In this document: positions 1 through 64,000 of the stretch, piece after piece
Layout of the letters: the number at the start of each line of letters is the position of its first letter
Numbering within the stretch: position 1 is the first letter of the stretch
Source of the DNA: a candidate division FCPU426 bacterium
GTDB lineage: Bacteria; Oederibacteriota; Muellerivitia; Muellerivitales; Muellerivitaceae
Assembly (NCBI GenBank): GCA_003152075.1
Contig: PLZG01000098.1
Span: 124,001-188,000 of the forward strand
Direction: 5' to 3'
Length of the DNA stretch: 64,000 nucleotides
Position numbers and translations under genes: made by a program
Notes under the pieces: generated by a model
The model's input: only the letters and a program-made list of their open reading frames with translations
The model's database searches: none
What the model was told of the DNA's origin: nothing

Positions 1-947
1 CCGCTCTGGTTTTCGCTGTTGGCCTTCACCAGGAACCCGCCGAAATCGGGAATGATCCGGTATATCTCGTCGGCTTTATCTTTCCACCATTGGATCACTT
101 TGGGATCGAGAGGATCGGAAGTTGGGAGTTTATCAATTTTCTTGGGAGCGGCGAAGTTGGCGGAAAGATAGACCTTGATTCCATGGGGCCGGAAGACCGA
201 AGCGATGGCCGCGATTTTAAGCAGGTATTCCTTGGTCAGGAATAGGGGGTTGGAGTTTACATTATTCAACACGGCCCCGTTGATACCGATGGAAGCGTTA
301 GCCCTGGCGTAATCCTTGAGACGGGGATCCACATGGCCCGGTAGTTCGTTCCACTTCCAGAGGGATTTACCGGCATAGCCTCGCTCAATGGTTCCATCCA
401 GGTTATCCCAATGATCAAGGAGCCTGAGCTTTACCCGGGGCTGGTCAGTGATATGGATGTTCTCCAGGGATTGATGGGTTTGTATGAGCCTTAAAAAATG
501 AAAGCTCCCGTAAAGCGCCCCGATCGGCGAGGCTGATGCAATGACAATTGTTTGGTGCCCCTGAAGGCTCGAGGAGCAAATCAAGTAGCCCTCGGGACCC
601 AAAGCTTCTAATTCCTTGGACCAATCCAGGGAAGCGATGAGGGGGGAAGTAGAGGGGGTTCCCACAACGATCGTTCCGTTCTCTCCCGGAGTTTTCGCCA
701 AGGAAACCTCACGGTCTAAAAGGCCCCCGAGCGCCTTTTTCAACTCCTCCTGGAGAACTTTTTCCGTCTCCGAGGTTCCTTCAACCAATATGGCGGAAAC
801 ATTCTGCCGGTAGGAAGTCAGTAAAACAGGATCATCCACCTTGTCATAGCGAAGCCAAAGGCGGTAGCCGTCCTCGGCCTGGACTGTCGCGCAGGATAGG
901 AGAAATCCTAAAGCCAGGAAGGGCTTAAGGTGTTTTAAAAAAGCCAC
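1..947 (-). CDS. GH67 alpha-glucuronidase, N-terminal part (runs off the window)
   Basis: Reverse-strand reading from a GTG at 947 stays open to base 1 (315 codons). GH67 enzymes remove 4-O-methyl-glucuronic acid from xylo-oligosaccharides. The sequence shows the family hallmark LDHWDNLDGTIERGYAGKSLW-like block (about residues 177-197; key residues HWDN, ERGYAG) and, at the window edge, DFGGFLVKANSEN, matching the conserved GFLVKANSEG region of the family. The N-terminus is a signal peptide with a possible lipobox (LLSC, Cys19), or a type I site after VQA, so the enzyme is exported. It starts 11 bases after the ispH stop, so the two are probably co-transcribed. The catalytic C-terminal half lies outside the window. 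The start is chosen because it gives the signal peptide; no clear ribosome site is seen. Confidence 0.85.
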   Translation of the reverse strand, partial: MAFLKHLKPFLALGFLLSCATVQAEDGYRLWLRYDKVDDPVLLTSYRQNVSAILVEGTSETEKVLQEELKKALGGLLDREVSLAKTPGENGTIVVGTPSTSPLIASLDWSKELEALGPEGYLICSSSLQGHQTIVIASASPIGALYGSFHFLRLIQTHQSLENIHITDQPRVKLRLLDHWDNLDGTIERGYAGKSLWKWNELPGHVDPRLKDYARANASIGINGAVLNNVNSNPLFLTKEYLLKIAAIASVFRPHGIKVYLSANFAAPKKIDKLPTSDPLDPKVIQWWKDKADEIYRIIPDFGGFLVKANSENQS

Positions 948-958
948 GGGGGAAAAGG

Positions 959-1801
959 TCAAGCGGGAATAAGGGAATCGTAGGACCGAATGGCGGAAAT
1001 GCATTCCTCAATCAAGTAGTCGGGGGTGGAAGCGCCGGCGGTAATACCCACCTTATTCTTTCCCTCAAACCATTTGGAATCCAATTCCTGAGCCGTTTCA
1101 ACGTGATAGGTGGCGTTGGGAAGGTTGACTTCGCAAGTTTCGGCCAGTTTATGGGTGTTGGAGGAATTGCGTCCGCCGATGACGATCATGATATCCACTT
1201 GCTTCGAGAGGGCAGCGGCGGCGGATTGGCGGTCCTTGGTGGGTTTGCAAATGGTATTGACCGGAATGACTTCAGAACAACGGGCCTTCAAAAGGGCCAC
1301 GAACTTGTCGAATTTCTCCATCAAAAGAGTGCTTTGGCAGACCACCCCGATTTTAGAGCCCTCCGGAACGTTAACAATATCCTCTTCGTGGTAAATGATG
1401 ATGGGGTTTTTCATCCGGCTGGCGATGCCCTTGACCTCTACATGTTTAGGGTCGCCGACAATGACGATCTGCAGGCCCTGGCTTTCCAGTTTCTTGCCTT
1501 CGTTGTAGATCTTCGTGACGAGTGGGCAGGTGGTATCAATGATTTCAAGGCCCTTATCCTTCATTTGATCCAGAACTTTAATGTCGAGCCCATGGGCGGT
1601 GATGACCACCCGGTTGTCCTCGACCTCTTCCAGCGAATGGACGATTTTCTTGTTCAAGGAAGCCAGACGGGCGACTTCCTGGGGGTTGTGGATCAGGGAA
1701 CCGAAGATGAAGGCACGGTCCATGGTTTCGGCCTTTTGGATGGCCTTCTTCACGCCGAAGCAGAACCCGGCGGCGTTGGCAATTTGGATTTCTCTCGGCA
1801 T
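959..1801 (-). CDS. ispH: 4-hydroxy-3-methylbut-2-enyl diphosphate reductase
   Basis: Last enzyme of the MEP pathway: reduces HMBPP to IPP and DMAPP using a [4Fe-4S] cluster. 280 aa, the usual IspH length. The three cluster cysteines are visible: Cys14 in AGFCFGV, Cys92 in DTTCPLV and Cys185 in NTICKPT. The later block GGRNSSNTHKL is typical. The start at ATG 1801 is preferred because a GAGG lies 5 bases upstream; the in-frame GTG at 1807 overlaps that site. The downstream gene is an exported GH67 enzyme with no pathway link. It supplies the isoprenoid precursors that the hpnCDE genes in this window would consume. Confidence 0.95.
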   Translation of the reverse strand: MPREIQIANAAGFCFGVKKAIQKAETMDRAFIFGSLIHNPQEVARLASLNKKIVHSLEEVEDNRVVITAHGLDIKVLDQMKDKGLEIIDTTCPLVTKIYNEGKKLESQGLQIVIVGDPKHVEVKGIASRMKNPIIIYHEEDIVNVPEGSKIGVVCQSTLLMEKFDKFVALLKARCSEVIPVNTICKPTKDRQSAAAALSKQVDIMIVIGGRNSSNTHKLAETCEVNLPNATYHVETAQELDSKWFEGKNKVGITAGASTPDYLIEECISAIRSYDSLIPA

Positions 1802-1819
1802 AAACACCTCGAAACAAGT

Positions 1820-1931
1820 TAACCACAGAGTACACGAAGGACACAGAGCAAAGCGAACGGCACAATGAGAAAATGATTATATATAATGATCAAAATTTAA
1901 TTAACCCCTCTTGTTTTCAAAGGACCCTTTC
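1820..1931. promoter_or_regulatory. Divergent promoter region between ispH and the addB-like gene, with a short CACAGAG-type repeat
   Basis: The gap between the divergent genes contains a self-complementary AT-rich block, ATTATATATAAT, near 1876-1888 that could serve as a -10 box in either direction. Next to ispH is AACCACAGAGTACACGAAGG followed by ACACAGAG (about 1821-1849), a tandem CACAGAG-like unit of a kind often seen between genes in unrelated bacteria. No strong -35 box is evident; the promoter assignment is inference. Confidence 0.4.
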
Positions 1932-4900
1932 GTGAGTTTTTCCCTCTATTTAGGCCCCTACCAGCCGTTTCTTGAGAACGAGCTGCTGGCTTCCTTCCAA
2001 GAATTCCGCAAACAAGACCCCTTCAACCCCGTGACGGTTCTAGTCCCCAACTTCCTCCTGGTCGGTCACCTGCGCCGGGCTTTGGCGGAAAGGGACGGGA
2101 AACTTTTCAACCTGCAAGTCCATACCCTACGGCACTACCTTGAAAGCTATGTCGAGGAGGTCGTCGTTCGGGAGGGCCTACAGACCTTGCCAGACGTCTT
2201 GGCGCCCTGGATTTTGAAGGAAGTGGCCAGGCCCATCCTTTCCAAAGGCTCCGCCTTTCGCCCCGTCTTGGAAACGCCGGGCTTCTACCCTTCTTTGCGC
2301 TCGACCCTGGGTGAATTGCGGGAGGGCCTCACCACGCCCGAGACGCTGAAGGGCCTTGCTAAGAGCTACCAGAAGGCGGTGAACACCCAAAGGCTGGCAC
2401 AAAAGCTTTCCGAGTTCGCCGAGGTATCGGCGGCCTATGGGGAATGGAAAAAGAAGGGGCGCTGGCTGGACCGGGAGGATTCCTATTTCAAGGCGCTTGA
2501 AGTGCCTCCCTCGCCGGAAGGAAGGGTTTGGATATATGGGTTCTATGATGCTTCCGCCCTCCAAAAGAAGGTCCTAAAACATTTAACCGGCGCGGGTGAG
2601 AGCCGCTGGTTCATTCCTTATGAGGAACACCCCGCTTTTGAATACGCCAAGCCTTTCGTGGAATGGGCCAAGGGTTTGGGAAAAGTTGAAAAAGAAGATA
2701 GCTGGAAGCCCGGCGACAAGGGCCCCCTTCAACGCTTGCAGGGAATTTTGTTCCATAGGGAAACGCCCTGGATGGACCATTTTGGGAAGGTCCCGGAAAT
2801 AAAGCCGGAGCATTACGAAGGGTCGGATTGCAAGATCATCCTCTGCCCCGGCGAACCCCGGGAGGCCCGGGAAGTAGCCCGGGCTCTTTTCGAGGAGGCG
2901 GACCGGAGGGATTCCAACCTGTCTGATTGCGCCGTGGTGCTTCGGGACCCGGCTGGGTACCGCAAGATCCTTCCGCCGGTTTTCGATGCCCAGGGAATCC
3001 CCATTTCCAAAAGCATCCCCGGGCCGCTCCTGGAAACCATGGATGCCAAGGCGCTCCTCTTAATGTTGGATTGTTTCTTGAAGGACTTCCCCAGGGACAC
3101 GGTGATGGACCTTTTGTCCTGCCCCAACCTGGATCCGAAGGGGTTCAACCTGAAAACCGAAGATTGGAACCCATCCTATTGGGATGTCCTGAGCCGGGAA
3201 GCGCGCGTGGTGGAGGGAGAGAAGGAGTGGATCGGCCGTCTCACCTCTTGGCGGACTTTGAAACAAAAGGGAAACCGCGAAGAAGATGAAACAACTTCTT
3301 ACGAAAAAGAACTGAAGTCCTCCATCGCCTTCGAAAAGGCCCTGGCCTGGTTGTTCGAAGCCGGGCGGGAATTTGAGAAAGCCAAGGGCTGGCCGGAGAA
3401 GTCGGCCAAGCTGTTGGCCCGGTTCAAGGGCCTCTGCGTTCCCAGCGAAGCCTTAAGGGAAGTGGCGGGGGTCTTGGAATTCTTCGCCCTTCTCAGCCGG
3501 TCCTTTCGCCTGGACCTTTCACCTGAGGACTTCCGCTCGCTCCTCGCCGCCTTGTTGGAGGAACGGAAGATCAAGTCCAAATCCCTGGAACCCGGCGGCG
3601 TGCAGGTGGTGGACCTGATGCAGGCACGGGGGGTTCCCTTTGACGTGCTGGCCCTGCCGGGGTTGGTGGAAAAATCCGTACCCCGCGTGGTTCGGCAGGA
3701 CCCTCTTTTGCTGGATGACGAAAGGGTCCTTTTAAACGCCAAGGCCGAAGGCGCCGAAATCGCCCTGAAACAATCGGGTATGCTGGAAGAAAGGCTGTTG
3801 TTCACCCTGGCCGTGCGTAGCGCAAAAAAAGCAATCCTCCTCACCGCGCCGCACCTGAACCCTTCTACCGGTTCTCCCCGGACCCCTTCCATCTATTTGT
3901 TCGAATCCGCCGAGGCGGTTTTGGGCAAGCGCATCTCCCGGCTGGGAGACGCACCCGGGCTGGTGAAAGCCGTCCTAGTGAACGATTGGATTCAACCGGA
4001 CTTCGCCCGTTGCGCGGACCCCTTGGAAACCCTTCTGACCGCCGTGGAGCTGGGCCGCCGAGGCGACATCGCAGCTGCCTTGGCCGTGGCGCGGCAAAAG
4101 CCTTTTTATTTCGAGGGTTGCGACCTCCTCAAGTTCCGCCAGGCCGCCCGCGTTTTCACCGCCTATGACGGCATGCTGCAGGGCGGGGAGGCCCGCCAGC
4201 GGCTCCAGCAGGGCCATTTCCTCAAGGACAAGCGTCTTTCCGCCTCGCGGCTGGAAACCTTCGCGGCCTGTCCCTTGAGGTACTTCTACAAGTACGTCCT
4301 AGGGCTCACCGTCACGCCCGAGCCGGAAAAAGTGCTGGAACTGCAGGCTTCCGACCGGGGCAACCTGATGCACGACATCCTGGAACAAACCCTCAAACAG
4401 GGCCTGAAGGACGGTTGGCTTAAGGCCCGCGACCGAAAGACAGCCCAAAAGGCGCTGGGTGAGGAAATGGAAAAAGCTTTCTGGCGTTTTGAGAGAGAAG
4501 GCGTCCCCGGCGCGCCGGCCTTGTGGGCCTGGGAAAAGGACCAGATGGCCCGGGACCTTGCGAGTGTCGTTGAGGAGGTTCTACGGGACGAACAATGGAC
4601 ACCATTGGACTTCGAGGTGTCCTTTGGGGATGAGAAGGGAAAGAACGATGTGGCTTTCGACGCTTTCCGCTTACAAGGCCGCATGGACCGGGTGGATGTT
4701 TCCAAGGATGGGAGCCGCCTTCGGGTGGTGGATTACAAAAGCGGCAGTTCCATCGGTGTCGCCAAGAACAGCGTTAAGGCTGGCACCAAACTGCAATTAC
4801 CCTTTTACCTTTGGGCCCTCCAGAGCCTTTTTCCGGAAAAGGAAGCCAAAGAAGCTCTTTACGACTACATCACTCGCCGGGGAGGATACCGGCAGGTTTC

Positions 4901-5120
4901 TTTCACGCCTGAGACCCCGGACCAAATTAGAAACATTCTCTCCCAAGTGCTTTCCACCGTGGATCGAAGCGTGGAGGAGGGGAGTTTTCCTGCCGTGGGA
5001 TTGGACTGTGAATTTTGTGATTACAAGAAGCTTTGCGGCACGGGCATGAAGGCCCGGGGTGAGCGTAAACGGGAAGATGAAAACGCCAGGAAATATTTCA
5101 AGCTTGAAGAATTGCCATAA
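1932..5120 (+). CDS. AddB-like PD-(D/E)XK nuclease/helicase-related subunit
   Basis: 1062 aa, close to AddB/RexB length (about 1150). Partner of the AddA-like protein at 6304; together they would process double-strand ends for recombination. The C-terminal third holds the RecB-type nuclease: RMDRVDV (the G-x-x-D region), VVDYKSG (about residue 934) and QLPFYLWAL. Cys780 in FAACPLRYF plus three cysteines in DCEFCDYKKLC (about 1026-1036) match the [4Fe-4S] staple of AddB nucleases. I see no Walker A motif at the N-terminus, so it should not hydrolyse ATP. A TTG at 1911 lengthens the frame, but GTG 1932 has AAGGA 7 bases upstream and is preferred. It overlaps no neighbour and is followed by an unrelated AT-rich gene before addA. 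Confidence 0.85.
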   Translation: MSFSLYLGPYQPFLENELLASFQEFRKQDPFNPVTVLVPNFLLVGHLRRALAERDGKLFNLQVHTLRHYLESYVEEVVVREGLQTLPDVLAPWILKEVARPILSKGSAFRPVLETPGFYPSLRSTLGELREGLTTPETLKGLAKSYQKAVNTQRLAQKLSEFAEVSAAYGEWKKKGRWLDREDSYFKALEVPPSPEGRVWIYGFYDASALQKKVLKHLTGAGESRWFIPYEEHPAFEYAKPFVEWAKGLGKVEKEDSWKPGDKGPLQRLQGILFHRETPWMDHFGKVPEIKPEHYEGSDCKIILCPGEPREAREVARALFEEADRRDSNLSDCAVVLRDPAGYRKILPPVFDAQGIPISKSIPGPLLETMDAKALLLMLDCFLKDFPRDTVMDLLSCPNLDPKGFNLKTEDWNPSYWDVLSREARVVEGEKEWIGRLTSWRTLKQKGNREEDETTSYEKELKSSIAFEKALAWLFEAGREFEKAKGWPEKSAKLLARFKGLCVPSEALREVAGVLEFFALLSRSFRLDLSPEDFRSLLAALLEERKIKSKSLEPGGVQVVDLMQARGVPFDVLALPGLVEKSVPRVVRQDPLLLDDERVLLNAKAEGAEIALKQSGMLEERLLFTLAVRSAKKAILLTAPHLNPSTGSPRTPSIYLFESAEAVLGKRISRLGDAPGLVKAVLVNDWIQPDFARCADPLETLLTAVELGRRGDIAAALAVARQKPFYFEGCDLLKFRQAARVFTAYDGMLQGGEARQRLQQGHFLKDKRLSASRLETFAACPLRYFYKYVLGLTVTPEPEKVLELQASDRGNLMHDILEQTLKQGLKDGWLKARDRKTAQKALGEEMEKAFWRFEREGVPGAPALWAWEKDQMARDLASVVEEVLRDEQWTPLDFEVSFGDEKGKNDVAFDAFRLQGRMDRVDVSKDGSRLRVVDYKSGSSIGVAKNSVKAGTKLQLPFYLWALQSLFPEKEAKEALYDYITRRGGYRQVSFTPETPDQIRNILSQVLSTVDRSVEEGSFPAVGLDCEFCDYKKLCGTGMKARGERKREDENARKYFKLEELP

Positions 5121-5163
5121 ACATAAGAAAAAGAAGTTAACTTATTTAGGAGGTAAGAGCTCT

Positions 5164-6228
5164 ATGAAAAGAACTTTTGTATTAATCATTCTTTCGTTAT
5201 TTCTACCTGTATCGGTTTATGCCCAGGTGGATGAAAAAACGTTTCTGAGCGAAGCAATGACTTGGGTCGATACAAATCTTCAATGCGAACAATATTTTGA
5301 AAAATATCCCGGAACTGTAATTGATAAAATTACCCGATATAAGACTCCAACGGTAAAGAGCACTCCGGTTGTCCCGCCTTTAGGAAAATGTCAAATTGCC
5401 CAAAAACTCTTTTGTCATCTCAAGTCGGAAGATAAAGAAGAACTTATTCTTCGTGTGAGTGGTTCTGGAACGGGAGGAATGGAACTCAATTGGCAAGACA
5501 ATAAGTTCATTTTTTTTAGTCTTTCGAACACTGTTTTAATCGGGAGTGTTTTTTATGAAATGTCCGACCCTCATCTGGAAGCCGCAACTGCATCGGTAAT
5601 TAAGTTTGAAAAAGGACCGGACTTAATACGTATCGATGATGGTGGTGAATATTGTGGAGAAAGCGAATCCCATTTATTTGAATTGATCGATGGGAAAATG
5701 AAAAAACAATTGGATTTTAAATATGTAGGGTCATGTCATCAAAGTTGCGAAGGTTTAGAAAGTATTTTAATTCCCTTAAAAAACCGCTCTCTTCGATTGC
5801 TTAAGTTAAAACGAACAGTCAATCCACGGGAGGGTTCAATGGGAGATTGCGATGTGAGTTATTCCGAAATAATTTATGAATATGATCCTTCTTCTGCAAT
5901 TTATGTGACGAAAGAAGAGAAAGAACTTTCATTGGGAAATGGGATTCTGGATTGGCGGGAGAATCATCCGGGCTCGACCCATTATCGATACAGCAAAATC
6001 AATCACAAGATGTATGTGCCTGAGTATAGACAAATCGAAAATGACAAGCAGTCATTGGAAGATTTAATTGTTAATTTAAAAAATGAAAACCAATCAAGAA
6101 AGAATCTTGCCTACACTCTTTTGGTTGAAATAGCAGGAAAGGATTTTGGAGAGAATTATCTTTCTTGGGAAAAATGGAAAAACGAATTGAAAGTTGAAAC
6201 CAAACAAGATGATTTGGATCAAAACTAA
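5164..6228 (+). CDS. Secreted protein of unknown function, AT-rich
   Basis: 354 aa, not recognised. The start is ATG 5164, with AGGAGG about 8 bases upstream; an in-frame extension to 5059 overlaps the addB-like gene and is rejected. Residues 1-20 form a clear signal peptide ending VYAQ, so the mature protein is exported. The mature part has at least seven cysteines (for example LQCEQ, GKCQIA, EYCGESE, GSCHQSCEG, GDCDVS), suggesting disulfides outside the cytoplasm, and is otherwise a mix of charged and beta-prone stretches. Base composition is visibly poorer in GC and codon use differs from the flanking helicase-nuclease genes, which normally sit side by side. This suggests insertion of foreign DNA between them. 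Confidence 0.75.
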   Translation: MKRTFVLIILSLFLPVSVYAQVDEKTFLSEAMTWVDTNLQCEQYFEKYPGTVIDKITRYKTPTVKSTPVVPPLGKCQIAQKLFCHLKSEDKEELILRVSGSGTGGMELNWQDNKFIFFSLSNTVLIGSVFYEMSDPHLEAATASVIKFEKGPDLIRIDDGGEYCGESESHLFELIDGKMKKQLDFKYVGSCHQSCEGLESILIPLKNRSLRLLKLKRTVNPREGSMGDCDVSYSEIIYEYDPSSAIYVTKEEKELSLGNGILDWRENHPGSTHYRYSKINHKMYVPEYRQIENDKQSLEDLIVNLKNENQSRKNLAYTLLVEIAGKDFGENYLSWEKWKNELKVETKQDDLDQN

Positions 6229-6303
6229 TTGTGCTTTTATTTAAATACTACTTGCCCGGATTGAAAATCAGTTTGTGATGACAAATAAAAATTGGAGATT
6301 TTA

Positions 6304-9300
6304 ATGATTTCCGACGAAGAGGTACGTCAGCGAATACGGAAGGAACTAGACCTTTCCTTCGCAGTGGACGCGGGAGCGGGGACGGGCAAGACCACGCTCC
6401 TCATCGACCGGCTGGCGGGCGTGCTGTTGGAAAAACGCATCCCGCTCTCCCGGGTTGCCGCCATCACCTTCACCGACAAGGCGGCGGGGGAACTCATCGA
6501 GAGGCTTCGCATCAAGCTGGAGAAGGCTTTCGACGATCCGGCCATTGACCCCCAACTGATCCGGCGGGCCTTGCAGGACCTGGAACAAGCCTCCGTGTCC
6601 ACCATCCACTCCTTTTGCTCCTCCATTTTGCGGGAATACCCGGTCGAAGCCGGGGTGGATCCTCGTTTCGCGGTCTTGGATCAGGTGCAGGCGGACACCC
6701 TGGAAATACAGGCCTGGGAAGGGTGGTTGAAGAAGTCGCTGGAGAAGGAAGTGGAGGCCCTTTCCCGGTTCTTGAAGCTCGGCGGGACCTTCAGCCAGGT
6801 GGAAAGCCTGAAAGACAACCTGATCAAAAACCGGTCTCTTTTAACCAGGCCCGCGTTGCCGGACCTGCCCGATCCCAAGCCAGTACTTCGGGAAGTCAGC
6901 GTTTTTCACCATAAAATCCCGGCCTTTCTTAAGCAATGCAAAGACCAAGACGACCCCATGTTCCAGAACTTGTCGGCTTTCCTAATACAGTGGGAACCCT
7001 TCAGGGGTTCCGCCGATCCTGTGGAAATCGCCCGGCTGGAATTGCCTTCTTCCAAGGCGGGTGCGGACACCCGATGGGAAAAAGGCGTCATCAAACCCCT
7101 CAAGGCCGAAGTCAAACAATTGGAGGAAAGTCACGGCGAGTTCGCCGCCAAGGTGAAGAACGCCTGCCTTCTTTCCCTGGTCCACTGGCTTTGGGATTAC
7201 CTGGGGGAATACCAAACCGCCAAGACCCGCCAGGGTTTCCTGGATTTCGACGACCTGCTTTCCAAGACCCGCGACCTCGTGAAGCACCTACCGCCGGTGC
7301 GGGATGAATTGAAAAAACGCTACGACCGGGTTTTCGTGGATGAGTTCCAAGACACGGACCCCTTGCAAGTGGAAATCGCCTTTTTTCTATCAGAAAAGAA
7401 GAGCGCCAAGGCTACCCAATGGCAGGACGTGAAATTGGAATCCGGAAAATTATTTATTGTGGGCGATCCCCAACAAAGCATCTACCGCTTCCGGCGGGCG
7501 GACGTGGAGATTTATCAGGAAGCCAAGCAAAAGCTTGAGATTTCGGGTGGCCGCGTGGAAAAACTGACTGAAAACTTCCGCACCCTTTCTCCCATCGTGG
7601 AATGGGTGAACGGGGGATTCCAGAAATTTTTTGAGGGCGGCTTATTTCCCTACGTGGCCCAACAGGCCCACCGGCCGGCCGCAGAAGGGAGAATCACCCC
7701 CCTGATGGCTTTGGAAATGGCAGAATTGCCGGAAGACTCAAAAGCCGACGATTTTCGGAAATTGGAAGCCGAGACGGTGGCTTCTTTCATCGCCCAACTA
7801 CTCTCAGAGAAACCGATTATCCAGGACCCCAAGACGAAGGTGGAAAGGCAGATTCGGGCAGGCGATATCGCCATCCTTTTTCGGGACCTCTCCAACACCG
7901 AGGAAGTTTACGAGGAAGCCCTGCGGAGCCGGGGTGTGCCCTTTTCAGTAGTGGGTGGGAAGAAATTCTACAATCGGCCCGAGATCGTGGCCCTAGAGAC
8001 CCTCTTGTCCGCCCTGGAATCCCCCGCCGACGAAGCGGGGCTGGTGGCCCTGCTCCGCACCGCCATCTTTGGGTTCAGTGACGAGGAACTGTTTCTTTAC
8101 CGCGAGAAGGGAGGGAACTTCCAATTCCTGCAATCCGCCGAGGGAAAGATGGGCGAGGCTTTCTTGAAGCTACGGAAATGGCGGGAGGCGATCCGTGAAA
8201 AATCCTCGGCGGAGGCCCTACTTTATCTTTACCAGGCGACCAATCTCTTGGCGGTGGTGGCTTCCCAAACCCACGGCACCCAGCGGGTGGCCAACCTGCT
8301 GAAGGTGGTGGACCAGTGCCGCGACCTGGAGACCTCCCAAAACTTCACCTACCGGGCTTTCGTGAAATGGCTCTCCCGCCAAAGGGAGGAGGATTCCATG
8401 GAAGGCGAGGCCCCGGGGCCGGAGGAAACGGGAAACCAGGTGACCCTCATGACCCTGCATAAGGCCAAGGGATTGGAGTTCCCGGTGGTGATCCTCTCCT
8501 CGGCGGGCAAGAACGCGGAAAAACCCAAGCCCTCCAGCTTCATCGTAAACCGGGCCAAAGGCTCGGCGGCTTTCAAGGTAGGGGACGCCAAGAATGAGTA
8601 TTGGACCGCCGCTTTTCCCAAGGCCCAAGAGGAGGAAAAGAAACGCGAGACCGCCGAAACCCTGCGCCTGCTTTACGTGGGCTGCACCCGAGCCCAAGAA
8701 AGCTTGGTCATCCCCCGCTTTTCCCAAGAGAAGGCGCCGGGCTTTTTAAGGCCTCTTTGGGAACGGCTGGATTTCCCAACGGTGAAGGCCGTGAAAATCA
8801 CCGTAGAGAAAGGCGGGGCGGAAGTCTCGCCGCTGGTCTTGGACCTAGATAAAAACCAGGCCAATGGAGAGGGGGTCGAAAAAAAAGCAAATGAATTAAC
8901 TAGCCTTCAAGAAGAAAAGATCAGCCGTATCAAAGCCAGAACCCAGGCACCGGCCTTGAAGTCCGTGACTTCGATGGTCCATTCCGACGACGACAAGTCC
9001 GTGCGGGAAGGGTGGAATCTTTCGGGCGGGCCGGAAGAAGAAACACTTTCATCGTCCCAAGAGGAAGCGAAGGCCTTTGGTGTGCTCGTCCACAAGCTTT
9101 TGGAAAAGGGATGGGATTGGGACGCGGCGCTTTTGGAAAAGGGTGCCCTTGCTTGGGCCACGGATTTAGTCCTTTCCGAAGAAAAGGCAAAAGAAGCTGC
9201 TCAAATGGCAGCCCAGGCCTTGGGCCAAGAAATCCTTCAACGCGCCAAAAAGTCCCCTCATGTTTTCCGGGAATTGCCCCTGGCCGGTAAGACTTCCTCC

Positions 9301-9519
9301 GGGGACTTTCTGAACGCCATTGTGGACCTGGCTTTCCTGGAAGGGGACGAATGGGTGGTGGTGGATTACAAGACCGACCGAGACATGGAAAAGGGGATGG
9401 AGAAGTATCAACAGCAACTGGGCTATTACAGCGACCTTTTAGGCCGGTTCAGCGGACGTAAGGTCAAAGAAACCTATCTTTATTTCCTGCGAAAAGAAAA
9501 AACGGTAAGAGTAAAATGA
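6304..9519 (+). CDS. addA: AddA-like UvrD-family helicase with C-terminal RecB nuclease domain
   Basis: 1071 aa. SF1A helicase motifs appear in order: GAGTGKTT (motif I, about 23-30), ITFTDKAAGEL (Ia), VFVDEFQDTDP (II, about 343), IVGDPQQSIYRFR (III, about 388), LTENFRT (IV), VTLMTLHKAKGLEFPVV (V) and LRLLYVGCTRA (VI). The C-terminus carries a nuclease: GVLVHKLLE, NAIVDLAF, VVVDYKTD (about 1020) and QQQLGYYS. This is the AddA architecture, so with the AddB-like partner both subunits carry a nuclease. The start ATG 6304 has GGAG 6 bases upstream; TTG 6292 is an alternative. The stop is 4 bases before the cation efflux gene, suggesting one transcript. Confidence 0.92.
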   Translation: MISDEEVRQRIRKELDLSFAVDAGAGTGKTTLLIDRLAGVLLEKRIPLSRVAAITFTDKAAGELIERLRIKLEKAFDDPAIDPQLIRRALQDLEQASVSTIHSFCSSILREYPVEAGVDPRFAVLDQVQADTLEIQAWEGWLKKSLEKEVEALSRFLKLGGTFSQVESLKDNLIKNRSLLTRPALPDLPDPKPVLREVSVFHHKIPAFLKQCKDQDDPMFQNLSAFLIQWEPFRGSADPVEIARLELPSSKAGADTRWEKGVIKPLKAEVKQLEESHGEFAAKVKNACLLSLVHWLWDYLGEYQTAKTRQGFLDFDDLLSKTRDLVKHLPPVRDELKKRYDRVFVDEFQDTDPLQVEIAFFLSEKKSAKATQWQDVKLESGKLFIVGDPQQSIYRFRRADVEIYQEAKQKLEISGGRVEKLTENFRTLSPIVEWVNGGFQKFFEGGLFPYVAQQAHRPAAEGRITPLMALEMAELPEDSKADDFRKLEAETVASFIAQLLSEKPIIQDPKTKVERQIRAGDIAILFRDLSNTEEVYEEALRSRGVPFSVVGGKKFYNRPEIVALETLLSALESPADEAGLVALLRTAIFGFSDEELFLYREKGGNFQFLQSAEGKMGEAFLKLRKWREAIREKSSAEALLYLYQATNLLAVVASQTHGTQRVANLLKVVDQCRDLETSQNFTYRAFVKWLSRQREEDSMEGEAPGPEETGNQVTLMTLHKAKGLEFPVVILSSAGKNAEKPKPSSFIVNRAKGSAAFKVGDAKNEYWTAAFPKAQEEEKKRETAETLRLLYVGCTRAQESLVIPRFSQEKAPGFLRPLWERLDFPTVKAVKITVEKGGAEVSPLVLDLDKNQANGEGVEKKANELTSLQEEKISRIKARTQAPALKSVTSMVHSDDDKSVREGWNLSGGPEEETLSSSQEEAKAFGVLVHKLLEKGWDWDAALLEKGALAWATDLVLSEEKAKEAAQMAAQALGQEILQRAKKSPHVFRELPLAGKTSSGDFLNAIVDLAFLEGDEWVVVDYKTDRDMEKGMEKYQQQLGYYSDLLGRFSGRKVKETYLYFLRKEKTVRVK

Positions 9520-9523
9520 AAAT

Positions 9524-10453
9524 ATGACTTCTCACCACCATGATCATGAAGGCCATTCTCAAAGCCATCCGGCGCTGAATCGGCGAGGCAGGATGCTTTG
9601 GGCTATTGGCATTACAGGGGTCGTGCTCGTTTTGGAAGCGGCAGGGGGTATTGTTTCTGGCTCTCTGGCCCTTTTGTCCGACGCGGGACACATGTTGACG
9701 GACCTGGCGGCCTTGATGATTTCCCTCACCGCCATGATCCTGGCGGCCCGGCCCGCCAGCTCAAAGCACACTTTTGGTTACGCCCGCCTCGAGGTCCTGG
9801 CGGCCTTGGGTAACGCCTTCACCTTTTTCCTGATGGTGGTGGGTGTCGGTTGGGAAGCAATCCAGAGGCTTTCCCACCCTTCCCTTCCCGATTGGAAGTC
9901 CATGGGCCTCATCGCGGCCATCGGGCTCCTGGCGAACATCCTTTCGGCCTGGTTCCTGCACGGCGCCGAGGAAGAGGACATCAATGTCAGGAGCGCCTGG
10001 GTGCATGTATTGGGGGACCTGGCTTCCTCGGTGGGAGTTCTGATCGGTGTGGCGGTCATAGCGCTTAAAGGTTGGACCTGGGTAGACCCGGTCCTGAGCT
10101 TGGGGATCGCCTTTCTTATCGCCCTGAGCGCTTTCAGGCTTTTTTGGAAAGCCCTGCATATTCTCTTGGAGTCCGCCCCAAAAGGGTTAACCGCCGAGAA
10201 AATCAACACGGTATTAACCCACGAGATTCCGGAAATCAAAGAAGTCCATCATGTCCATCTTTGGGAAGTGGGCTCAGGAGAAATTCACTTGACCGCCCAT
10301 TTGGTGGTGAAGGACCAGATGCTCAGCGATGGTTTAAAGGTCTTAAACAGCGCCTCCCAAGCCTTGAAGGACAAACTCGATATCGCGCACAGCACCTTCC
10401 AATTGGAATCGCCAGCCCGCATGCCGCTCAAGGGCCCCCAAACTCCCGACTAA
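9524..10453 (+). CDS. Cation diffusion facilitator, zinc/cadmium type
   Basis: 309 aa CzcD-like efflux protein that exports divalent metal in exchange for protons. The N-terminus is His-rich (SHHHDHEGHSQSH), typical of zinc transporters. Six membrane helices follow. The transport site is visible as HMLTD in TM2 (about 56-60) and HVLGD in TM5 (about 162-166), the HxxxD/HxxxD pattern of zinc/cadmium members. The cytoplasmic C-terminal domain contains HHVHLWEVGSGEIHLTAHL. Four bases separate it from addA, so they are probably co-transcribed although functionally unrelated. It converges with the minus-strand gene ending at 10463. Confidence 0.92.
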   Translation: MTSHHHDHEGHSQSHPALNRRGRMLWAIGITGVVLVLEAAGGIVSGSLALLSDAGHMLTDLAALMISLTAMILAARPASSKHTFGYARLEVLAALGNAFTFFLMVVGVGWEAIQRLSHPSLPDWKSMGLIAAIGLLANILSAWFLHGAEEEDINVRSAWVHVLGDLASSVGVLIGVAVIALKGWTWVDPVLSLGIAFLIALSAFRLFWKALHILLESAPKGLTAEKINTVLTHEIPEIKEVHHVHLWEVGSGEIHLTAHLVVKDQMLSDGLKVLNSASQALKDKLDIAHSTFQLESPARMPLKGPQTPD

Positions 10454-10462
10454 CCAGCGGTT

Positions 10463-12598
10463 TCAAGGAACTTTGCTTTTCTCCCAGGAAACCACCTGTT
10501 GGATTTCGTATTTCAGGAAGGGGTTTTCAGGGTTTTGGCTCAAGGCTTTCTCAAACATCCCTCTTGCCTCAGGGTATTTTCCCTCGGTCGCCAAAAGTCT
10601 TCCGAATTTCTCGCACAACACATAGTCTTGGCAGCTTTTTTCAAAGGAATCCTGGAATAACTTTGAAAATTTTTGCCAATTTGTCCCCGAATCCTCAGGG
10701 TGGAAGGATCTTTCCCAGGAATAATTGAATACTAACTTCTCGAAAAAAACAGACTGTAAAAATGGATCATCGGGGACAGCAGGATAGAAGTCTTCCATGT
10801 CTTTAAGAATTTTGGTCCTGGGGGTGCCGTTGGGGGTGTCCACGATTTCAAAGTCGATCCTTTGATAGGCCGAATAAAAATCCACCCATGCAGTGAAATC
10901 CCCGATCATGGAGGGCTGAATAGGAATCAAAGCCGTCCTATAACGGCTTGGGAAGCCCTTGGCATCTAATACTGGCGTTAACCATTTGCTTTGGGGAAAC
11001 CGTTTTGAAAGAAAGAAGGCGTAATGGTCACTTGTAAAAACAGCCGCCCATTTCAATCTTTCTAGTGGAAGGGGATGGTGAAAGATCGCGTTAAAGGGGT
11101 AAGTGAAATAAAGCAAGCCGTAACTGTCGTGGCTGTCGGGGACAAATTCCGAGAAGATCAAACCCGGTCCGGTTTGGGAGGAAAGCGACTTAAGCGCTTG
11201 ATAGCATTGTTGTTCCTCGGTAGGACGGGAATCCCCCGGCGGAAAGAGAAAACGTTGGAGGTCGACCCCGGCTGATAACAATAAAACTAAGGTCAAGACG
11301 GGAATTCTTTTGGAAGGCGTCAGGCGTAAAACCATGGAATGGATCCCCAAGGCGGTGATGGCCAATAAAAGGGGAAGGGCTAAAAGAATTCGGTGGAATT
11401 CGGTGCCGACGGACAAAAAGCCGGGTAGCAACGAAAGGACAAAGGCAAAAGCGAGGATTTTGCAAAGGGCATACCGGCGAAACCTGTAAAGTTCGATGGC
11501 CCCCAAGAAAAAAAACGAGCTTAAAAGGAAGTTTAAAAATCCGCCCCTGGTTTGAATCGACCCATGGCTTGAACGGTCATCCCAGAATAGGGCCGATATA
11601 TAATTTCCCACCGCCTCGAGTTGATCTCCCCAGGTGGGGATGTTTCTCCAGGCGGAAACTGCCAGGATGTGGCCACCATAACCTTCTTTTTGGACGGCGA
11701 TAAGGAAGGGAAGCATGGCGAGCAAAGAGGATAAAATAAAACATAAAACAGGCAAAAGGCCCTTGGGTTTTTTATTTAGAAAGATTCCGGTTACGACGAG
11801 AAACGTTAATAAATATAAAACCGGCCATGAAAAAAAAGTATAGGGCCCTAAACCAACGCAAAAACCCAAAGCACCAGACCAGATTAATGTGGATCGTTTA
11901 TCCGGGGCTTTCCATAAACGGGCGAGGAAGTAAAGGACCCCGCATTCCCAAAGCGGCATGAGCACACCCGGCAGTAGGGGTCTGGAGATTAACAGGGCCC
12001 AATAGCCAAAGCCTAGGAGAAAAAAAAGGATGAACGACAAGGATTGGGAGAAATAATGCCGGGCCGCGGCCCATCCAACCGCCACCGTCAAGGCAGAGAT
12101 CAAGATAGGCGGGAATTGGATAGCCAATAGGGGAGAGTTGAAAATTTTTAAGAACAGCCAGCACAAATAACTTAAGGTGCTCGGGTCCTGGCCCAGGGTG
12201 ACGAAAAATCTTAACTCCCATCGCTGAAGCCACTCGACGGCGTAAAGGGCCATCAGCGTGTCGTCCCCGCTGAGCCAAATTTTATCGTTTCCGAGTTTCC
12301 AAGAGCGGACCAGGAGCGCCAAAATCCCCAGAAACACCCAAAGCCAGCCGGGCGGGGAGGCATCGGCTTCCCATTCATAAATGGGCTTTTCCCCGGAAGG
12401 CGCGGCGGGGGCCGCAAAGCAAGCGAACCAGAAAACCAGGAACAGCAAAAGAATGACCCAAAATTTTTCTTGAAGGGAGAGCGGGACGTAAGTCAAAAGA
12501 AAGTTCAAGAAAACAAAGATTAATAAATAAATTAAGGGATTGTTTTTACCGGAAAGTCCCCTGGGATGGGTGACCGGGGTCAGCAAGCTCGGAGCCAC
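10463..12598 (-). CDS. GT-C glycosyltransferase-like membrane protein with C-terminal TPR (family copy 1)
   Basis: 711 aa from GTG 12598. One of eight paralogues in this window. About a dozen hydrophobic segments fill residues 20-450, followed by a soluble domain and a TPR-like end (EGKYPEARGMFEKAL). The first outer loop after the second helix reads RSWKLGNDKIWLSGDDT, with an acidic pair (Asp112-Asp113) where PMT/ArnT-type GT-C enzymes have their catalytic acids. A later GTEFHR matches the ExxR motif shared by all copies. By analogy it may move a sugar from a polyprenyl-phosphate donor on the outer face of the inner membrane; donor and acceptor are unknown. It is the most diverged copy. Its start overlaps the end of the small helical-bundle gene by 19 bases, suggesting coupling. 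Confidence 0.7.
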   Translation of the reverse strand: MAPSLLTPVTHPRGLSGKNNPLIYLLIFVFLNFLLTYVPLSLQEKFWVILLLFLVFWFACFAAPAAPSGEKPIYEWEADASPPGWLWVFLGILALLVRSWKLGNDKIWLSGDDTLMALYAVEWLQRWELRFFVTLGQDPSTLSYLCWLFLKIFNSPLLAIQFPPILISALTVAVGWAAARHYFSQSLSFILFFLLGFGYWALLISRPLLPGVLMPLWECGVLYFLARLWKAPDKRSTLIWSGALGFCVGLGPYTFFSWPVLYLLTFLVVTGIFLNKKPKGLLPVLCFILSSLLAMLPFLIAVQKEGYGGHILAVSAWRNIPTWGDQLEAVGNYISALFWDDRSSHGSIQTRGGFLNFLLSSFFFLGAIELYRFRRYALCKILAFAFVLSLLPGFLSVGTEFHRILLALPLLLAITALGIHSMVLRLTPSKRIPVLTLVLLLSAGVDLQRFLFPPGDSRPTEEQQCYQALKSLSSQTGPGLIFSEFVPDSHDSYGLLYFTYPFNAIFHHPLPLERLKWAAVFTSDHYAFFLSKRFPQSKWLTPVLDAKGFPSRYRTALIPIQPSMIGDFTAWVDFYSAYQRIDFEIVDTPNGTPRTKILKDMEDFYPAVPDDPFLQSVFFEKLVFNYSWERSFHPEDSGTNWQKFSKLFQDSFEKSCQDYVLCEKFGRLLATEGKYPEARGMFEKALSQNPENPFLKYEIQQVVSWEKSKVP

Positions 12599-12933
12599 TC
12601 TTCCAATTGCTTGCCAATGGAGTTCAGCCTTTTAACCCAACGGTCATGGAGCTCTTTCGAAAGCAGCGCCTTTCTCAAGCAGAGGTTCATCAAGGGCGGG
12701 CACTCGTGCACCAGTGAATTGGCTTCCTTCAAATGCTTTTGGGTGTTGAGGGCGCTGTGGGAGTCCTGGGCCTTTTGGACCTCCTGGGACAGGGCATGTA
12801 TCTGACGTTTCAAGCGGGCGACAGCCTCGTTCTTCAGGGCCCAAGGCAGGTGCTGGTAGGTCTTATTGATCTCACCGGCCAAGTCGTCGCATTGGGCCGC
12901 GAGGTTAACTTGCAAGAAATCCGAGGAAGCCAT
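12580..12933 (-). CDS. Small helical protein, four-helix-bundle (23S IVP/Avd-like)
   Basis: 117 aa, rich in Leu, Lys, Glu and Gln, with predicted long helices throughout. The pattern LPWALKNEAVARLKRQIHAL followed by a run of small/polar helix and a final KRLNSIGKQLEEWL resembles the four-helix-bundle family that includes 23S intervening-sequence proteins and the Avd accessory protein of diversity-generating retroelements. No reverse transcriptase or variable repeat is nearby, so an Avd role is not supported. AAGGA lies 8 bases before ATG 12933. It is sandwiched between two large GT-C/TPR genes, 9 bases after one and overlapping the next by 19. Function unknown; the family match is by eye and tentative. 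Confidence 0.6.
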   Translation of the reverse strand: MASSDFLQVNLAAQCDDLAGEINKTYQHLPWALKNEAVARLKRQIHALSQEVQKAQDSHSALNTQKHLKEANSLVHECPPLMNLCLRKALLSKELHDRWVKRLNSIGKQLEEWLRAC

Positions 12934-12942
12934 GCCGATTCC

Positions 12943-15054
12943 TTATTGAAGGTATTGAGCTGAGTTCGTCAAATTAAGCGGGGCCTTCAAGGCCATTTGA
13001 AAAGCCTTCTTCGCCTCGGGTTCATTGTGGCTCAAAAGTTCGAGAAATCCCAGGTGGTTATAGAGGTGGGCGGAAGGATACCCCCTGGACAACGCCTGTC
13101 GCAAGGATTGAATGGCTAGGTCAAGCATTTGCTTCCCTGATCTGTCTTCGGGCGCCGTTCGAGCCAGTAAAAAGCTTTCTTTTAAGTATAAATCTGAAAT
13201 TTTTTCCCCGAGACAGGAAATTAAAAAGGGGTCTTTTTCAAAAGAGAATTGGGCCTGGTTTAAATCGGAAAGAATCTCCGAATAAGATTGTCCGCCGGTA
13301 AGGGATAAATACCGGTCGATGGCGGGATTTAAAGATCGATCCGCTTGCCACCAGCCCCGGAAAATTTCTCGGTTGTCTGGCTTTATCGCGACTATCCACA
13401 ACATCCACCCCCCGTCCGAGGGGTTTAAATCGGAAGAAAGCGCGAATGCCTCACCCGGCCCGAAACGACCCTCCAGAAAAGGCCTATAGTTCACGTTGGT
13501 TAACAGGGCTACCCACCGGGCATTCTCGAAAGCCAGATTGGGATTTTCAACGGTGTTAAAAGAGTAGGTGGCAATGGATAGGCTTTGGTCGTAAAAACCC
13601 GACATGAAATTGGAAAATACCAAGCCTGGGCCATCCTCGTTCGCCCTTTTAACCAAGTGACCATAGGCCCGATATCGATCAATGGATTTGGAATAGCCTT
13701 TCCAATTATCCGTGGAATCCCAAAGGTTGTGGTAACGGATACTTAAATGGTAAAAATCCAAAGAGAAGGAAATGGACAGGAAAAGGACAAGGAGAATGGT
13801 CCGATAGGGAATGGATTTTTCCTCCAAGAGCCGTTGGAATCCCACCGCTGAAATGACCAAGAGGATGGGCAAGACAGTGAGAATCCGAAGGGGCTCACAT
13901 TCCTTGGTCAAAAGTCCCGGTAAGAAGGAAAACAGCAAGGCGAACCCCAGCCAACGGTTCAAGGGATTTTTCAAATTTCCCCCCATCACCAAAAGCCCCA
14001 CGAAGAAGATCGAACTCATTATTGGATTCATTTCCCCGCCGAAAACCGGTTGAAAGGTATAGGCCTTGGGATCCAATCCCCAAAATAGCGATGAAATATA
14101 AGAAAGGGATATCCGGGCCTGTTCACTGGGGGGAATGGGTTGGTGGAAAGCCCATAGGTGCTTAAAAGAAAGCCCTGAGTTTCCCCCGATGGCGGCCCAA
14201 ATAAGCGGGAGAAGGAAAAGGCCGCAGGGGACCAGGAAACGCCCTAAATTTTTTAAAGACTTCGGGACCCAAAGAACCACCAGGGTTAAAAGGACCAGGG
14301 GCGCGAAAGCGATCCAATGAAGGCCGGTGTAAAAGCCCAGTCCGGTGGCGCCGCCTAAAATCCATGTCCACTTTCCTTGCTGGGGAAGGCCGCGAGCGTT
14401 AACGCATTTACCGAGCAGGAATAAGACCACGCATTCCCAGAAAAGGACCAATATGGCCATCAGGGAGAATCGTCCCATGAACAGGGCCCAGAAACCAAAA
14501 GCCATTCCGAATGTCACCAGAAAGGAAAAGGATTTTGAGAAAAACTGGCGGGCCGCCCCGTAAGTGAAGGGAAGGGTCAAGGCCGAAAGAAGCGCGGGGA
14601 AAAACCAAAGGGTTCCGAGAGAAACCCCGAAACACTTGAAAAAAAGTCCCAGGCCCCAAAGGTAGGCCGGGGGACTCTGGCTACCCTCGTAAAACATCCG
14701 TGAGTCCCACTTTTGGGAAAGGCTCATTCCGTAATAACCGGTGGTAGCCTCGTCATAGTGGGGCCAGACGGTCAGCGTTGTGAGATGGTAAAAACGAACC
14801 ACAATGGCCAGAAATCCAAAGCCCACCCAAACCCAAATAGGGGGACTTGGAAAAGACTCAACCAGGAAAGGGGGTTTGGAGGAGAGAGGGGTGGTCAGGA
14901 GCACCACCAGGAAGGGTAAGGCCAAACCGAATAAACCCACCCAAAGTTTTGTTTCCAAGCCCCAAGAGGCATAGGAGAGCCCAAAGTTCGCGGCGAGGAA
15001 AAAACTTAAATAAAGGGGCAATGGAATGATCATCAAAGAAGTCTTTGACTTCAT
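12943..15054 (-). CDS. GT-C glycosyltransferase-like membrane protein with C-terminal TPR (family copy 2)
   Basis: 703 aa. The reading frame extends to 15159, but ATG 15054 is chosen: it forms an ATGA overlap with the stop of the upstream copy and has AAGGA 6 bases upstream. Hydrophobic helices span about residues 12-450. The first outer loop has RFYHLTTLTVWPHYDEATTG with Asp101-Glu102, the acidic pair expected for GT-C enzymes. The ExxR motif is in KECEPLRIL. The soluble C-terminal half contains AYGHLVKRAN and VATYSF-like family blocks, then a TPR unit (HLYNHLGFLELLSHNEPEAKKAFQMAL, key residues LG, A, A). Likely inner-membrane, with the C-terminal part outside the cytoplasm. Confidence 0.75.
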   Translation of the reverse strand: MKSKTSLMIIPLPLYLSFFLAANFGLSYASWGLETKLWVGLFGLALPFLVVLLTTPLSSKPPFLVESFPSPPIWVWVGFGFLAIVVRFYHLTTLTVWPHYDEATTGYYGMSLSQKWDSRMFYEGSQSPPAYLWGLGLFFKCFGVSLGTLWFFPALLSALTLPFTYGAARQFFSKSFSFLVTFGMAFGFWALFMGRFSLMAILVLFWECVVLFLLGKCVNARGLPQQGKWTWILGGATGLGFYTGLHWIAFAPLVLLTLVVLWVPKSLKNLGRFLVPCGLFLLPLIWAAIGGNSGLSFKHLWAFHQPIPPSEQARISLSYISSLFWGLDPKAYTFQPVFGGEMNPIMSSIFFVGLLVMGGNLKNPLNRWLGFALLFSFLPGLLTKECEPLRILTVLPILLVISAVGFQRLLEEKSIPYRTILLVLFLSISFSLDFYHLSIRYHNLWDSTDNWKGYSKSIDRYRAYGHLVKRANEDGPGLVFSNFMSGFYDQSLSIATYSFNTVENPNLAFENARWVALLTNVNYRPFLEGRFGPGEAFALSSDLNPSDGGWMLWIVAIKPDNREIFRGWWQADRSLNPAIDRYLSLTGGQSYSEILSDLNQAQFSFEKDPFLISCLGEKISDLYLKESFLLARTAPEDRSGKQMLDLAIQSLRQALSRGYPSAHLYNHLGFLELLSHNEPEAKKAFQMALKAPLNLTNSAQYLQ

Positions 15055-17147
15055 GGAAGTTCCTTTAAGAGTTGGCTGGAATTGGTCAAGTCCAGCGGGG
15101 CCCTTTGGGCGCGTTGAAAGGCTTGGCGAGCCTCGGACCAATGATGGTCCATCCACCAATAGGTTCCTAAGGCATGGAACAAATGGGCGGAGGGATAACC
15201 TAACTTTAATCCCTGCTGAACGGCTTGGATGGAGGCGGAGTGATCAGGGGCGGGCACTTTCAGTTCATTATCGGCCATTTTCTCCCAAAAGCAGGATTCC
15301 AAAAAGGGATCGTCCTTGAAATGGGGATAGGCGGCGGCTAATTGGTCCAACACCGGCTTAAAAGATTCCCCGGCGGCGTAGGAAAGGCATTGGTCGATGA
15401 AGGGCTTTAGTGACTTGGTGGCTTCCTCCCAATGCTCCAATGTTTCCCGACGGCCTGTCGTGGGCATCATCCAAAGCATGAACCCCCCGTTGGGTCGGGT
15501 GGGCTCCTTGGAAAGGAAATAAGCCTCACCGTCGGGAAAACGCTTGGCCAGAAAGGGTTTATAGCCCGCGTTCACGACCACAGCCGACCAGGAAGCCTTA
15601 TCCACAGCAACAATGGGATTTTCCGCAGCGTTAAAACCATAAACCGCGATGGGCAAGGTCTCATCACAAAATCCCGGCACAAAATCCGAAAAGACCAGGC
15701 CGGGGCCCGAAGTTTTCGTTTTTTTCTCCAGGATTTGATAGGCATTAAAACTTTCCACTGATTTTAAATAGGGATGCCAAAGGGTTGGGGTTTGGCAGAT
15801 TTGTTGATAGGGGCCCGCTAAGTGATAGAAATCTAGTCCAAAGGAAATAAGCAACATAGCGCCCGCCAAAATCGCAGCCCGATGGGGTTTGAAGAAAGCT
15901 AAGAGCTCCCTTAAGGCCAGCAGACAAAAAAGAGGGATGATCAAAATCGCGGGAACCATGCGGAAAGGTTCCATGGATTTAGTCAGGAGAGCGGGAGCGA
16001 GAGTAAGAAAGAACGCCGCCAAAAGCCATTGATTTAATGCCGAGGAACGCTTTTGAATCGCGAGAATGAAACCCAGGAAAAAAAGCGCTCCTAGAATAGG
16101 ATTAAAAAAGCCACCCCAAACAGGACGGTAGGAATGAACGGAATCCTCTAATCCCCAAAAGAGTTCTGATAAATAAGAGAGAGAGACCCGGATTTGATCC
16201 ATCAGCGGCATTCTTTCCGAAAAAGCCCAGAGGGAACCTAGGTAATGACCGAAACCTTCCTTGGCCGCGCCCACTGCTAAAGGCGCCACCATTACCAGGC
16301 TGGCCAAGAGAAAGGAGGCTAAGTGGGATTTTTTCCCCTGTTGAAAAGAGAAAACCAAAACCGCAAGACCTATCGCGGCCGCGACGGGAGCCCAAGAAAG
16401 ATAGGTATAAAAGCCCGCCCCGGTAACCAAGCCGAGAACCAAACTCCACTTTTGCTTTTGTTTTTTGGGAGCTTTTAAAAATATTCCGAGGATGAATAGG
16501 GTTAAACATCCCCAGGCGGGGACGAGAACCGGGTGAACCGAGTATCTGGCCAAATAAACCGGCCAAAAACCCGTGGCCATCAGGAAAGCCGCCAGAAAAG
16601 AAAGGGACCTCGAAAAAAACCTCCGGGCCGCCCAATAGCTTAAGGGAACGGTCGCCAGGGAAACCAAAGCGGGAAAAAGCCAGAGAGTTGTCAAGGAAGG
16701 GCCGAATAACCGGAAAAGCAGGTTCATGCCCCAAACGTAACCCCGGGGAGCCTCGCTACTACCATAAAAAAGCCCTCCGGTCCATTTTTGGAAGAGTTCT
16801 AGCGCCACATAGCCATTGACCCCTTCCTCATAACCCGGCCAGACGGATAAAGTGCTAAGTTTGTAGAAACGCGTAAAAACCGCAAGCGTTCCGACCAGGA
16901 ACCAAATTCCCGGTGGAATTGGCGGGAGAAAGTTATCCTGGGTCGGACTTTTAGGATCGCTCGGCCTGAGAAAGATCAAAGCGATTAGGCCCGGTAGCAA
17001 TATTCCCGCCAGGATGATCCATAACCGGAATTCCAGGGAGAAATGTCCAAAGGAAATAAGGGTGTTGGAAACAAGGAAAGTGAGAAAAAATCCCCAGTTA
17101 TTTATTTTCAAGAAGGGAAAAGATCCGCGGCCCAATTTTTTTGTCAT
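15051..17147 (-). CDS. GT-C glycosyltransferase-like membrane protein with C-terminal TPR (family copy 3)
   Basis: 698 aa. Start ATG 17147 overlaps the upstream stop as ATGA, and its own stop overlaps the next start the same way, so translation of the run is coupled. The membrane core is residues 20-450. The first outer loop reads RFYKLSTLSVWPGYEEGVNG: the acidic pair is Glu107-Glu108 instead of Asp-Glu, a change that may matter if the pair is catalytic. The ExxR motif lies in KSMEPFRMVP. The C-terminal soluble domain carries the family block YGFNAAENPIVAVDKASW and a TPR end (HLFHALGTYWWMDHHWSEAR). Substrate unknown. Confidence 0.75.
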   Translation of the reverse strand: MTKKLGRGSFPFLKINNWGFFLTFLVSNTLISFGHFSLEFRLWIILAGILLPGLIALIFLRPSDPKSPTQDNFLPPIPPGIWFLVGTLAVFTRFYKLSTLSVWPGYEEGVNGYVALELFQKWTGGLFYGSSEAPRGYVWGMNLLFRLFGPSLTTLWLFPALVSLATVPLSYWAARRFFSRSLSFLAAFLMATGFWPVYLARYSVHPVLVPAWGCLTLFILGIFLKAPKKQKQKWSLVLGLVTGAGFYTYLSWAPVAAAIGLAVLVFSFQQGKKSHLASFLLASLVMVAPLAVGAAKEGFGHYLGSLWAFSERMPLMDQIRVSLSYLSELFWGLEDSVHSYRPVWGGFFNPILGALFFLGFILAIQKRSSALNQWLLAAFFLTLAPALLTKSMEPFRMVPAILIIPLFCLLALRELLAFFKPHRAAILAGAMLLISFGLDFYHLAGPYQQICQTPTLWHPYLKSVESFNAYQILEKKTKTSGPGLVFSDFVPGFCDETLPIAVYGFNAAENPIVAVDKASWSAVVVNAGYKPFLAKRFPDGEAYFLSKEPTRPNGGFMLWMMPTTGRRETLEHWEEATKSLKPFIDQCLSYAAGESFKPVLDQLAAAYPHFKDDPFLESCFWEKMADNELKVPAPDHSASIQAVQQGLKLGYPSAHLFHALGTYWWMDHHWSEARQAFQRAQRAPLDLTNSSQLLKELP

Positions 17148-19258
17148 TGAAGTGGGGTCTTTCTTAAATTATCTAAGGCATTGGTATGGTTCATCGGGGA
17201 GTGAATCGCCGCTTCAAAGGATTCCCGGGCCTTGGCATAGTTTCCCTGAGTGAACCAAAATACACCTAAATCATTATAAAGATGAGCAGCCGGATAACCC
17301 TGGGTAATGGCATGTTTCAAAGCGTTAAGGGCTTCGAATTTGTCGCTATTGGACATGGCGTTGAAGAAAATTCTTTCTTCCAAACAAGACAACAAAAATG
17401 GGTCGGAACCCGCCAAAGGACGGATTTCCAAAAGGTCATCCAAAATGGCGCGGTTGGATTTTCCAAATGCCTGGTTAATAGTGGTGGAAGTGAAGGAGTG
17501 AAGCGCCTGGTTAAAATTTAAGCATGCCTTAAGGAAACTACTGTCTGAAAAAGAACTTGTTGGAAAGATGCCTAAAACTAAGGTTTCCTCAGGGTCCGAA
17601 GGACCAATGGACAGGTCAAACCACTGGGACGAGGGAAAGTGTTTCCCCAAAAAAGGACTATAGTTGATATTTGTCACAAATCCGAACCAGGAAGGCGGAT
17701 TTAACGAGAGTTTGGGGTTTCGTTCGGCGTTAAAGGGGTAGGTTGCCAAGAGCAATATTGGATTGAAGGCCGTTGACTCAAATTCTGTCAAAATTATACC
17801 CGGGCCTTTTTGCAAAGCAGTTTTTTTAATTATTTGATAAGCCTTCCATCGGTCGAGTGATTTGGTGAAGTGGGTTTGATTCGTGACTGAATAACAAGCC
17901 TGGTGGTACGGGCCCAACAGGTGATAAAAATCAAAGCCCGCGGAAACCATCAGTAAGCCCATCAGTACGGCCCATCTTCGGCGAAAAGTAATCCGAAGCA
18001 ATAGGGAAAAAATCCCAAAAACCGAAAGACCAATTAGAAAGGGCAGCTCCAAAATTGCCCGAAACATTTCCACCTCTTGGGTCAACCAAGCCGGCAAAAT
18101 AAACAAAAACAAACAAATTCCCGCGCAAATACTAAAACCCGTCCGACGCCAACGGACTAATTCGACGAACCCTATGAGAGAAAGGGAACCTGTTAAAGGA
18201 TTTAAAAAACCGCCCCAAAATGGTTTATAAGAAAAGCGGGATGATTCAAATCCCCAAAGAAAACCACGAATATAATCCCAACAGATTTTCCATTGTGCTA
18301 ACCAGGAACCATTTTTTTGAAAAGCCCAAAGCATTGAAAGATAGCTTCCCGGTTTTTCGCGGATACCGGCCAATAATAAGGGGGTTGTGATCAGGAGAAT
18401 CGGAAGTAAAAACCATCCCAAAGCTAAAAAACGCTTGGAAGGTTGCCGCGCGATTTTATAACCAACTATGAAAAGAACAACAAGAGCCACCAGCGGCCAT
18501 TGAAGATAGACATAAAATCCGGTTCCCGTAATCAAGCCCAGGTATAAAGCTGTTCGATTTTGTTCCTTGCTGGATTTGGCTTTCAAGAAAAGTCCCGTCA
18601 GAAGAAAAGCCGCCAGTTCCCAAACCAAAAGCAATCCTGTGGGAATACAAAATCTTCCGAGGTAAAAGGGCCAAAAGCCTAAAGCGAAGAGTGAGGCATA
18701 GAGGCACGCGAAAGAACGGCTAAAGAAAATCCATCCCACCCCGAAAGCCACGGGAATCGCGAGAGTGGAAAGGACCGCAGGAAAAGACCAAAGGGTGTCT
18801 AGGGAAGGCCCCATCAGTTTGAAATATCCCCCCAAGAGCCAACAAAAAAGCGGGGGAACTTGTGTGGCACCATAAAAAAAGTGCCAGATACCTTTTTCCG
18901 CCAATTCCAAAGCGTAAAAACCGAACCAAGACTCATCCATTGTGGGTATGCCCGAAAGGCTGGTTAATTTATAAAACCGGATGAAAAGGGCGAGTAAACC
19001 CACACCTATCGCCAAACTCCAGTGAAAAGATGGAAATAGATCTTGGGTGAGGGGAAATTTTTCATTTAATTGAGGTGAAGAAATGGAAACAAAAGCCAAG
19101 CTCAAGGGAAGAAGGAGGCCCAGTATTCCAAGCCATAATTGAGTTTGAAGGGATAAGGAAAAATATGAAAGCAAAAGATTCATGGCGAGAAAAATTAAAA
19201 AATAAACCCAAGGGTTAAACGGCAGGGCGAGGTTAAAGAGATTGGAGCGTTTGGCCAT
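17144..19258 (-). CDS. GT-C glycosyltransferase-like membrane protein with C-terminal TPR (family copy 4, first of the coupled run)
   Basis: 704 aa from ATG 19258 (a GTG lies just before it at 19261). No ribosome site is seen, but TAAAAT sits 8 bases upstream, so the mRNA may begin at the start codon. The first outer loop is RFYKLTSLSGIPTMDESWFG with Asp108-Glu109. The ExxR motif is in QEVEMFRAI. The C-terminal part has TYPFNAERNPKLSLNPPSW and a TPR-like repeat (HLYNDLGVFWFTQGNYAKAR). The next gene starts inside its stop codon (ATGA). It is one of the better conserved family members and is a good reference for aligning the others. Confidence 0.77.
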   Translation of the reverse strand: MAKRSNLFNLALPFNPWVYFLIFLAMNLLLSYFSLSLQTQLWLGILGLLLPLSLAFVSISSPQLNEKFPLTQDLFPSFHWSLAIGVGLLALFIRFYKLTSLSGIPTMDESWFGFYALELAEKGIWHFFYGATQVPPLFCWLLGGYFKLMGPSLDTLWSFPAVLSTLAIPVAFGVGWIFFSRSFACLYASLFALGFWPFYLGRFCIPTGLLLVWELAAFLLTGLFLKAKSSKEQNRTALYLGLITGTGFYVYLQWPLVALVVLFIVGYKIARQPSKRFLALGWFLLPILLITTPLLLAGIREKPGSYLSMLWAFQKNGSWLAQWKICWDYIRGFLWGFESSRFSYKPFWGGFLNPLTGSLSLIGFVELVRWRRTGFSICAGICLFLFILPAWLTQEVEMFRAILELPFLIGLSVFGIFSLLLRITFRRRWAVLMGLLMVSAGFDFYHLLGPYHQACYSVTNQTHFTKSLDRWKAYQIIKKTALQKGPGIILTEFESTAFNPILLLATYPFNAERNPKLSLNPPSWFGFVTNINYSPFLGKHFPSSQWFDLSIGPSDPEETLVLGIFPTSSFSDSSFLKACLNFNQALHSFTSTTINQAFGKSNRAILDDLLEIRPLAGSDPFLLSCLEERIFFNAMSNSDKFEALNALKHAITQGYPAAHLYNDLGVFWFTQGNYAKARESFEAAIHSPMNHTNALDNLRKTPLQ

Positions 19259-19266
19259 CACAAATC

Positions 19267-19272
19267 ATTTTA
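19267..19272 (-). promoter_or_regulatory. Predicted -10 box (TAAAAT) for copy 4, leaderless arrangement
   Basis: TAAAAT on the minus strand ends 8 bases before ATG 19258. Transcription normally starts about 6-8 bases after a -10 box, which would place the 5' end at the start codon. No purine-rich ribosome site is present. Inference from spacing only. Confidence 0.5.
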
Positions 19273-19423
19273 TCGGGTTTAGCTTAGGACTTCCCGCACT
19301 TTTTCGGCGGCATGGAAGGTCAAAAGACAAGCTCCCCCGATGATGACGAGAAGGCTGGAAGGGAGGCAATTAACAATCGATACCTCTTTTTCTATTGGCG
19401 GATTCGCTTGGCAGAAATAGGTT

Positions 19424-21568
19424 TTATTTCAATGCTTCTAGATTTTCCCGGGCGGAAGTTATATTTAATGGCGAACGGATGGCTCTTTCAAACATAGTCT
19501 TGGCTTCTTTCTTTCGGCCCATTTCAGCCAATAAGACGCCCTTGTAATTGAAAAACTGGGCCAGGGGATATCCATACTTTAATCCTTGGTTTATCGCCTC
19601 TAAGGCTTCTGATTTGTCGCCGATGGGCTTGCAGTAATAAGCCATTTTTTCCCAATAACAAGATTCAAGAAAAGGGTCGCCTCTCATCGCTGGATAAGCT
19701 TCCCTCAAAGCACCTAAGATAATTTTTTCCGGTTGCTGTGGAAAAGCATCCATAACAATGGATTCCACGGGGCGCAATTCCTGATCGGCTTGGATCCATT
19801 TCGTCAAAATAGCTGCGTTTGAGGAGTTAAAGGGAATCACTCCCAACATCAATGGTGGATTCGCCAACCTAGGTTCACTTTCGAGATCAATCCAAGTTCC
19901 TTCTGGAAACCGGGTCACCAGGAAAGGCCGAAAGTTAACATTCACGATAACCGCAACCCATTTTATCTTTTCCATGGAAAGGGAGGAATTACGGGCAGCG
20001 TCAAAAGGAAAAACCGCGGTATCAATCGAACTGTCGAAAAGGTCAGGCCTGAGATTAGAAAGGACAGCACCAATTTTTTTATTTTCTTGGACTTTATTTA
20101 ATATCTCGTAGGCACGCCATAATTCAACGGATTTTACAAGCCTTCTCCAGGCGGGTCCGGGCGTTCCCCAAAGAGAGTGGTAAGGGCCGTTCAGGTGATA
20201 AATATCCAGGGACGCGGAAGAAGCCAATAAAAGAATGACGAGGAGCGGACGGAAAACTTTATTTTTTGCCCCTAAAGAGGCAAGAAGGCTTTGGATCCCA
20301 ACCGTTAAAACCAGGATCAACAGAGTGAAAAGTTGGGTATACCGGAAAATTTCAAATCCCTTTGAGACCCAAGCCGGAAGGCTGAAGAGAACCAGTGAGA
20401 CTAAGATCCAAAAGACAAAGGGTTGTTTACGATGGCGGACGCATTCGGCCAGTCCGGAAAAAAAGAATGCGCCTGCAACTGGATTTAACATCCCGCCCAA
20501 CAGGGGGCCATAGAGATAATTGACGGGTGATATCCAAAAAAGAGAAGCCAAGGTCGTTAGGGCCCCGACCGTTTGCCAGACCCAATTAGTTTGGGGCCCT
20601 AAAGCCCATAATTCTTGGATGTAAACACCAAAGTTTTCCTTGAAGGCGATTGTTACGAAAAAAATTGTTCCCATCGAAAAAGGTAATAAAAAGACCCAAA
20701 AATATTTTCCGTAAGGAGGAAGAAAGAAAGCCAGATTATTCCGGTGTAATGTATTTTTTGAGGTTTGTTTACATAGATAAAGAACAACAAGCCCGCAAGA
20801 AAATGCCACCACTGTCCAAGTCAACGCAATAAAAACACCAAGCCCAGAGAATAATCCAAATAGGAAAAGGAGGCTTGTGCCCGTTGGCGAGGAAGATCGT
20901 GTGGACAAAAAAGCCAGTGAAGCGAAAGCGAGAACTATCGAAAAAATCAATACGATGGGCCACATGCAAAACTGGGCCGGGTAGAGGAACAAAAAGCTGA
21001 AGACGCTCACGGCAACTAAAAGGAAGTGAAAGGAGGGGACAAAAAACTTTCGAAACCCGGCGTAAATTACGAAAATAGTCAAAATGGAAATAAAAGCCGG
21101 GAAAAGCCAAAGCGAAGTCAGTGATGGACTAAAGATTTTATAAAAAAAAGCCAATAACCAAAAAGTCAACGGCATTCCCTGAACGTGACCGAAGAATGGA
21201 TGCCAGCGCCAGTTCCGGCATAAATCCATCGCCCAATATGAGATAAAACTATCGTCCGCTTGAGGCCAGGTAGAAAGGCTGGTGAGTTTCCAAAGCCGGA
21301 TAAAAATCGCAGCGGCCAACAATACCAACATCCAATAAGGGGATACATCAAAGGTGTTTTGAAGATAAGGCGGTTTTTCTTTTGGGTTTACCGATTTTAA
21401 ACAGGCAAAAACGAAAGGGAGTAGAAGACCAAAAAGACCAATTTCTAATTTAAGGACGAAGGACAAGGGAAAATAAGCCAAAAGAAAATTGGAAAGGAGG
21501 AAAAGTAAAAAATAAACCAATGCGTTCAACTGGGAAGGAATTTTCAAAGATGTCGAGAGTCGAACCAT
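19424..21568 (-). CDS. GT-C glycosyltransferase-like membrane protein with C-terminal TPR (family copy 5)
   Basis: 714 aa from ATG 21568, 18 bases after the hpnE stop. No ribosome site; TACAAT lies 6 bases before the start. The first outer loop is RLWKLTSLSTWPQADDSFIS, with Asp105-Asp106 in place of the Asp-Glu pair of most copies. The ExxR motif is in KGFEIFRYTQ. The C-terminal domain has VFPFDAARNSSLSMEKIKW and ends in a TPR unit (FFNYKGVLLAEMGRKKEAKT). A 165-base gap with no convincing gene separates it from copy 4. Its position directly behind hpnCDE may be incidental or may reflect co-expression. Confidence 0.75.
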   Translation of the reverse strand: MVRLSTSLKIPSQLNALVYFLLFLLSNFLLAYFPLSFVLKLEIGLFGLLLPFVFACLKSVNPKEKPPYLQNTFDVSPYWMLVLLAAAIFIRLWKLTSLSTWPQADDSFISYWAMDLCRNWRWHPFFGHVQGMPLTFWLLAFFYKIFSPSLTSLWLFPAFISILTIFVIYAGFRKFFVPSFHFLLVAVSVFSFLFLYPAQFCMWPIVLIFSIVLAFASLAFLSTRSSSPTGTSLLFLFGLFSGLGVFIALTWTVVAFSCGLVVLYLCKQTSKNTLHRNNLAFFLPPYGKYFWVFLLPFSMGTIFFVTIAFKENFGVYIQELWALGPQTNWVWQTVGALTTLASLFWISPVNYLYGPLLGGMLNPVAGAFFFSGLAECVRHRKQPFVFWILVSLVLFSLPAWVSKGFEIFRYTQLFTLLILVLTVGIQSLLASLGAKNKVFRPLLVILLLASSASLDIYHLNGPYHSLWGTPGPAWRRLVKSVELWRAYEILNKVQENKKIGAVLSNLRPDLFDSSIDTAVFPFDAARNSSLSMEKIKWVAVIVNVNFRPFLVTRFPEGTWIDLESEPRLANPPLMLGVIPFNSSNAAILTKWIQADQELRPVESIVMDAFPQQPEKIILGALREAYPAMRGDPFLESCYWEKMAYYCKPIGDKSEALEAINQGLKYGYPLAQFFNYKGVLLAEMGRKKEAKTMFERAIRSPLNITSARENLEALK

Positions 21569-21574
21569 GTCCCA

Positions 21575-21580
21575 ATTGTA
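21575..21580 (-). promoter_or_regulatory. Predicted -10 box (TACAAT) for copy 5, leaderless arrangement
   Basis: TACAAT on the minus strand ends 6 bases before ATG 21568, in the 18-base gap after hpnE. No ribosome site lies between. It suggests copy 5 is transcribed on its own as a leaderless message, although read-through from hpnE is possible. Confidence 0.45.
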
Positions 21581-21586
21581 GTCAGT

Positions 21587-22921
21587 TTAACAAAAGTAAT
21601 CCCTTATTTTTTCCGCGGCACGGTGGCCTGAAACACAAGCCCCCTCAATCGTTGCGGGTAGGCCGGTGTCCGTCCAATCCCCGGCCAGAAAAATGTTAGG
21701 AAAGGGTGTTTCACAGGGAAGGCGAAACCTGTCGGTCTCCCGGTTCCAAATAAAGGTCGCGGCCATTTCCCGCGTGACCTTGGCGTGAAAGACCCTGGCC
21801 TGACTGGCGGCGGGACAGCGTTCTTGAAGCTCGGACATCGCCAAGGCTACCAGTTCCTTCTCGGTTTTTTTAGCCAAAGCGTCCGCCGCGCTGGCGGTGA
21901 AACTTAAATATTGGGATTGTCCTTCGCCCTTCCAGCCCCAATTGGCATTTCGATTGAAGACCCACTCGAATTTAGCCCCCGCAAGGCCGAAAAAATGATC
22001 CTCCATAACGGTTTGAGAAAGGAGGATGTGAACTGAAAGGATGGGGGACTTGCCCAATTGGGGAAGTTTCTCGATCGCGGTCCAGGTGTCTTTCGGCCAA
22101 AGGGCTGAAAGGGAACTGGGCGGAACGGCCCAAATGAGGGCGTCCCCGGAATATTTTTTCCCGGAACGGGTGGTAAGCTCAAAAGTTTTGGAATCGGCCT
22201 GGAAAGCCTGGACCCCCTCATGAAAATGAACCTTTCCCCCTTTGCTATCTATAAAAGAAGGCACCTGGTCAAAGCCCATTTCGCTTAAGGGTTTTGTCGC
22301 GATCCCGAAGGCGCTGTCCCGGCGGGTTCCAAAGAAAATCCGGTTCAACACTTCCCCCAAGCCCCGGATGGGCGCGGTTTCGACCGGAACGTTCATGACG
22401 GAATCGCAAAGGGGAATCCAGAATCTCTCCCGGGCCAAGGGGCCCTGGCGGGTAGCGTCCAGGAAGTGGGCCACGGTTTCTAGGGAGGAGTTGATCTTGA
22501 ATGGCTTTCGGGAAAAAGCGGTTAGGGCTTTCACCATTGAGATTTTCTCCCCAAAAGTGAAGGCGTTGGAGAAAAACAAACCAGCGACCAAGTGAAGAGG
22601 CGCCGGAAGGGGAGCGCAACGAAGGGTAACTTTTTTGCCTTCTTTGGTGAACCAGGAAAGCCTCAAGGGGTCAATCCAGTGAAAGGGGTCGGGGACCTCC
22701 AAGCGCTGGAAAAGTCTCAAAGTTTCCCGGTAACAGCCCATTAAAAGGTGGGGTCCGTTGTCGACAGGAGCGGGAAAATTATCAGTAGCTATAGTGGAAT
22801 AAACTCGGCCACCCAAGGTTCCCCGGGATTCCAGTAACTCAACTTGAAAACCCTTCTCGGCCAAGGCCGTGGCTGCCGCAACGCCCGCGAATCCCCCACC
22901 CACCACAATGACCTTACTCAT
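21587..22921 (-). CDS. hpnE: Hydroxysqualene dehydroxylase (HpnE), FAD-dependent
   Basis: 444 aa flavoprotein of the amine-oxidase/desaturase fold. The N-terminal dinucleotide motif is VIVVGGGFAGVAAATALAEK, followed by LLESRGTLGGRVYS (residues 5-45). The C-terminal FAD-contact block is NIFLAGDWTDTGLPATIEGA, typical of carotenoid desaturase-like enzymes. Identification as HpnE rests on this fold plus its place directly after hpnC and hpnD. It would reduce hydroxysqualene to squalene. ATG 22921 is preferred; GAGGTGG lies upstream, and a TTG at 22930 is too close to it. A 143-base gap separates it from hpnD. Confidence 0.87.
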   Translation of the reverse strand: MSKVIVVGGGFAGVAAATALAEKGFQVELLESRGTLGGRVYSTIATDNFPAPVDNGPHLLMGCYRETLRLFQRLEVPDPFHWIDPLRLSWFTKEGKKVTLRCAPLPAPLHLVAGLFFSNAFTFGEKISMVKALTAFSRKPFKINSSLETVAHFLDATRQGPLARERFWIPLCDSVMNVPVETAPIRGLGEVLNRIFFGTRRDSAFGIATKPLSEMGFDQVPSFIDSKGGKVHFHEGVQAFQADSKTFELTTRSGKKYSGDALIWAVPPSSLSALWPKDTWTAIEKLPQLGKSPILSVHILLSQTVMEDHFFGLAGAKFEWVFNRNANWGWKGEGQSQYLSFTASAADALAKKTEKELVALAMSELQERCPAASQARVFHAKVTREMAATFIWNRETDRFRLPCETPFPNIFLAGDWTDTGLPATIEGACVSGHRAAEKIRDYFC

Positions 22922-23064
22922 AATAAGCAACCACCTCTAGCGCCAAGACGCCAAGATTCTAATAAAAAATTTGAATTCCTTTTTGGCTTACTTGGAGTCT
23001 TGGAGTCTCGATTAATCGCCCTCGGCCAAAGGCCGACGGGTGAGCGCTGGCCTTGGGTTAGCAT

Positions 23065-23904
23065 TTAGCTACCTTTCAGGCGACTTATAAAGCACCGGCC
23101 CGCTGCTCCCACAGCCGAAATCAATTTATCGGAGGGGGAAAGGATGGCCTTGCCCTTAAGGATGAGATAGGGATGTTCTTTTAATTTTTGGAAAAGTTTC
23201 ACGTAAACCGCCGCGATAGCCTCCGCAGTGGGTAACTGGCTTCTTTGGCCGAGAGTCAGGCTGGAACGGGCCTTCTCCAGAAAAGACCAGGCCCGATCTA
23301 ATTGAAATTCAACGAAAGGTTTCCAAAGGGAGTCCCTTTCCCCGATATGGCTAGGGTTTAAGTGAAAGCGTTTGAAATCCTCTCCCGGAAGATATTGCCT
23401 TCCCAACCCCAAGTCCTCTTTATAATCCCGGACGATGTTGACGATTTGGAGAAAAACGCCGAGGTTTTCGGCGTAATCCCGGTGGGCCCTATCCCGGAAA
23501 CCGAAAATTTCCATGCTAGATAGCCCGGGGCCGCCCGCCACCTTTAAGGCATAACCGTGGAGCTGGGAAAACTTGTTAAACCGGATAGGTTTTAAATCTT
23601 GTTCCACGCCCTGAAGAATCAAATCGAGGGGCTTTCGTGAAAGTTGAAATTCATTGATCACGAATTCGAGGCGCCTGAAAAAAGGTTCCTGGCTTTTTCT
23701 GGAAAAACAATCACTCAAATCTTTTTTAAATATATTCAGTTTCTTTTTTTTCGAGGGAAGGGGATCGGAAGAATCGGAAATCTCATCGGCGGCCCAGCAA
23801 AAACGATAAAGGGTTTCCAAGGCGCGCCGCTTGCCGGGGGATAAAAGCAAGAGAGGGTAGTAAAAGCTTGTTTTTTGTTTTAATGATCCGCTTTGCGGGT
23901 TCAC
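23065..23904 (-). CDS. hpnD: Presqualene diphosphate synthase (HpnD)
   Basis: 279 aa member of the squalene/phytoene synthase family; joins two FPP to give presqualene diphosphate. Two Asp-rich motifs are visible: WAADEISD (about 38-45) and NIVRDYKEDLGLGRQYLP (about 157-174). LETLYRFC also fits the family. Order hpnC-hpnD-hpnE matches the three-enzyme bacterial squalene route. The start is GTG 23904, with GAGAGGGG 4 bases upstream. The gene follows hpnC by 22 bases, so co-transcription is likely. Phytoene synthase is the alternative reading; the neighbouring hpnC and hpnE favour HpnD. Confidence 0.87.
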   Translation of the reverse strand: MNPQSGSLKQKTSFYYPLLLLSPGKRRALETLYRFCWAADEISDSSDPLPSKKKKLNIFKKDLSDCFSRKSQEPFFRRLEFVINEFQLSRKPLDLILQGVEQDLKPIRFNKFSQLHGYALKVAGGPGLSSMEIFGFRDRAHRDYAENLGVFLQIVNIVRDYKEDLGLGRQYLPGEDFKRFHLNPSHIGERDSLWKPFVEFQLDRAWSFLEKARSSLTLGQRSQLPTAEAIAAVYVKLFQKLKEHPYLILKGKAILSPSDKLISAVGAAGRCFISRLKGS

Positions 23905-23926
23905 AAAACCCCTCTCAAGAATTCAA

Positions 23927-24850
23927 TTAAGAGTTCATCAACCCAACAAGCGCTTTGAAAGCCAAGCTGGCTTTGTCCCACGCGCTAAGCGTGGGCCGGT
24001 TTCGCAGGATATTGTAGTCCATCCTTCTTATTTTACTTAGGATTCCTTGGCCTCCAAGAAAAGTGGCCCGCAGTTCCAGTTTAAGCCTTCCCTCTACTTT
24101 TTCCAGAAGCGGAGCACCCTGCCGGAAATAGTCTTCGGTGAAATCGGCCACGTTTTTAACGAGGGCCCGCGTGGATGGGGAATCCTGAAGTTTTAACAAT
24201 TGATTTTTGCTCACGTCCGCTTTTTTCATTTCAAGCTTGGGGTAATAGAGACGCCCTTTTTCCAAGTCAATTGAGCTGTCCTGCCAAAAGTTAATGAGCT
24301 GGAGGCCGCTACAAATGAAATCGGAATAGCGATGGAGCTTTTCCTCACGAATCCCATGAATGAAAAGTACCATTCTTCCCACGGGGTTCGCGCTATGACG
24401 GCAGTAATAAAGAAGGGAGTTCCAGGTGGAGTATCGGCGCGCTGACGCGTCCATTCGGAAAGCGCTTAATAACGCCAGGGGAAGATCAGGCGGGATTTGA
24501 AAGGTTCTCACCGTATGGGCAAAGGCTTGAAGAATGGGCGGGGCTGGTTTTTCGGCAAGGGCTTTTTTGAATTGTTGGTCCCATTGGTTCAATCGCTTGA
24601 ATCGCCATTTTCGCACGGCCACCTCGTCCTCGGCAGAAAGTAAACCATCCCGGTTTTTGGTGAGGGGTTCAGGCGGCTCATCGGCGTAATCGTCCGCCGT
24701 TCTGGCGAAAGCGTAAAGGGCCGCCACATGAGGGCGGGTTTCTTTGGGCAAAAGAAAGGAAGCCACGGGAAAATTCTCGTAATGCCCAAAAGCCATTTGT
24801 TGGCAGTCCCGGTAGGCGGCTTTTAAATGGGAAGGAATGTGATGGTTCAT
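23927..24850 (-). CDS. hpnC: Hydroxysqualene synthase (HpnC)
   Basis: 307 aa squalene/phytoene synthase family protein; converts presqualene diphosphate to hydroxysqualene. Features: AFGHYENFPVASFLLP near the N-terminus, the first Asp-rich motif FARTADDYADEPP, YCRHSANPVGRMVL, and the second motif NFWQDSSIDLEKGRLYYP, which is the HpnC form. The frame extends upstream to 24910, but family members begin near residue 21 of that frame, so ATG 24850 is chosen. An AATAAT 9 bases before it could be a -10 box. First gene of hpnC-hpnD-hpnE. No hopene cyclase is present in the window, so the fate of the squalene is not shown here. Confidence 0.9.
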   Translation of the reverse strand: MNHHIPSHLKAAYRDCQQMAFGHYENFPVASFLLPKETRPHVAALYAFARTADDYADEPPEPLTKNRDGLLSAEDEVAVRKWRFKRLNQWDQQFKKALAEKPAPPILQAFAHTVRTFQIPPDLPLALLSAFRMDASARRYSTWNSLLYYCRHSANPVGRMVLFIHGIREEKLHRYSDFICSGLQLINFWQDSSIDLEKGRLYYPKLEMKKADVSKNQLLKLQDSPSTRALVKNVADFTEDYFRQGAPLLEKVEGRLKLELRATFLGGQGILSKIRRMDYNILRNRPTLSAWDKASLAFKALVGLMNS

Positions 24851-25089
24851 TGGGGTCTCATTATTCAAAAGATTGATAAAGGGAATGTAAAATAGTTTGT
24901 GTACAATCAATTCAATCTAATTGGGCTTAAATTTGGCATCTAATTTTGTTGTTGGAGTATGATAAAAAACATACAATCTAAAAGGTTTTTCGATTACCTT
25001 ATTCGCGCATCCGGCCCTGGTTAATCTTGTTGCAGCAAGAACGACCTCGCCAAACAACATTCTCAATCCAAGTTTAGTGGGAGGCTTTT
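24851..25089. other. Divergent intergenic region between hpnC and the lipoprotein gene
   Basis: 239 bases with no convincing gene. Near hpnC there is an AATAAT box close to the start. On the plus side the only clear element is the GGGAGG ribosome site at 25079-25084 for the lipoprotein. A promoter for each direction is expected but I could not place -35/-10 pairs with confidence. Confidence 0.4.
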
Positions 25090-26349
25090 TTGAAATCCAA
25101 AAAAATTATTGGCTTATTGTTTGCTCTTACGGTTGTGATAGCCTTTATCAACGCTTGCGGAAGCAATCCAACCTCTCCGGCTGGGCCAACACCAACGCCG
25201 GTTCCACCCACCGCTACTTGTGGAAACGCGACTGGTACTTGCACAGCCCCACCTACTTCAACGTTTACCACCACCGCCACCAATTCCCCAAGTGCCACTC
25301 CTTCGTCTACAGCGACCAACACACCCACTCCCACAGCATCAAGAACAGCCACCAACTCCCCCACCCCGTCACCGACGCCTACGGCGTCCTCTACAGCGAC
25401 TGTTACCCCTACCAACACGGCCACCAACACGGTTACTAACACGGCAACTAATACAGCAACCGACACGCCTTGCTCTTGCACCTCGACTCCAACCACTACC
25501 AATACTCCGACGAATACTCCTTCCAGTACGGCTACCAATTCGCCCAGCAACACTCCAACCGCTACTCCAACACTAACCGTTTTCGTATGCTACACTTTCG
25601 TTCCCACTAGTACTCCCACGACTACGGGTTATTCGCTCTCGGGCACCTTAACCTACTCACCGGGGGGAGTTTCCGCTTCTCATCCCATGGGAGTCCTTCT
25701 TCAGCCGGGCGGCGGCGGAAACTCTTTCACTAGCTTTGTAACGACAAGCCCTAATTCTTATAGCTTTACGGGAATGCCAACAGGAAGTTACTCGGTTATT
25801 ACCTGGTACAACACGGTGGGTGATGGCACGGCCCTTCCAATTCCCCATGTGGGGGATTACACTTTTATTTACAACATTGCTACCTGCATATTTAACAACG
25901 CGACTCCTTATACCATTAACACGGCTAATACTCTAAATCTCACGTTTACCAGCACCCATCAAGTCAATGGTATCGCGGGCACGGTAAGCTACACTGGTTC
26001 CCTAGGGTCGGTGAATTCTTGCAATAGTTTACACGTCATTCTTTTTCAACCGGGCACCTTTACCGCCCACAGCTGTACCGTGAACGGTACTCTTTGGGGT
26101 GACGGCTACCCAATAGTAGGAAATGGCGGCAGATATGACGCCTTGCCTTACTTATCGCCTAACGATATGTGCACGAGTTTTGCGGTGGATGCGTTGGCTT
26201 ACTACGATAGTCCGACAAGGACAACCTCTTGCAGCCCGGCCAATCACAGCGGTCCTTCAGTAGGAGATCCCTATGTTATTCTGTCGAGCGTGTCCACAAG
26301 CACCGCAGCTACCCATAATATTACCTTTGGAGATACCAATATTTGGTAA
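25090..26349 (+). CDS. Lipoprotein with Thr/Pro/Ser-rich stalk and two beta-rich domains
   Basis: 419 aa from TTG 25090, with GGGAGG 5 bases upstream. A signal peptide ends in a lipobox with Cys23 (FINAC), so it is lipid-anchored. Residues about 28-155 are a low-complexity stalk of Thr, Pro, Ser, Ala and Asn built from short motifs such as TATNTPTPT, as in extended, often glycosylated surface linkers. After it come two related beta-rich segments, one starting [12 protein letters not shown] and one [12 protein letters not shown], each followed by G-rich strands. This resembles tandem small beta-sandwich domains (carboxypeptidase-regulatory-like), by eye only. Function unknown. A strong terminator follows. 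Open frames on other strands here are shadows of the repeats. Confidence 0.8.
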
Positions 26350-26362
26350 ACAGGCTGGTTTC

Positions 26363-26396
26363 AAAAGCCCTGGCTGGAATCGGCCTGGGCTTTTTT
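26363..26396 (+). terminator. Rho-independent terminator after the Thr/Pro/Ser-rich lipoprotein
   Basis: AAAGCCC pairs with GGGCTTT around a loop containing TGGCTGGAATCGGCCT, followed by a run of six T. It separates the lipoprotein from the duplicated module downstream. Confidence 0.8.
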
Positions 26397-26438
26397 ATTG
26401 TAGAATGAGCGCCGTATAAAAATCTCAAGGAGCGAGTG

Positions 26439-27260
26439 ATGAAAAAGACTTTAATGTTTGTGGGAGTTTTCCTGTTTTTGGTCGGCGTTCAAATGAGCCT
26501 GGCGGATACGGCCTCTTCCAGCAGTTCCAGCGTCAGCCCGGCGTCCACACCCAGCTCCAAGACCAAGCATAGTAAAAAGAGTTCCAAAAAGAGCACGGCC
26601 CAACCCACAGGAACCCCGACTCCGTCCATCTCTCCGACGGTGAGCCCCATCAGCAAAACCACGGCGATCAAGACCATCAGCCTGCCTACGGCCATTCCGA
26701 CCAAGGCTCCGATGAACGCCATTACCAGCACCAAGATCTACGACCGCCTGAACATGCCCGGGGATTTACGCAGAGTCCTTTCCCTGGCCTCCAAAACCTT
26801 AGACCCCTCCTCCAAGCACGGCCGTACCCTTTTCCTTGCCCTTGAGAAGGTTTCCGCAAGCAAGGAAGATGTCGACCGGAAGGGTTCCTACGCGAGGGTT
26901 AACATTGAGAACCTGGAATTCGGCGGACCCAAGAACCCTTGGATCCTCGTAACTGGAACGGTTTCCGAGCAAAAGGGCGGCGATGTGAAGGTGGGGGATT
27001 CCATCGCTTTGGCCATGGATTTCAAGGATATCAAGATCGACTACGAGGGAACAAAGCTGGGTCAGATTCAAAAGGGAAACGATATTGCCGGGCAGGTTTA
27101 TGAGCAGCTCAATAGCCACAGTTCCTACCAATTGGTGATCAGGGCCGATGACCAGGTGAAAGACCAGAAATACCAGGATGAAACCCCGGCTTATCTAGCC
27201 AAAGCCAAAGACGGATACGCGATTTTGGACTTCCCCAATTCCCGTGAGGCTTCCCATTAA
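26439..27260 (+). CDS. Secreted Ser/Thr/Lys-rich protein, duplicate A
   Basis: 273 aa, not recognised. ATG 26439 has AAGGAG 7 bases upstream. Residues 1-23 are a signal peptide (ending SLADT). Residues about 24-95 are a low-complexity Ser/Thr/Pro/Lys linker with a Lys-rich cluster (SKKSSKKS). The rest (about 100-273) looks like one folded domain starting KIYDRLNMPGDLRRVLSLA and containing VKVGDSIALAMDFKDI. A near-copy without gaps lies 2015 bases downstream at 28454-29275 (about 16 of 273 residues differ by my alignment). Each copy is followed at once by a TraF-like barrel gene, so the secreted protein and barrel probably act together at the envelope. Confidence 0.8.
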   Translation: MKKTLMFVGVFLFLVGVQMSLADTASSSSSSVSPASTPSSKTKHSKKSSKKSTAQPTGTPTPSISPTVSPISKTTAIKTISLPTAIPTKAPMNAITSTKIYDRLNMPGDLRRVLSLASKTLDPSSKHGRTLFLALEKVSASKEDVDRKGSYARVNIENLEFGGPKNPWILVTGTVSEQKGGDVKVGDSIALAMDFKDIKIDYEGTKLGQIQKGNDIAGQVYEQLNSHSSYQLVIRADDQVKDQKYQDETPAYLAKAKDGYAILDFPNSREASH

Positions 27261-27283
27261 TCCATTCCCTCAAGGAGTCCCAT

Positions 27284-28360
27284 ATGCGCGTAATTAAAAT
27301 GAGATTTTTCAAACGGTTCTTGTTAGCCATCCTGGCCATGCCGGGTCTTTCCCTGGCCGTGGGTTTAAATAATCCGCCCGCGCCCCTAAGCGGGGAAGCG
27401 TTGGGGATGGGGGAAGCGGTGGCGGCTGACGGCAATGTTTATAACGGCACAGCCTTCAACCCCGCGCTCTTGGCCAACGCACCCTATTTGGGAGAAATTG
27501 GGCTTGGTTTTAACGCCTCCAACAGTATTTTCGGAATCAGCGATTACCTGTCAAGCTCTTCCAATTCTGGTTCATCCTCCAGTCTTCCCGCCAAGACCGT
27601 TGGATTGGGGGCGGGGTTCAATATCGCCTTGAAGTTCGACGATCACTGGGGTTTCCAGATTTACTACAACTCCCATGTGCTTCTTCAATTGGCTGCTCCG
27701 GTTACGATTGAAACTATAACCGGGCCCGCTTACTTCGACACTGTAGCCATGGTGACTTACAACATCGCCCCGCTGGAAGATGAAACGCCATTAACGGTCG
27801 GCGTTAATTTAAAGGTTGTCGACCACCGTGTCGGCATAATCAACACATCCGGAAGCCCAGGCGATTTATCCGGCTTCCAAAACCAACTGGACAAAGCTTT
27901 CAACCAGGATACCTTTCGCTGGGGGTTGGACCTGGGCCTGCTTTACGATTTTCCGGAAGAACATGTGGCCTTTGGCCTATCGGCGTTGGACCTTCTCCAC
28001 TCCGCTGGAACCATCGACAACAATGTGGGCGACGCGCTTTATGGCGTGAACCTGGACCCCGCCCCCGTGGTGGTGAAGTTTGGGGTTTCCTGGCATCCCA
28101 TTAAACCCTTTGTCTTGAACGCGGATTTGGATGATCTTTTATCCAGCACTTCCTATTACTCAGGTCAGAGTTTTGGTAACCACGTAAAGTTGGGACTCTC
28201 TTATGACCTTTTGGGAATTTTGATCATCAGAGGCGGTTATTCCAACGGGAATCCCAGCTTTGGCGGGGGAGTACCCTTTTTGGGGATCAACTACGCCTAT
28301 GCGGTGGATGACGTAAACCAGATTTACACCCATTACCTGATTTTCAAAGCGGATATGTGA
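27284..28360 (+). CDS. TraF-like outer-membrane barrel protein, short form
   Basis: 358 aa from ATG 27284, with AAGGAG 6 bases upstream. The signal peptide ends LSLAVGLNN. The mature start LGMGEAVAADGNVYNGTAFN followed by PALLANAP resembles the N-terminus of TraF-like (PF13729-type) outer-membrane barrels, where an early A-ADD-x-A-x-x-x-NPA block is common. The remainder alternates polar and apolar residues and ends in a run with a terminal aromatic/apolar strand (LIFKADM). It is a paralogue of 29299-30789 (shared FDDHWGFQ, DTFRWGLDLG, SWHP, GGYSNGN/GGFSNGN, YAYAVDD). It lacks two long helical insertions present in that copy. Function in this organism unknown. Confidence 0.75.
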   Translation: MRVIKMRFFKRFLLAILAMPGLSLAVGLNNPPAPLSGEALGMGEAVAADGNVYNGTAFNPALLANAPYLGEIGLGFNASNSIFGISDYLSSSSNSGSSSSLPAKTVGLGAGFNIALKFDDHWGFQIYYNSHVLLQLAAPVTIETITGPAYFDTVAMVTYNIAPLEDETPLTVGVNLKVVDHRVGIINTSGSPGDLSGFQNQLDKAFNQDTFRWGLDLGLLYDFPEEHVAFGLSALDLLHSAGTIDNNVGDALYGVNLDPAPVVVKFGVSWHPIKPFVLNADLDDLLSSTSYYSGQSFGNHVKLGLSYDLLGILIIRGGYSNGNPSFGGGVPFLGINYAYAVDDVNQIYTHYLIFKADM

Positions 28361-28453
28361 TTTCTGCGGGAACTGGGTTTGGTTGGGTGTAACAGGCTAT
28401 AGGATTGGCCAATTTTAAAAAGTTGTTTGATTAATAATCTCAAGGAGCGAGTG

Positions 28454-29275
28454 ATGAAAAAGACTTTAATGTTTGTGGGAGTTTTCCTGTTTTTGGCTGG
28501 CGTTCAAATGAGCCTGGCGGATACGGCCTCTTCCAGCATTTCCAGCGTCAGCCCGGCGTCCACACCCGGCCCCAAGACCAAGCATGGCAAAAAGAGTTCC
28601 AAAAAGAGCACGGCCCAACCCACAGGAACCCCGACTCCGTCCATCTCTCCGACGGTGAGCCCCTCCATTAAAACCACGGCGGTTAAGACTATCAGCATGC
28701 CTACGGCCATTCCGACCAAGGCTCCTATGAGCGCCATTACCAGCTCCAAGATCTATGACCGCCTGAACATGCCCGGGGATTTACGCAGAGTCCTTTCCCT
28801 GGCCGCCAAAACCTTAGACCCTTCCTCCAAGCGCGGCCGCACCCTATTCCTCGCCCTTGAGAAGGTTTCCGCAAACAAAGAGGACGTTGACAGGAAAGGT
28901 TCCTACGCGAGGGTTAACATTGAGAACCTGGAATTCGGCGGACCCAAGAACCCATGGATCCTCGTAACTGGCACGGTTTCCGAGCAAAAGGGTGGCGACG
29001 TCAAGGTTGGGGATTCCATCGCACTAGCGGTTGATTTCAAGGATATCAAGATCGACTACGAGGGGACCAAGCTGGGTCAGATTCAAAAGGGTAACGATAT
29101 CGCCGGGCAGGTTTATGAGCAGCTCAATAGCCATGGTTCCTACCAATTGGTGATCAGGGCCGATGACCAGGTGAAAGACCAGAAATACCAGGATGAAACC
29201 CCGGCCTACCTGGCCAAGGCGAAAGACGGATACGCGATTTTGGATTTCCCCAATTCCCGTGAGGCTTCCCATTGA
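28454..29275 (+). CDS. Secreted Ser/Thr/Lys-rich protein, duplicate B
   Basis: 273 aa, nearly identical to the protein at 26439-27260 and alignable without gaps over its whole length and over the ribosome-site region (CTCAAGGAGCGAGTG in both). ATG 28454 is chosen by that match. Changes fall mostly in the Ser/Thr/Lys linker (for example GP for SS, SI for IS); the second half is almost unchanged. Synonymous differences also exist but are few, implying a recent duplication or ongoing gene conversion. The stop lies 23 bases before the start of the long-form barrel. Function unknown. Confidence 0.8.
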   Translation: MKKTLMFVGVFLFLAGVQMSLADTASSSISSVSPASTPGPKTKHGKKSSKKSTAQPTGTPTPSISPTVSPSIKTTAVKTISMPTAIPTKAPMSAITSSKIYDRLNMPGDLRRVLSLAAKTLDPSSKRGRTLFLALEKVSANKEDVDRKGSYARVNIENLEFGGPKNPWILVTGTVSEQKGGDVKVGDSIALAVDFKDIKIDYEGTKLGQIQKGNDIAGQVYEQLNSHGSYQLVIRADDQVKDQKYQDETPAYLAKAKDGYAILDFPNSREASH

Positions 29276-29298
29276 CCCCCAGTTTAGGAGGATTCAAC

Positions 29299-30789
29299 AT
29301 GCGAAATTTTTACAAAGCCATTGGTAGGTTTCTATATATCTGGGGGATTTTAATCCTTCCCTCTTTTGCCGGGGCAATGGGCCTCAACAACTCACCGGTT
29401 CCATTCAATGTGGCGGCAAAAGGCACGGGGGACGCGGTTGCGGCCGATGGAACCCTTTTTAACGCCACGGCCTACAACCCCGCCCTTCTAGCCAACGCGC
29501 CGCATTTTGGGGAATTTACCTTTGGTTTAAGCCTTTCCAACGACATTTTTACCATGGCGAATTACCTGACCAATAACAGCAACATTAACAACCTGCAAAA
29601 TTCTTTACAAAACGCGAGTTCCTCGATGAATGACATCACTCAAGGTTTGAACCAGGTAACGCCCAACGTTTCGCAGGTCAACCAGGGGATCGACGGCCTT
29701 CAAAAGGCCGTCAATAACCTTCAAACAGCAGCCGCCACCCTCACGAATCGTTCCATTCAATTGGGGGTTGGGTTAAACATTTCGATGAAATTTGACGATC
29801 ATTGGGGTTTCCAGGTTTACAACAATTCCCATGGAGTTTTGCAAGTCACCCGGGGAGGCCTGGTTAATGACATCGAGAACTTGTCGGCCCTGCCCACGTT
29901 GCAAGGGTCAACCCCCGCAGATGTCTACAATGCCGCCAACGCCTATTTCGTGGATATGAAAAAGGTTCTCCAAACCGCTTTCCCTTCCCAAACCACTACG
30001 CTGGGAAACGCAGTGACGGCCTTGCAAGGCAATCAAACCTCCGCTGGCGTCAGCCAATTCGCCACCACCCTCTCCAATATCAGTTGGGGAAACCAGACGA
30101 CCTTACAAAATACTCTTCTGAACAATGTAGCCAATGTTACCGCTTTGGTTTATGTCGATACGGTGGGCATGGTCACCTATAGCCTCAACCCCCTGGAAGC
30201 GGAAATACCCTTGACCGTCGGCGCTAACTTCAAGGTGGTCAACCGCCACATTGGGTATGCCTATAGTTCCTGGTTGAGCCAGCAAGATCTCACCAATACC
30301 TCCGGCATCACCGACCAAATCAAAAACGACTTCACCCAAAACACTTTCAGATGGGGATTGGACTTGGGGGCTCTTTACGAATTTGAGGAAATCAAGCTAA
30401 CGGTGGGGGCCTCGGTGGAGGACCTCATCCACTCAACCGGGAACATCAATGCCGCCGCAACAGACCCCCTTTACGGAATTGTCACCGACTCGGCTCCTAC
30501 CGTGATAAGAATCGGGGCGTCTTGGCATCCTCTGCATCAAGTCAGCTTGAACGCGGATATGGACGACTTGCTCTCAAACTCTTCCACTTACCAGGGTTTG
30601 GACCTATTTTCCCACGCGAAAATCGGGGCCTCTTACAACTTGGGTATCCTGCAATTGAGGGGCGGTTTTTCGAATGGCAACCTAGCCGGTGGTTTTGGAA
30701 TCGCCTTTTTGGGATTGGATTACGCCTACGCGGTGGACGATTTGACCCAAAGCTATAATCATTACATTAGCTTTAAGGCGACCTTTTAA
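29299..30789 (+). CDS. TraF-like outer-membrane barrel protein, long form with helical insertions
   Basis: 496 aa from ATG 29299, with AGGAGG 7 bases upstream; an in-frame start at 29272 is rejected because it overlaps the previous gene and breaks the signal peptide. Residues 1-29 form a signal peptide (ending FAGAMGLNN). It shares the TraF-like start GTGDAVAADGTLFNATAYN and PALLANAP with the short paralogue. Two insertions set it apart: a Gln/Asn/Leu-rich helical segment around residues 95-152 (coiled-coil-like) and a second of about 90 residues (around 190-280) with Asn/Thr/Leu-rich helices. The C-terminal barrel strands (GGFSNGN, YAYAVDD, FKATF) end with Phe, as outer-membrane barrels usually do. 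Confidence 0.77.
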   Translation: MRNFYKAIGRFLYIWGILILPSFAGAMGLNNSPVPFNVAAKGTGDAVAADGTLFNATAYNPALLANAPHFGEFTFGLSLSNDIFTMANYLTNNSNINNLQNSLQNASSSMNDITQGLNQVTPNVSQVNQGIDGLQKAVNNLQTAAATLTNRSIQLGVGLNISMKFDDHWGFQVYNNSHGVLQVTRGGLVNDIENLSALPTLQGSTPADVYNAANAYFVDMKKVLQTAFPSQTTTLGNAVTALQGNQTSAGVSQFATTLSNISWGNQTTLQNTLLNNVANVTALVYVDTVGMVTYSLNPLEAEIPLTVGANFKVVNRHIGYAYSSWLSQQDLTNTSGITDQIKNDFTQNTFRWGLDLGALYEFEEIKLTVGASVEDLIHSTGNINAAATDPLYGIVTDSAPTVIRIGASWHPLHQVSLNADMDDLLSNSSTYQGLDLFSHAKIGASYNLGILQLRGGFSNGNLAGGFGIAFLGLDYAYAVDDLTQSYNHYISFKATF

Positions 30790-30970
30790 TCGACGGACAT
30801 CACCATTCTTGAAAAGCCCAACTTTTCTGAATAAACTACAGCCCTTCCTTTTGATCAATCCGTTGGCTTGATTAATGACCTTGGATATTTACCCGTCAAC
30901 CTTTGGGTTGAGGGTCAAATGCCAAGCCTATTTTTAGAGCAAGGCTTTGGCTTGATTGTTTATTGATCTT
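30790..30970. other. Intergenic region before tRNA-Val with imperfect hairpins
   Basis: 181 bases without a gene. It holds CAACC-TTT-GGTTG (about 30898-30910) and a longer imperfect stem, GCCAAGCC ... GGCTTTGGC (about 30921-30953), followed by a T-rich stretch, which may end the barrel transcript. The words CCTTGGATATTTA and TCTTGGACATTTA recur, the second being the tRNA 5' end, but no second tRNA can be folded. Confidence 0.35.
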
Positions 30971-31047
30971 GGACATTTAGCTCAGTTGGTTAGAGCGTCG
31001 CGTTCACATCGCGAAGGTCACTGGTTCAAATCCAGTAATGTCCACCA
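30971..31047 (+). tRNA. tRNA-Val (anticodon CAC), CCA encoded
   Basis: 77 bases. Acceptor stem GGACATT pairs with AATGTCC, followed by A and an encoded CCA. D arm TAGCTCAGTTGGTTAGA and T arm CTGGTTCAAATCCAG are standard. The anticodon stem GTCGCG/CGCGA encloses loop TTCACAT, giving anticodon CAC, which reads the Val codon GUG. Confidence 0.97.
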
Positions 31048-31053
31048 CTCATC

Positions 31054-31083
31054 AAAGCCTGTTCCCCTAGGAACGGGCTTTTT
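31054..31083 (+). terminator. Rho-independent terminator after tRNA-Val
   Basis: AAAGCCTGTTCC and GGAACGGGCTTT pair around the loop CCTA (one G-T pair), followed by TTTT. Confidence 0.85.
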
Positions 31084-31115
31084 CATTTTAAATTTAAACG
31101 AATTTACCAGTTTGT

Positions 31116-31121
31116 TACAAT
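31116..31121 (+). promoter_or_regulatory. Predicted -10 box (TACAAT) for the SRAP gene, leaderless arrangement
   Basis: TACAAT ends 6 bases before ATG 31128, with no ribosome site between. Transcription would start at or next to the start codon. Confidence 0.5.
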
Positions 31122-31127
31122 AATCGC

Positions 31128-31817
31128 ATGTGCTCCCGATTCGTCCTGAAAAGCCCACCCAAAGCCATTGCCAACTTGTTCAAGTTGGAAAAAGTCATCG
31201 ATTGGAAAGCCCGGTACAACGTGGCACCCTCTCAGAAAATCCCGGCGGTCATCAGGACCCTCGAAAACAAACAAAGGGAAATGAAGCTTTTACAATGGGG
31301 GTTCATGGCAGCCTGGACCCAAGGGGGACGACTTTTAGTGAACGTTCAAAGTGAAAATATTCGGGAAAAGCCAATCCTGGAGGAATCTTTCGAAAAGTGG
31401 CGTTGTCTCATTCCCGTGGACGGATTTTACGAGTGGCGCCACTATGCCAAGGAAACCCACCCCTATTATTTCCAGATGAAAGACAAAAAACCCTTCGCCC
31501 TGGCGGGTCTTTGGGCTCCCCAAAAGGTGGAAGACAAGGCGACAGAGGTTTGCGCCATCCTTACCACAACACCCAATGAAGTGGTGAGGGCCGTGCATGA
31601 CCGGATGCCGGTCATTCTGGACCCGAAGCATTATGATCTTTGGTTGAATTCGGACGATGTAAGGGATTTTCGCGAGATTGAGAAGCTTTTCGGGCCCTAT
31701 CCCGGCGAGAAAATGGATGTCTACCAAGTGGGGGCTTGGGTGAATAACGTGACCCATGACGACCCGAAATGTATTGAACCTTCCAATGAGCCGGAAACCC
31801 TGACCTTCGGTTTCTAA
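31128..31817 (+). CDS. SOS response-associated peptidase family protein (SRAP/YedK/HMCES)
   Basis: 229 aa, the usual SRAP length. These proteins form a covalent thiazolidine link with abasic sites in single-stranded DNA. The catalytic Cys2 follows the initiator Met (MCSRF). Other active-site landmarks: NVAPSQ (31-36), VNVQSENI with Asn72, DGFYEW with Glu102 and HDRMPVIL with His157. The start must be ATG 31128 because Cys2 has to become N-terminal. A TACAAT box 6 bases before the start and no ribosome site suggest a leaderless mRNA. It converges with queD, overlapping it by 4 bases. Confidence 0.95.
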   Translation: MCSRFVLKSPPKAIANLFKLEKVIDWKARYNVAPSQKIPAVIRTLENKQREMKLLQWGFMAAWTQGGRLLVNVQSENIREKPILEESFEKWRCLIPVDGFYEWRHYAKETHPYYFQMKDKKPFALAGLWAPQKVEDKATEVCAILTTTPNEVVRAVHDRMPVILDPKHYDLWLNSDDVRDFREIEKLFGPYPGEKMDVYQVGAWVNNVTHDDPKCIEPSNEPETLTFGF

Positions 31818-32287
31818 CTTACTTTTTTTTTCCCCTTTAAAACCGCTGAATTATCCGGGGTTTCCCAAAGGACTATTTCGGATAGCCGAACCTTTTCCTT
31901 TTTCAAAAACGGTTCCAATAATTTCCAAATGGACTGGGCAATATTTTCGGCTGTGGGTTGAAGGCTGGGGTTGGTTTTAAAAGGCTCCACTTCCTTGTTG
32001 ATAAAGCGATGATCGAATCGGCCATAGATTTCCCTTTTCAGTATTTCCTTCAAGATCCGGAAGTCCATGACGAAACCCGTGTCCGGCGCCACCGGCCCCT
32101 GGACCGTCACTTTGAGCCGGTAGGAATGGCCGTGGGGGTAATGGACTGCGTCCGGATTGTCCTTCCGGTAACCAGCGCATTTACGGAAAATCTCCAGGTT
32201 CTTCGCGCGGTTCCACTTGGGATTGTGCAGGTAATGGGCCGCCTCAAAAGTTATTTCCTTAGTAATCTCAACTTGGTTTTTAGGCAT
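31814..32287 (-). CDS. queD: 6-pyruvoyl/6-carboxy-tetrahydropterin synthase family protein (QueD-like)
   Basis: 157 aa. Family role: makes 6-carboxy-tetrahydropterin from dihydroneopterin triphosphate for queuosine/7-deazaguanine synthesis. Zinc-ligand histidines are in FEAAHYL and HGHSYRL, the catalytic Cys in RKCAGY, DFR and FDHRFIN give the Asp/His pair, and PTAENIA and a Glu in LWETPD complete the pattern. It is longer than the minimal 120 aa enzymes because of a short insertion around residues 25-45. GAGG lies 5 bases before ATG 32287. It starts 10 bases after the nadE stop, so they may share a transcript. No other queuosine gene is in the window. Confidence 0.9.
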   Translation of the reverse strand: MPKNQVEITKEITFEAAHYLHNPKWNRAKNLEIFRKCAGYRKDNPDAVHYPHGHSYRLKVTVQGPVAPDTGFVMDFRILKEILKREIYGRFDHRFINKEVEPFKTNPSLQPTAENIAQSIWKLLEPFLKKEKVRLSEIVLWETPDNSAVLKGKKKVS

Positions 32288-32297
32288 TATTCCTCTT

Positions 32298-33938
32298 TTA
32301 TTCTTCGTTAAATTTCTGGGCGATAGGCACCCGTCGGCCCATTCCGAAAGCCTTGGTGGTGACTTTCAATCCCGGGGCCATCTGGCGACGTTTGTACTCG
32401 TTCTGGTTAATTTTTTTCAAAATCTCTTGGACCAATTTGGCGTCGAAACCCGCCTTCTCAATCTTTGAGGGCGGCTGGTTTTCCTCAATATACAACCGCA
32501 GGATGGCGTCCAGGGTTTCATAGGGCGGTAGGCTGTCCTGGTCGGTTTGGTTGGGGCGAAGTTCGGCGGAAGGGGGTTTGGTGAAGGTCGCCTCCGGGAT
32601 CATTTCCTCTTTCCGATTGGCGTACCGGGCCAGCTGGTAAACCAGGGTCTTGGGAACGTCGGAGATGACCGCCAATCCGCCGCACATGTCTCCGTAAAGG
32701 GTGCAGTAGCCCACCGCAAGTTCGCTTTTATTTCCCGTCGAGAGGACTAGACGGTTGAACTTGTTGGAGAGGGCCATTAAGAGTAAGCCCCGAAGGCGGG
32801 CCTGGATGTTTTCTTCCGCCGTGTCCTTGGGCAAATTCTTAAATGCCGGATAAAGGGTCTTTAAACCGGTTTCATAAAGCGGGGTAATGGGGATTTCCTT
32901 AAATTCGATCCCTAAGGCCCGCGCCAGTGACTTTGAATCATCGACCGAACCCTTTGAGGAAAAGGGCGAGGGCATGGTGACCCCCATGACGTTCTCGGAT
33001 CCCAGAGCTTCTGCCGCTAGGCAAGCCACCAGGGCGGAATCGATTCCGCCGGACAATCCAATCAAGACCTTCTCAAAGCTACATTTGTGGACATAATCCT
33101 TGGTTCCCACCACAAGAGCCTGATAAATCTTGGCAGTTTCGCTTTCCAGGGATTGGGCCGGCTTGAGGGAAGGGTTTTCAGTATCGTAGACAAAGAAATC
33201 CTCCTCAAAGCTTTTGCCCAATTGGAAAAGGTTTCCCGAACCGTCCATGGACATGCTGCAACCATCGAAAATAAGCTCATCATTGCCGCCCACCAGATTG
33301 CAATAAAGAATGGGAGCGTGAGCCTTTCGGGTGACATCCTTAAGAAGAGTCTGACGGACCGACAGTTTGGCATGATGAAAAGGAGAGGCGGAAAGGTTCA
33401 GGATCAGGTCGGGCTTGGCCTTGGCCAGTTCCTCCACCGGGTCCTTGGCGTAAAGCCGATGGGTAAAAACACCTTCCACGTTCCAGATGTCCTCGCAAAT
33501 CGTGACAGCGATCTTAAGCCCCTTGTGGGAAAAAGGGGGTTCGGGGTGGGGGGCGGGCGCGAAATAGCGGGCCTCGTCGAAAACATCGTAATTGGGAAGG
33601 AGGACTTTCTTATAGGTATAAAGGATTTTCCCGTCCTGAACGGCTACCGCGGCGTTGTAAAGGGGATTTCCGGATTCCTTGTTCTCCAGAATGGTCCCCA
33701 TTACTGCCACAATGCCCTTGGCTTCCTTGGCTACCTGGTCCAAGGCCCTTTGGGCCTTTTCATAAAAGGAAAAACGGTCTAAAAGGTCCCGGGGCGGGTA
33801 TCCGGTCAAGGTGAGCTCGGGAAAAAGGGCCAGGTCGCAGCCAGCTTCCCTGGCTTTTTTCAAGTTGTTGGAAATTTTCCCGACGTTGCCATCGAAATCC
33901 CCAACGGTGGTATTGATTTGGCAGACCGCGATTTTCAT
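32298..33938 (-). CDS. nadE: Glutamine-dependent NAD+ synthetase
   Basis: 546 aa two-domain enzyme converting nicotinate adenine dinucleotide to NAD+ with glutamine as nitrogen source. The N-terminal nitrilase-type glutaminase has Glu in LFPELTLTGYPPRDLL, Lys in KVLLPNYDVFDE and the nucleophile Cys in TICEDIW. The C-terminal synthetase has the ATP-binding loop GLSGGIDSALVACLA and LSTGNKSELAVGYCTLYGD. GAGG lies 4 bases before ATG 33938. The window also holds pncA and pncB, so the salvage route from nicotinamide to NAD is largely present (nadD is not seen). Confidence 0.96.
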   Translation of the reverse strand: MKIAVCQINTTVGDFDGNVGKISNNLKKAREAGCDLALFPELTLTGYPPRDLLDRFSFYEKAQRALDQVAKEAKGIVAVMGTILENKESGNPLYNAAVAVQDGKILYTYKKVLLPNYDVFDEARYFAPAPHPEPPFSHKGLKIAVTICEDIWNVEGVFTHRLYAKDPVEELAKAKPDLILNLSASPFHHAKLSVRQTLLKDVTRKAHAPILYCNLVGGNDELIFDGCSMSMDGSGNLFQLGKSFEEDFFVYDTENPSLKPAQSLESETAKIYQALVVGTKDYVHKCSFEKVLIGLSGGIDSALVACLAAEALGSENVMGVTMPSPFSSKGSVDDSKSLARALGIEFKEIPITPLYETGLKTLYPAFKNLPKDTAEENIQARLRGLLLMALSNKFNRLVLSTGNKSELAVGYCTLYGDMCGGLAVISDVPKTLVYQLARYANRKEEMIPEATFTKPPSAELRPNQTDQDSLPPYETLDAILRLYIEENQPPSKIEKAGFDAKLVQEILKKINQNEYKRRQMAPGLKVTTKAFGMGRRVPIAQKFNEE

Positions 33939-33946
33939 GAAACCTC

Positions 33947-33979
33947 AGCTATCAGCCGTCAGCCATCGGCTGTCAGCTT
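33947..33979. repeat. Short palindromic repeat (CAGCC-rich), before nadE
   Basis: GCTATCAGCCGTCAGCCATC followed by GGCTGTCAGC forms a stem (AGCCG with CGGCT) and near-tandem TCAGCC units. A related unit, GTTAGCTGTCGGCTGTCAAC, occurs at 58241-58260 between pncA and pncB. Confidence 0.5.
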
Positions 33980-34040
33980 GGTGGATTGAGGCGCTTAGTG
34001 TAAAGTTAAAGCCCGGTGATGTCAAAAGGAGGTCGAGTCG

Positions 34041-34553
34041 ATGATTTTCGGGGTTTTGGCTGATACCCAGGATGTTTTGACGGCTTCTCAATTCCTCGCG
34101 CTCAAGAAAGCTTTCAAGGGCGTGGACGCGATCCTGCACGCGGGGCCCGTGGGTGACATGAGGGTCATAGAACAATTGGGGAAAATCGCCCCCACGAAAG
34201 CAGTGTGCGGGAACGCGGAAAATTCCTATGTGCGGTCCGACCTTTACGTCCGCCAAGCCTGGCGGGTAGGGCCGGTCACCCTAGGTTTGGTACATGGTTA
34301 CGGCAAACCGCACGGGTTAAAGAAATGGCTTTTGAAACAATTCGAGGAGGAGCCGGTGCAGGTCATCGTGTATGGCCGCAATTTCGAACCCACCGCGCGC
34401 CAACTGGATGAAAATTATTTTTTCAATCCCGGTTCCTTTACGGGCAATCTCCCCGAGGGGTTTCACCGGAAGAAGGGTCCCGCCCGGGTAGGATTATTGT
34501 TTATTCACGGTAAAAAGGTAGACGGACAGGCGGGTATAGCCCTCAACACTTGA
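34041..34553 (+). CDS. YfcE/MJ0936-type metallophosphoesterase fold protein with degraded metal site
   Basis: 170 aa; AGGAGG lies 8 bases before the ATG. The layout of YfcE-type phosphodiesterases is clear, but the catalytic words are altered: LADTQD where SDTHG is expected, HAGPVGD for HxGD, GNAEN for GNCD, VHGYG for HGH and YGRNFEP for GHTHxP. Asp8, the Asn of GNAE, the first His of VHGY and NPGS remain. So the fold is kept but several metal ligands are lost, implying a non-catalytic (binding or regulatory) role. It is not a pseudogene in the usual sense because the frame is intact. Neighbours (nadE, an Fe-S carrier) give no functional hint. Confidence 0.8.
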   Translation: MIFGVLADTQDVLTASQFLALKKAFKGVDAILHAGPVGDMRVIEQLGKIAPTKAVCGNAENSYVRSDLYVRQAWRVGPVTLGLVHGYGKPHGLKKWLLKQFEEEPVQVIVYGRNFEPTARQLDENYFFNPGSFTGNLPEGFHRKKGPARVGLLFIHGKKVDGQAGIALNT

Positions 34554-34630
34554 CGGTGGGCGGTCGAAAGCCGATATAATAGATGTATCAAGGCCCCAAG
34601 CGCGGGTATTGTTTTCAAGGAGAAGTCCCA

Positions 34631-34954
34631 ATGGTTCAATTGACGGATTCGGCCGTAAGTAAAGTTAAGGATTTTGAGGCAAAAAACGCCGCTTACCAGG
34701 GAAAAGCTTTCCGGGTATATGTCCAGGGCGGGGGATGCCAGGGTTTTTCCTATGGATTCGCCTTTGACCAACCCCGGGATGGCGATGAGGTTAATAAAAC
34801 CGGAGACATTGAGGTTTTGATTGACCCCTCAAGCGCCAAGTACCTGAACGGCGCCAAGATCGATTACGTCGAGGACATGAAGGGCGCCGGGTTTGTTGTT
34901 GAAAACCCCAATACCACCGGTTCTTGCGGCTGCGGCAACTCGGTCAGCTTCTAA
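34631..34954 (+). CDS. A-type iron-sulfur carrier protein (IscA/ErpA/SufA family)
   Basis: 107 aa, typical length. Carries and delivers Fe-S clusters to target enzymes. The three conserved cysteines are Cys36 (GGGCQGF), Cys99 and Cys101 (GSCGCG) at the C-terminus. ATG 34631 is selected because an AAGGAG-type site lies upstream and the extra N-terminal residues of the longer frame are unlike the family. A perfect terminator follows. LipA, encoded at 55265, and the AddB-like nuclease are possible clients in this window; this is inference. Confidence 0.95.
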   Translation: MVQLTDSAVSKVKDFEAKNAAYQGKAFRVYVQGGGCQGFSYGFAFDQPRDGDEVNKTGDIEVLIDPSSAKYLNGAKIDYVEDMKGAGFVVENPNTTGSCGCGNSVSF

Positions 34955-34969
34955 AACGAGCGATTTCAC

Positions 34970-35000
34970 AAGGGACGAAGCTTTGCTTCGTCCCTTTTTT
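34970..35000 (+). terminator. Rho-independent terminator after the Fe-S carrier gene
   Basis: AAGGGACGAAGC and GCTTCGTCCCTT pair almost perfectly around a TT-containing loop, followed by a T run. Confidence 0.9.
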
Positions 35001-35023
35001 ATTTGAACTCATCAGGGGCAAAC

Positions 35024-35710
35024 ATGAACTGGCGGTTGATTCCATCCTCTTGCGTTCCGACTCCAGGGCACATGGCCTATGACCTTGAATTGTTCAAGGG
35101 TTTCCAACCGGGCCAGTCGCCCATTATCAGATTCTTTTTTTTCGAGCAACCCACCCTTACTTTAGGCCGCCTGGAAGCTAGGCGATTGAACCTTCCCAGC
35201 CTTCCTTTCCCCTTTGAAATCCGGCCCACGGGTGGAAGGGCCGTGCTCCATGGGAAGGATGACCTGTGCTACTCCCTAACCGCCTCCACACTTGACCCCC
35301 TGGTGGGGGGAGATTTATTGGAAAGTTACGGAAAAATCAGCGCTCTGTTGTCCTACGCCCTCAGGGGGTTGGGACGGGAGGTTCGACTTACCGAGGAAAA
35401 GCGATCAGGAATCGAGCAGGAGCACTGTTTTTCGGCGCCCTCTTTCGCTGAGCTCACCTTGAACGGGAAGAAGGTCGCGGGGGGAGCACAGGCTCGGGAG
35501 GGCGGGGTGTTCCACCAACAGGGCGTGATCCTTCTTTCGGTGGCGCCGGGTTGGAAAACTATCTTTCCAGAATCAAAATCAGACCTAATGACCGGATTGA
35601 ATGAAGACCAGGCCAAGGCCCCATTGGCCCGTGTCGATTTGGAAAGGGCCATCGTCACGGCTTTTGAAGAAGCCGGAATTAAGTTTGAGAAGCATTTTGC
35701 CGCCGTGTAG
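35024..35710 (+). CDS. Lipoyl/octanoyl protein transferase (LipM/LplA-like)
   Basis: 228 aa member of the biotin/lipoate ligase fold. The lipoyl pocket motif RPTGGRAVLHGKDDLCYSL is clear (about 64-82), and CFSAPSFAELTLNGKKVAGG holds the Cys region and the invariant Lys/GGAQ step. This length and motif set fit LipM-type octanoyltransferases or short LplA proteins; I cannot separate the two. It would load octanoate or lipoate onto GcvH. ATG 35024 has AGGGG upstream; the ORF start at 35003 has no site. It lies 29 bases before lpdA, so the two look like a lipoyl-system operon. Confidence 0.87.
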   Translation: MNWRLIPSSCVPTPGHMAYDLELFKGFQPGQSPIIRFFFFEQPTLTLGRLEARRLNLPSLPFPFEIRPTGGRAVLHGKDDLCYSLTASTLDPLVGGDLLESYGKISALLSYALRGLGREVRLTEEKRSGIEQEHCFSAPSFAELTLNGKKVAGGAQAREGGVFHQQGVILLSVAPGWKTIFPESKSDLMTGLNEDQAKAPLARVDLERAIVTAFEEAGIKFEKHFAAV

Positions 35711-35739
35711 GATGGGTTCCATCTTTTCAAAGGGATAAC

Positions 35740-37023
35740 ATGAAAAAATTCGACGCGCTGGTGATTGGCGGCGGCCCCGGGGGTTACACCACAGCCCTTT
35801 TGCTTTCCCAACAGGGGAAATCGGTCGCCCTTTTCGAGAAAAAAAAGATCGGCGGGTCCTGCCTGCACGTGGGCTGTATTCCTACCAAACTGCTCCAATC
35901 GGCCGCCTCCCGCTATTACGCCCTGGTGAAGGAAGGGAAAGCCTGGGGAATCGAAGTGGATAACGTTCGATTCAACTTTCAGACCCTGGTTGATCGGACC
36001 CAAAAGACCGTTTCGATTTTAGAAAAGGGAATCCAATCCTCCCTTGCCACCGGTGGTGTTGAGGTGATTCATGGGGAGGCGGAGGTCAAGGGACCCAATC
36101 TGGTCCAGAGCGGCGGTGAGGAATATCAGGGGGAGAATTTGATCTTGGCCCTGGGTTCCCGGCCCCGGCACTTGCCCGCTTTTCCCGTGAGCGGAAACAT
36201 TGTTACCAGCGACGAGCTTTTAACTCAGCCTCGCTTGCCTAAGTCGCTTTTAATTGTCGGGGCGGGTGTCATCGGCTTGGAGTTCGCCTGCCTTTACGCC
36301 CAATTGGGAGTGAAGGTGCGGATGGGAGACGTCCTGCCCCGGCTTCTTCCCAACATGGACGAGGAACTTGGGCAGATGATGTTGAATTCAGTTCGCCGAT
36401 TGGGAGTAGAAGTAGAGCTGGGCTTATTGGAGGTGAAGGCCAAAGGCGAGGAACTGATTTTGGTATCGGCGGGGCGGATGCCCAACTCGGACCAGGCCGG
36501 GGTTGGGAATTTAAAGGTGAAAACACCAGGTGGAAAAATTGAGACGGATGAATTTCTCCAAACTCAGGCGAAGGGGGTCTTCGCCATTGGGGACCTGACG
36601 GGAAAGTATCCCTATGCCCACACCGCTTATGAGCACGCGCGGGTCGTTGCGGGCCGGATCAAGGGCGGAGCCGAGCCCATGAACGATTTCAAGGTGCCCC
36701 ATGTGGTATTTACCTCACCCGAGATGGCGGCGGTAGGGTACACCGAGGCCGAGGCGAAGGAAAAATTCAAGAACGTGAAAGTCATCAAGCGCAACTTTGC
36801 GGCCAACAGTAAGGCCCGGATTTTGGGTGAAATCCAAGGTTGGGCGAAAATGGTAGCTGATGGGGATTCGGGCCGGATTTTGGGAGTTCATTTGGCAGGC
36901 CCCGAGGCCACCGACCTTATCGGCGAAGCCTGCGTGCTGGTATCCCAAGGGCTAACCTTGGATAACTTGGAAAAGGTGATCCATCCCCATCCAACATTGA
37001 ATGAAATCTTCGAAAATCATTAA
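35740..37023 (+). CDS. lpdA: Dihydrolipoyl dehydrogenase (shortened form)
   Basis: 427 aa flavoprotein that reoxidises dihydrolipoyl groups with NAD+; the L protein of the glycine cleavage system or of 2-oxoacid complexes. FAD motif VIGGGPGGYTTALLL; redox disulfide Cys41/Cys46 in GGSCLHVGCIPTK; NAD motif LIVGAGVIGLEFACLYAQLG; second FAD motif GVFAIGDLT; catalytic His in HPHPTLNE at the C-terminus. It is about 40 residues shorter than the common 465-475. The gap is in the NAD domain between GVEVELGLLEV and ELILVSAGRMPN, where a beta hairpin is normally present. AAGGG lies upstream of the ATG. No pyruvate dehydrogenase genes are nearby; gcvTHP at 48557-53080 is the likely partner. Confidence 0.93.
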   Translation: MKKFDALVIGGGPGGYTTALLLSQQGKSVALFEKKKIGGSCLHVGCIPTKLLQSAASRYYALVKEGKAWGIEVDNVRFNFQTLVDRTQKTVSILEKGIQSSLATGGVEVIHGEAEVKGPNLVQSGGEEYQGENLILALGSRPRHLPAFPVSGNIVTSDELLTQPRLPKSLLIVGAGVIGLEFACLYAQLGVKVRMGDVLPRLLPNMDEELGQMMLNSVRRLGVEVELGLLEVKAKGEELILVSAGRMPNSDQAGVGNLKVKTPGGKIETDEFLQTQAKGVFAIGDLTGKYPYAHTAYEHARVVAGRIKGGAEPMNDFKVPHVVFTSPEMAAVGYTEAEAKEKFKNVKVIKRNFAANSKARILGEIQGWAKMVADGDSGRILGVHLAGPEATDLIGEACVLVSQGLTLDNLEKVIHPHPTLNEIFENH

Positions 37024-37098
37024 AAATGGCCTAAAAAGGCAGCTCAAGAAAGATAAGTTTTTACCGTTAGGAATGGAGTCTTTCACCAAAGGGGTTTT

Positions 37099-37458
37099 AT
37101 GAAATCCGTTTCGACAGTCCTCTTTATATTCTTGATTTTATTTTCCATGGGAACGGTTCAGGCCAAACCCTTAGAAGTGATTTACAAGGATGAGCACACC
37201 ACAAAGTTCAAGTGGCAGTGGCCCCAGACCACCCATCGCGTCACGAGTTACCTCCAAACCAAGCCCTATTACTACACTGGTCGTTTGATCAACGTGGCCA
37301 ACGAAAATGTCTCGAAGTATCGCTTTTATTACACCCAGAAAACCTGCAAGAACGACTGGGGTTATTTTTTTCCCACGGGGGTAAAGCTCTGCACCCATGA
37401 GATTCTTCATTTCGGGTCTCCCCAACCCCAGGATCGGGTTACCCTCGTAAAGTATTAA
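37099..37458 (+). CDS. Small secreted protein of unknown function
   Basis: 119 aa, not recognised. ATG 37099 is preceded by AAAGGGG. Residues 1-22 form a signal peptide (ending VQAKP). The mature part is rich in Tyr, Thr and Trp (KFKWQWPQTTHR, KPYYYTGR, RFYYTQKTC) and has two cysteines about 18 residues apart (KTCKND and KLCTHE) that could pair. It looks like a single small beta-rich domain exported to the periplasm. It stands alone between lpdA and a 278-base gap. Confidence 0.7.
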   Translation: MKSVSTVLFIFLILFSMGTVQAKPLEVIYKDEHTTKFKWQWPQTTHRVTSYLQTKPYYYTGRLINVANENVSKYRFYYTQKTCKNDWGYFFPTGVKLCTHEILHFGSPQPQDRVTLVKY

Positions 37459-37736
37459 TCTCTTTTTGACCTTCGGCCTTTCCTGTAGTCCTCTTTCTCC
37501 TTCCAATTAAAGTCGGTTCACTTTAGGGTGTTTCTACAATTTTGTTCTTTTACTTATCCTCAGCTTTCTCGTTTGATATCAAAAATCATGAATAATCGAA
37601 TCCAATTGGAAGAAATCTTACCGGTCAAACCCCTTCGGAAGCCTTTTCCCGTCCTTTTTCAAATTTATTATCCCAAAACCCATTGGTACGACTATTGCTT
37701 TATGTAGCCATGAAAAGGCCAGCTCGAAAGGTTTTC
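37459..37736. other. Intergenic region with a possible 39-residue leader ORF
   Basis: 278 bases, pyrimidine-rich at first. From ATG 37588 a 39-codon frame (MNNRIQLEEILPVKP...) runs to TAG at 37707, two bases before an in-frame ATG (37710) of the next gene. It has no ribosome site and an unremarkable composition, so it may be chance. I see no terminator. Confidence 0.3.
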
Positions 37737-38234
37737 ATGTTCCGAAAGTTCAAGTTTGAGGAAGAAGTATACGGCAAGCTGCAGTCAATACCCCTCTCTA
37801 CCCAATTCAAACTTGATCGAGTGGGAGCGAAGCTTTCCACGAAAAATTGGAACCGTTTCTCGGACGAGGAACGGCACGTGCTTTGCCACTTGTCGGTCCG
37901 AAGCCAGGGGGAATTGGAGTGTTACCGGGAGTACCTTATCTATCTCTTGCGGAAGTTAAAGGAGAAAGCGGATTGGCAGGACCTCCAGGTTGGACTGTTG
38001 GAAAAGGCCCAGTGGGAGAACCTAACAAGGATTCCCGAGGGAGTTTATCTGCGGGCGTTGAGGCTGAAAGTGATCATTTCCCCGGGAAATTGGATCCAAT
38101 TGGATGATTTGGAGCGATATGCCCTGTTTCGGTTGTCGGTCGAGAGCCAACCGATGGAAATGTTCTCCAAAGCCCTCCAGGAATTCATGGGAATCACGAT
38201 TCCTCTCTCGGCCCTGCCTTCCCGGTCTTCTTAA
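37737..38234 (+). CDS. Nitrate reductase-associated protein family (PF09655-like), small
   Basis: 165 aa. The pattern FKFEEEV, IPLSTQFKLDRVGAKLS, WNRFSDEERHVLCHLSV and a second half ISPGNWIQLDDLERYALFRLS matches, by eye, the small conserved family annotated as nitrate reductase-associated. The two halves look like a repeat of one helical unit (IP, then W-x-x-L/F, then DxERxxL). No nitrate reductase is in the window, so the family name says little about function here. ATG 37737 has AAAGG 5 bases upstream and fits family length; ATG 37710 is an alternative. Confidence 0.65.
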   Translation: MFRKFKFEEEVYGKLQSIPLSTQFKLDRVGAKLSTKNWNRFSDEERHVLCHLSVRSQGELECYREYLIYLLRKLKEKADWQDLQVGLLEKAQWENLTRIPEGVYLRALRLKVIISPGNWIQLDDLERYALFRLSVESQPMEMFSKALQEFMGITIPLSALPSRSS

Positions 38235-38356
38235 AAGACCTTTTTACCGAATTGAAGGAGGGATGTAACAAGCCTTTAACAATACGATGGGATGATCCGT
38301 TTCAACGACACTTCCCCAACGCCAACCAAAGATTGAGAATAATTAGAGGAGGTTTT

Positions 38357-38548
38357 ATGTTGAAACTTGATCCCTATTCGGAAGGGCTGTTGTTCCAGTG
38401 CGACCGTTGCGGACACGTGGGAGAACTCGTGACAGGAATCGTCGTGAAGGAAGAAGACCAGTTTTTTTGTTGGAGTTGTCTCGATGTGATGAAAACTCCC
38501 CAAAAGGAATGGAAGGGGAGGAGAGTCGGAGCCCATGCAATTAGATGA
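38357..38548 (+). CDS. Small zinc-ribbon protein 1
   Basis: 63 aa. ATG 38357 has GAGGAGG 4 bases upstream; the longer frame from 38252 includes non-coding sequence. It has two CxxC pairs, FQCDRCGHVGE and FFCWSCLD, spaced as in a one-domain zinc ribbon. Cytoplasmic, no signal peptide. It overlaps the start of a second zinc-ribbon gene by 14 bases, and the two proteins are related (Y-E/F-QCDRC then FC-x-x-C), so they look like a tandem duplication translated together. Function not recognised. Confidence 0.75.
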   Translation: MLKLDPYSEGLLFQCDRCGHVGELVTGIVVKEEDQFFCWSCLDVMKTPQKEWKGRRVGAHAIR

Positions 38549-38714
38549 TAAAACCCTGACGGGGGAAGTACTATATGAGTGCGACCGGTGCCGGATCCGC
38601 GGGGAACGAAAACTATTCGTGATTGAGGAAATCGGAAGAAATTTTTGTCTTTCCTGCTGGTTGGAAAAAGAACATAACCGGCTTAATGGCCGCCAAGTGT
38701 CAGCGGGGTTTTAA
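38535..38714 (+). CDS. Small zinc-ribbon protein 2
   Basis: 59 aa frame that starts at ATG 38535 inside the end of the previous gene, in another frame. It reads MQLDDKTLTGEVLYECDRCR, then IRGERKLFVIEEIGRNFCLS and CWLEKEHNRLNGRQVSAGF. Two CxxC pairs (ECDRC and FCLSC) match those of the upstream gene in spacing. A GGAG lies just before the start, and the overlap suggests translational coupling. The conserved cysteines in a frame that overlaps another gene argue it is real despite its size. Function unknown. Confidence 0.75.
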   Translation: MQLDDKTLTGEVLYECDRCRIRGERKLFVIEEIGRNFCLSCWLEKEHNRLNGRQVSAGF

Positions 38715-38769
38715 AAGTTGTTGAAAGTTGAAACCTAGCTAAATCTTTTGTGACGCCGCCCGTTGATTT

Positions 38770-40842
38770 TTAAAAAGCCTTCATTGAGAGCGATTGAGCT
38801 TTTTCAAAATTTTTATCCGCTTCCTCTCCTTGATTCATGATTTTCAAACAAACTCCGAGATTATAATACAATTGAGCTGCTGGAATGCCTTGGCTAATTG
38901 CGTTCTGATAGGCTTCAGACGCCTGAACGACATGAGCATCCAGAAATTTGAAGAAGCCCATCTTTTCCCAATAAACCGCCGTTAAAAAACGGTCTCCCTT
39001 TGATTGATTACCCAAGGAAGAAAAAGATTCCAAGAAACCGGCCCAGGTTTCGACAGTCGTTTTATTTTTGATTTCAAAGTCAATTTCCCTGTAGATATGA
39101 TCGGTTTGTATCCATTGGTCCAGTCTTGCTGGTGGAATTTGGGAGGTTGGAATCATAAAAATTCCAAAAGGCTTAGAATCGGCAGGCCCGATTCTATCCG
39201 TTTTAAGAAGCTTAAACCGCAAGCCCGGAAAATTCTGGATAAGATAGGGAGCATACTGAAAATTAACGATGACAACGGCCCATTGGGGATGGGATGCGGA
39301 TAGCGCAGGATTTTGAACCGCATCAAAAGGATAACAAGCCACATTCAGGGTTTTATTATCGTAATCGTTATTGAACTCAGAAAAAACATAAAAGGGGCCA
39401 GACTGCCGGTAGAGAGTTTTCAGAATTTGATAAACGTGATGGTATCCCACGTTTCGCCATTGCCGCCCGGCTGGGACGAGGCTGATGTCGCAATAATGGC
39501 TGATATAGTTGTGAACATCCAGAAAGAAGGAGGCGGCCACTAAAAATAATATTCCCGCTGTATGCAATAAACGGGGACGATAGGCCATTAACCCATGGGC
39601 TCCTATCGCTGCCAGGAGTGTTAGAAGGGGAAGGGTTAGTAGAATTCGGTAGAGTTCGACATTGCTTGTCAGAAGTCCCGGGAGCGCGGCCAGGAACAAA
39701 CAGGCCATGAATGTGCCAAGAAGGCGTCGGGAAAGTTCTCGCAGCAGAAAAATGATTCCTAAGAAGATCAGGGAGTCCAGGATTGGATTAAAAAAACCGC
39801 CCCAGTTGGAACCGAAAGGAAAACTGAAAAATCCGTTCCAAAAAACGCCGGTTCCGTAGAGAGCGAAAGACTTAAAAATCGAAAAGCTGAAGACTTCACG
39901 AATATGAGTTGTTCCTCCTCCCGATAACCGCGCTATCAGGAGGGGCAAGATAAGGAGGAATGTCGTCCCGCAAAAAATAAAAAAATGTTTTTTATCCCCT
40001 TTTTTTTCCAAAAAAATTTGCAACGCCAGAATCAAGGTAAGGCCAAGCCAAATCCCCGCCCAGATTGTCCAAATGTAGAAACCCGCTCCCGACAAGAGGA
40101 TCAAGGCCGTCAGGCTCCTCCACTTCACCATGGAATCCTTGGATTTCAGCCAAAGTCCAAGTAAGCCGAGGCATAAACATTCCAAAAGAGGGGGCCAAAT
40201 GACGGGGATGCAAAGACGCGCCAGAGTGAATTCCCAGAAGGAAAAAGCACAAAGCCAGGCAAAGAGGAAAGCAAGAGACCGGGAGAAATATTGCCGGGCC
40301 GCCCAATAGGCGGCGAAAACCGTGGCGAGAGAAACTAGCGTAGGAAAAAGGCGAAGCGAAAAAAAAGACGGGTCAATCACCTTAAAGTAAAGACCCAAAA
40401 GCCAAAAACCGAGGGGTTCCACCTGTACCTCGGAATACAGTAGTCTCCAGTTCCATTGACGGGCCAATTCCATTCCCAAGAAACCATTGATGCCCTCATC
40501 TGAAATAGGCCAGAAAGGGAGGCTGGTAAGGTGATAGAAGCGGGTCAAAAACAATAACGTGATAAATGGAATCCAAAGCCAGGGTTGGATGAAATCACGG
40601 TTTTCAGCAGAAAAATTGGGGCTATGCTTAAGCTGACTCCGGCGTTCTTTAAAGACGGTTTGGAAACCTATCACGAAAGGTAAAAAGACGCCTAAGACGC
40701 CTATCCAAAGCTTGGAACGAAGAGGCAAGGGCGCATAGGACAGAAGGAGATTGGCGGCAAGAAAGATAAAAAAATAAACCCAAGGATGGAAAGGAATTTG
40801 TCGTTTAAAGCCCAGACCGGATGGTTTTGAATTTAATTTCAT
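38770..40842 (-). CDS. GT-C glycosyltransferase-like membrane protein with C-terminal TPR (family copy 6)
   Basis: 690 aa from ATG 40842. No ribosome site; TGTTAAAAT, an extended -10 type box, ends 10 bases before the start. The N-terminus PFHPWVYFFIFLAAN matches copies 4, 7 and 8. The first outer loop reads RFYHLTSLPFWPISDEGING with Asp115-Glu116. The ExxR motif is in SNVELYRILL. The C-terminal soluble domain has CYPFDAVQNPALSASHPQW and ends in TPR-like repeats (AQLYYNLGVCLKIMNQGEEA). With copies 7 and 8 it forms a second cluster 17 kb from the first. Confidence 0.77.
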   Translation of the reverse strand: MKLNSKPSGLGFKRQIPFHPWVYFFIFLAANLLLSYAPLPLRSKLWIGVLGVFLPFVIGFQTVFKERRSQLKHSPNFSAENRDFIQPWLWIPFITLLFLTRFYHLTSLPFWPISDEGINGFLGMELARQWNWRLLYSEVQVEPLGFWLLGLYFKVIDPSFFSLRLFPTLVSLATVFAAYWAARQYFSRSLAFLFAWLCAFSFWEFTLARLCIPVIWPPLLECLCLGLLGLWLKSKDSMVKWRSLTALILLSGAGFYIWTIWAGIWLGLTLILALQIFLEKKGDKKHFFIFCGTTFLLILPLLIARLSGGGTTHIREVFSFSIFKSFALYGTGVFWNGFFSFPFGSNWGGFFNPILDSLIFLGIIFLLRELSRRLLGTFMACLFLAALPGLLTSNVELYRILLTLPLLTLLAAIGAHGLMAYRPRLLHTAGILFLVAASFFLDVHNYISHYCDISLVPAGRQWRNVGYHHVYQILKTLYRQSGPFYVFSEFNNDYDNKTLNVACYPFDAVQNPALSASHPQWAVVIVNFQYAPYLIQNFPGLRFKLLKTDRIGPADSKPFGIFMIPTSQIPPARLDQWIQTDHIYREIDFEIKNKTTVETWAGFLESFSSLGNQSKGDRFLTAVYWEKMGFFKFLDAHVVQASEAYQNAISQGIPAAQLYYNLGVCLKIMNQGEEADKNFEKAQSLSMKAF

Positions 40843-40852
40843 TTGTAAGTTA

Positions 40853-40858
40853 ATTTTA
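40853..40858 (-). promoter_or_regulatory. Predicted extended -10 box (TGT-TAAAAT) for copy 6
   Basis: On the minus strand TATGTTAAAAT precedes ATG 40842 by 10 bases. The same word TATGTTAAAAT or CATGTTAAAAT lies before copies 7 and 8. Confidence 0.5.
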
Positions 40859-40914
40859 ACATAGGTTCATGAAGATCATTAAATTACAAAATCCTAATGC
40901 CCAAGCGAAGGATG

Positions 40915-43038
40915 CTATTTTTTGATTTGAGGATAGAGGGTTTCCCCACTCCGTATAAATTCCTTCGAGGCTGTACCCGTCGAATTTTGGAAAGCCCGTT
41001 GGGCTTCCTGATTGCGGCCCAGCAATTTTAATGAAAGTCCTAAGTCATAGTATAGATGTGCCATCGGGTAACCTTTTTGAATAGCCCGTTGGTAGGCAAA
41101 TGCGGCATTTTGGTAATCGCCCGCCACACCCTTAAAGAATGCCACTTTTTCCCAATAAACCCCTTGAAGAAATGGGTCGTCTTGAAATTTATCCTTAAGA
41201 GGGACCATTTGTTTCGTGAATAAGTCCCATGGAAGAATTGGATCCCTATTTCTAATTTTAAAATTGACCTCTTGATAAACATGGTCCGCTTCGATCCAAG
41301 CATGAATGACAGGGGGAGGAATTTCCCGGGTGGGAATGAAAAACAAGCCTAAGGACAAGGGAACATTTTGAGGTAATAGGACATATTCTAGATGGGGGAA
41401 TCTTTTTTGAAGAAATGGGCCTTCATCGCTGGGGATAACCAAGGCGGTCCATTGGGAATCGACACCGGTCAAAGCGAGATTTTGGACGATGTTGAAGGAA
41501 TAGATCGCAGCGTTTATGACTTTGTTTTCATAATCCATATTAAATTCGGTGAAAACATGAAGAGGCCCGGTTTCGGCATTTTTTTGTTCCAGGAACTTAT
41601 ATATCTGAAAATACTTCACCGACCTAAATTGGGATGTAATGGCGGAGGGCAAGGTTTCGTCGCCGCAAAAACGCCAGAAATATTTATAGACGTCCAACGC
41701 CAACAATGTTAAAAGAAGGCACGCGATCCATCTCCAGGAAGGCATTTTGGGAAGGACCGAAGCCAAGCCCCGAATACCCAAGGTGGCTGAGGCTAAAAAA
41801 AAAGGAAAAGCGTGACTCAAGCGGTAAATTTCTAAACTATTACTTAGAATTGCCGGTAGAAGAGAGAATAAAAAGCCTAGGATTGAAAAAATAATCCAAA
41901 AAAAATCAAAAACTTTCAAAAAGTAAAAGAATCCAATCAAGGCTAAAGATCCCAATAAAGGGTTTAAGTATCCCCCCCAGTTAGGGCTAAAAGGAGGGTC
42001 TGGTTTGCTATCCCAGAATAGAACCGATCCATAGCTTGCGCTACTTTCCCAGGGAATAAAACCGTTGAAGTTGGCTTTAATGTGCGACATTCCACTAGGA
42101 GATAGCCGAGCCTGAATCATTGGGTATGTTAAAAGAATGGTCCCCGCCAAAAAGGCCGCCAAAAAAACAATTTTTTTATGGTCGTCATAAGCCTTAGAAA
42201 CCATTATCACCAACAAAAAGAGCCACACAGCGGGCCAGGTGGTACAAGCGTAAAACCCCAGACTTACAGAAAGGCAAAGTAGAAAAAGAAAAGCCCATTG
42301 GGATCGAGGTGATTTTGATTCCAAGAAATGTGCGAATAATCCAAGGCAAAGGAATTGAAGCAATGGAGCCAAGGTTGGCCAAGCCAAAAGACGTGATAGC
42401 GTCATTTCAAAAAAAGAAAAACTGAATAACCAGGTAAAAATAAAAGCCATACTTTTGGTTAAATATTTGCGGCTGGCCCAATAAGCCGCGAGGATGGAAG
42501 CGATGGAAATCAAGGCGGGAATGAGCCGGATAGATAGCAAGGAAGGTGACAGCAGGTACTTGAAAAAAAATGCTGATATCCAAATAAAAAGAGGTTCTAA
42601 CCGGATTTCACTAAAAAGCATATTTTTTATCCAGTCGCGATCTAATCCCATGGCAAGGTTGGCAATTAAATCTTCATCCCCAAAGGGCCAAAAAGGTAAA
42701 GCAGTGAGTTTATAAAATCTAGTAATTAAAATAAGGGAAATAAATAATATCCAAAGCCAAAGGGGTGGATCATTGTAATTTAAATTGGAAAATCCAAACC
42801 TGCCTTTCGGTGTAGTTACAATAGAAGACCTGAACTTTTCCTCTAGAATAATCCAAACCGCGATTGAAAAGGGGGAGACTAAGCCAAGAATTATTAACCA
42901 CAATTGAATTTTTAGTGATAAAGAAAAGTATGAAAGCAAGGTGAGAGAGGTAAGAAAAATACCGAAAAAGACCCAAGGATGGAAAAGAATTGAAAGTTTT
43001 ATAACCGGGGAGGGATGATTTAAAATCTTTTTTTTCAC
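40915..43038 (-). CDS. GT-C glycosyltransferase-like membrane protein with C-terminal TPR (family copy 7)
   Basis: 707 aa from GTG 43038. TGTTAAAAT ends 7 bases before the start and there is no ribosome site. The N-terminus FHPWVFFGIFL is like copies 6 and 8. The first outer loop is RFYKLTALPFWPFGDEDLIA with Asp121-Glu122. The ExxR motif is in NSLEIYRLSH. The C-terminal domain has IYSFNIVQNLALTGVDSQW, and the end is a clear TPR: AYQRAIQKGYPMAHLYYDLG then LSLKLLGRNQEAQRAFQ. Base composition is slightly AT-richer than in copies 1-4. Gaps of 72 and 183 bases to its neighbours suggest each gene of this cluster has its own promoter. Confidence 0.77.
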   Translation of the reverse strand: MKKKILNHPSPVIKLSILFHPWVFFGIFLTSLTLLSYFSLSLKIQLWLIILGLVSPFSIAVWIILEEKFRSSIVTTPKGRFGFSNLNYNDPPLWLWILFISLILITRFYKLTALPFWPFGDEDLIANLAMGLDRDWIKNMLFSEIRLEPLFIWISAFFFKYLLSPSLLSIRLIPALISIASILAAYWASRKYLTKSMAFIFTWLFSFSFFEMTLSRLLAWPTLAPLLQFLCLGLFAHFLESKSPRSQWAFLFLLCLSVSLGFYACTTWPAVWLFLLVIMVSKAYDDHKKIVFLAAFLAGTILLTYPMIQARLSPSGMSHIKANFNGFIPWESSASYGSVLFWDSKPDPPFSPNWGGYLNPLLGSLALIGFFYFLKVFDFFWIIFSILGFLFSLLPAILSNSLEIYRLSHAFPFFLASATLGIRGLASVLPKMPSWRWIACLLLTLLALDVYKYFWRFCGDETLPSAITSQFRSVKYFQIYKFLEQKNAETGPLHVFTEFNMDYENKVINAAIYSFNIVQNLALTGVDSQWTALVIPSDEGPFLQKRFPHLEYVLLPQNVPLSLGLFFIPTREIPPPVIHAWIEADHVYQEVNFKIRNRDPILPWDLFTKQMVPLKDKFQDDPFLQGVYWEKVAFFKGVAGDYQNAAFAYQRAIQKGYPMAHLYYDLGLSLKLLGRNQEAQRAFQNSTGTASKEFIRSGETLYPQIKK

Positions 43039-43045
43039 GAAAAAG

Positions 43046-43051
43046 ATTTTA
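43046..43051 (-). promoter_or_regulatory. Predicted extended -10 box (TGT-TAAAAT) for copy 7
   Basis: On the minus strand ATGTTAAAATCTTTTTC runs directly into GTG 43038; TAAAAT ends 7 bases before it. The same 17-base word precedes copy 8. Confidence 0.55.
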
Positions 43052-43221
43052 ACATAAATCTTAGAGGCGGAAAGGTGATTTCAAAAAATATCAACCCGTT
43101 AATAACGGAGTCATTTCTCGGCAGGAATCTCAGGTTTGATAGGCCAAAAGTTATTTTGCTTAAACGAAGTAATGGATTCGGTCGAAATGTTTTCCTGTTG
43201 ATGAGTAACGATTATTAACTT

Positions 43222-45267
43222 TTAGAAGGCCAGATGGGGCTTGGTTTTCTCCCCTGACAATTCCAACATTCGGCCAAGACAATAATAAAGATGGGGCGTC
43301 GGAACCCCGGTTTGAATGGCTTTTTGATAGGCCCGGGCGGCGCCCCGGTAATCTCCCGCCTCACTTTCAAAAAAAGCTATTTTTTCCCAATAAATACAGG
43401 AAAGAAACGGGTCCTCTTTGAATTGAACTTCAAAGGGCTTGAATTGTTCCGGGAATTGAGCGAACGAACTCAAAGGACTGCGGTTAAATACCTGTCGGTT
43501 AATTTCACGACATGTCTGATCGGTTTGAATCCAAGCCTGAAGCGTCAAGGGGTTAAAATCATCTGGGGGTATCAAATATAAAGCCAAGGATTGAGGCTCA
43601 CCCTTGTCCAATGGTTGTTGTTCGAGGTGAGGAAATTTTTTTTGAAGATAAAGCTGGTAGTCACTGGAGATCAGTAAAGCGGCCCAACTGGAATTTGTCC
43701 TAGAATATCCAAGGTTTTGAAGACGGTCATATGAATAACTTGGTACCGCCAAGGTTTTATTGACGTAATCCAAATTAAATTCAGAAAAAACAAATAGAGG
43801 GCCTGTTTCAGGGATTTTATTCCGAAGTATGTTGTCGATTTGAAAATATTTAACCGATCTCCATTCCTGGGTGGTGGAGGTTAGACGGGGGTCGCAGTAA
43901 CACCACGTGAAATGGTAAAAGCTTAAGAGGCCCGAAAGAACTATTAAACACAGGATCCAACCCCAAGGCTTTATTTTTGGAGGGGAAGAAGCCAAACATT
44001 GAATTCCCCCGGTCGACAAACCCACTAGGTAAAACATGGTTGGAACGATTCGTAGAATTTCTATGTTGTTACTTAAGGCCCCGGGTAGGCAAGAGAGGAA
44101 AAGGGCTCCAAAAAAGCAAAGAAGCACGACCCGGTTTAGTTTCTTTATGGCGAACAAGGCTCCCAACATGGCCAAAGAGCCTGACAGGGAGTCCAGAAAA
44201 CCGCCCCAAACGGGGCCGTATGGGAAACTTCCAAGCCCATCCCAAAAAATCGAAATCCAATAGAGACAAAAAAACTTTGGAAAATCCATTCCGCCGAATT
44301 TTTCCTGGTAATGAGCCATTCCCCCCGGGGAAAGGCGGGCCACAATTAAGGGCAAGATTAAAGCCGCGCTGATCAAGCAAAATGAAAAGAAAAAGATTTT
44401 GTCCGAAGGCTTTTTATGAAACGCATGGATAAAAAAAATCCCTAAGAGGGCGACCCAAACCGTTGCCCAGCCCGGATAAGTATAAAAGCCGATTCCCGAG
44501 GACAGGGACAATCCTATTATGCTGAGCCACTTTGAGTTTGAATGATTCGATTTGAAAAACCAGCCTAGGCAGCCAAAGGCTAAACATAAGAATAGGGGAA
44601 CGAGCGCATGAGGAAGGCAAAAACGGGACAACATCAATCCCCAAAAAGAAAAAGTCAGGAAACAACAAAAAATAAAGGAAAGGGCCCTGGGAAAATATTG
44701 TCTGGCGGCCCAGTAGGCCGTCAGGGAGGTAAATATTGAAATTAAGGCCAAAAAAACCCGGAGGGATAATAGGGACGGCTGGAAAATTTTGAAAAATCCC
44801 CCGAGAAGCCAAATAAAGAGCGGCTCAAGACGATTATGAGACCATAAAAGATCCCAATGCCAATCTCGAATTTGGCCAAGGGCTAAATAAGAAAAAATAC
44901 CCTCGTCGCTGTTGGGCCAGAAGGGAAGATCCGTCAGTTTATAAAATCGAGTGATTCCCAGGGAAAGAACAAAGAAAAACCATAAAACCAGCGGGGGGGC
45001 TCCCCAGGTATGGGATGCAGTTGAAGCCCAATCCCTTTTTGGGCTTGAGGTTTTGCCTGATACTGGGCGCTCTAAGATTGTCCAAAGGGCGATTCCGAAT
45101 GGCAATAATAAGCCGAAAAAGCCTATCCAGAGTTTTACGGTCAGGGATAAAGTGAAATAAGAAATGAGTGTATTTGAAACCAGGAATATTCCGAAATAGG
45201 CCCAAGGGGAGAAGGGAATTGGGTGTATTGGGATTCGAATCGAGGAACCAGGGTTGGCCTTTGGCAT
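43222..45267 (-). CDS. GT-C glycosyltransferase-like membrane protein with C-terminal TPR (family copy 8)
   Basis: 681 aa from ATG 45267. The frame also has an ATG at 45285, but that ATG overlaps the predicted -10 box (ATGTTAAAAT), so it should not be in the mRNA. TAAAAT ends 8 bases before ATG 45267. The first outer loop is RFYKLTDLPFWPNSDEGIFS with Asp121-Glu122. The ExxR motif is in NNIEILRIVP. The C-terminal domain has SYSYDRLQNLGYSRTNSSW and a TPR-like end (AYQKAIQTGVPTPHLYYCLG). It ends slightly earlier than copy 7. It follows prfC by 54 bases on the same strand. Confidence 0.77.
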   Translation of the reverse strand: MPKANPGSSIRIPIHPIPFSPWAYFGIFLVSNTLISYFTLSLTVKLWIGFFGLLLPFGIALWTILERPVSGKTSSPKRDWASTASHTWGAPPLVLWFFFVLSLGITRFYKLTDLPFWPNSDEGIFSYLALGQIRDWHWDLLWSHNRLEPLFIWLLGGFFKIFQPSLLSLRVFLALISIFTSLTAYWAARQYFPRALSFIFCCFLTFSFWGLMLSRFCLPHALVPLFLCLAFGCLGWFFKSNHSNSKWLSIIGLSLSSGIGFYTYPGWATVWVALLGIFFIHAFHKKPSDKIFFFSFCLISAALILPLIVARLSPGGMAHYQEKFGGMDFPKFFCLYWISIFWDGLGSFPYGPVWGGFLDSLSGSLAMLGALFAIKKLNRVVLLCFFGALFLSCLPGALSNNIEILRIVPTMFYLVGLSTGGIQCLASSPPKIKPWGWILCLIVLSGLLSFYHFTWCYCDPRLTSTTQEWRSVKYFQIDNILRNKIPETGPLFVFSEFNLDYVNKTLAVPSYSYDRLQNLGYSRTNSSWAALLISSDYQLYLQKKFPHLEQQPLDKGEPQSLALYLIPPDDFNPLTLQAWIQTDQTCREINRQVFNRSPLSSFAQFPEQFKPFEVQFKEDPFLSCIYWEKIAFFESEAGDYRGAARAYQKAIQTGVPTPHLYYCLGRMLELSGEKTKPHLAF

Positions 45268-45275
45268 TGAAAAAG

Positions 45276-45281
45276 ATTTTA
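45276..45281 (-). promoter_or_regulatory. Predicted extended -10 box (TGT-TAAAAT) for copy 8
   Basis: ATGTTAAAATCTTTTTC on the minus strand, identical over 17 bases to the word before copy 7, ends one base before ATG 45267. It lies in the gap after prfC. Confidence 0.55.
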
Positions 45282-45321
45282 ACATGGGGATTAAATTTTT
45301 ATTTTCTAATCTTAAACTGGC

Positions 45322-46920
45322 TTAGGCCATATCCACTAAATTGTGGTTGGGGCATTTCTTCGCGGTGTAGTCCTTATCCCAGGGAGTCCTGAAGAGGACC
45401 ACCGGGCGGTTTTGTTTATCCTTGGTTTTTAAGACCTGGACTGGCGGGTCAAAGGAATCGGGGTCCCCGATCAACCAGGCGCTGCAGGTGTAAGGCAGGA
45501 GTTCCAAATCGCTTTCCACCCCGTATTCGGCCTTGAGGCGGTACTGAAGGACGTCAAACTGCAAGCGCCCCACGGCCGCGACGAAAAATTCCATCTCATC
45601 CCAGCTTTTAAGCATTTGAACTGTGCCTTCGGCCGTCATTTGTTCCACGCCTTTGTCGAAGGACTTGCGCTTGGTGACGTCCTTGGGCCGGACCCGCGCG
45701 AAAATCTCAGGCTGGAATGAGGGTAGGGGTTTGAAATTGAAACCGCCGGTCAAGGAGATGGTGTCCCCGATGGCGAAGGTTCCGGGGTTGATGACTCCCA
45801 CCACGTCGCCAGGATAGGCCAGGTCAACCGTATTTCGGTCGGACGCCAGCATCGAGTGGGGACGGGAGAGTCTTAGGTCCTTGTTCAAACGGTGGTGCTT
45901 TACCACCAGGTCGCGCTCAAAGCGGCCCGAGCAGATCCTCAGGAATGCCGTGCTGTCCCGGTGCTTGGGGTTCATGTTGGCCTGGAGCTTGAACACGTAA
46001 GCGGAAAAGGGGGTTTCCACCGGGTCGATAATGATTTCCCCATTGGGTGTGTCGGCCGGCCGGGGGCCGGGGGGCGGGGCCATTTCCACGAAGGCGTCAA
46101 AGAAGGGTTCGACTCCGAAATTGGTCAGGGCTGAGGCGAAGAAAACGGGGGTGACTTTCCCTTCCAGGAACTCAGCGTAGTCGTAAGAATTTCCGGCCAC
46201 ATCCAAGAGTTCCATGTCCTGGTGCATTTTTTCCCAGAGTTCCTCCGAAAGGTGCGACTTAACGTCCGGGTCGCTCAAGGAAATCCGCTCGATCGCCGCC
46301 TTGGCGGCGCCGCCCACGGATACTTTTTTAAAAAGTAGAAGCTCCTTTACGCGGCGGTCAACCACCCCGGCGAATTCACGGCCTGAGCCTACCGGCCAGT
46401 TAATGGCGGAAGAATGGATCCCCAGGACTTCCTCGACCTCGTGCATCAGGTCCAAGGGTTCCCGGCCTGGTAGGTCCATCTTGTTGATGAAGGTCATGAC
46501 GGGGATTCCCCTCAGCCGGCAAACTTTAAAGAGCTTGCGGGTCTGGGTTTCCACGCCCTTAGCTGCGTCAATGACCATGATGGCGCAGTCGGCGGCGGTC
46601 AGGGTGCGGTAGGTGTCCTCAGAGAAGTCCTGGTGGCCCGGCGTGTCCAGCACGTTGATGATGGCGTTTTTATAGGGGAATTGCATGGCGGAGGCGGTGA
46701 TGGAAATACCCCGTTCCTGTTCCATGCCCATCCAGTCGGAAACCGCGACCTTGCCGCCCTTGCGGCCTCTAACCATACCGGCGGTCTGGATCATGCCGGA
46801 ATAAAGCAGGAGTTTCTCGGTTAGCGTGGTCTTTCCCGCGTCCGGATGGCTGATGATGGCAAAGGTGCGCCGCTTGGCGATCGCGTTTTTAATCTCTGTG
46901 GTTAGGGCCGGGTCAGTCAT
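45322..46920 (-). CDS. prfC: Peptide chain release factor 3
   Basis: 532 aa GTPase that recycles RF1/RF2 after termination. G motifs: SHPDAGKTTLTEKLLLYSG (G1), a GISIT effector region (G2), DTPGHQDFSEDTYRTLTAAD (G3, the RF3 form) and FINKMDLPGREP (G4). The C-terminal part (AAVGRLQFDVLQYRLKAEYG) is typical. Length matches the family. ATG 46920 has no ribosome site; TAAGAT lies 9 bases upstream, again suggesting a leaderless transcript. Confidence 0.97.
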   Translation of the reverse strand: MTDPALTTEIKNAIAKRRTFAIISHPDAGKTTLTEKLLLYSGMIQTAGMVRGRKGGKVAVSDWMGMEQERGISITASAMQFPYKNAIINVLDTPGHQDFSEDTYRTLTAADCAIMVIDAAKGVETQTRKLFKVCRLRGIPVMTFINKMDLPGREPLDLMHEVEEVLGIHSSAINWPVGSGREFAGVVDRRVKELLLFKKVSVGGAAKAAIERISLSDPDVKSHLSEELWEKMHQDMELLDVAGNSYDYAEFLEGKVTPVFFASALTNFGVEPFFDAFVEMAPPPGPRPADTPNGEIIIDPVETPFSAYVFKLQANMNPKHRDSTAFLRICSGRFERDLVVKHHRLNKDLRLSRPHSMLASDRNTVDLAYPGDVVGVINPGTFAIGDTISLTGGFNFKPLPSFQPEIFARVRPKDVTKRKSFDKGVEQMTAEGTVQMLKSWDEMEFFVAAVGRLQFDVLQYRLKAEYGVESDLELLPYTCSAWLIGDPDSFDPPVQVLKTKDKQNRPVVLFRTPWDKDYTAKKCPNHNLVDMA

Positions 46921-46929
46921 AAGGGCGGT

Positions 46930-46935
46930 ATCTTA
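46930..46935 (-). promoter_or_regulatory. Predicted -10 box (TAAGAT) for prfC
   Basis: TAAGAT on the minus strand ends 9 bases before ATG 46920, with no purine-rich ribosome site between. Confidence 0.4.
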
Positions 46936-46964
46936 GCAAATTCTACGGGTTCCACAATCTGAAT

Positions 46965-46976
46965 GGTTCTTGAACC
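46965..46976. promoter_or_regulatory. Perfect 12-base palindrome GGTTCTTGAACC upstream of the ATPase gene
   Basis: GGTTC-TT-GAACC in the divergent gap between prfC and the P-loop ATPase gene, 65 bases before the latter. It could be an operator. No repeat of it was noticed elsewhere in the window. Confidence 0.3.
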
Positions 46977-47041
46977 GATTTAAACAACTTATTAAACTAA
47001 TTTGCTTTATGTTGGAATAGAAATTTGTATATGGGGCATGA

Positions 47042-48553
47042 ATGAAAAAACAAGAAGTGTTGAGCCAAATGTCATTAGGCGCAACCATATCTGAAGACGA
47101 AGCACGGCAATTAGAAAAATATTTTGTTAATACAAATCAATGGCAACGAATCCTGGCAGGGGATGTAGATATTGTTTATGGACCTAAGGGATCAGGAAAA
47201 AGTGCTATTTATGCAATGCTGAACAATAAAAAATTAGAATTGTTTGATAGGAATATTCTAATAATTCTCGCCGAAAATCCTAGAGGAACGCCTGCATTTA
47301 AAGATTTGGTCGCCGACCCTCCTACAACCGAAGAACAATTTAGGGCATTATGGAAAACTTATTTTTTGATGTTGATTGGTAATTTATTTAAAGAAGAAGG
47401 TATAAAGAATGATGAAGCATTAAAGCTGGTTAAATACTTAGAAGATGAGAAGTTAATTCCAAGAGACCAAAGTCTCAGCGCGTATATAAAGATTGCTATG
47501 GATTTCGTAAAAAGACTTACCACGCCAGAAGCTCTTGAAACAGAAGTTGGTCTTAATCCGATTACAGGAACTCCCGAAAGTTTTAAAGGTCGAATAATTC
47601 TTAAAGAACCAAGTGCCAAACAAAGTGAAGATGGAATAGTATCCATTGATAAATTGGTTTCAATAGCAAATCTAGCTTTGGAAAAAGAAAAGTTCTTTGC
47701 TTGGATACTCCTTGATAGGTTAGACGTTGCCTTTACTGAAAACGTTCTTTTGGAAGAAAATGCATTAAGGGCTTTGTTTAAAGTTTATTTAGATTTAGCT
47801 GCATTTGATCATATTAAGATAAAGGTTTTTCTTCGAACGGACATCTGGAATAGGATAACCAAAGGTGGTTTTAGAGAAGCTAGCCACATAACCCGGCATG
47901 TAACAATATCTTGGGATTTACAATCTTTATTGAATTTGATTATTAGAAGAATTCTTCAGAATGAGTCATTGAATAAATATTATGAAATTAAACCAGAAGA
48001 AATTTTGTCGGACGCTGGAAAACAAAGAGAATTATTTTACAGAATCTATCCAAAAAAAGTTGATGTTGGAGATAAAAAGCCAGAAACGTTTATCTGGATG
48101 CTCAGTCGAACGGTTGATGGAATAAGAAAAAATGCGCCCCGTGAATTAATTCAGCTTTTATCATTTGCCAAAGACTCTCAGCTTAGAAAATTAGAAATGG
48201 GCGAAGGCGATCCCGAAGGTGAAGCATTATTTGTAAATACGTCGATAAAGGATGGCTTAAAAGAAGTTTCGAAAGTAAGGTTAACTCAAACTCTTTTTGC
48301 AGAATACCCCGAGGTGAGAGAGTTTCTTTTAAAGTTAAAAAATCAAAAAACTCAACAAAACATTAAAGCATTATCCGAAATTTGGAACTTAGAGTATTCG
48401 GAAACAGAAAAAATCGTTGAAGAATTAATAGAAATAGGTTTCTTTGAAAAAAGAACTTCAAAAGAAGGTGAAACCTCTTATTGGGTTCCATTTCTTTATC
48501 GTGATGAACTTGATATGGTTCAAGGTGCTGCCGAAACTTCTGAAGATCAATAA
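47042..48553 (+). CDS. P-loop ATPase, Sll1717-like family, AT-rich
   Basis: 503 aa. Walker A GPKGSGKS at residues 47-54. A hydrophobic strand ending in Asp (FFAWILLDRLDVAF, about 220-234) serves as Walker B. The N-terminal block DEARQLEKYFVNTNQW and VDIVYGPKGSGKSAIY match the family named after cyanobacterial Sll1717. The C-terminal end (LSEIWNLEYSETEKIVEELI) looks like a winged helix, so DNA binding is possible. Its base composition is much poorer in GC than prfC and gcvT on either side, pointing to recent transfer. Family members are often found in defence or mobile contexts (general knowledge); here no partner gene is seen. The stop is 3 bases before gcvT. Confidence 0.8.
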   Translation: MKKQEVLSQMSLGATISEDEARQLEKYFVNTNQWQRILAGDVDIVYGPKGSGKSAIYAMLNNKKLELFDRNILIILAENPRGTPAFKDLVADPPTTEEQFRALWKTYFLMLIGNLFKEEGIKNDEALKLVKYLEDEKLIPRDQSLSAYIKIAMDFVKRLTTPEALETEVGLNPITGTPESFKGRIILKEPSAKQSEDGIVSIDKLVSIANLALEKEKFFAWILLDRLDVAFTENVLLEENALRALFKVYLDLAAFDHIKIKVFLRTDIWNRITKGGFREASHITRHVTISWDLQSLLNLIIRRILQNESLNKYYEIKPEEILSDAGKQRELFYRIYPKKVDVGDKKPETFIWMLSRTVDGIRKNAPRELIQLLSFAKDSQLRKLEMGEGDPEGEALFVNTSIKDGLKEVSKVRLTQTLFAEYPEVREFLLKLKNQKTQQNIKALSEIWNLEYSETEKIVEELIEIGFFEKRTSKEGETSYWVPFLYRDELDMVQGAAETSEDQ

Positions 48554-48556
48554 AAC

Positions 48557-49654
48557 ATGGAAGATAAAATGAGAAATACTTTTTGCTTAGAATGGGATCA
48601 AGCCCACGGCGCCAAACTGGTGGATTTCCACGGCTGGAACATGCCCGTTTCTTACGCCAAGGGTATTTTGGCCGAACATGAGGCCACCCGGACCAGCGCC
48701 GGTCTTTTCAATATTTCCCACATGGGGCGGCTTCGAATCCACGGCCCCCAAGCCTATAAGTTCTCCAACTACGCTTTCACCAACGACCTGACCCACTGCC
48801 CTATCGGCAGCGCCCTCTATGGTTTTCTCCTCAACGATAAGGGTGGCATTATTGATGATGTGATTATCTATAAAGAGGCCAATGACCGGTTTCTTTGGAT
48901 CATCAACGCGGGGGGGCGTGAAACGGATGTGGAGCATTTGAAGCGGCTCTCGGCAGGGAAAGATTTGACCATGGATGTCTTGTCCGATCAAACAGCTCTT
49001 TTAGCCCTGCAAGGCCCCAAGGCCGACGCGATTTTGAAACGCCTGGCGAAGGATGTGGATCTGGATAAGATTCCCTATTTTGGTTTTGGTCGGGGCACGA
49101 TTCAGGGTAAGTCCGCTTTTATCATGGCTACCGGTTATACGGGGGAAGACGGCTACGAAGTCATGGTGGATGTGAAGGATGCGCCAATGATTTGGGATTT
49201 ACTCACTACCCAGCCGGAAGTGACAGCTTGCGGCCTGGGCGCACGGGATTCCCTACGCCTAGAAGCGGGGCTACCGCTCCACGGCAATGATATTGATGAA
49301 ACCACCCAACCATACGAAGCCGGGTTGGGATGGGCGGTTAAAATGGACAAGGAAGGCGGTTTTTTTGGAAAGGAAGCCCTCAATAAAACACCGGGCCGCA
49401 AGCTCATTGGGCTTACCCTAGAGGGGCAGAATATCCCCCGTTCGCATTACAAAGTCGTCAGCGAAGGAAAAGAAGCCGGGGAAGTCACCAGCGGTGTTTT
49501 CTCACCCACTTTGAAAAAAGGAATAGCGCTGGCTTACGTGAAAATCGAATTCCTCGATAAGCCCCTGGCTGTTGATATCCGGGGGAAGGCTGTTCCGGCC
49601 CCGAAAACCAAGCTTCCTTGGGTGCGACATGTCTCAAAAGCAAAACAAAAATAG
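48557..49654 (+). CDS. gcvT: Glycine cleavage system T protein (aminomethyltransferase)
   Basis: 365 aa. Transfers the methylene carbon from aminomethyl-lipoyl GcvH to tetrahydrofolate. Family blocks: AKLVDFHGWNMPVSYAKGI, GLFNISHMGRLRIHGP, GGIIDDVIIYK, TGYTGEDGYEVM and GLGARDSLRLEAGLPLHGND (folate-binding region). ATG 48557 follows the ATPase stop by 3 bases; ATG 48569, with GGAAGA 4 bases upstream, is equally possible. No glycine riboswitch is seen upstream. If the ATPase gene was inserted here, gcvT may now depend on that gene's promoter. Confidence 0.96.
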   Translation: MEDKMRNTFCLEWDQAHGAKLVDFHGWNMPVSYAKGILAEHEATRTSAGLFNISHMGRLRIHGPQAYKFSNYAFTNDLTHCPIGSALYGFLLNDKGGIIDDVIIYKEANDRFLWIINAGGRETDVEHLKRLSAGKDLTMDVLSDQTALLALQGPKADAILKRLAKDVDLDKIPYFGFGRGTIQGKSAFIMATGYTGEDGYEVMVDVKDAPMIWDLLTTQPEVTACGLGARDSLRLEAGLPLHGNDIDETTQPYEAGLGWAVKMDKEGGFFGKEALNKTPGRKLIGLTLEGQNIPRSHYKVVSEGKEAGEVTSGVFSPTLKKGIALAYVKIEFLDKPLAVDIRGKAVPAPKTKLPWVRHVSKAKQK

Positions 49655-49795
49655 TTGTCGTTAGGAGGCACGAAGTTTGTACCGAAGCAACCAAAGTTCA
49701 TGGGTGGTTTGAGCCTTCGTCTGGATTTTTATATAAAAAAGGTTGCTTCGTCATGAACGCCCGATTATTCGACGGTCATTCCTCGCAATGACAAC
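49654..49795. repeat. MITE-like palindromic element between gcvT and gcvH
   Basis: About 142 bases. The ends are imperfect inverted repeats: GTTGTCGTTAGGAGG at the left (starting in the gcvT stop codon) and the complement of GTTGTCATTGCGAGG at the right (12 of 15 match). Inner arms ACCGAAGCAACC and GGTTGCTTCGTC also pair. The end sequence GTCATTGCGAGG and arm GCTTCGTC are typical of short non-coding elements found between genes in many bacteria. No coding capacity. Confidence 0.7.
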
Positions 49796-49908
49796 TTAAA
49801 ACTGTAAAACACTTATGGAAAACTTTTTTGTTTTTGGTATATTCATGCCTTCACCACACTCCCCGACGCCATTCAAACCAAAGACATTCCCTCATTTCAG
49901 GAGCTTTC

Positions 49909-50277
49909 ATGCGCAAGTTCGCCAAAACCCACGAATGGTATGAAGACATAGGCGGCGGCAAGATCCGTATTGGCATTTCCAAGCACGCGGCCCATGAACT
50001 TTCGGACGTTGTTTTTGTCGAACTGCCGGACGTGGGAAAGAAGCTCTCCGACAAGCAAAGCCTTTGTATCCTGGAATCCGTCAAAGCCGTGGCGGACGCC
50101 TATAGCCCGGCGGGTACGGTGGTGGAAGTGAACACCAAGCTCAAGGATCAAGCCAGCCTAGTCAATCAGGACCCGGAAGGGGCCGGTTGGATCGCCGTGG
50201 TACAGTTGGACAATCCCAAGGCCCTGGACGAATACCTCGCCGAAGCTGATTATTTAAAGACCATCGTCGCGCATTGA
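49909..50277 (+). CDS. gcvH: Glycine cleavage system H protein
   Basis: 122 aa lipoyl carrier. The lipoylated lysine is Lys59 in LESVKAVADAYSP. THEWYED near the N-terminus and NQDPEGAGWI near the C-terminus fit the family. AGGAG lies 5 bases before ATG 49909; the longer frame from 49828 is not supported. Modified by LipA and the LipM/LplA-like enzyme encoded elsewhere in the window. Short palindromic elements occupy the gaps on both sides. Confidence 0.97.
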   Translation: MRKFAKTHEWYEDIGGGKIRIGISKHAAHELSDVVFVELPDVGKKLSDKQSLCILESVKAVADAYSPAGTVVEVNTKLKDQASLVNQDPEGAGWIAVVQLDNPKALDEYLAEADYLKTIVAH

Positions 50278-50283
50278 ACCTGA

Positions 50284-50333
50284 TGTAAGGGCGCAATTTA
50301 TCGCGTCTGGGGGCCATGAATGTCGCCCCTACA
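50284..50333. repeat. Short palindromic element (GTAGGGGC type) between gcvH and gcvP
   Basis: TGTAAGGGCG at the left and CGCCCCTACA at the right are inverted repeats (one mismatch) about 50 bases apart end to end. A longer relative lies at 62788-62860. Confidence 0.6.
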
Positions 50334-50353
50334 GTCTACGTAATGGAGTTTTC

Positions 50354-53080
50354 GTGGCTTATATACCCATCACCTCCGAAGATGAAAAGGAAATGCTCAA
50401 GGTTATCGGCGTGAAGAAGGTCGATGACCTCTTCGCCGATGTCCCTTCCTCCCAAATATTGAAAAACGGCCTAAACGTGGCTCATGGGATGACCGAACCC
50501 GAACTCAAGCGCTGGTTCAACCTGATCGGCAAGAACAACCAGCCCGTTTCCGACCGTCCCTGCTTTTTAGGCGCGGGGCTTTACTATCACGAGGTTCCCG
50601 CGGCCGTGAAGGCCATGGTGACCCGGCCTGAGTTCCTCACTTCCTATACACCCTACCAGCCCGAAATTTCCCAAGGCACACTTCAAGTGCTCTTCGATTT
50701 TCAGACCTATATGGTGGAATTAACAGGGCTGGAAGTTTCCAATGCCTCCTTATATGACGGGGCCACGGCTGTGGCCGAGGCCGTGCTCCTGGGGCTTCGT
50801 GCCCGCAAAAACGGAAACCATATATTCCTTTCCCGAGCTTTGCACCCCGAATACCGGCAGACCATCGCAACTTACTTGGCTCCCAAAAATATTAAGATCA
50901 CTGAAATCCCACTGAAAGGCACGGAAACGGACCTCGCGGCCCTGGAGAAAATGATCACACCCGAGTCGGTGGTGGTGGTCCAATCCTCCAACTTCTTTGG
51001 AACCTTTGAGGAAGTTGAAAAAGCGGGGAAGATCTGCAAGGCCAAGAACGCCTTCTTCGTTCTGGCAGTTGCCGAGGCCATGAATCTCGCCATCATGCCT
51101 ACGCCGGGTTCCATGGGCGTGGATGCCTGCGCGGGAAGCGCCCAATCCTTTGGAAACATTCTGGCTTTCGGCGGGCCGCATGCCGGCTTTTTGACGGCCA
51201 AAATGGCCGATATCCGGCAGATGCCGGGCCGTATCGTGGGCGCCACCACCGACCGTGAAGGCCGCGAGGGGTTGGTTCTCACCTTCCAGGCGCGCGAACA
51301 GCATATCCGCCGTGAGCGGGCCATGAGCAACGTTTGCACCACCCAATCCCTTATGGCGAATTTCGCCTCGGCCTGGCTTTATTTCAAGGGCGGCATCGGC
51401 GCCCAGGAAGTGGCCAAGCAGGGCGTGGCCAACTCCCATTTCTTAGCTGAAGGCCTTACCAAACTTCCGGGTTTCAAGATCGAATCCACGCGATATTCCA
51501 ATGAGTTTGTGGTCAAGGCCCCCAAGCCCGGTTTCGCCGACTTCTTGGCCGAATGGGGCGTGGTGGCGCCTTATGACCTGTCGAAGGATTACCCTGAGTT
51601 CAAGGATTGCGTGCTGGTTTGCTGCACCGAAATGACCCAGGTGGAAGACCTGGAAAGCTTTCTTTCGGCTTGCGAGGAATTTTCAGGCTCGACCCACAAG
51701 GGCAAGGTGCATGAGAAGCCCAAGGCCCTGCCTTTCTGGATCGCCAACCGCCCGGCGCCGAACATCAAGGCCCACTTTGAGGTGGAGCTGATCCGCTATT
51801 ACACAACTTTGGCAAAGAAAAACTTCTGCATCGACTCGGGTTTTTATCCACTGGGTTCCTGCACCATGAAGTACAACCCTCGAGTGCATGAGGAAATCGC
51901 GTTTCACGACAACTGGGCCAATATCCATCCTGCCCAGCGGGAGGACGAGGTCCAGGGCGCGCTTCAAGTTGTCTATGAACTGGAACAATGGCTGAAGGAA
52001 GTCACGGGGTGCCACGCCCTCACGCTCCAGCCTGCGGCGGGAGCGCAGGGAGAATTAACGGCACTATTGATGGCCCGTAAATATTTCATCGATCGGGGGG
52101 AAACCCAAAGGGTCAATGTGATTGTTCCGGATTCTTCCCACGGCACCAACCCTGCTTCCGCCACCATGGCGGGCTGGAATACCGTTTCCATTCCCACGGA
52201 CGCCAGGGGAAACATCGATCTGGCGGCCCTGAAGACAAAAGTTGGAAAGGACACGGCAGTTTTGATGCTGACGAATCCCAGCACGCTGGGATTGTTCGAG
52301 GAACAGATTTTTGAAGTCGCTAAGGTAGTGCATGACGTGGGGGGTCTTCTTTATTATGACGGCGCCAATATGAACGCCATTGTGGGGATCTGCCGACCGG
52401 CGGATATGGGGTTCGACTTGGTGCATCTGAATCTGCATAAGACTTTTTCACAACCCCACGGCGGAGGCGGTCCGGGTTCGGGCCCGGTGGGCTGTACTAA
52501 GACACTTGAGCCTTACCTGCCCGAGCCGAGGGTCTTCAAGGAAGGGAACCGCTACTTCATGAAATCCGGGTCGCCCCAGTCCATTGGGCGCATGAAGAGC
52601 AACGTGGGAAACCATGGGGTTCTGGTGCGGTCGCTGGCCTATTGCAAGCGCAACGGCAAGGAAGGTTTGGAGCGGATTGGGCGAGTCGCGACCTTGAACG
52701 CCAATTATTTGCTCGCGCTTTTAAAGGACCACTACACGCTGGCCTTCGACCGCATCTGCAAGCATGAGTTTGTTTTTACCGCCGAGCCTCTGAAAAAACA
52801 ATATGGCATTTCGGCCCTGGACATCGCCAAACGCATGATCGACTTCAATTATCATCCACCCACCATTTATTTCCCGCTGGTGGTTCATGAGGCCATGATG
52901 TTCGAGCCCACGGAAACCGAAACCAAGGCCACCCTGGACGAGTTCGCTACCACGATGATCAAGATCCGCAAAGAAATGGAAACCAACCCCGATATCTTCA
53001 AGAACGCGCCTTATTCCACGCCCGTGTCCCGCTTGGATGAAGTCAAAGCGGTTAAAGAGCCGAAATTAGTGAAGAAATAA
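50354..53080 (+). CDS. gcvP: Glycine dehydrogenase (decarboxylating), fused GcvPA-GcvPB type
   Basis: 908 aa PLP enzyme that decarboxylates glycine and passes the aminomethyl group to GcvH. GTG 50354 has GGAG 5 bases upstream. Residues 1 to about 440 are like the GcvPA subunit of two-subunit enzymes (YIPITSEDEKEMLKVIGVKK, SLYDGATAVAEA, CCTEMTQVEDLESFL at its end). From about 460 on the sequence is like GcvPB (RYYTTLAKKNFCIDSGFYPL then GSCTMKYNP). The PLP lysine is Lys696 in HLNLHKTFSQPHGGGGPGSG. So this is one chain whose halves resemble the separate-subunit type rather than the classical 950 aa chain. Confidence 0.93.
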   Translation: MAYIPITSEDEKEMLKVIGVKKVDDLFADVPSSQILKNGLNVAHGMTEPELKRWFNLIGKNNQPVSDRPCFLGAGLYYHEVPAAVKAMVTRPEFLTSYTPYQPEISQGTLQVLFDFQTYMVELTGLEVSNASLYDGATAVAEAVLLGLRARKNGNHIFLSRALHPEYRQTIATYLAPKNIKITEIPLKGTETDLAALEKMITPESVVVVQSSNFFGTFEEVEKAGKICKAKNAFFVLAVAEAMNLAIMPTPGSMGVDACAGSAQSFGNILAFGGPHAGFLTAKMADIRQMPGRIVGATTDREGREGLVLTFQAREQHIRRERAMSNVCTTQSLMANFASAWLYFKGGIGAQEVAKQGVANSHFLAEGLTKLPGFKIESTRYSNEFVVKAPKPGFADFLAEWGVVAPYDLSKDYPEFKDCVLVCCTEMTQVEDLESFLSACEEFSGSTHKGKVHEKPKALPFWIANRPAPNIKAHFEVELIRYYTTLAKKNFCIDSGFYPLGSCTMKYNPRVHEEIAFHDNWANIHPAQREDEVQGALQVVYELEQWLKEVTGCHALTLQPAAGAQGELTALLMARKYFIDRGETQRVNVIVPDSSHGTNPASATMAGWNTVSIPTDARGNIDLAALKTKVGKDTAVLMLTNPSTLGLFEEQIFEVAKVVHDVGGLLYYDGANMNAIVGICRPADMGFDLVHLNLHKTFSQPHGGGGPGSGPVGCTKTLEPYLPEPRVFKEGNRYFMKSGSPQSIGRMKSNVGNHGVLVRSLAYCKRNGKEGLERIGRVATLNANYLLALLKDHYTLAFDRICKHEFVFTAEPLKKQYGISALDIAKRMIDFNYHPPTIYFPLVVHEAMMFEPTETETKATLDEFATTMIKIRKEMETNPDIFKNAPYSTPVSRLDEVKAVKEPKLVKK

Positions 53081-53174
53081 CCTTTTTCACTTACCCTTCT
53101 TTGCAATTTTTCCCGTGAAAAGACTAAAATTAACCCGGATTCCGATTTTCTAAATTAAATTCCAGGCGGTCACT

Positions 53175-53498
53175 ATGGCTGAAAAAGATTATATGAAGCT
53201 GACAGGAAATTATTATTTTGACCCTGTCAAAAAAACGATCCTTAAAAAGCAGGGAGGAAGCTTCAGCTTTGTCCTTCACGACCGAAGGAGGGGCCATCGT
53301 CCCGTTTCCAAAGACCGGCGTTCCCGTATGGAATCCATGCCAATCCACCTGAAGCCCATGACCCAGAGTCTTTTTTGGGACGCGGAAGGCAAGAACGTCT
53401 ATAAGAAAATCGGCGGGAACTACGTTCTTTATTCAAAGGATCGGCGCAAGTCCGGGGGGGCTAGTCCGACGGGGAATGACAGGCGAACCAAAGCCTAA
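53175..53498 (+). CDS. Small protein with an internal repeat (DRR motif), unknown
   Basis: 107 aa, not recognised. ATG 53175 follows AGGCGG. Two units repeat: YYFDPVKKTILKKQGGSFSF then VLHDRR, and LFWDAEGKNVYKKIGGNYVL then YSKDRR. Each is a short stretch, probably a beta hairpin with KK-x-GG, ending in a basic DRR. The tails between and after are Arg/Lys-rich (GHRPVSKDRRSR, GNDRRTKA). No signal peptide or membrane segment. The basic DRR motifs could bind nucleic acid or phosphate; this is speculation. The end overlaps the convergent LOG-like gene by 4 bases. Confidence 0.7.
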   Translation: MAEKDYMKLTGNYYFDPVKKTILKKQGGSFSFVLHDRRRGHRPVSKDRRSRMESMPIHLKPMTQSLFWDAEGKNVYKKIGGNYVLYSKDRRKSGGASPTGNDRRTKA

Positions 53499-54280
53499 AT
53501 TTTCCGCTCGAACAAGAAAAATTTAGGGCGGGTCATGGTTTTGTAAGTGAGGCCAAAGGGTTTTAATGTGTGCCGCCGAATATAAGAGGACACTTCTTTC
53601 GGGGAATCTGAAACAAAAATACGGTCGATATCCGCCTGGTCAATGGCGCCTTCCTTTAGCATGGATTGCTTGAACATTCCCAACAATGGCGCCCAATAGC
53701 GCTTTCCCATCAAGATAATCGGAAATTGCTTCATCTTGCCCGTTTGGACCAGGGTGGCAATCTCAAAAAACTCGTCCGCGGTGCCGAATCCGCCCGGCAT
53801 GGCAATGAAGGCGTAGGAATATTTTGCCAACATTAATTTGCGGATGAAGAAGTACCTGAACTCCAGCCACAAATCCACGTAGGGATTGGGTTTCTGTTCC
53901 TTTGGCAGGATGATGTTGCAGCCCACCGAACGGCCTCCGGCTTCTTTGGCGCCGCGATTAGCCGCTTCCATCAAGCCCGGTCCACCGCCAGTCATAACCG
54001 TGAAACCCAGCCGGGCTATTTGGGAGCCGACTTGACGAGTGAGCTTGTAATAGGGATGGTTTTCCCCGAAACGGGCCGAGCCGAAAATGGTGACGCAAGG
54101 CCCCGCGAAGTGGAGGCCCCGATAACCCCGGAGGCACTCGAAAAAAATACGGAAAAGCTGGCGCAGTTCCTCCAACCGGGAATGGGGGCCCGCCAGAAGA
54201 TGGCGCTCATGGGCATCACGGCTGGTTTTTCCCCAGAGGGATTTGGAGGTATGTTTTTTTTTGATGGGTTCTTTTTTCAA
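53495..54280 (-). CDS. TIGR00730/LOG family Rossmann-fold protein
   Basis: 261 aa. The diagnostic motifs are GGGPGLMEAANRGAKEAGG and MPGGFGTADEFFE (the PGGxGTxxE motif), with VTIFGSARFGENHPYYKL at the start of the fold. These proteins are nucleoside 5'-monophosphate phosphoribohydrolases or related; those that act on AMP derivatives give cytokinin-like bases. It has an N-terminal extension of about 60 residues and a C-terminal 40. It lies 8 bases after the PilZ gene on the same strand, so they are probably co-transcribed. The exact substrate cannot be told. Confidence 0.9.
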   Translation of the reverse strand: MKKEPIKKKHTSKSLWGKTSRDAHERHLLAGPHSRLEELRQLFRIFFECLRGYRGLHFAGPCVTIFGSARFGENHPYYKLTRQVGSQIARLGFTVMTGGGPGLMEAANRGAKEAGGRSVGCNIILPKEQKPNPYVDLWLEFRYFFIRKLMLAKYSYAFIAMPGGFGTADEFFEIATLVQTGKMKQFPIILMGKRYWAPLLGMFKQSMLKEGAIDQADIDRIFVSDSPKEVSSYIRRHTLKPFGLTYKTMTRPKFFLFERKI

Positions 54281-54288
54281 AAGTGGGG

Positions 54289-54642
54289 TTATTTCGTCTC
54301 GACCTTATCGAGATAAGCCTGGAGGTCTTCCTTGTCCTCGATGGCCATGAGCATCAGGCGAAGACCGGCGCCTTTAGGATTGGCCCAGACGACTTCTGCA
54401 AAGGCGAATAATTGCTTTGATTTTTCTGGCATGGAAACATCCAGGCGGATGATATCCCCGACATGGGCGGCTTTTTCGGTTTTGATATACATTCCGTCCA
54501 GGCTCAAGTCCTTCGCCAGGGCTGTTTTTCCTTTTAAGTCTTTCAATTCCTTTGGGTCCTCGACCAGGCGGTATTGGACGGGAATTTTCACGGGTTTTCT
54601 GGTGTTGGAACGGCGTTCCAGGAATGATTCGTTGTCGGGCAT
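54289..54642 (-). CDS. PilZ-domain protein (c-di-GMP binding)
   Basis: 117 aa, a single PilZ domain. The c-di-GMP motif is complete: Arg11-x3-Arg15 in ERRSNTRKP and D45-x-S-x-x-G in KDLSLDGMYI. The usual later strand (FAEVVWANPKGAGLRLM) follows. AAGGA lies 5 bases before ATG 54642, and TGGTAAAAT about 22 bases upstream is an extended -10 type box, here giving a normal short leader. No diguanylate cyclase is in the window. Confidence 0.9.
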   Translation of the reverse strand: MPDNESFLERRSNTRKPVKIPVQYRLVEDPKELKDLKGKTALAKDLSLDGMYIKTEKAAHVGDIIRLDVSMPEKSKQLFAFAEVVWANPKGAGLRLMLMAIEDKEDLQAYLDKVETK

Positions 54643-54843
54643 AGGGATCCTTTAGATTTTGAAAATTTTACCATAAATCAGGCTCCGTCAGACAAGACTT
54701 GAATCATGCAATGCTTGTCATTCTGGGGCCGGTTTAGCGAGGGACATTCTGAAAATAAACGCTTTTTGGTAAGATGATTTGCTTTTGAGGCAAAAGAACG
54801 GCCGGTGAGCCGGCTTAAAATTTAGCGGTCTGTTAAGGAATCC

Positions 54844-55197
54844 ATGTTCGTTTCCGTCACCCGGTTAAAGCTTAAAAATTTTTTTAGTTTATGGACATTT
54901 TTCACTAAAACCTCTTTCGCTTTTCGGCAGGCGCGGCGGGCAAAAGGCAACTTTTTCGCCGAAACACGGGGTTTCGGCGCTCTGACCTACTGCACCTTAA
55001 GCGGATGGGAATCGGAAAGCGCTATGCGAGCCTATCGGGACAACTGCGCTCATTTGAAAGCCATGAAGGTTTCCCGTTCCATCCCTGTCCTGCTTCAATC
55101 CGCCCATTTTGAATTACTGGAAAAACCCTCCTGGAATGAAGCATTGAAACGAATGGAAGCTGATCCCCAATCGATTAAATTTGGCAACCCAGCATGA
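54844..55197 (+). CDS. Dimeric alpha-beta-barrel protein (antibiotic biosynthesis monooxygenase-like)
   Basis: 117 aa, one small domain. AAGGA lies 5 bases before ATG 54844. VSVTRLKLKN, RQARRAKG, and GWESESAMRAYRDNCAHLKAM match the shape of ABM/DUF3291-like dimeric ferredoxin-like barrels (a V-x-x-TRL strand, a QA-x-x-A-x-G turn and a W-x-E-x-x-AM-x-x-Y-R helix). Some of these bind heme or act as monooxygenases; many are uncharacterised. It precedes lipA by 67 bases. Function unproven. Confidence 0.65.
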   Translation: MFVSVTRLKLKNFFSLWTFFTKTSFAFRQARRAKGNFFAETRGFGALTYCTLSGWESESAMRAYRDNCAHLKAMKVSRSIPVLLQSAHFELLEKPSWNEALKRMEADPQSIKFGNPA

Positions 55198-55264
55198 AAA
55201 CCTCACCCAAAGGCCCAAATGTCAGTCTACAAATAGCCTTTTTTCGATTATCCTTATCCCGTTT

Positions 55265-56155
55265 ATGACTAATCCAACTTCAATCATAACTCAACTTCCG
55301 ACGCCTTCTTTCCTCATCAACCCCCACCCCAAGCACGTTTTTCGGGAAGCCATCGCCAAGCTCCCCATGAACGGCGTGAACACCATCTGCGAGGAAGCCA
55401 AATGTCCAAACCGGGGTGAATGCCTGCCCCACCACGGGACGATTTCCATTATGGTCATGGGTTCCATCTGCACCCGGGGATGTCCCTTTTGCGCGGTGAC
55501 CACGGGAAAGCCCTTGGCTCTCGACCCCGGCGAACCCCAGAAGGTCGTGGAAATCGCGAGGGCCTTAAATGTGCGGTACCTGGTGATGACCTCCCCCAAC
55601 CGGGATGAATTGGAGGACGGAGGAGCCTCACAGTTCGTGAAAATTGTAACGGCCCTGCGGGAATTCAACCCCGCTCTCAAGATCGAGATTTTGGTTCCGG
55701 ATTTTCAAGGCAAGGAAAACTCGTTCGCGGGTCTTTTGAAAAACCCGCCGGATGTTCTGGCCCATGATCTCCAGACCGTTCCCAGGCTCTACGGGCCAAT
55801 TCGGCCCGGTGCTGAATATGGGAGGTCCCTCAATCTTTTCCGTTGGTTCAATGGCAAGGCCGACACTTCCAAGGTGATGCTGAAGGCGGGGCTCATGGTG
55901 GGTTTCGGGGAGAGGGAAGAAGAAGTCATGGAAGTGCTTTCGGACGCGGCCCAAGCGGGCGTGAAATTTTTCACGATTGGCCAGTATCTGAAGCCGCCCG
56001 GATCGACTTTGGAAGTTACCGAATATGTTCCCTTGGAACGCTACCAACGGTTCACCCAATTTGGGAAAAGCCTGGGACTCATGGTGCAAGCCAGCCCGCT
56101 TACCCGTTCCAGTTATTTAGCCGATCGGTTGGCTTCTGGTTCAAAAGAGGTATAA
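55265..56155 (+). CDS. lipA: Lipoyl synthase
   Basis: 296 aa radical-SAM enzyme inserting two sulfurs into octanoyl groups on GcvH and other carriers. The radical-SAM cluster cysteines are Cys69, Cys73 and Cys76 in CTRGCPFC. The auxiliary cluster has Cys42, Cys47 and Cys53 in NTICEEAKCPNRGEC. The C-terminal SSYLAD contains the conserved Ser-Ser. ATG 55265 is chosen: the frame runs back to a TTG at 55181, but the extra residues overlap the previous gene and are not family-like. No good ribosome site is visible. It completes the lipoylation set with the LipM/LplA-like gene at 35024. Confidence 0.96.
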   Translation: MTNPTSIITQLPTPSFLINPHPKHVFREAIAKLPMNGVNTICEEAKCPNRGECLPHHGTISIMVMGSICTRGCPFCAVTTGKPLALDPGEPQKVVEIARALNVRYLVMTSPNRDELEDGGASQFVKIVTALREFNPALKIEILVPDFQGKENSFAGLLKNPPDVLAHDLQTVPRLYGPIRPGAEYGRSLNLFRWFNGKADTSKVMLKAGLMVGFGEREEEVMEVLSDAAQAGVKFFTIGQYLKPPGSTLEVTEYVPLERYQRFTQFGKSLGLMVQASPLTRSSYLADRLASGSKEV

Positions 56156-56248
56156 AAAAGCTTTTTACTACGAAGTGTTCGAAGTAAAATTTTAAAATTT
56201 TTTTAATAAAGGGAACGCTCAAGGATTAGCTTTTCACCCTCACCCCGA

Positions 56249-56271
56249 CCCTCTCCCCTCTAGGGAGAGGG
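56249..56271. repeat. Short hairpin repeat CCCTCTCCC-GGGAGAGGG
   Basis: A perfect 9-base stem with loop CTCTA inside the 265-base gap after lipA. It is preceded by TCACCCTCACCCCGA, the usual company of this kind of dispersed element. The rest of the gap shows no gene; CGAGGAG at 56409-56415 is the ribosome site of the next gene. Confidence 0.6.
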
Positions 56272-56420
56272 GGAGAAGTTTAAATAAACTAGTTTCCCTC
56301 GCCCCTTGGCCGTGGTTTTGCGGGTATTTAGGGGGTTCTCCCTATGAGTTCTTTCAGGGAGATGGGTGCTGTCGCAGCTGATATGTAGAGAGGCCCTTAA
56401 AAAATATCGAGGAGATAGAA

Positions 56421-56732
56421 ATGAAAAAGCTTTTGTCAATGATGATGATTTTGGCTTTTTTGGTGAGCTGCGCCAGTTGGGCCCGCAAAAAAAGTTCGGA
56501 TGAAACGGATTCATCGGGTAAAAGTTCCAAACACCATTCCCACAAAAAAGGCTCGAAGGGTTCCAAAGGGGCCAAATCCAAGAGCGAAGAGGGATTCAAT
56601 ACGGAAAGCGAGATCAGCAAAACTAATATGACCTTTGATTTTAAGGATGATCAAAAGGGAAAAAGGAAGGGGAAATCCAAAAAGAAAAAAGCTGAAGAGT
56701 CCTCCGATATACCGATCGAAGATTCCAAATAA
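56421..56732 (+). CDS. Small Lys/Ser-rich lipoprotein
   Basis: 103 aa. GAGGAG lies 6 bases before the ATG. The signal peptide ends in a lipobox with Cys17 (FLVSC). The rest is highly charged and disordered: KHHSHKKGSKGSKGAKSKSE and DDQKGKRKGKSKKKKAEE. It carries a strong positive charge next to the membrane, which might bind cell wall or lipopolysaccharide phosphates; this is guesswork. The next gene starts 4 bases after its stop. Function not recognised. Confidence 0.7.
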   Translation: MKKLLSMMMILAFLVSCASWARKKSSDETDSSGKSSKHHSHKKGSKGSKGAKSKSEEGFNTESEISKTNMTFDFKDDQKGKRKGKSKKKKAEESSDIPIEDSK

Positions 56733-56736
56733 ATCT

Positions 56737-57060
56737 ATGATCCATTCGGATTCGATGCACCAGATTACCCTCTATACCGCCCAACAAAAGCCAGTCTTGG
56801 AAGGAGACTTAAGAGTTTTCGCCGTCCAAGGATTGCGCAATCTGGCTGGCCGCTTTCCGGGTCTTAAAATCGTGAATCATGCCCTTTATCCTAACCGAGT
56901 TGAGATGCTGCTAGATTTTCAAAGGCTGGACGAAGACGTGCAGAGGGTTGTTCAATCTTTCAAATCGGAAGTTAAATATCTCGCTAAAAAAAAAGGTTTC
57001 GCGGACGATAGTTTATGGCAGTGGAATTACGAGGATAATTGGGTGTTACCGGGTCGGTAA
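56737..57060 (+). CDS. Domesticated or relic Y1/REP-type transposase-fold protein
   Basis: 107 aa from ATG 56737 (ATG 56755 also possible). The block NHALYPNRVEMLLDFQRLDE then DVQRVVQSFKSE and LWQWNYEDNWV follows the layout of REP-associated tyrosine transposases, where MPNHVHLLL, a QSFKS helix and W-x-x-x-Y/FxD occur in that order. The catalytic His pair is replaced (NRVE for NHVH), and the region with the nucleophilic Tyr is absent. So at most the DNA-binding fold remains. The frame is intact. The match is by eye and needs a profile search. It lies 4 bases after the Lys-rich lipoprotein gene. Confidence 0.5.
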   Translation: MIHSDSMHQITLYTAQQKPVLEGDLRVFAVQGLRNLAGRFPGLKIVNHALYPNRVEMLLDFQRLDEDVQRVVQSFKSEVKYLAKKKGFADDSLWQWNYEDNWVLPGR

Positions 57061-57183
57061 AGACCCCAAATTGAATTTACCGCCTCTTGCAATACCCCCC
57101 CTAGTTATGTAACTCTCAGCTATCTCTCCACGTATCTATGGGGGTCACCTTAGCAGGTGAATTTAAAATTTTCGGAGGTAGTC

Positions 57184-57579
57184 ATGAGGAAGTTGATAGT
57201 TTTGATGGGTGTTTTGGCCATGGCTCTCATGGTTGGACGGGTTTTTGCGGATGATATGGGCGGCATGAAAATGGATAAGAAAGAGGCTGCCGCCAAGAGC
57301 ATGAAATATGAAGTGGTGGATGTGGCTTGCTACGCGAAAGAAGGAGCCAAGGGCGAGAAGCATAAAGAATGCGCCGTTAAGTGCATCAGTGGCGGCGGCG
57401 AATTGGCCCTTCTCAGCAAGGGAAAGCTTTATATTCCGGTGGACGCTGATTTCAAATCCGCCCGCGAACAGTTTGTTTCAAAAGCCGGCGAGTCGGTTGA
57501 AGTGACCGGAACGGTGATCAGCAAGGGTGGAGTCAATTACCTGAAGATCAGCGGTGATGATAAGAAAGACGCCAAGTAA
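57184..57579 (+). CDS. Secreted Cys-containing small protein, OB-like, unknown
   Basis: 131 aa from ATG 57184, with GGAGG 5 bases upstream. Residues 1-22 form a signal peptide (ending VFADD). A Met/Asp-rich start (DDMGGMKMDKKE) could bind copper or other metals. The core KYEVVDVACYAKEGAKGEKH followed by KECAVKCISGGGELALLSKG has three cysteines (C, then CxxxC) and continues as VTGTVISKGGVNYLKIS, which looks like the closing strands of an OB fold. Similar small proteins are known from many genomes without a set function. A strong terminator follows. Confidence 0.75.
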   Translation: MRKLIVLMGVLAMALMVGRVFADDMGGMKMDKKEAAAKSMKYEVVDVACYAKEGAKGEKHKECAVKCISGGGELALLSKGKLYIPVDADFKSAREQFVSKAGESVEVTGTVISKGGVNYLKISGDDKKDAK

Positions 57580-57604
57580 TTTCGATTTTTTTAAATGAAT
57601 TTGG

Positions 57605-57637
57605 AAAGCCCCGAGAACCCTCCCGGGGCTTTTTTTT
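57605..57637 (+). terminator. Rho-independent terminator shared by the convergent gene ends
   Basis: AAGCCCCG and CGGGGCTT pair around AGAACCCTC, then a run of T. It ends the secreted protein gene and overlaps the last codon of pncA on the other strand. Confidence 0.9.
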
Positions 57638-58184
57638 ATTCTTTTGTGATTTCATCTGAACGAATTAGTGTGATTCCCGCGTGGGCCATTTCTTTCAGGG
57701 CTTTTTCGCCATCGCCGGGTTTCTTATTGACGGCCGCCACGGCATCCTCCACCACGAAGGTTTCGAAGCCGACCTTGTCTGCGTCCAGGGCGGTGGCCTT
57801 CACGCAGTAGTCTGTGGCCAGGCCGGCGATGTAAAGATCGGTCACTTCTTCCTCTTTGAGAAACTCCCCCAAGTCAGCGCTGGTAGCCTCAAAGGCCGAA
57901 TAACCATTGTCTTTGTTTCGGGTTCCCTTTAGGAATATCTTTTTAATCTTGGACGCGTTCAGTTTGGGGTGGAAATCCGCGCCGGAGGTGTTCTGCACGC
58001 AGTGGGGCGGCCATTTTTTGAAGTGGACCGTGTTCTTAGGGTGCCAGTCCTTAGAGGCGATAACTAGAGGGAAAGAATCCATCAAATTGTTAATAACTGG
58101 CACGACCTTATCCCCTTCGGGGACCGCCAAGGTTCCGCCGGGGCAAAAGTCGTTTTGGACATCCACTATAAGGAGTGCCTTCAT
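57636..58184 (-). CDS. pncA: Nicotinamidase
   Basis: 182 aa isochorismatase-fold enzyme that hydrolyses nicotinamide to nicotinate. Catalytic triad: Asp8 (VDVQNDF), Lys86 (FLKGTR) and Cys127 (GLATDYCVKATALDA). Metal ligands: Asp46, His48 and His54 in SKDWHPKNTVH. GGAGG lies 5 bases before ATG 58184; the TTG at 58196 overlaps it. It lies 71 bases after pncB on the same strand, so the two probably work and are expressed together. Confidence 0.96.
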   Translation of the reverse strand: MKALLIVDVQNDFCPGGTLAVPEGDKVVPVINNLMDSFPLVIASKDWHPKNTVHFKKWPPHCVQNTSGADFHPKLNASKIKKIFLKGTRNKDNGYSAFEATSADLGEFLKEEEVTDLYIAGLATDYCVKATALDADKVGFETFVVEDAVAAVNKKPGDGEKALKEMAHAGITLIRSDEITKE

Positions 58185-58196
58185 TGAAACCTCCAA

Positions 58197-58264
58197 GTCG
58201 GCAGTTCACAGACGAGGCATTTTATCCAATCCCGCTAAATGTTAGCTGTCGGCTGTCAACTGCC
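58197..58264. repeat. Inverted repeat between pncB and pncA
   Basis: GGCAGTTCACAG at 58200-58211 faces CTGTCAACTGCC at 58253-58264. The inner word GTTAGCTGTCGGCTGTCAAC resembles the CAGCC palindrome before nadE (33947-33979). Confidence 0.45.
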
Positions 58265-59671
58265 TTTCGTGTGTTGCTGGACAATCTGGTTCCGCAAATC
58301 CATTAATTTTTGGCTGACTCCCACCTTGTAAACATGGGGATTCTCGAAACGCTTGCGTTCCGGGGAAAGTTTCGCCAGCCGCTCCTTGGCATAGGCGGCA
58401 GCTTCCCCGACCGACAGTTTCGTCAATGTCTTACCACCTTCCATTACTTTATAAAGAATGGACTCGGGAAAACAGTGGGCGACCCGGCTTTTTTGCTCTG
58501 GGAAGTTGGGATGAAAAACATATTCAGCGCTCTTTTCCTCCTCCAAAAGGACGCCATCGGCGTAGAAGAAGCCCTCCGGGTCGGTATAACGGACAATCTT
58601 TTTTGATCCCGGTAGAGAGGTTTTGCCGGCGTTTTCCGAAATCTTGAGGCGGGGTTTGCCATCCAAGACCGAAAGCTTATAAACCCCATCCAGCGCGGGG
58701 GAGTCCTGCCCGGTGACCAGGTTCGTTCCAATGCCGAAGGAATTGATTGGGGCTCCCTGATCCAAGAGGCTTTTCACGATATGCTCGTCCAGCTGGTTGG
58801 AAGCGACGATCTTCACGTAATGCAGTTCGGCCAGGTCCAGCATTTCCCGGGCGTGCTTGCTTAAGTAAGCCAAGTCCCCCGAATCCAGCCTTATCCCCAC
58901 CAGCTTTTTTCCCCTCTTCTCCATTTCCTTCGCCACCATGATGGCGTTGGGCAACCCGCTTTTCAGGGTGTTATAGGTATCCACCAGGAAGATGCAGTTG
59001 TCGGGATAAAGTTCGGCGTATTTGAGGAAGGCGCTTAATTCGTCCGGAAAGCTTTGGATCCAGGAATGGGCTTGGGTGCCTGAAGGGGGCAGGTTAAACA
59101 AATAGGAAGCGTAAACATTGGAAGTGGCGTCCACCCCGCCGATGACGGCCGCGCGGGATGCTTGGGTGCTGGCCAAGCCCTGGGCTCGGCGAAGGCCGAA
59201 ATCCACCACCCGACGCCCCCGGGCAGCCAGTACCATACGCGACGCCTTGGTGGCGATGAGGGACTCGAAATTGAGGAAATTCAACAAGAGGGTTTCAATG
59301 AGCTGGGTCTCGAAAAGAGTGCCTTCCACCCGCACCACGGGTTCCAAGGGGAAGATCACTTCGCCTTCCCTAACGGACAGGATGCGTCCTTTGAAACGGA
59401 AAGCTTTGAGATATTCCACAAATGCGTCCTTGAAGCCCAGTCCCTTCAGGTATTTGGCGTCCTCCTCGGTGAAGGATAGTTCCTCCAATACCTCTAGAAG
59501 GTTCGAGAGCCCAGCGAAAACAACGTAGCCGCCCTTAAAGGGAATTTCCCGAAAGAAGTAATCAAAGCAGGCTGGCCGGTCGGACATGCCGGTGAGGAAA
59601 TAACCTTGGCCCATGGTGAGCTCGTAAAGGTCGGTATAAAGGCCGGAATGTTTGGGGATCAGGGAAGACAT
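58256..59671 (-). CDS. pncB: Nicotinate phosphoribosyltransferase
   Basis: 471 aa. Makes nicotinate mononucleotide from nicotinate and PRPP. Landmarks: GLYTDLYELTMGQGYF at the N-terminus, LLNFLNFESLIATKASRMVL, DFGLRRAQG, GVDATSNVYA, HSWIQSFPDE (phosphorylated-His region), GIRLDSGDLAYLS and GIGTNLVT. TATAAT lies 6 bases before ATG 59671 with no ribosome site, so the message may be leaderless. With pncA downstream and nadE at 32298 it covers most of NAD salvage. Confidence 0.96.
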   Translation of the reverse strand: MSSLIPKHSGLYTDLYELTMGQGYFLTGMSDRPACFDYFFREIPFKGGYVVFAGLSNLLEVLEELSFTEEDAKYLKGLGFKDAFVEYLKAFRFKGRILSVREGEVIFPLEPVVRVEGTLFETQLIETLLLNFLNFESLIATKASRMVLAARGRRVVDFGLRRAQGLASTQASRAAVIGGVDATSNVYASYLFNLPPSGTQAHSWIQSFPDELSAFLKYAELYPDNCIFLVDTYNTLKSGLPNAIMVAKEMEKRGKKLVGIRLDSGDLAYLSKHAREMLDLAELHYVKIVASNQLDEHIVKSLLDQGAPINSFGIGTNLVTGQDSPALDGVYKLSVLDGKPRLKISENAGKTSLPGSKKIVRYTDPEGFFYADGVLLEEEKSAEYVFHPNFPEQKSRVAHCFPESILYKVMEGGKTLTKLSVGEAAAYAKERLAKLSPERKRFENPHVYKVGVSQKLMDLRNQIVQQHTKGS

Positions 59672-59677
59672 AAGGCC

Positions 59678-59683
59678 ATTATA
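59678..59683 (-). promoter_or_regulatory. Predicted -10 box (TATAAT) for pncB, leaderless arrangement
   Basis: A consensus TATAAT on the minus strand ends 6 bases before ATG 59671. It is embedded in the local palindrome TAAGGCCATTATAGGCCTAA. Confidence 0.6.
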
Positions 59684-59689
59684 GGCCTA

Positions 59690-59800
59690 ATTTTGAATTT
59701 TAAATTTTGAGTTTTTAATTAAATCGAAAAGCCTTTAAGTTTTCGGCGGGAAAATGAAAGGGGTCTAATTCAAAATTTAAAATCAAGAATTAAAAATTGT
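59690..59800. repeat. AT-rich inverted repeat between pncB and the TRAP genes
   Basis: ATTTTGAATTTTAAATTTTG at the left faces TTCAAAATTTAAAATCAAGA then ATTAAAAATT at the right. The centre (AAAGCCTTTAAGTTTTCGGC) is unpaired. It looks like a dispersed palindromic element without coding capacity. Confidence 0.55.
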
Positions 59801-59806
59801 CTTTCG

Positions 59807-61744
59807 TCAGGGTGCACCTGTCTCAGGGACATAACCAAATAATGACGGCAACCAGGTGGTGAAGAAGGGCACGTATGTAATCAAAAAGACCGTGCCGTAA
59901 AGCAGAATCAACATGGGCAGGACGGCCCGATAAACTTCCACCATGGGCTTCTTGAAACGGTAGGACGACAGGAACAAATTTAAACCCAGGGGAGGGGTCA
60001 GGAAGCCCATTTCCATATTGGCCAGAAAAATGATGCCCATATGCACGGGGTCAATCCTGAAAGCGGCCGCCATGGGCAAAAGAAGCGGCACCACCACTAC
60101 GATAGCGGCGAAAATTTCCAGCAATCCTCCCACCATAATCAGCATGCAGTTCACGATTAAAAGAAATACCCAGGGCTGGTGAACGCTGGCCTTGACCCAG
60201 TCCGCCAGCTTGGCGGGAATCTCGGCGTCCACCATGTCGTTGGTGAACCCGAGTGAAACGCCAAGAATCAGGAGAACGCCTCCTACCAGGATTCCGCACT
60301 CGGTGATGACTTTGGGAATGTACTTGAGCTTCAAGTCCCGGTAAATGAATACCTCAATGACAAAGGCGTAAAGGGCGGTGAGCGCAGCCGATTCCACCAG
60401 GGTGACCTTGACCACGAAGAGGAAGAAAAAAATCACGAAAGGCAAAAGCAGTTCCCATTTGGCCACCCAGAAAGCTTCCATAGCTTCCCCGAACTTAAAG
60501 GGGTGTTTTGAGGCCTGTTCCTTGGAACCTTTGGCAATGCCCCAGAGGGCCGTCACCCCGAGCAAAAGGAAGCCTGGCATGATGCCGCCCAGGAAAAGTT
60601 TGTCGATGGGGGTATGGGAAACCACGCCGTAAAGGATGACCGGGAGACTTGGGGGAAAAAGCATTCCCAAGGAACCGGCGGCAGTCAGCAGGCCCAGGGC
60701 GTCCCGTTCCTTGTATTTTTCCGCCATCAAAATGGGCATCAGCAGCCCGCCCAGGGCGAGGATGGTTACCCCTGAACCGCCGGTAAAGCAGGTAAAGAAG
60801 GCGCAAACCAGGGCCGTCACGATGGCGGGACCACCGCGCATGGAGCCGAACCAGGCTTGGAACACCCGTAGGAGACGTTTGGAGGCACCGCCCTCAGCCA
60901 GCAGATAACCGGTCAGGGTGAAAAGGGGGATATTGGGGATGGTGGGGGAGACAACCATCCGGTAAGTCTCGGCGGGGATGGAAGAAATGGGTGTTGGGGA
61001 ATTCCACAAAAAAAGCAGGGCCGCGCCGCCCAGGGCCACGAATACAGGGGTGCCCATGATCACCGCGAATAGGAGGATGGCAAAGGCCAAGTAAAGGAAA
61101 GGTTGGGGAATGGTGTGAATGAAGAAGCCCAAAGAAGCTAGCGCCACTGCCGCGCCCAAAGTGATGGCCCGCTGGCCCATATTTACACCGGCCCGCCAGA
61201 TCATCCGGAAAAAAACCACGGCGAAGCCCACGGGCAGGAAAAAAAGAACAAACCATTTAGGAATTCCAATGGCGATGATGTCGCCCACTTCCTTTTCCAC
61301 CATCGAATATTGAAAGCCGGCTACGGCCAGGTAAAGGGTGAATGCCGCGCCCAGAGCGGCGGTAAAGATACGGGTAGCGGTCTTGAAGCGTTCCGGAATG
61401 AGGCTGGCGGTGGAAGAAAGGGAAAGGAGTTTTCCCTCACGGGCGGCGATGGCGGCCCCGAACATCATGATGGCCAGGACGGTGTGCTGAACCAGATTCA
61501 AGGAACCTGAAATCAGGGTGAAATGCAGCTTTCGGCCCACAATATCCATCAATGGAAGCAGGAGCATGACCGCGAAAAAGAAAGTCAGGAAGAGGCCCTC
61601 AGCGTAATGCCAGGGGCGGTGAACAATAGGAGCCCCACCAGGATGGGCTTCCATCTCAAACCCAATTTCGGGTTGGGTGGCCACGATGACTTTTTTCTTA
61701 CGCTTCCAAGGAGCCTTAGGAAAGGCCCTCTTTTTAGATTTCAT
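59807..61744 (-). CDS. TRAP transporter, fused small and large permease (DctQ-DctM)
   Basis: 645 aa inner-membrane protein. Residues about 45-195 are DctQ-like (four helices, with ISGSLNLVQHTVLAIMMFGA and EGKLLSLSS). After helix-rich linker sequence, about 215-645 is DctM-like, with FTGGSGVTILALGGLLMPIL, GLLTAAGSLGMLFPPSLPVI, LLEIFAAIVVVVPLLLP and MGFLTPPLGLNLFLSSYRF. So the two permease subunits are one chain. The N-terminus (1-40) is basic and cytoplasmic. The start codon overlaps the dctP stop by one base (TAATG), so translation is coupled. The substrate cannot be read from sequence. Confidence 0.93.
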   Translation of the reverse strand: MKSKKRAFPKAPWKRKKKVIVATQPEIGFEMEAHPGGAPIVHRPWHYAEGLFLTFFFAVMLLLPLMDIVGRKLHFTLISGSLNLVQHTVLAIMMFGAAIAAREGKLLSLSSTASLIPERFKTATRIFTAALGAAFTLYLAVAGFQYSMVEKEVGDIIAIGIPKWFVLFFLPVGFAVVFFRMIWRAGVNMGQRAITLGAAVALASLGFFIHTIPQPFLYLAFAILLFAVIMGTPVFVALGGAALLFLWNSPTPISSIPAETYRMVVSPTIPNIPLFTLTGYLLAEGGASKRLLRVFQAWFGSMRGGPAIVTALVCAFFTCFTGGSGVTILALGGLLMPILMAEKYKERDALGLLTAAGSLGMLFPPSLPVILYGVVSHTPIDKLFLGGIMPGFLLLGVTALWGIAKGSKEQASKHPFKFGEAMEAFWVAKWELLLPFVIFFFLFVVKVTLVESAALTALYAFVIEVFIYRDLKLKYIPKVITECGILVGGVLLILGVSLGFTNDMVDAEIPAKLADWVKASVHQPWVFLLIVNCMLIMVGGLLEIFAAIVVVVPLLLPMAAAFRIDPVHMGIIFLANMEMGFLTPPLGLNLFLSSYRFKKPMVEVYRAVLPMLILLYGTVFLITYVPFFTTWLPSLFGYVPETGAP

Positions 61745-62754
61745 TACTTAGCGGCCTTTTTCGCCCGGTACTCATCGCGATATTTGAGGGCCATATCCAT
61801 CATGTCGGCGGGAATCACTGTTCCCGAAATTTGGGGATAAACACCTTGGAACATGGTTTCCCACTGTTGGTATTGCTCGGGAGTAACATCGTGGACAATC
61901 AAACCTTTTGTTTTCATGACCTCGATGGCCTTTTGCTCACCGGACCTGATCTCAGACTTGAACCGCACACCCGCAGTGGCAGCGGCCTTGAGGAGTTCGG
62001 CCTGGTCTTCGGCTGGAATCTTGTTCCAGGCTTTAAGCGTGATGATATTGGCACCCAGCAATGGCGCCCACTTGATGTCGGTCATATGAAGGGCCAACGC
62101 GAACCATTGGAAAGACAGGGCGGAGACCGGGGTGGTGTCAAAGGCGTTGATAAGGCCGGTTTGTAAATTAGGCAAAATATCGGTGACCGCCAAAGGCACG
62201 GGGGAATAGCCCGCCGAGTTCCAAATTTTCATGGTGTCGGCATCATCGCCCCAGACGAAGAACTTTTCCTTCTTCAAGTCCTCGGGAGTCATGATGGGTT
62301 TCTTGCCGAAAAAGCGGACCCAACCGGCCTCGCCCCAGTTCAAAACCTTGAAACCTTTGGCCAGGAGACGGGCCTCCAGGACGGGCTCCATCTTCTTGCG
62401 CACGTAATCGCTCTCGGCGTAATCCTTGTACATCATGGGGACGCAGAGGGCCTGAACGCCCTTGTCGATTTTGGCGATTCCCATCACCGTGAGGACGCCA
62501 ACCTGGATTTGACCCAGGCGCATTTTGGTAACGATGTCCGGCTCGTCGCCCAGGACGCCGCCGGGATAAATCTGGAGTTTCACACCCGATTTTTTCCACT
62601 GTTCGCCCATATCCCGGATGATGAGGTCAAAAGGGGAACCTTCGGGGGCTAGTGTGCCCAACTTCAAGGTTATGCCCTCTTCGGCTTTCGCCAGGGAAGC
62701 TCCCATGAGAAGCAGGGCCAGGATCAGCTGGATTTTTTTGATGGATCGAAACAT
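61744..62754 (-). CDS. TRAP transporter substrate-binding protein (DctP)
   Basis: 336 aa periplasmic protein. GGAGG lies 5 bases before ATG 62754; the extra codons to 62766 include the site itself. Residues 1-24 form a signal peptide (ending LAKAEE). The mature start TLKLGTLAPEGSPFD and the later GVLGDEPDIVTKMRLGQIQV (the G-G-x-x-G-x-E-x-x-x-x-x-x-x-G region) are typical. The usual Arg that binds a carboxylate ligand would lie in VRFFGKKPI; this suits an organic acid but does not prove it. It works with the TatT lipoprotein upstream and the fused permease downstream. Confidence 0.93.
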   Translation of the reverse strand: MFRSIKKIQLILALLLMGASLAKAEEGITLKLGTLAPEGSPFDLIIRDMGEQWKKSGVKLQIYPGGVLGDEPDIVTKMRLGQIQVGVLTVMGIAKIDKGVQALCVPMMYKDYAESDYVRKKMEPVLEARLLAKGFKVLNWGEAGWVRFFGKKPIMTPEDLKKEKFFVWGDDADTMKIWNSAGYSPVPLAVTDILPNLQTGLINAFDTTPVSALSFQWFALALHMTDIKWAPLLGANIITLKAWNKIPAEDQAELLKAAATAGVRFKSEIRSGEQKAIEVMKTKGLIVHDVTPEQYQQWETMFQGVYPQISGTVIPADMMDMALKYRDEYRAKKAAK

Positions 62755-62787
62755 AACTTCCTCCAAAATTTGATTTTAATGTCGTTC

Positions 62788-62860
62788 GTAGGGGCGGCCC
62801 CCCGTGGCCGCCCAACTTCTCATGTCCGCAATGGGCAGGCGCGGGGGCCTGCCCCTACAG
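62788..62860. repeat. Double-hairpin palindromic element (GTAGGGGC type)
   Basis: Outer ends GTAGGGGC and GCCCCTAC are inverted. Inside are two stems: GGGCGGCC with GGCCGCCC, and GGGCAGGC with GCCTGCCC. It fills the 109-base gap between tatT and dctP. A shorter relative lies at 50284-50333. Confidence 0.7.
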
Positions 62861-62863
62861 GTT

Positions 62864-63778
62864 TTACTTCTCGAAAATGACATCCATTTTGTCCATGCGC
62901 GAAAGAAGCCACTTGGCCCTTTTTTGCATGATCAGATTCACCAGGCGCGAGCCGGGTTTCTTGTCCGGGTCGATGTCTAGGGCTTTTTGCAGCATTTCCT
63001 GGAACTCGTCCTTGTTCTTCTCCGCCTCGTCCACGTTCTCGGCATAATTCACGTAAGTGGAGGCGCTCATACCTTTGTTCAACTCCAAGGATCGCTTGAA
63101 ATGTTCCTTGGCTTTTTTCAAGGAACCGCCGGGTTTGCTGGCCTCATAGGTGATGAGAAAATCATGGATGTCCCCTTCATTATAATCGGGGTCCAAGTCA
63201 TAGGCCCCGTAGATCAAGGCCTCGGCCTGGGGACGGTCTCCGATGAGCTCCATATCGGTTTTGTCGGCGGAGAGGGCGGCCATCCAGGCAACGCCGGTCC
63301 AATAGAGAAGCTCCACATCTTCTTTCTTGGCCTTGGCCAGGGCGGCCTTGGGGTCCTTGCGAATGAGCTGGCTGAAATGATCGTGGCGGGCATCCAGTCC
63401 TCTTAAACCATAATCACGGGCCCGGACATAAAGTTTCTTGGCCCGCATTTTCATTTCATGGGCTTTAGGGTAATCCTCATCGTTAATGTATTCGCCTTCC
63501 GTTTGGACATAAGCGTAGCCGTACTCGGTGAAGCCCTTGGCCAGGGCGGTCAGCAATCCCGAATGGCGTGGAGTTGCGGAAAGCACGCTTTCCATCAGCT
63601 TCAGGCTGAAGGGAACGGCGTCCCCGACCAGCTTGGGATCATTGTCAGAGGAAAAGGTGTCGCCGGTTCCCGCCAAACTGTCGGCGATAGAATCCACCGC
63701 CATGGACTTGATGAAACAGCCATTTAAAAGGGGCGAAAGGGCCAGCAAGAGAATGAATAAGAGGCCGCTAGGTTTCAT
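62864..63778 (-). CDS. TRAP transporter TatT component family lipoprotein
   Basis: 304 aa. The signal peptide ends in a lipobox with Cys21 (LLNGC). The body is helical and TPR-like, as in TatT (T component) proteins that pair with a DctP-type binding protein. Family-like blocks: ALAKGFTEYGYAYVQTEGE, LYVRARDYGLRGLD, ELLYWTGVAWMAAL and HFKRSLELNKGMSASTYVNY. AAGGA lies 9 bases before ATG 63778. It is the first gene of tatT-dctP-dctQM. In other bacteria TatT forms trimers that bind the P component, perhaps to gather hydrophobic ligands (established for Treponema Tp0956; here inferred). Confidence 0.9.
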   Translation of the reverse strand: MKPSGLLFILLLALSPLLNGCFIKSMAVDSIADSLAGTGDTFSSDNDPKLVGDAVPFSLKLMESVLSATPRHSGLLTALAKGFTEYGYAYVQTEGEYINDEDYPKAHEMKMRAKKLYVRARDYGLRGLDARHDHFSQLIRKDPKAALAKAKKEDVELLYWTGVAWMAALSADKTDMELIGDRPQAEALIYGAYDLDPDYNEGDIHDFLITYEASKPGGSLKKAKEHFKRSLELNKGMSASTYVNYAENVDEAEKNKDEFQEMLQKALDIDPDKKPGSRLVNLIMQKRAKWLLSRMDKMDVIFEK

Positions 63779-63800
63779 TGAAATTGTTCCTTTTTTCTTT

Positions 63801-63878
63801 TGTCATTCTGAGGCGGTTTTCGCCGAAGAATCTATGTTTAACAAAACACAGAGATACTTCGCCTCGCTCAGGATGACA
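63801..63878. repeat. MITE-like inverted repeat (TGTCATTCTGAGG type)
   Basis: TGTCATTCTGAGG at the left end and the complement of TGTCATCCTGAGCG at the right end, with inner arms CGAAGAATCT and the complement of CGAAGTATCT. About 78 bases, non-coding. It lies just before tatT. The end sequence is a kind widely dispersed in bacterial genomes. Confidence 0.7.
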
Positions 63879-63918
63879 CTTCAACCCTCTGGAATGAGTT
63901 TTTCAGGGGTTAGTTTCT

Positions 63919-64000
63919 TTACCACTGCCCATTAGACGGAGCAAGAGGGCCCACCGTTTTACCTTTGGGCAAAAGGAGTGTCAAGCGACTGTAAAACGCC
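63919..64000 (-). CDS. 3' end of an unidentified gene running off the window
   Basis: Reverse-strand frame open from base 64000 to TAA at 63919-63921, reading AFYSRLTLLLPKGKTVGPLA then PSNGQW. Composition is protein-like and the stop lies 41 bases before the repeat element, as expected for a gene end. Twenty-six residues are too few to identify it. The other two frames on this strand are stopped. Confidence 0.4.
   Translation of the reverse strand, partial: AFYSRLTLLLPKGKTVGPLAPSNGQW

Follow-up and report, generated by a model that had tools for sequence, protein, structure and literature searches.

The window analysed here, a stretch of 64,000 nt from an uncultured bacterium of the candidate phylum FCPU426, contains eight homologous full-length open reading frames, all of them on the minus strand and arranged in two clusters (Table 1). 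The five genes of cluster 1 (10463-21568) overlap or are closely spaced, with ATGA overlaps at 15051-15054 and 17144-17147, and cluster 2 (38770-45285) consists of three genes. The length of copy 2 was counted from an inner ATG, which, as read from the sequence, overlaps the stop of the upstream gene. Compared over the whole length with copy 3, the other copies of the window show 27-41% identity, with E-values of 2e-58 to 1e-156, far beyond chance. The first-pass annotation had described eight homologous membrane proteins in two clusters, and the homology, the full-length frames and the identity values bear this out. The motifs it had listed as shared were confirmed in part. All eight copies retain the ExxR motif and the tryptophan at the end of the Y-x-F-[DN] block without change, but the R-F-Y-K/H-L-T..W-P..D-E block of the first loop is degenerate in three, where it reads RSWKLGNDKIWLSGDD (10463-12598), GIPTMDE (17144-19261) and RLWKLTSLSTWPQADD (19424-21568).

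Table 1. Features of the 64,000-nt window discussed in the text
Feature	Positions	Strand	Remarks
Family copy 1	10463..12598	-	711 aa; PMT_2 and TPR; most divergent copy of the window
Family copy 2	12943..15054	-	703 aa counted from inner ATG; longest ORF begins at 15159
Family copy 3	15051..17147	-	698 aa; copy modelled with AlphaFold2
Family copy 4	17144..19261	-	705 aa
Family copy 5	19424..21568	-	714 aa
Family copy 6	38770..40842	-	690 aa
Family copy 7	40915..43038	-	707 aa
Family copy 8	43222..45285	-	687 aa; a start at 45267 gives 681 aa
Acidic pair	16824..16829	-	E107-E108 in copy 3; D-E in most members; from conservation across members and model
ExxR motif	15960..15971	-	E393-R396 in copy 3; outer loop between TM11 and TM12
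Alpha/beta outer domain	15348..15758	-	Copy 3 residues 464-600; common to PA14-type sister proteins
TPR hairpins	15060..15308	-	Copy 3 residues 614-696; from profile, Pfam and models
UvrD/AddA-type helicase-nuclease and cation efflux genes	6292..10453	+	Borders cluster 1; conserved in related genera
hpnE, hpnD-like and hpnC squalene genes	21587..24910	-	Other conserved border of cluster 1
Dihydrolipoamide dehydrogenase-type gene	35740..37023	+	Borders cluster 2; conserved
Peptide chain release factor 3-like gene	45322..46920	-	Other conserved border of cluster 2

No neighbour is common to most copies, which stand among housekeeping genes, and the neighbours that do recur do so because of locus synteny. 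In agreement with the first reading of the window, no sugar-nucleotide operon was found among the neighbouring genes. The hpnE, hpnD-like and hpnC genes are those leading from farnesyl diphosphate to squalene; the hpnD-like gene scores under the curated HpnD cut-off. Between the two clusters lies a tandem duplication (26436-30789), in which 26436-27260 and 28427-29275 encode near-identical secreted proteins, each followed by one of two related beta-barrel-like outer membrane proteins (27284-28360 and 29272-30789).

An AlphaFold2 model of copy 3, based on an alignment of 54 members, had a pLDDT of 92.4 and a pTM of 0.91. When this model was compared with the PDB by Foldseek, the best match was ArnT (5ezm, E = 8e-9), followed by ArnT with undecaprenyl phosphate (5f15, 1.4e-8) and then by AglB, Pmt4, yeast and human STT3, and PglB. 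Differences in the soluble parts contribute to the moderate TM-scores (about 0.35-0.56) obtained with these solved GT-C enzymes. Structure prediction, which might have spoken against the proposed GT-C fold, thus returned it. The curated cut-off of PMT_2 (PF13231) is passed by three of the eight window copies, two more match below it, and 40 of the 54 members match at E ≤ 0.01. Judged by the predicted fold, the eight genes are a GT-C family that had been recognised correctly.

The protein is predicted to span the membrane with 13 helices, two extra N-terminal ones preceding an 11-helix core of the ArnT/PMT type. In the copy 3 model, a juxtamembrane helix within the first large outer loop starts with the acidic pair. 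Within the 99-member set, the first acid is D or E in all 97 alignable members and the second is kept in 93 of these 97; R396 of the ExxR motif is present in 96 of 99, and R93, R396 and GG345-346 are core residues that are near universal across members. The first-pass annotation had placed the acidic pair in an outer loop, and it does fall in the first outer loop according to the model, the side of the membrane being given by positive-inside counts only. Across the 99 members, the computed K/R content per residue is about 0.18 for inner loops versus 0.07 for short outer loops. Since the enrichment falls in the loops assigned to the inside, both the acidic and the ExxR loop come to lie outside, together with the alpha/beta domain and the TPR.

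The predicted C-terminal TPR was recovered as well. The models show an array of about two hairpins, Pfam TPR_2 was found in 26 of 54 members, and a profile search against solved TPR proteins supports the assignment. A structure search with the tail matched TPR domains at a target-normalised TM-score of up to 0.76, with E-values of 0.014 or above. The small alpha/beta domain alone gave no solved match in a structure search, and a search against viral structures yielded a single weak hit to a protein of a spindle-shaped virus (E = 6e-4).

With copy 3 as the query, 19 full-length copies were found in the bacterium's own genome (4.1 Mb, 114 contigs), 11 of them outside the window, together with more distant GT-Cs. 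Relatives of the same family carry 20, 16, 16, 15, 8 and at least 4 full-length copies in the fetched regions, counts that are lower bounds given the fragmented assemblies. A search with a single protein for named relatives gave no match, and one with an alignment of four proteins retrieved FCPU426 records. When 45 genomes of the phylum were searched, full-length scores came only from the eight genomes of this family; the other phylum members reached at most about 130 bits, with alignments ending near residue 480. In a search of 384 genomes, in which two candidates were scored per genome and which therefore shows presence and not copy number, none of the 376 genomes outside the family had a full-length copy, the best match there being 158 bits over residues 75-460. 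The set had been suspected to be a lineage-specific expansion, and the copy numbers and the distribution agree with this. Two genomes of family f5 in the same phylum (G011 and G017) have 46 and 28 PMT_2 matches and lack both the TPR family and the Thr-Pro linkers described below; this is a separate GT-C expansion. In five genomes, genes of another large GT-C-like family, which to the eye resembles YfhO, recur near the copies (e.g., L056:5911-8145 and L054:18453-20000). Two adjacent paralogous membrane proteins (L063:14131-18036; 636 and 642 aa), which have the block D-L-G-T-x-L-K-x-G-Q-W-I in common, possibly represent a further GT-C-like set.

The next-closest proteins differ in their tail. 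Nine of ten that were scanned, from the own genome and from other FCPU426 families, carry PA14 at the C-terminus, a domain often tied to carbohydrate binding. These GT-C + PA14 proteins (L020 and L022 in the own genome, L119-L131 in other families) have the GT-C core and the alpha/beta domain in common with the expanded family, and hhalign aligned residues 72-579, including the alpha/beta domain, between the two groups (E = 2.8e-34). They end in PA14 where the expanded family has TPR, and they occur phylum-wide in fewer copies, whereas the TPR family is restricted to a single bacterial family. In the tree, the branch between the TPR family and four related GT-Cs of the own genome has 100% support; two of these four were shown to have PA14.

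The tree of 99 members depicts an old radiation with deep branches. Genome labels change 67 times on it, versus a mean of 66.5 after shuffling. The labels are thus as mixed as shuffled ones, which indicates that most duplications took place before the genera diverged. The three genes of cluster 2 form one clade, and the five of cluster 1 fall into four others; not every subtype is thus present in both clusters, a point on which the first-pass annotation had asked for a phylogeny. For six ortholog pairs from two genomes of one genus, dN/dS was 0.19-0.35. Each of the seven genomes examined has a syntenic locus beside acetolactate synthase-like genes (ilvB side). Cluster 1 is syntenic in five, its 3-9 linked copies being flanked by the helicase/cation-efflux genes on one side and by the squalene genes on the other, and cluster 2 in four, with 1-3 copies. 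The old tree, purifying selection and synteny across genera together argue for a retained repertoire and not for a mobile burst.

Among the genes away from the copies are those for at least two DPM1-like GT2 proteins, one of which matches the dolichol monophosphate mannose synthase 5mlz (E = 2e-30). A supply of polyprenyl-phosphate sugar from such synthases is plausible. Their loci are L157:8921-9664 and L158:6674-8692; one adjoins GDP-mannose-dehydratase-like genes, and the other is followed by a protein (L158:7610-8692) that looks like GtrA by eye but is not recognised by the GtrA model of Pfam. Genome-wide, no match to PF04138, the model for the GtrA flippase, was obtained. Regarding the acceptor, the idea that each enzyme has its own did not find support in the divergence pattern. 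Mean identity in the 99-member set is 29-36% for the large outer loops and soluble domains versus 22-42% for the membrane helices. The former diverge no faster than the membrane core, and thus nothing singles these regions out.

The genome also contains 631 matches to the pattern TPTxTPTxT, versus 6 in a reversed control; such linkers are absent from the FCPU426 families f4, f5 and f12. In the window, a secreted protein (25090-26349) has a long Thr/Pro/Ser-rich linker. Thr-Pro linkers were considered as acceptors but did not find support: across the FCPU426 families, linker and PMT_2 densities are uncorrelated (family means, rho 0.15, p 0.58), the within-family rho is -0.24, and the linker density near the copies (59/Mb) is under the genome mean (154/Mb).

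The layout of GT-C, soluble domain and TPR had appeared unfamiliar in the first pass. It has a precedent, however, in human TMTC1-4 and TMEM260, which combine a GT-C with lumenal TPR. TMTC1-4 (CAZy GT105) are eukaryotic cadherin O-mannosyltransferases of this build (PMC7801869, PMC11292533), full-length prokaryotic homologues have been mentioned (PMC7801869), and the TPR of TMTC and of TMEM260 (CAZy GT117) has been proposed to recruit protein substrates (PMC11292533). The FCPU426 family resembles TMTC1-4 in its GT-C core, the acidic pair in the first outer loop, the 11 core helices, the extracytoplasmic TPR tail and the presence of several paralogues, among which the TMTC substrates are divided (PMC7801869, PMC11292533). 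It differs in being bacterial, in its 4-20 copies, in the two extra N-terminal helices, in the alpha/beta domain between membrane part and TPR, and in its shorter tail, with about 2 TPR hairpins where TMTC1-4 have about 10. Neither the TMTC signature DUF1736 nor the TMEM260 domain DUF2723 was matched in Pfam by the eight window copies or the 54 members. The same holds for PF02366 and MIR of the PMT enzymes (GT39), with which the family shares the GT-C fold (Pmt4 being among the top matches), the acidic pair and the PMT_2 match. Both the enzyme type and the GT-C + TPR layout are therefore already known, and what is unusual in the FCPU426 family is the copy number, the alpha/beta domain with its short TPR tail, the exchange of PA14 and TPR, and the confinement to one family.

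The FCPU426 copies probably attach sugars to molecules outside the cell, and by analogy a mode like that of the protein O-mannosyltransferases TMTC and TMEM260 seems most likely. We assign a probability of roughly 0.55 to the reading that they form a family-wide GT-C repertoire, which transfers sugar from a polyprenyl-phosphate carrier to extracytoplasmic proteins recruited by the TPR. We thereby infer catalysis, the donor, a protein acceptor and a division of labour among the copies. The donor would be made in the cytoplasm by the DPM1-type GT2 enzymes, whose genes lie elsewhere in the genome; the acid of the first outer loop would help sugar transfer on the outer face of the membrane; and the TPR would recruit or present the acceptor protein. 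What speaks against this reading is that acceptor or partner genes are not linked to the copies, that the acceptor-facing domains are no more variable than the rest and that the sister proteins have PA14 in place of TPR. The TPR may also serve assembly rather than substrate choice. A bolder version, which we regard as speculative and rather unlikely, is that a phylum-wide GT-C swapped a sugar-binding PA14 for a protein-binding TPR and so moved from glycan to protein acceptors, giving rise to TMTC-like protein glycosylation by up to about 20 retained isoenzymes, each for one class of surface proteins.

The PA14 of the sister proteins could also point to glycan acceptors, with the copies adding side sugars to polysaccharides or other glycan chains at the surface. 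The GT-Cs that recur near the copies in five genomes, called YfhO-like from a reading of the sequence alone, would suit such a decoration of polymers. We nevertheless consider it unlikely, as no polysaccharide operon adjoins the copies and the expanded branch carries TPR and not PA14. A membrane lipid (lipid A-like, hopanoid or other) instead of a protein as acceptor is suggested by ArnT, the aminoarabinose transferase, which is the best solved fold match over about 580 columns and shares the topology and the acidic loop. ArnT acts on lipid A, has no TPR and is normally present in one copy. Cluster 1 moreover adjoins the hpnE/hpnD-like/hpnC genes in three genomes, but these stand beside only one of many loci, 19 diverged copies with a TPR tail fit one lipid poorly, and the curated NCBIfam model of the ArnT family matches none of the eight window copies, so that a lipid acceptor is likewise improbable. 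It is very unlikely that the many copies are receptor- or scaffold-like pseudoenzymes with a non-catalytic or assembly role: the second acid is lost in 4 of 97 members, but the first is universal, R93, R396 and GG345-346 are near universal, and the genes are under purifying selection. A mobile or selfish family, spread by insertion with neutral copy number, is largely refuted by the synteny of the ilvB-side locus (seven genomes), cluster 1 (five) and cluster 2 (four), even though copies sit singly among unrelated genes and the tandem arrays vary in size; the old, deep-branching tree and purifying selection also speak against it.

For TMTC and TMEM260, a role of the TPR in substrate choice has only been proposed (PMC11292533). 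With PA14 and TPR exchanged on a shared core, the FCPU426 enzymes offer a natural experiment on the way in which the tail of a GT-C determines its acceptor. At about 2.1 kb each, the 19 copies fill about 1% of the 4.1-Mb genome; thus, extracytoplasmic glycosylation probably matters to these bacteria.

Follow-up and report, generated by a model that had tools for sequence, protein, structure and literature searches.

Twenty-six long-lasting cases of concerted evolution have been described in prokaryotes, including genes of ammonia oxidation (PMC6053082). In these published cases, the members of a complex or pathway were mostly homogenised together, and low synonymous divergence served as the criterion that separates conversion from purifying selection (PMC6053082). 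Here we describe a tandem duplication of a two-gene unit in which the copies of the first gene (S1 and S2) are nearly identical, while those of the second (B1 and B2) are far diverged. A first-pass annotation of this DNA had proposed that the module is an old duplication whose first gene was later homogenised or copied again. Our synonymous divergence estimates, the comparison with single-copy relatives and the trees all support this proposal.

The tandem modules and their proteins

The window is a stretch of 64,000 bases (G000:C13:124001-188000) from the nearly complete genome of a candidate division FCPU426 bacterium (4.1 Mb, 114 contigs; G000). It was compared with a genome of the same genus (G001), two genomes of the sister genus (G002 and G006) and others of the phylum. 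S1-B1-S2-B2 are consecutive genes on the + strand, flanked by a lipoprotein-like gene and a tRNA gene. The features are as follows.

25090-26349, + strand: Thr/Pro-rich lipoprotein-like gene, the module's upstream flank in G000, G002 and G006, which also flanks the empty site in G001
26421-26438, + strand: 18 bases matching 28436-28453 (AATCTCAAGGAGCGAGTG), which contain the ribosome-binding site and mark how far the homogenised block reaches upstream (direct comparison)
26439-27260, + strand: S1, predicted secreted protein of 273 aa (ORF; orthologues in L034 and L035)
26439-26672, + strand: S1 codons 1-78, with 0/40 four-fold sites changed relative to S2, yet 8 residues changed (changepoint permutation)
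27284-28360, + strand: B1, predicted FadL/TraF_2-like outer-membrane barrel of 358 aa, the derived copy
28436-28453, + strand: second copy of the 18-base identical stretch, matching 26421-26438 (direct comparison)
28454-29275, + strand: S2, the other copy of the secreted protein, with 94% identity to S1 (ORF, alignment)
29299-30789, + strand: B2, predicted FadL/TraF_2-like barrel of 496 aa with helical inserts, the slower copy with the ancestral architecture
30971-31047, + strand: tRNA-Val (cac), which is conserved and adjoins the module, or the empty site, on the downstream side

The spacer between S and B is 23 bases in both units, and the S copies lie in direct orientation about 2 kb apart. 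A genome-wide search of the window genome showed that neither S nor the B1/B2 module has a third copy, and a scan of the genome_contigs set with S found no relatives. Promoter and terminator scanning gave no more sites than shuffled sequence. A promoter-like string (GGTTAAACGGATATAATTCG) is conserved 5' of S in G002 and G006 (L034:6600-6905, L035:6100-6200) and is not kept 5' of S1 or S2. Directly 5' of the tRNA-Val gene, positions 30845-30970 of the window hold an imperfect repeat (GGCTTGATTAATGACCTTGGATATTTA and GGCTTGATTGTTTATTGATCTTGGACATTTA).

S consists of a predicted signal peptide (residues ~1-22) with a conserved L-A ahead of the likely cleavage site, a linker rich in Ser, Thr, Pro and Lys (~23-95), and a C-terminal alpha+beta domain (~96-273) that carries an invariant DYEGTKLG...KGNDIA motif. 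No family or fold could be assigned to it: Pfam and NCBIfam searches gave no match, a structure model of S built from four sequences reached a pLDDT of 44 with no structure match at E <0.001, and a PDB sequence search with the profiles of S and B returned no meaningful match. Since S and B are always adjacent in all three genomes that bear S, S is likely to be the partner of B in the periplasm or at the surface.

B is best read as a predicted outer-membrane channel of the FadL/TraF_2 type. The best structure matches of the B2 model (pLDDT 66) are FadL, TodX and OmpG, at E ~1e-5 with TM-scores of only ~0.3, and residues 1-59 of the model, the would-be hatch, have a pLDDT <50. In Pfam searches, the B orthologues of G004 and G003 scored 42.4 and 31.9 bits against TraF_2 (PF13729, cut-off 25) and that of G002 scored 24.6, just below the cut-off; B1 and B2 themselves gave no PF13729 match. 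The N-terminal NPA-containing segment of B (YNPALLANAP) is conserved, and an NPA motif in this position is a hallmark of FadL.

Unequal divergence of the two genes

The first-pass annotation had described S1 and S2 as a gap-free match of 822 bases with 16 of 273 residues changed and an identical ribosome-site region. Realignment reproduced these figures, and the 18 bases before the ATG match exactly. Of the 822 bases, 57 are changed, 37 of these being third positions of codons, and unbroken identity persists over stretches of 75, 70, 61 and 56 bases. Nucleotide identity along the modules falls steeply at the limits of this near-identical block, which lie 18 bases 5' of the ATG and at the stop codon; outside them it is near chance (15/40 upstream, 16/40 downstream). 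By the NG86 method, S1 and S2 have a dN of 0.028 and a dS of 0.24, with 20/125 four-fold sites changed. They form a clade with support 100/100 and are 94% identical, versus ~42-46% for S against its orthologues in G002 and G006. In codons 96-273, dN/dS is ~0.05 (0.016/0.335), and the C-terminal domain of S is thus under purifying selection.

The barrels had been called clearly related and highly diverged, and this description holds: they share 51% identity over 352 aligned residues and 60% at the nucleotide level. Their divergence (NG86) amounts to a dN of 0.40 and a saturated dS of ~2.1, with 47/84 four-fold sites changed, and the longest exact run common to both is 13 bases. Synonymous divergence of S is therefore nowhere near as high as that of the barrels (0.24 versus ~2.1). 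Judged by identity, the barrel pair and the genus split are of similar age (51% versus 47-49% across the split). In the barrel tree, B1 and B2 are grouped with weak support (62/56), and alternative trees that put either copy closer to the sister genus were not rejected (p-AU 0.15 and 0.34), so that the module duplication would date from about the split between the genus and its sister genus.

The two barrels have not evolved alike. B1 has a branch length of 0.75 versus 0.30 for B2, and the Tajima test with five outgroups showed it to be faster (p = 0.001-0.09). It also lacks ~134 residues in three stretches, corresponding to residues 96-141, 184-210 and 215-275 of B2; the B2 model shows these stretches as largely helical, and the five other barrels keep them. 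Because B1 combines the longer branch with the absence of inserts that other members keep, it is the derived barrel and B2 the ancestral form.

The sister genus provides a control for evolutionary rate. G002 and G006 each carry a single S-B module at a syntenic site (L034, L035), with the lipoprotein gene upstream and tRNA-Val and SRAP downstream. Between these genomes, S is 60% identical with a dS of 1.05 and B is 62% identical with a dS of 1.24; their tree distances are 0.547 and 0.540, respectively. Since S and B diverge equally here, S is neither slow nor codon-constrained, and its rate is that of B at both protein and synonymous sites. Between genera, S is only ~45% identical. Within the window genome, the tree distance is 0.048 for the S pair and 1.04 for the B pair, which makes the S pair ~20-fold closer.

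The site is also recognisable in G001, the only congener among the genomes compared. It has the same flanks, with a gap of just 216 bases between the lipoprotein gene and tRNA-Val (L046:10656-10871), and neither S nor B was found anywhere in this genome. Because the module exists in the sister genus, its absence from G001 is most simply read as loss. Orthologues of the flanking genes in G000 and G001 are saturated, with a dS of at least 1.56, and the last homogenisation of S therefore came long after these two lineages of the genus had separated. The lipoprotein-like gene at 25090-26349 evolves very fast, with 51% identity within the genus and 37% to the sister genus, and its position is kept in G000, G001, G002 and G006.

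In a profile search of 45 genomes of the phylum, full-length S was present only in G000, G002 and G006, and no other match extended beyond the N-terminal region of low complexity or the C-terminal domain's edge. The collections searched hold no second genome with two S copies. G003, G004 and G005 each have one B without S, adjoining a carbonic anhydrase gene, a PtsI-like gene or both, and B is therefore not always dependent on S. This setting is a second, different conserved neighbourhood for the barrel family: at L036:6452-8642, L037:2425-3873 and L038:6197-8336, in three other genera, a lone barrel lies near PtsI-like genes, with carbonic anhydrase in two of the three.

Conversion, re-copying and other explanations

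S equals B in rate among the relatives but is ~20-fold closer in the window genome, and protein-level selection alone is therefore excluded as the cause. Well after the duplication of the module, S was either homogenised or copied a second time. The distribution of changes within the gene bears on which of the two took place. No four-fold site differs between S1 and S2 in codons 1-78 (0/40), versus 20/85 afterwards, with a changepoint at codon 79 (permutation p = 0.0008). Over all third positions the mosaic is weaker, at 4/78 versus 33/195 (p = about 0.01; 0.012), and codons 1-78 are mostly low-complexity linker. Residue changes run the opposite way, with 10 in codons 1-95 and 6 in codons 96-273, as expected because the linker is loosely constrained and the C-terminal domain well constrained. 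As far as four-fold sites and third positions go, to which the claim is limited, codons 1-78 are probably the most recently homogenised stretch of S. These codons hold 8 changed residues and lack any purely synonymous change, which resembles positive selection; since several of them carry two changes that include third positions, we do not claim it.

The mosaic speaks for two or more segmental events and so for concerted evolution by gene conversion. Single copying of S should have left even synonymous divergence along the gene, and because of the internal mosaic we lean towards repeated conversion over a single re-copying. With no close relative carrying two copies in the collections, the one sign of recurrence is this internal mosaic.

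Based on these observations, we give a probability of about 60% to a history in which the module was duplicated in tandem, the barrels diverged and the S copies were kept alike by segmental gene conversion. A two-gene unit, encoding the secreted S and the FadL-like outer-membrane barrel B, would have been duplicated at about the time the genus left its sister genus. B2 would have retained the ancestral form, whereas B1 would have lost its helical inserts and evolved faster, until the barrels had no recombination-competent stretches in common; the loss of inserts may itself have hastened this escape. The S copies would have kept long identical stretches and continued to exchange by homologous recombination, which would account for their near-identity while flanks and barrels diverged. 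As the S copies still match exactly over stretches as long as 75 bases and the barrels over 13 at most, S can presumably keep converting and B cannot. Selection probably preserves the uniformity of S, so that one S protein would be supplied in adequate dose to both barrels or for a common function. The possibility raised by the first-pass annotation, that S might have to fit both barrels, is plausible. A more tentative and rather doubtful view is that selection holds a shared secreted subunit uniform, through recurrent conversion limited to S, while the barrels specialise, which would make the locus a two-component outer-membrane unit. If true, two diverging channels would have a single interchangeable partner, against the published pattern of jointly homogenised complex subunits.

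The strongest competitor is a one-off event, in which S and its ribosome site were copied once, long after the barrels had diverged, either to a place in front of the other barrel or in place of a degenerate S there. Such a copy would leave what is seen, an S with low dS in a block whose sharp limits enclose just the gene and 18 bases. It also predicts even synonymous divergence, however, and the counts at four-fold sites (0/40 versus 20/85) do not bear this out; moreover, the insertion would have had to land precisely 5' of a barrel, and the equal 23-base spacers fit duplication of the whole module better. We regard this event as possible but rather doubtful. It is improbable that one S-B unit was recombined in from another strain or species with a similar S and a different, ancient barrel allele, which would make the units tandem alleles and not paralogues. 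The B1/B2 sister relation is not firm in the tree, and the dS of S (0.24-0.36) falls within the range expected for closely related species, but the 45 genomes searched in the phylum yielded no donor, and genus-level allelic divergence in the barrel would be needed beside a nearly constant S.

An assembly artefact or strain chimera is very unlikely even in a draft of 114 contigs, since the 57 differences are scattered, the longest exact repeat (75 bases) is shorter than common read lengths, each unit is complete with a barrel of its own, and the outer flanks show synteny with relatives. Extreme purifying selection acting alone since the module duplication, to which the low dN/dS of codons 96-273 would be congenial, is rejected by the synonymous counts and has next to no chance of being right, given that S1/S2 divergence is low at synonymous sites too (dS 0.24) and that S keeps pace with B in the G002/G006 comparison (60%, dS 1.05) and is only ~45% identical between genera.

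Comparison with known systems

Like FadL/TodX and the TraF_2/PorV-like barrels (PF13729), B has a signal peptide, an N-terminal NPA-containing segment and a predicted transmembrane barrel; unlike them, every member except B1 has large helical inserts, and sequence identity to FadL is ~10%.

With respect to their evolution, S1 and S2 resemble a known kind, bacterial concerted evolution by gene conversion, to which they would add a further case: the paralogues are closer than the orthologues, dS is low, and the copies are more alike than the age of the duplication would lead one to expect. As in the cases of PMC6053082, the paralogues are alike at synonymous and nonsynonymous sites while their surroundings have diverged. 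Those cases are lasting, whereas the present one is known from a single genome, and here one gene of a two-gene unit was homogenised and its neighbour was not. The locus offers a testable exception to the joint homogenisation of co-functioning genes. It is also a natural experiment, in which one duplication has left adjacent gene pairs with very different apparent ages and two single-copy relatives supply the rate control; a duplication date taken from one gene of a unit may err by more than an order of magnitude. In Helicobacter pylori, the bab and hom outer-membrane paralogues are likewise reported to show segmental conversion, restricted to a portion of a surface-protein locus (PMC2795765, PMC4552749). 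In that species, conversion acts on the genes of the outer-membrane proteins, whereas here the barrels escape and it is their secreted neighbour that would be converted.
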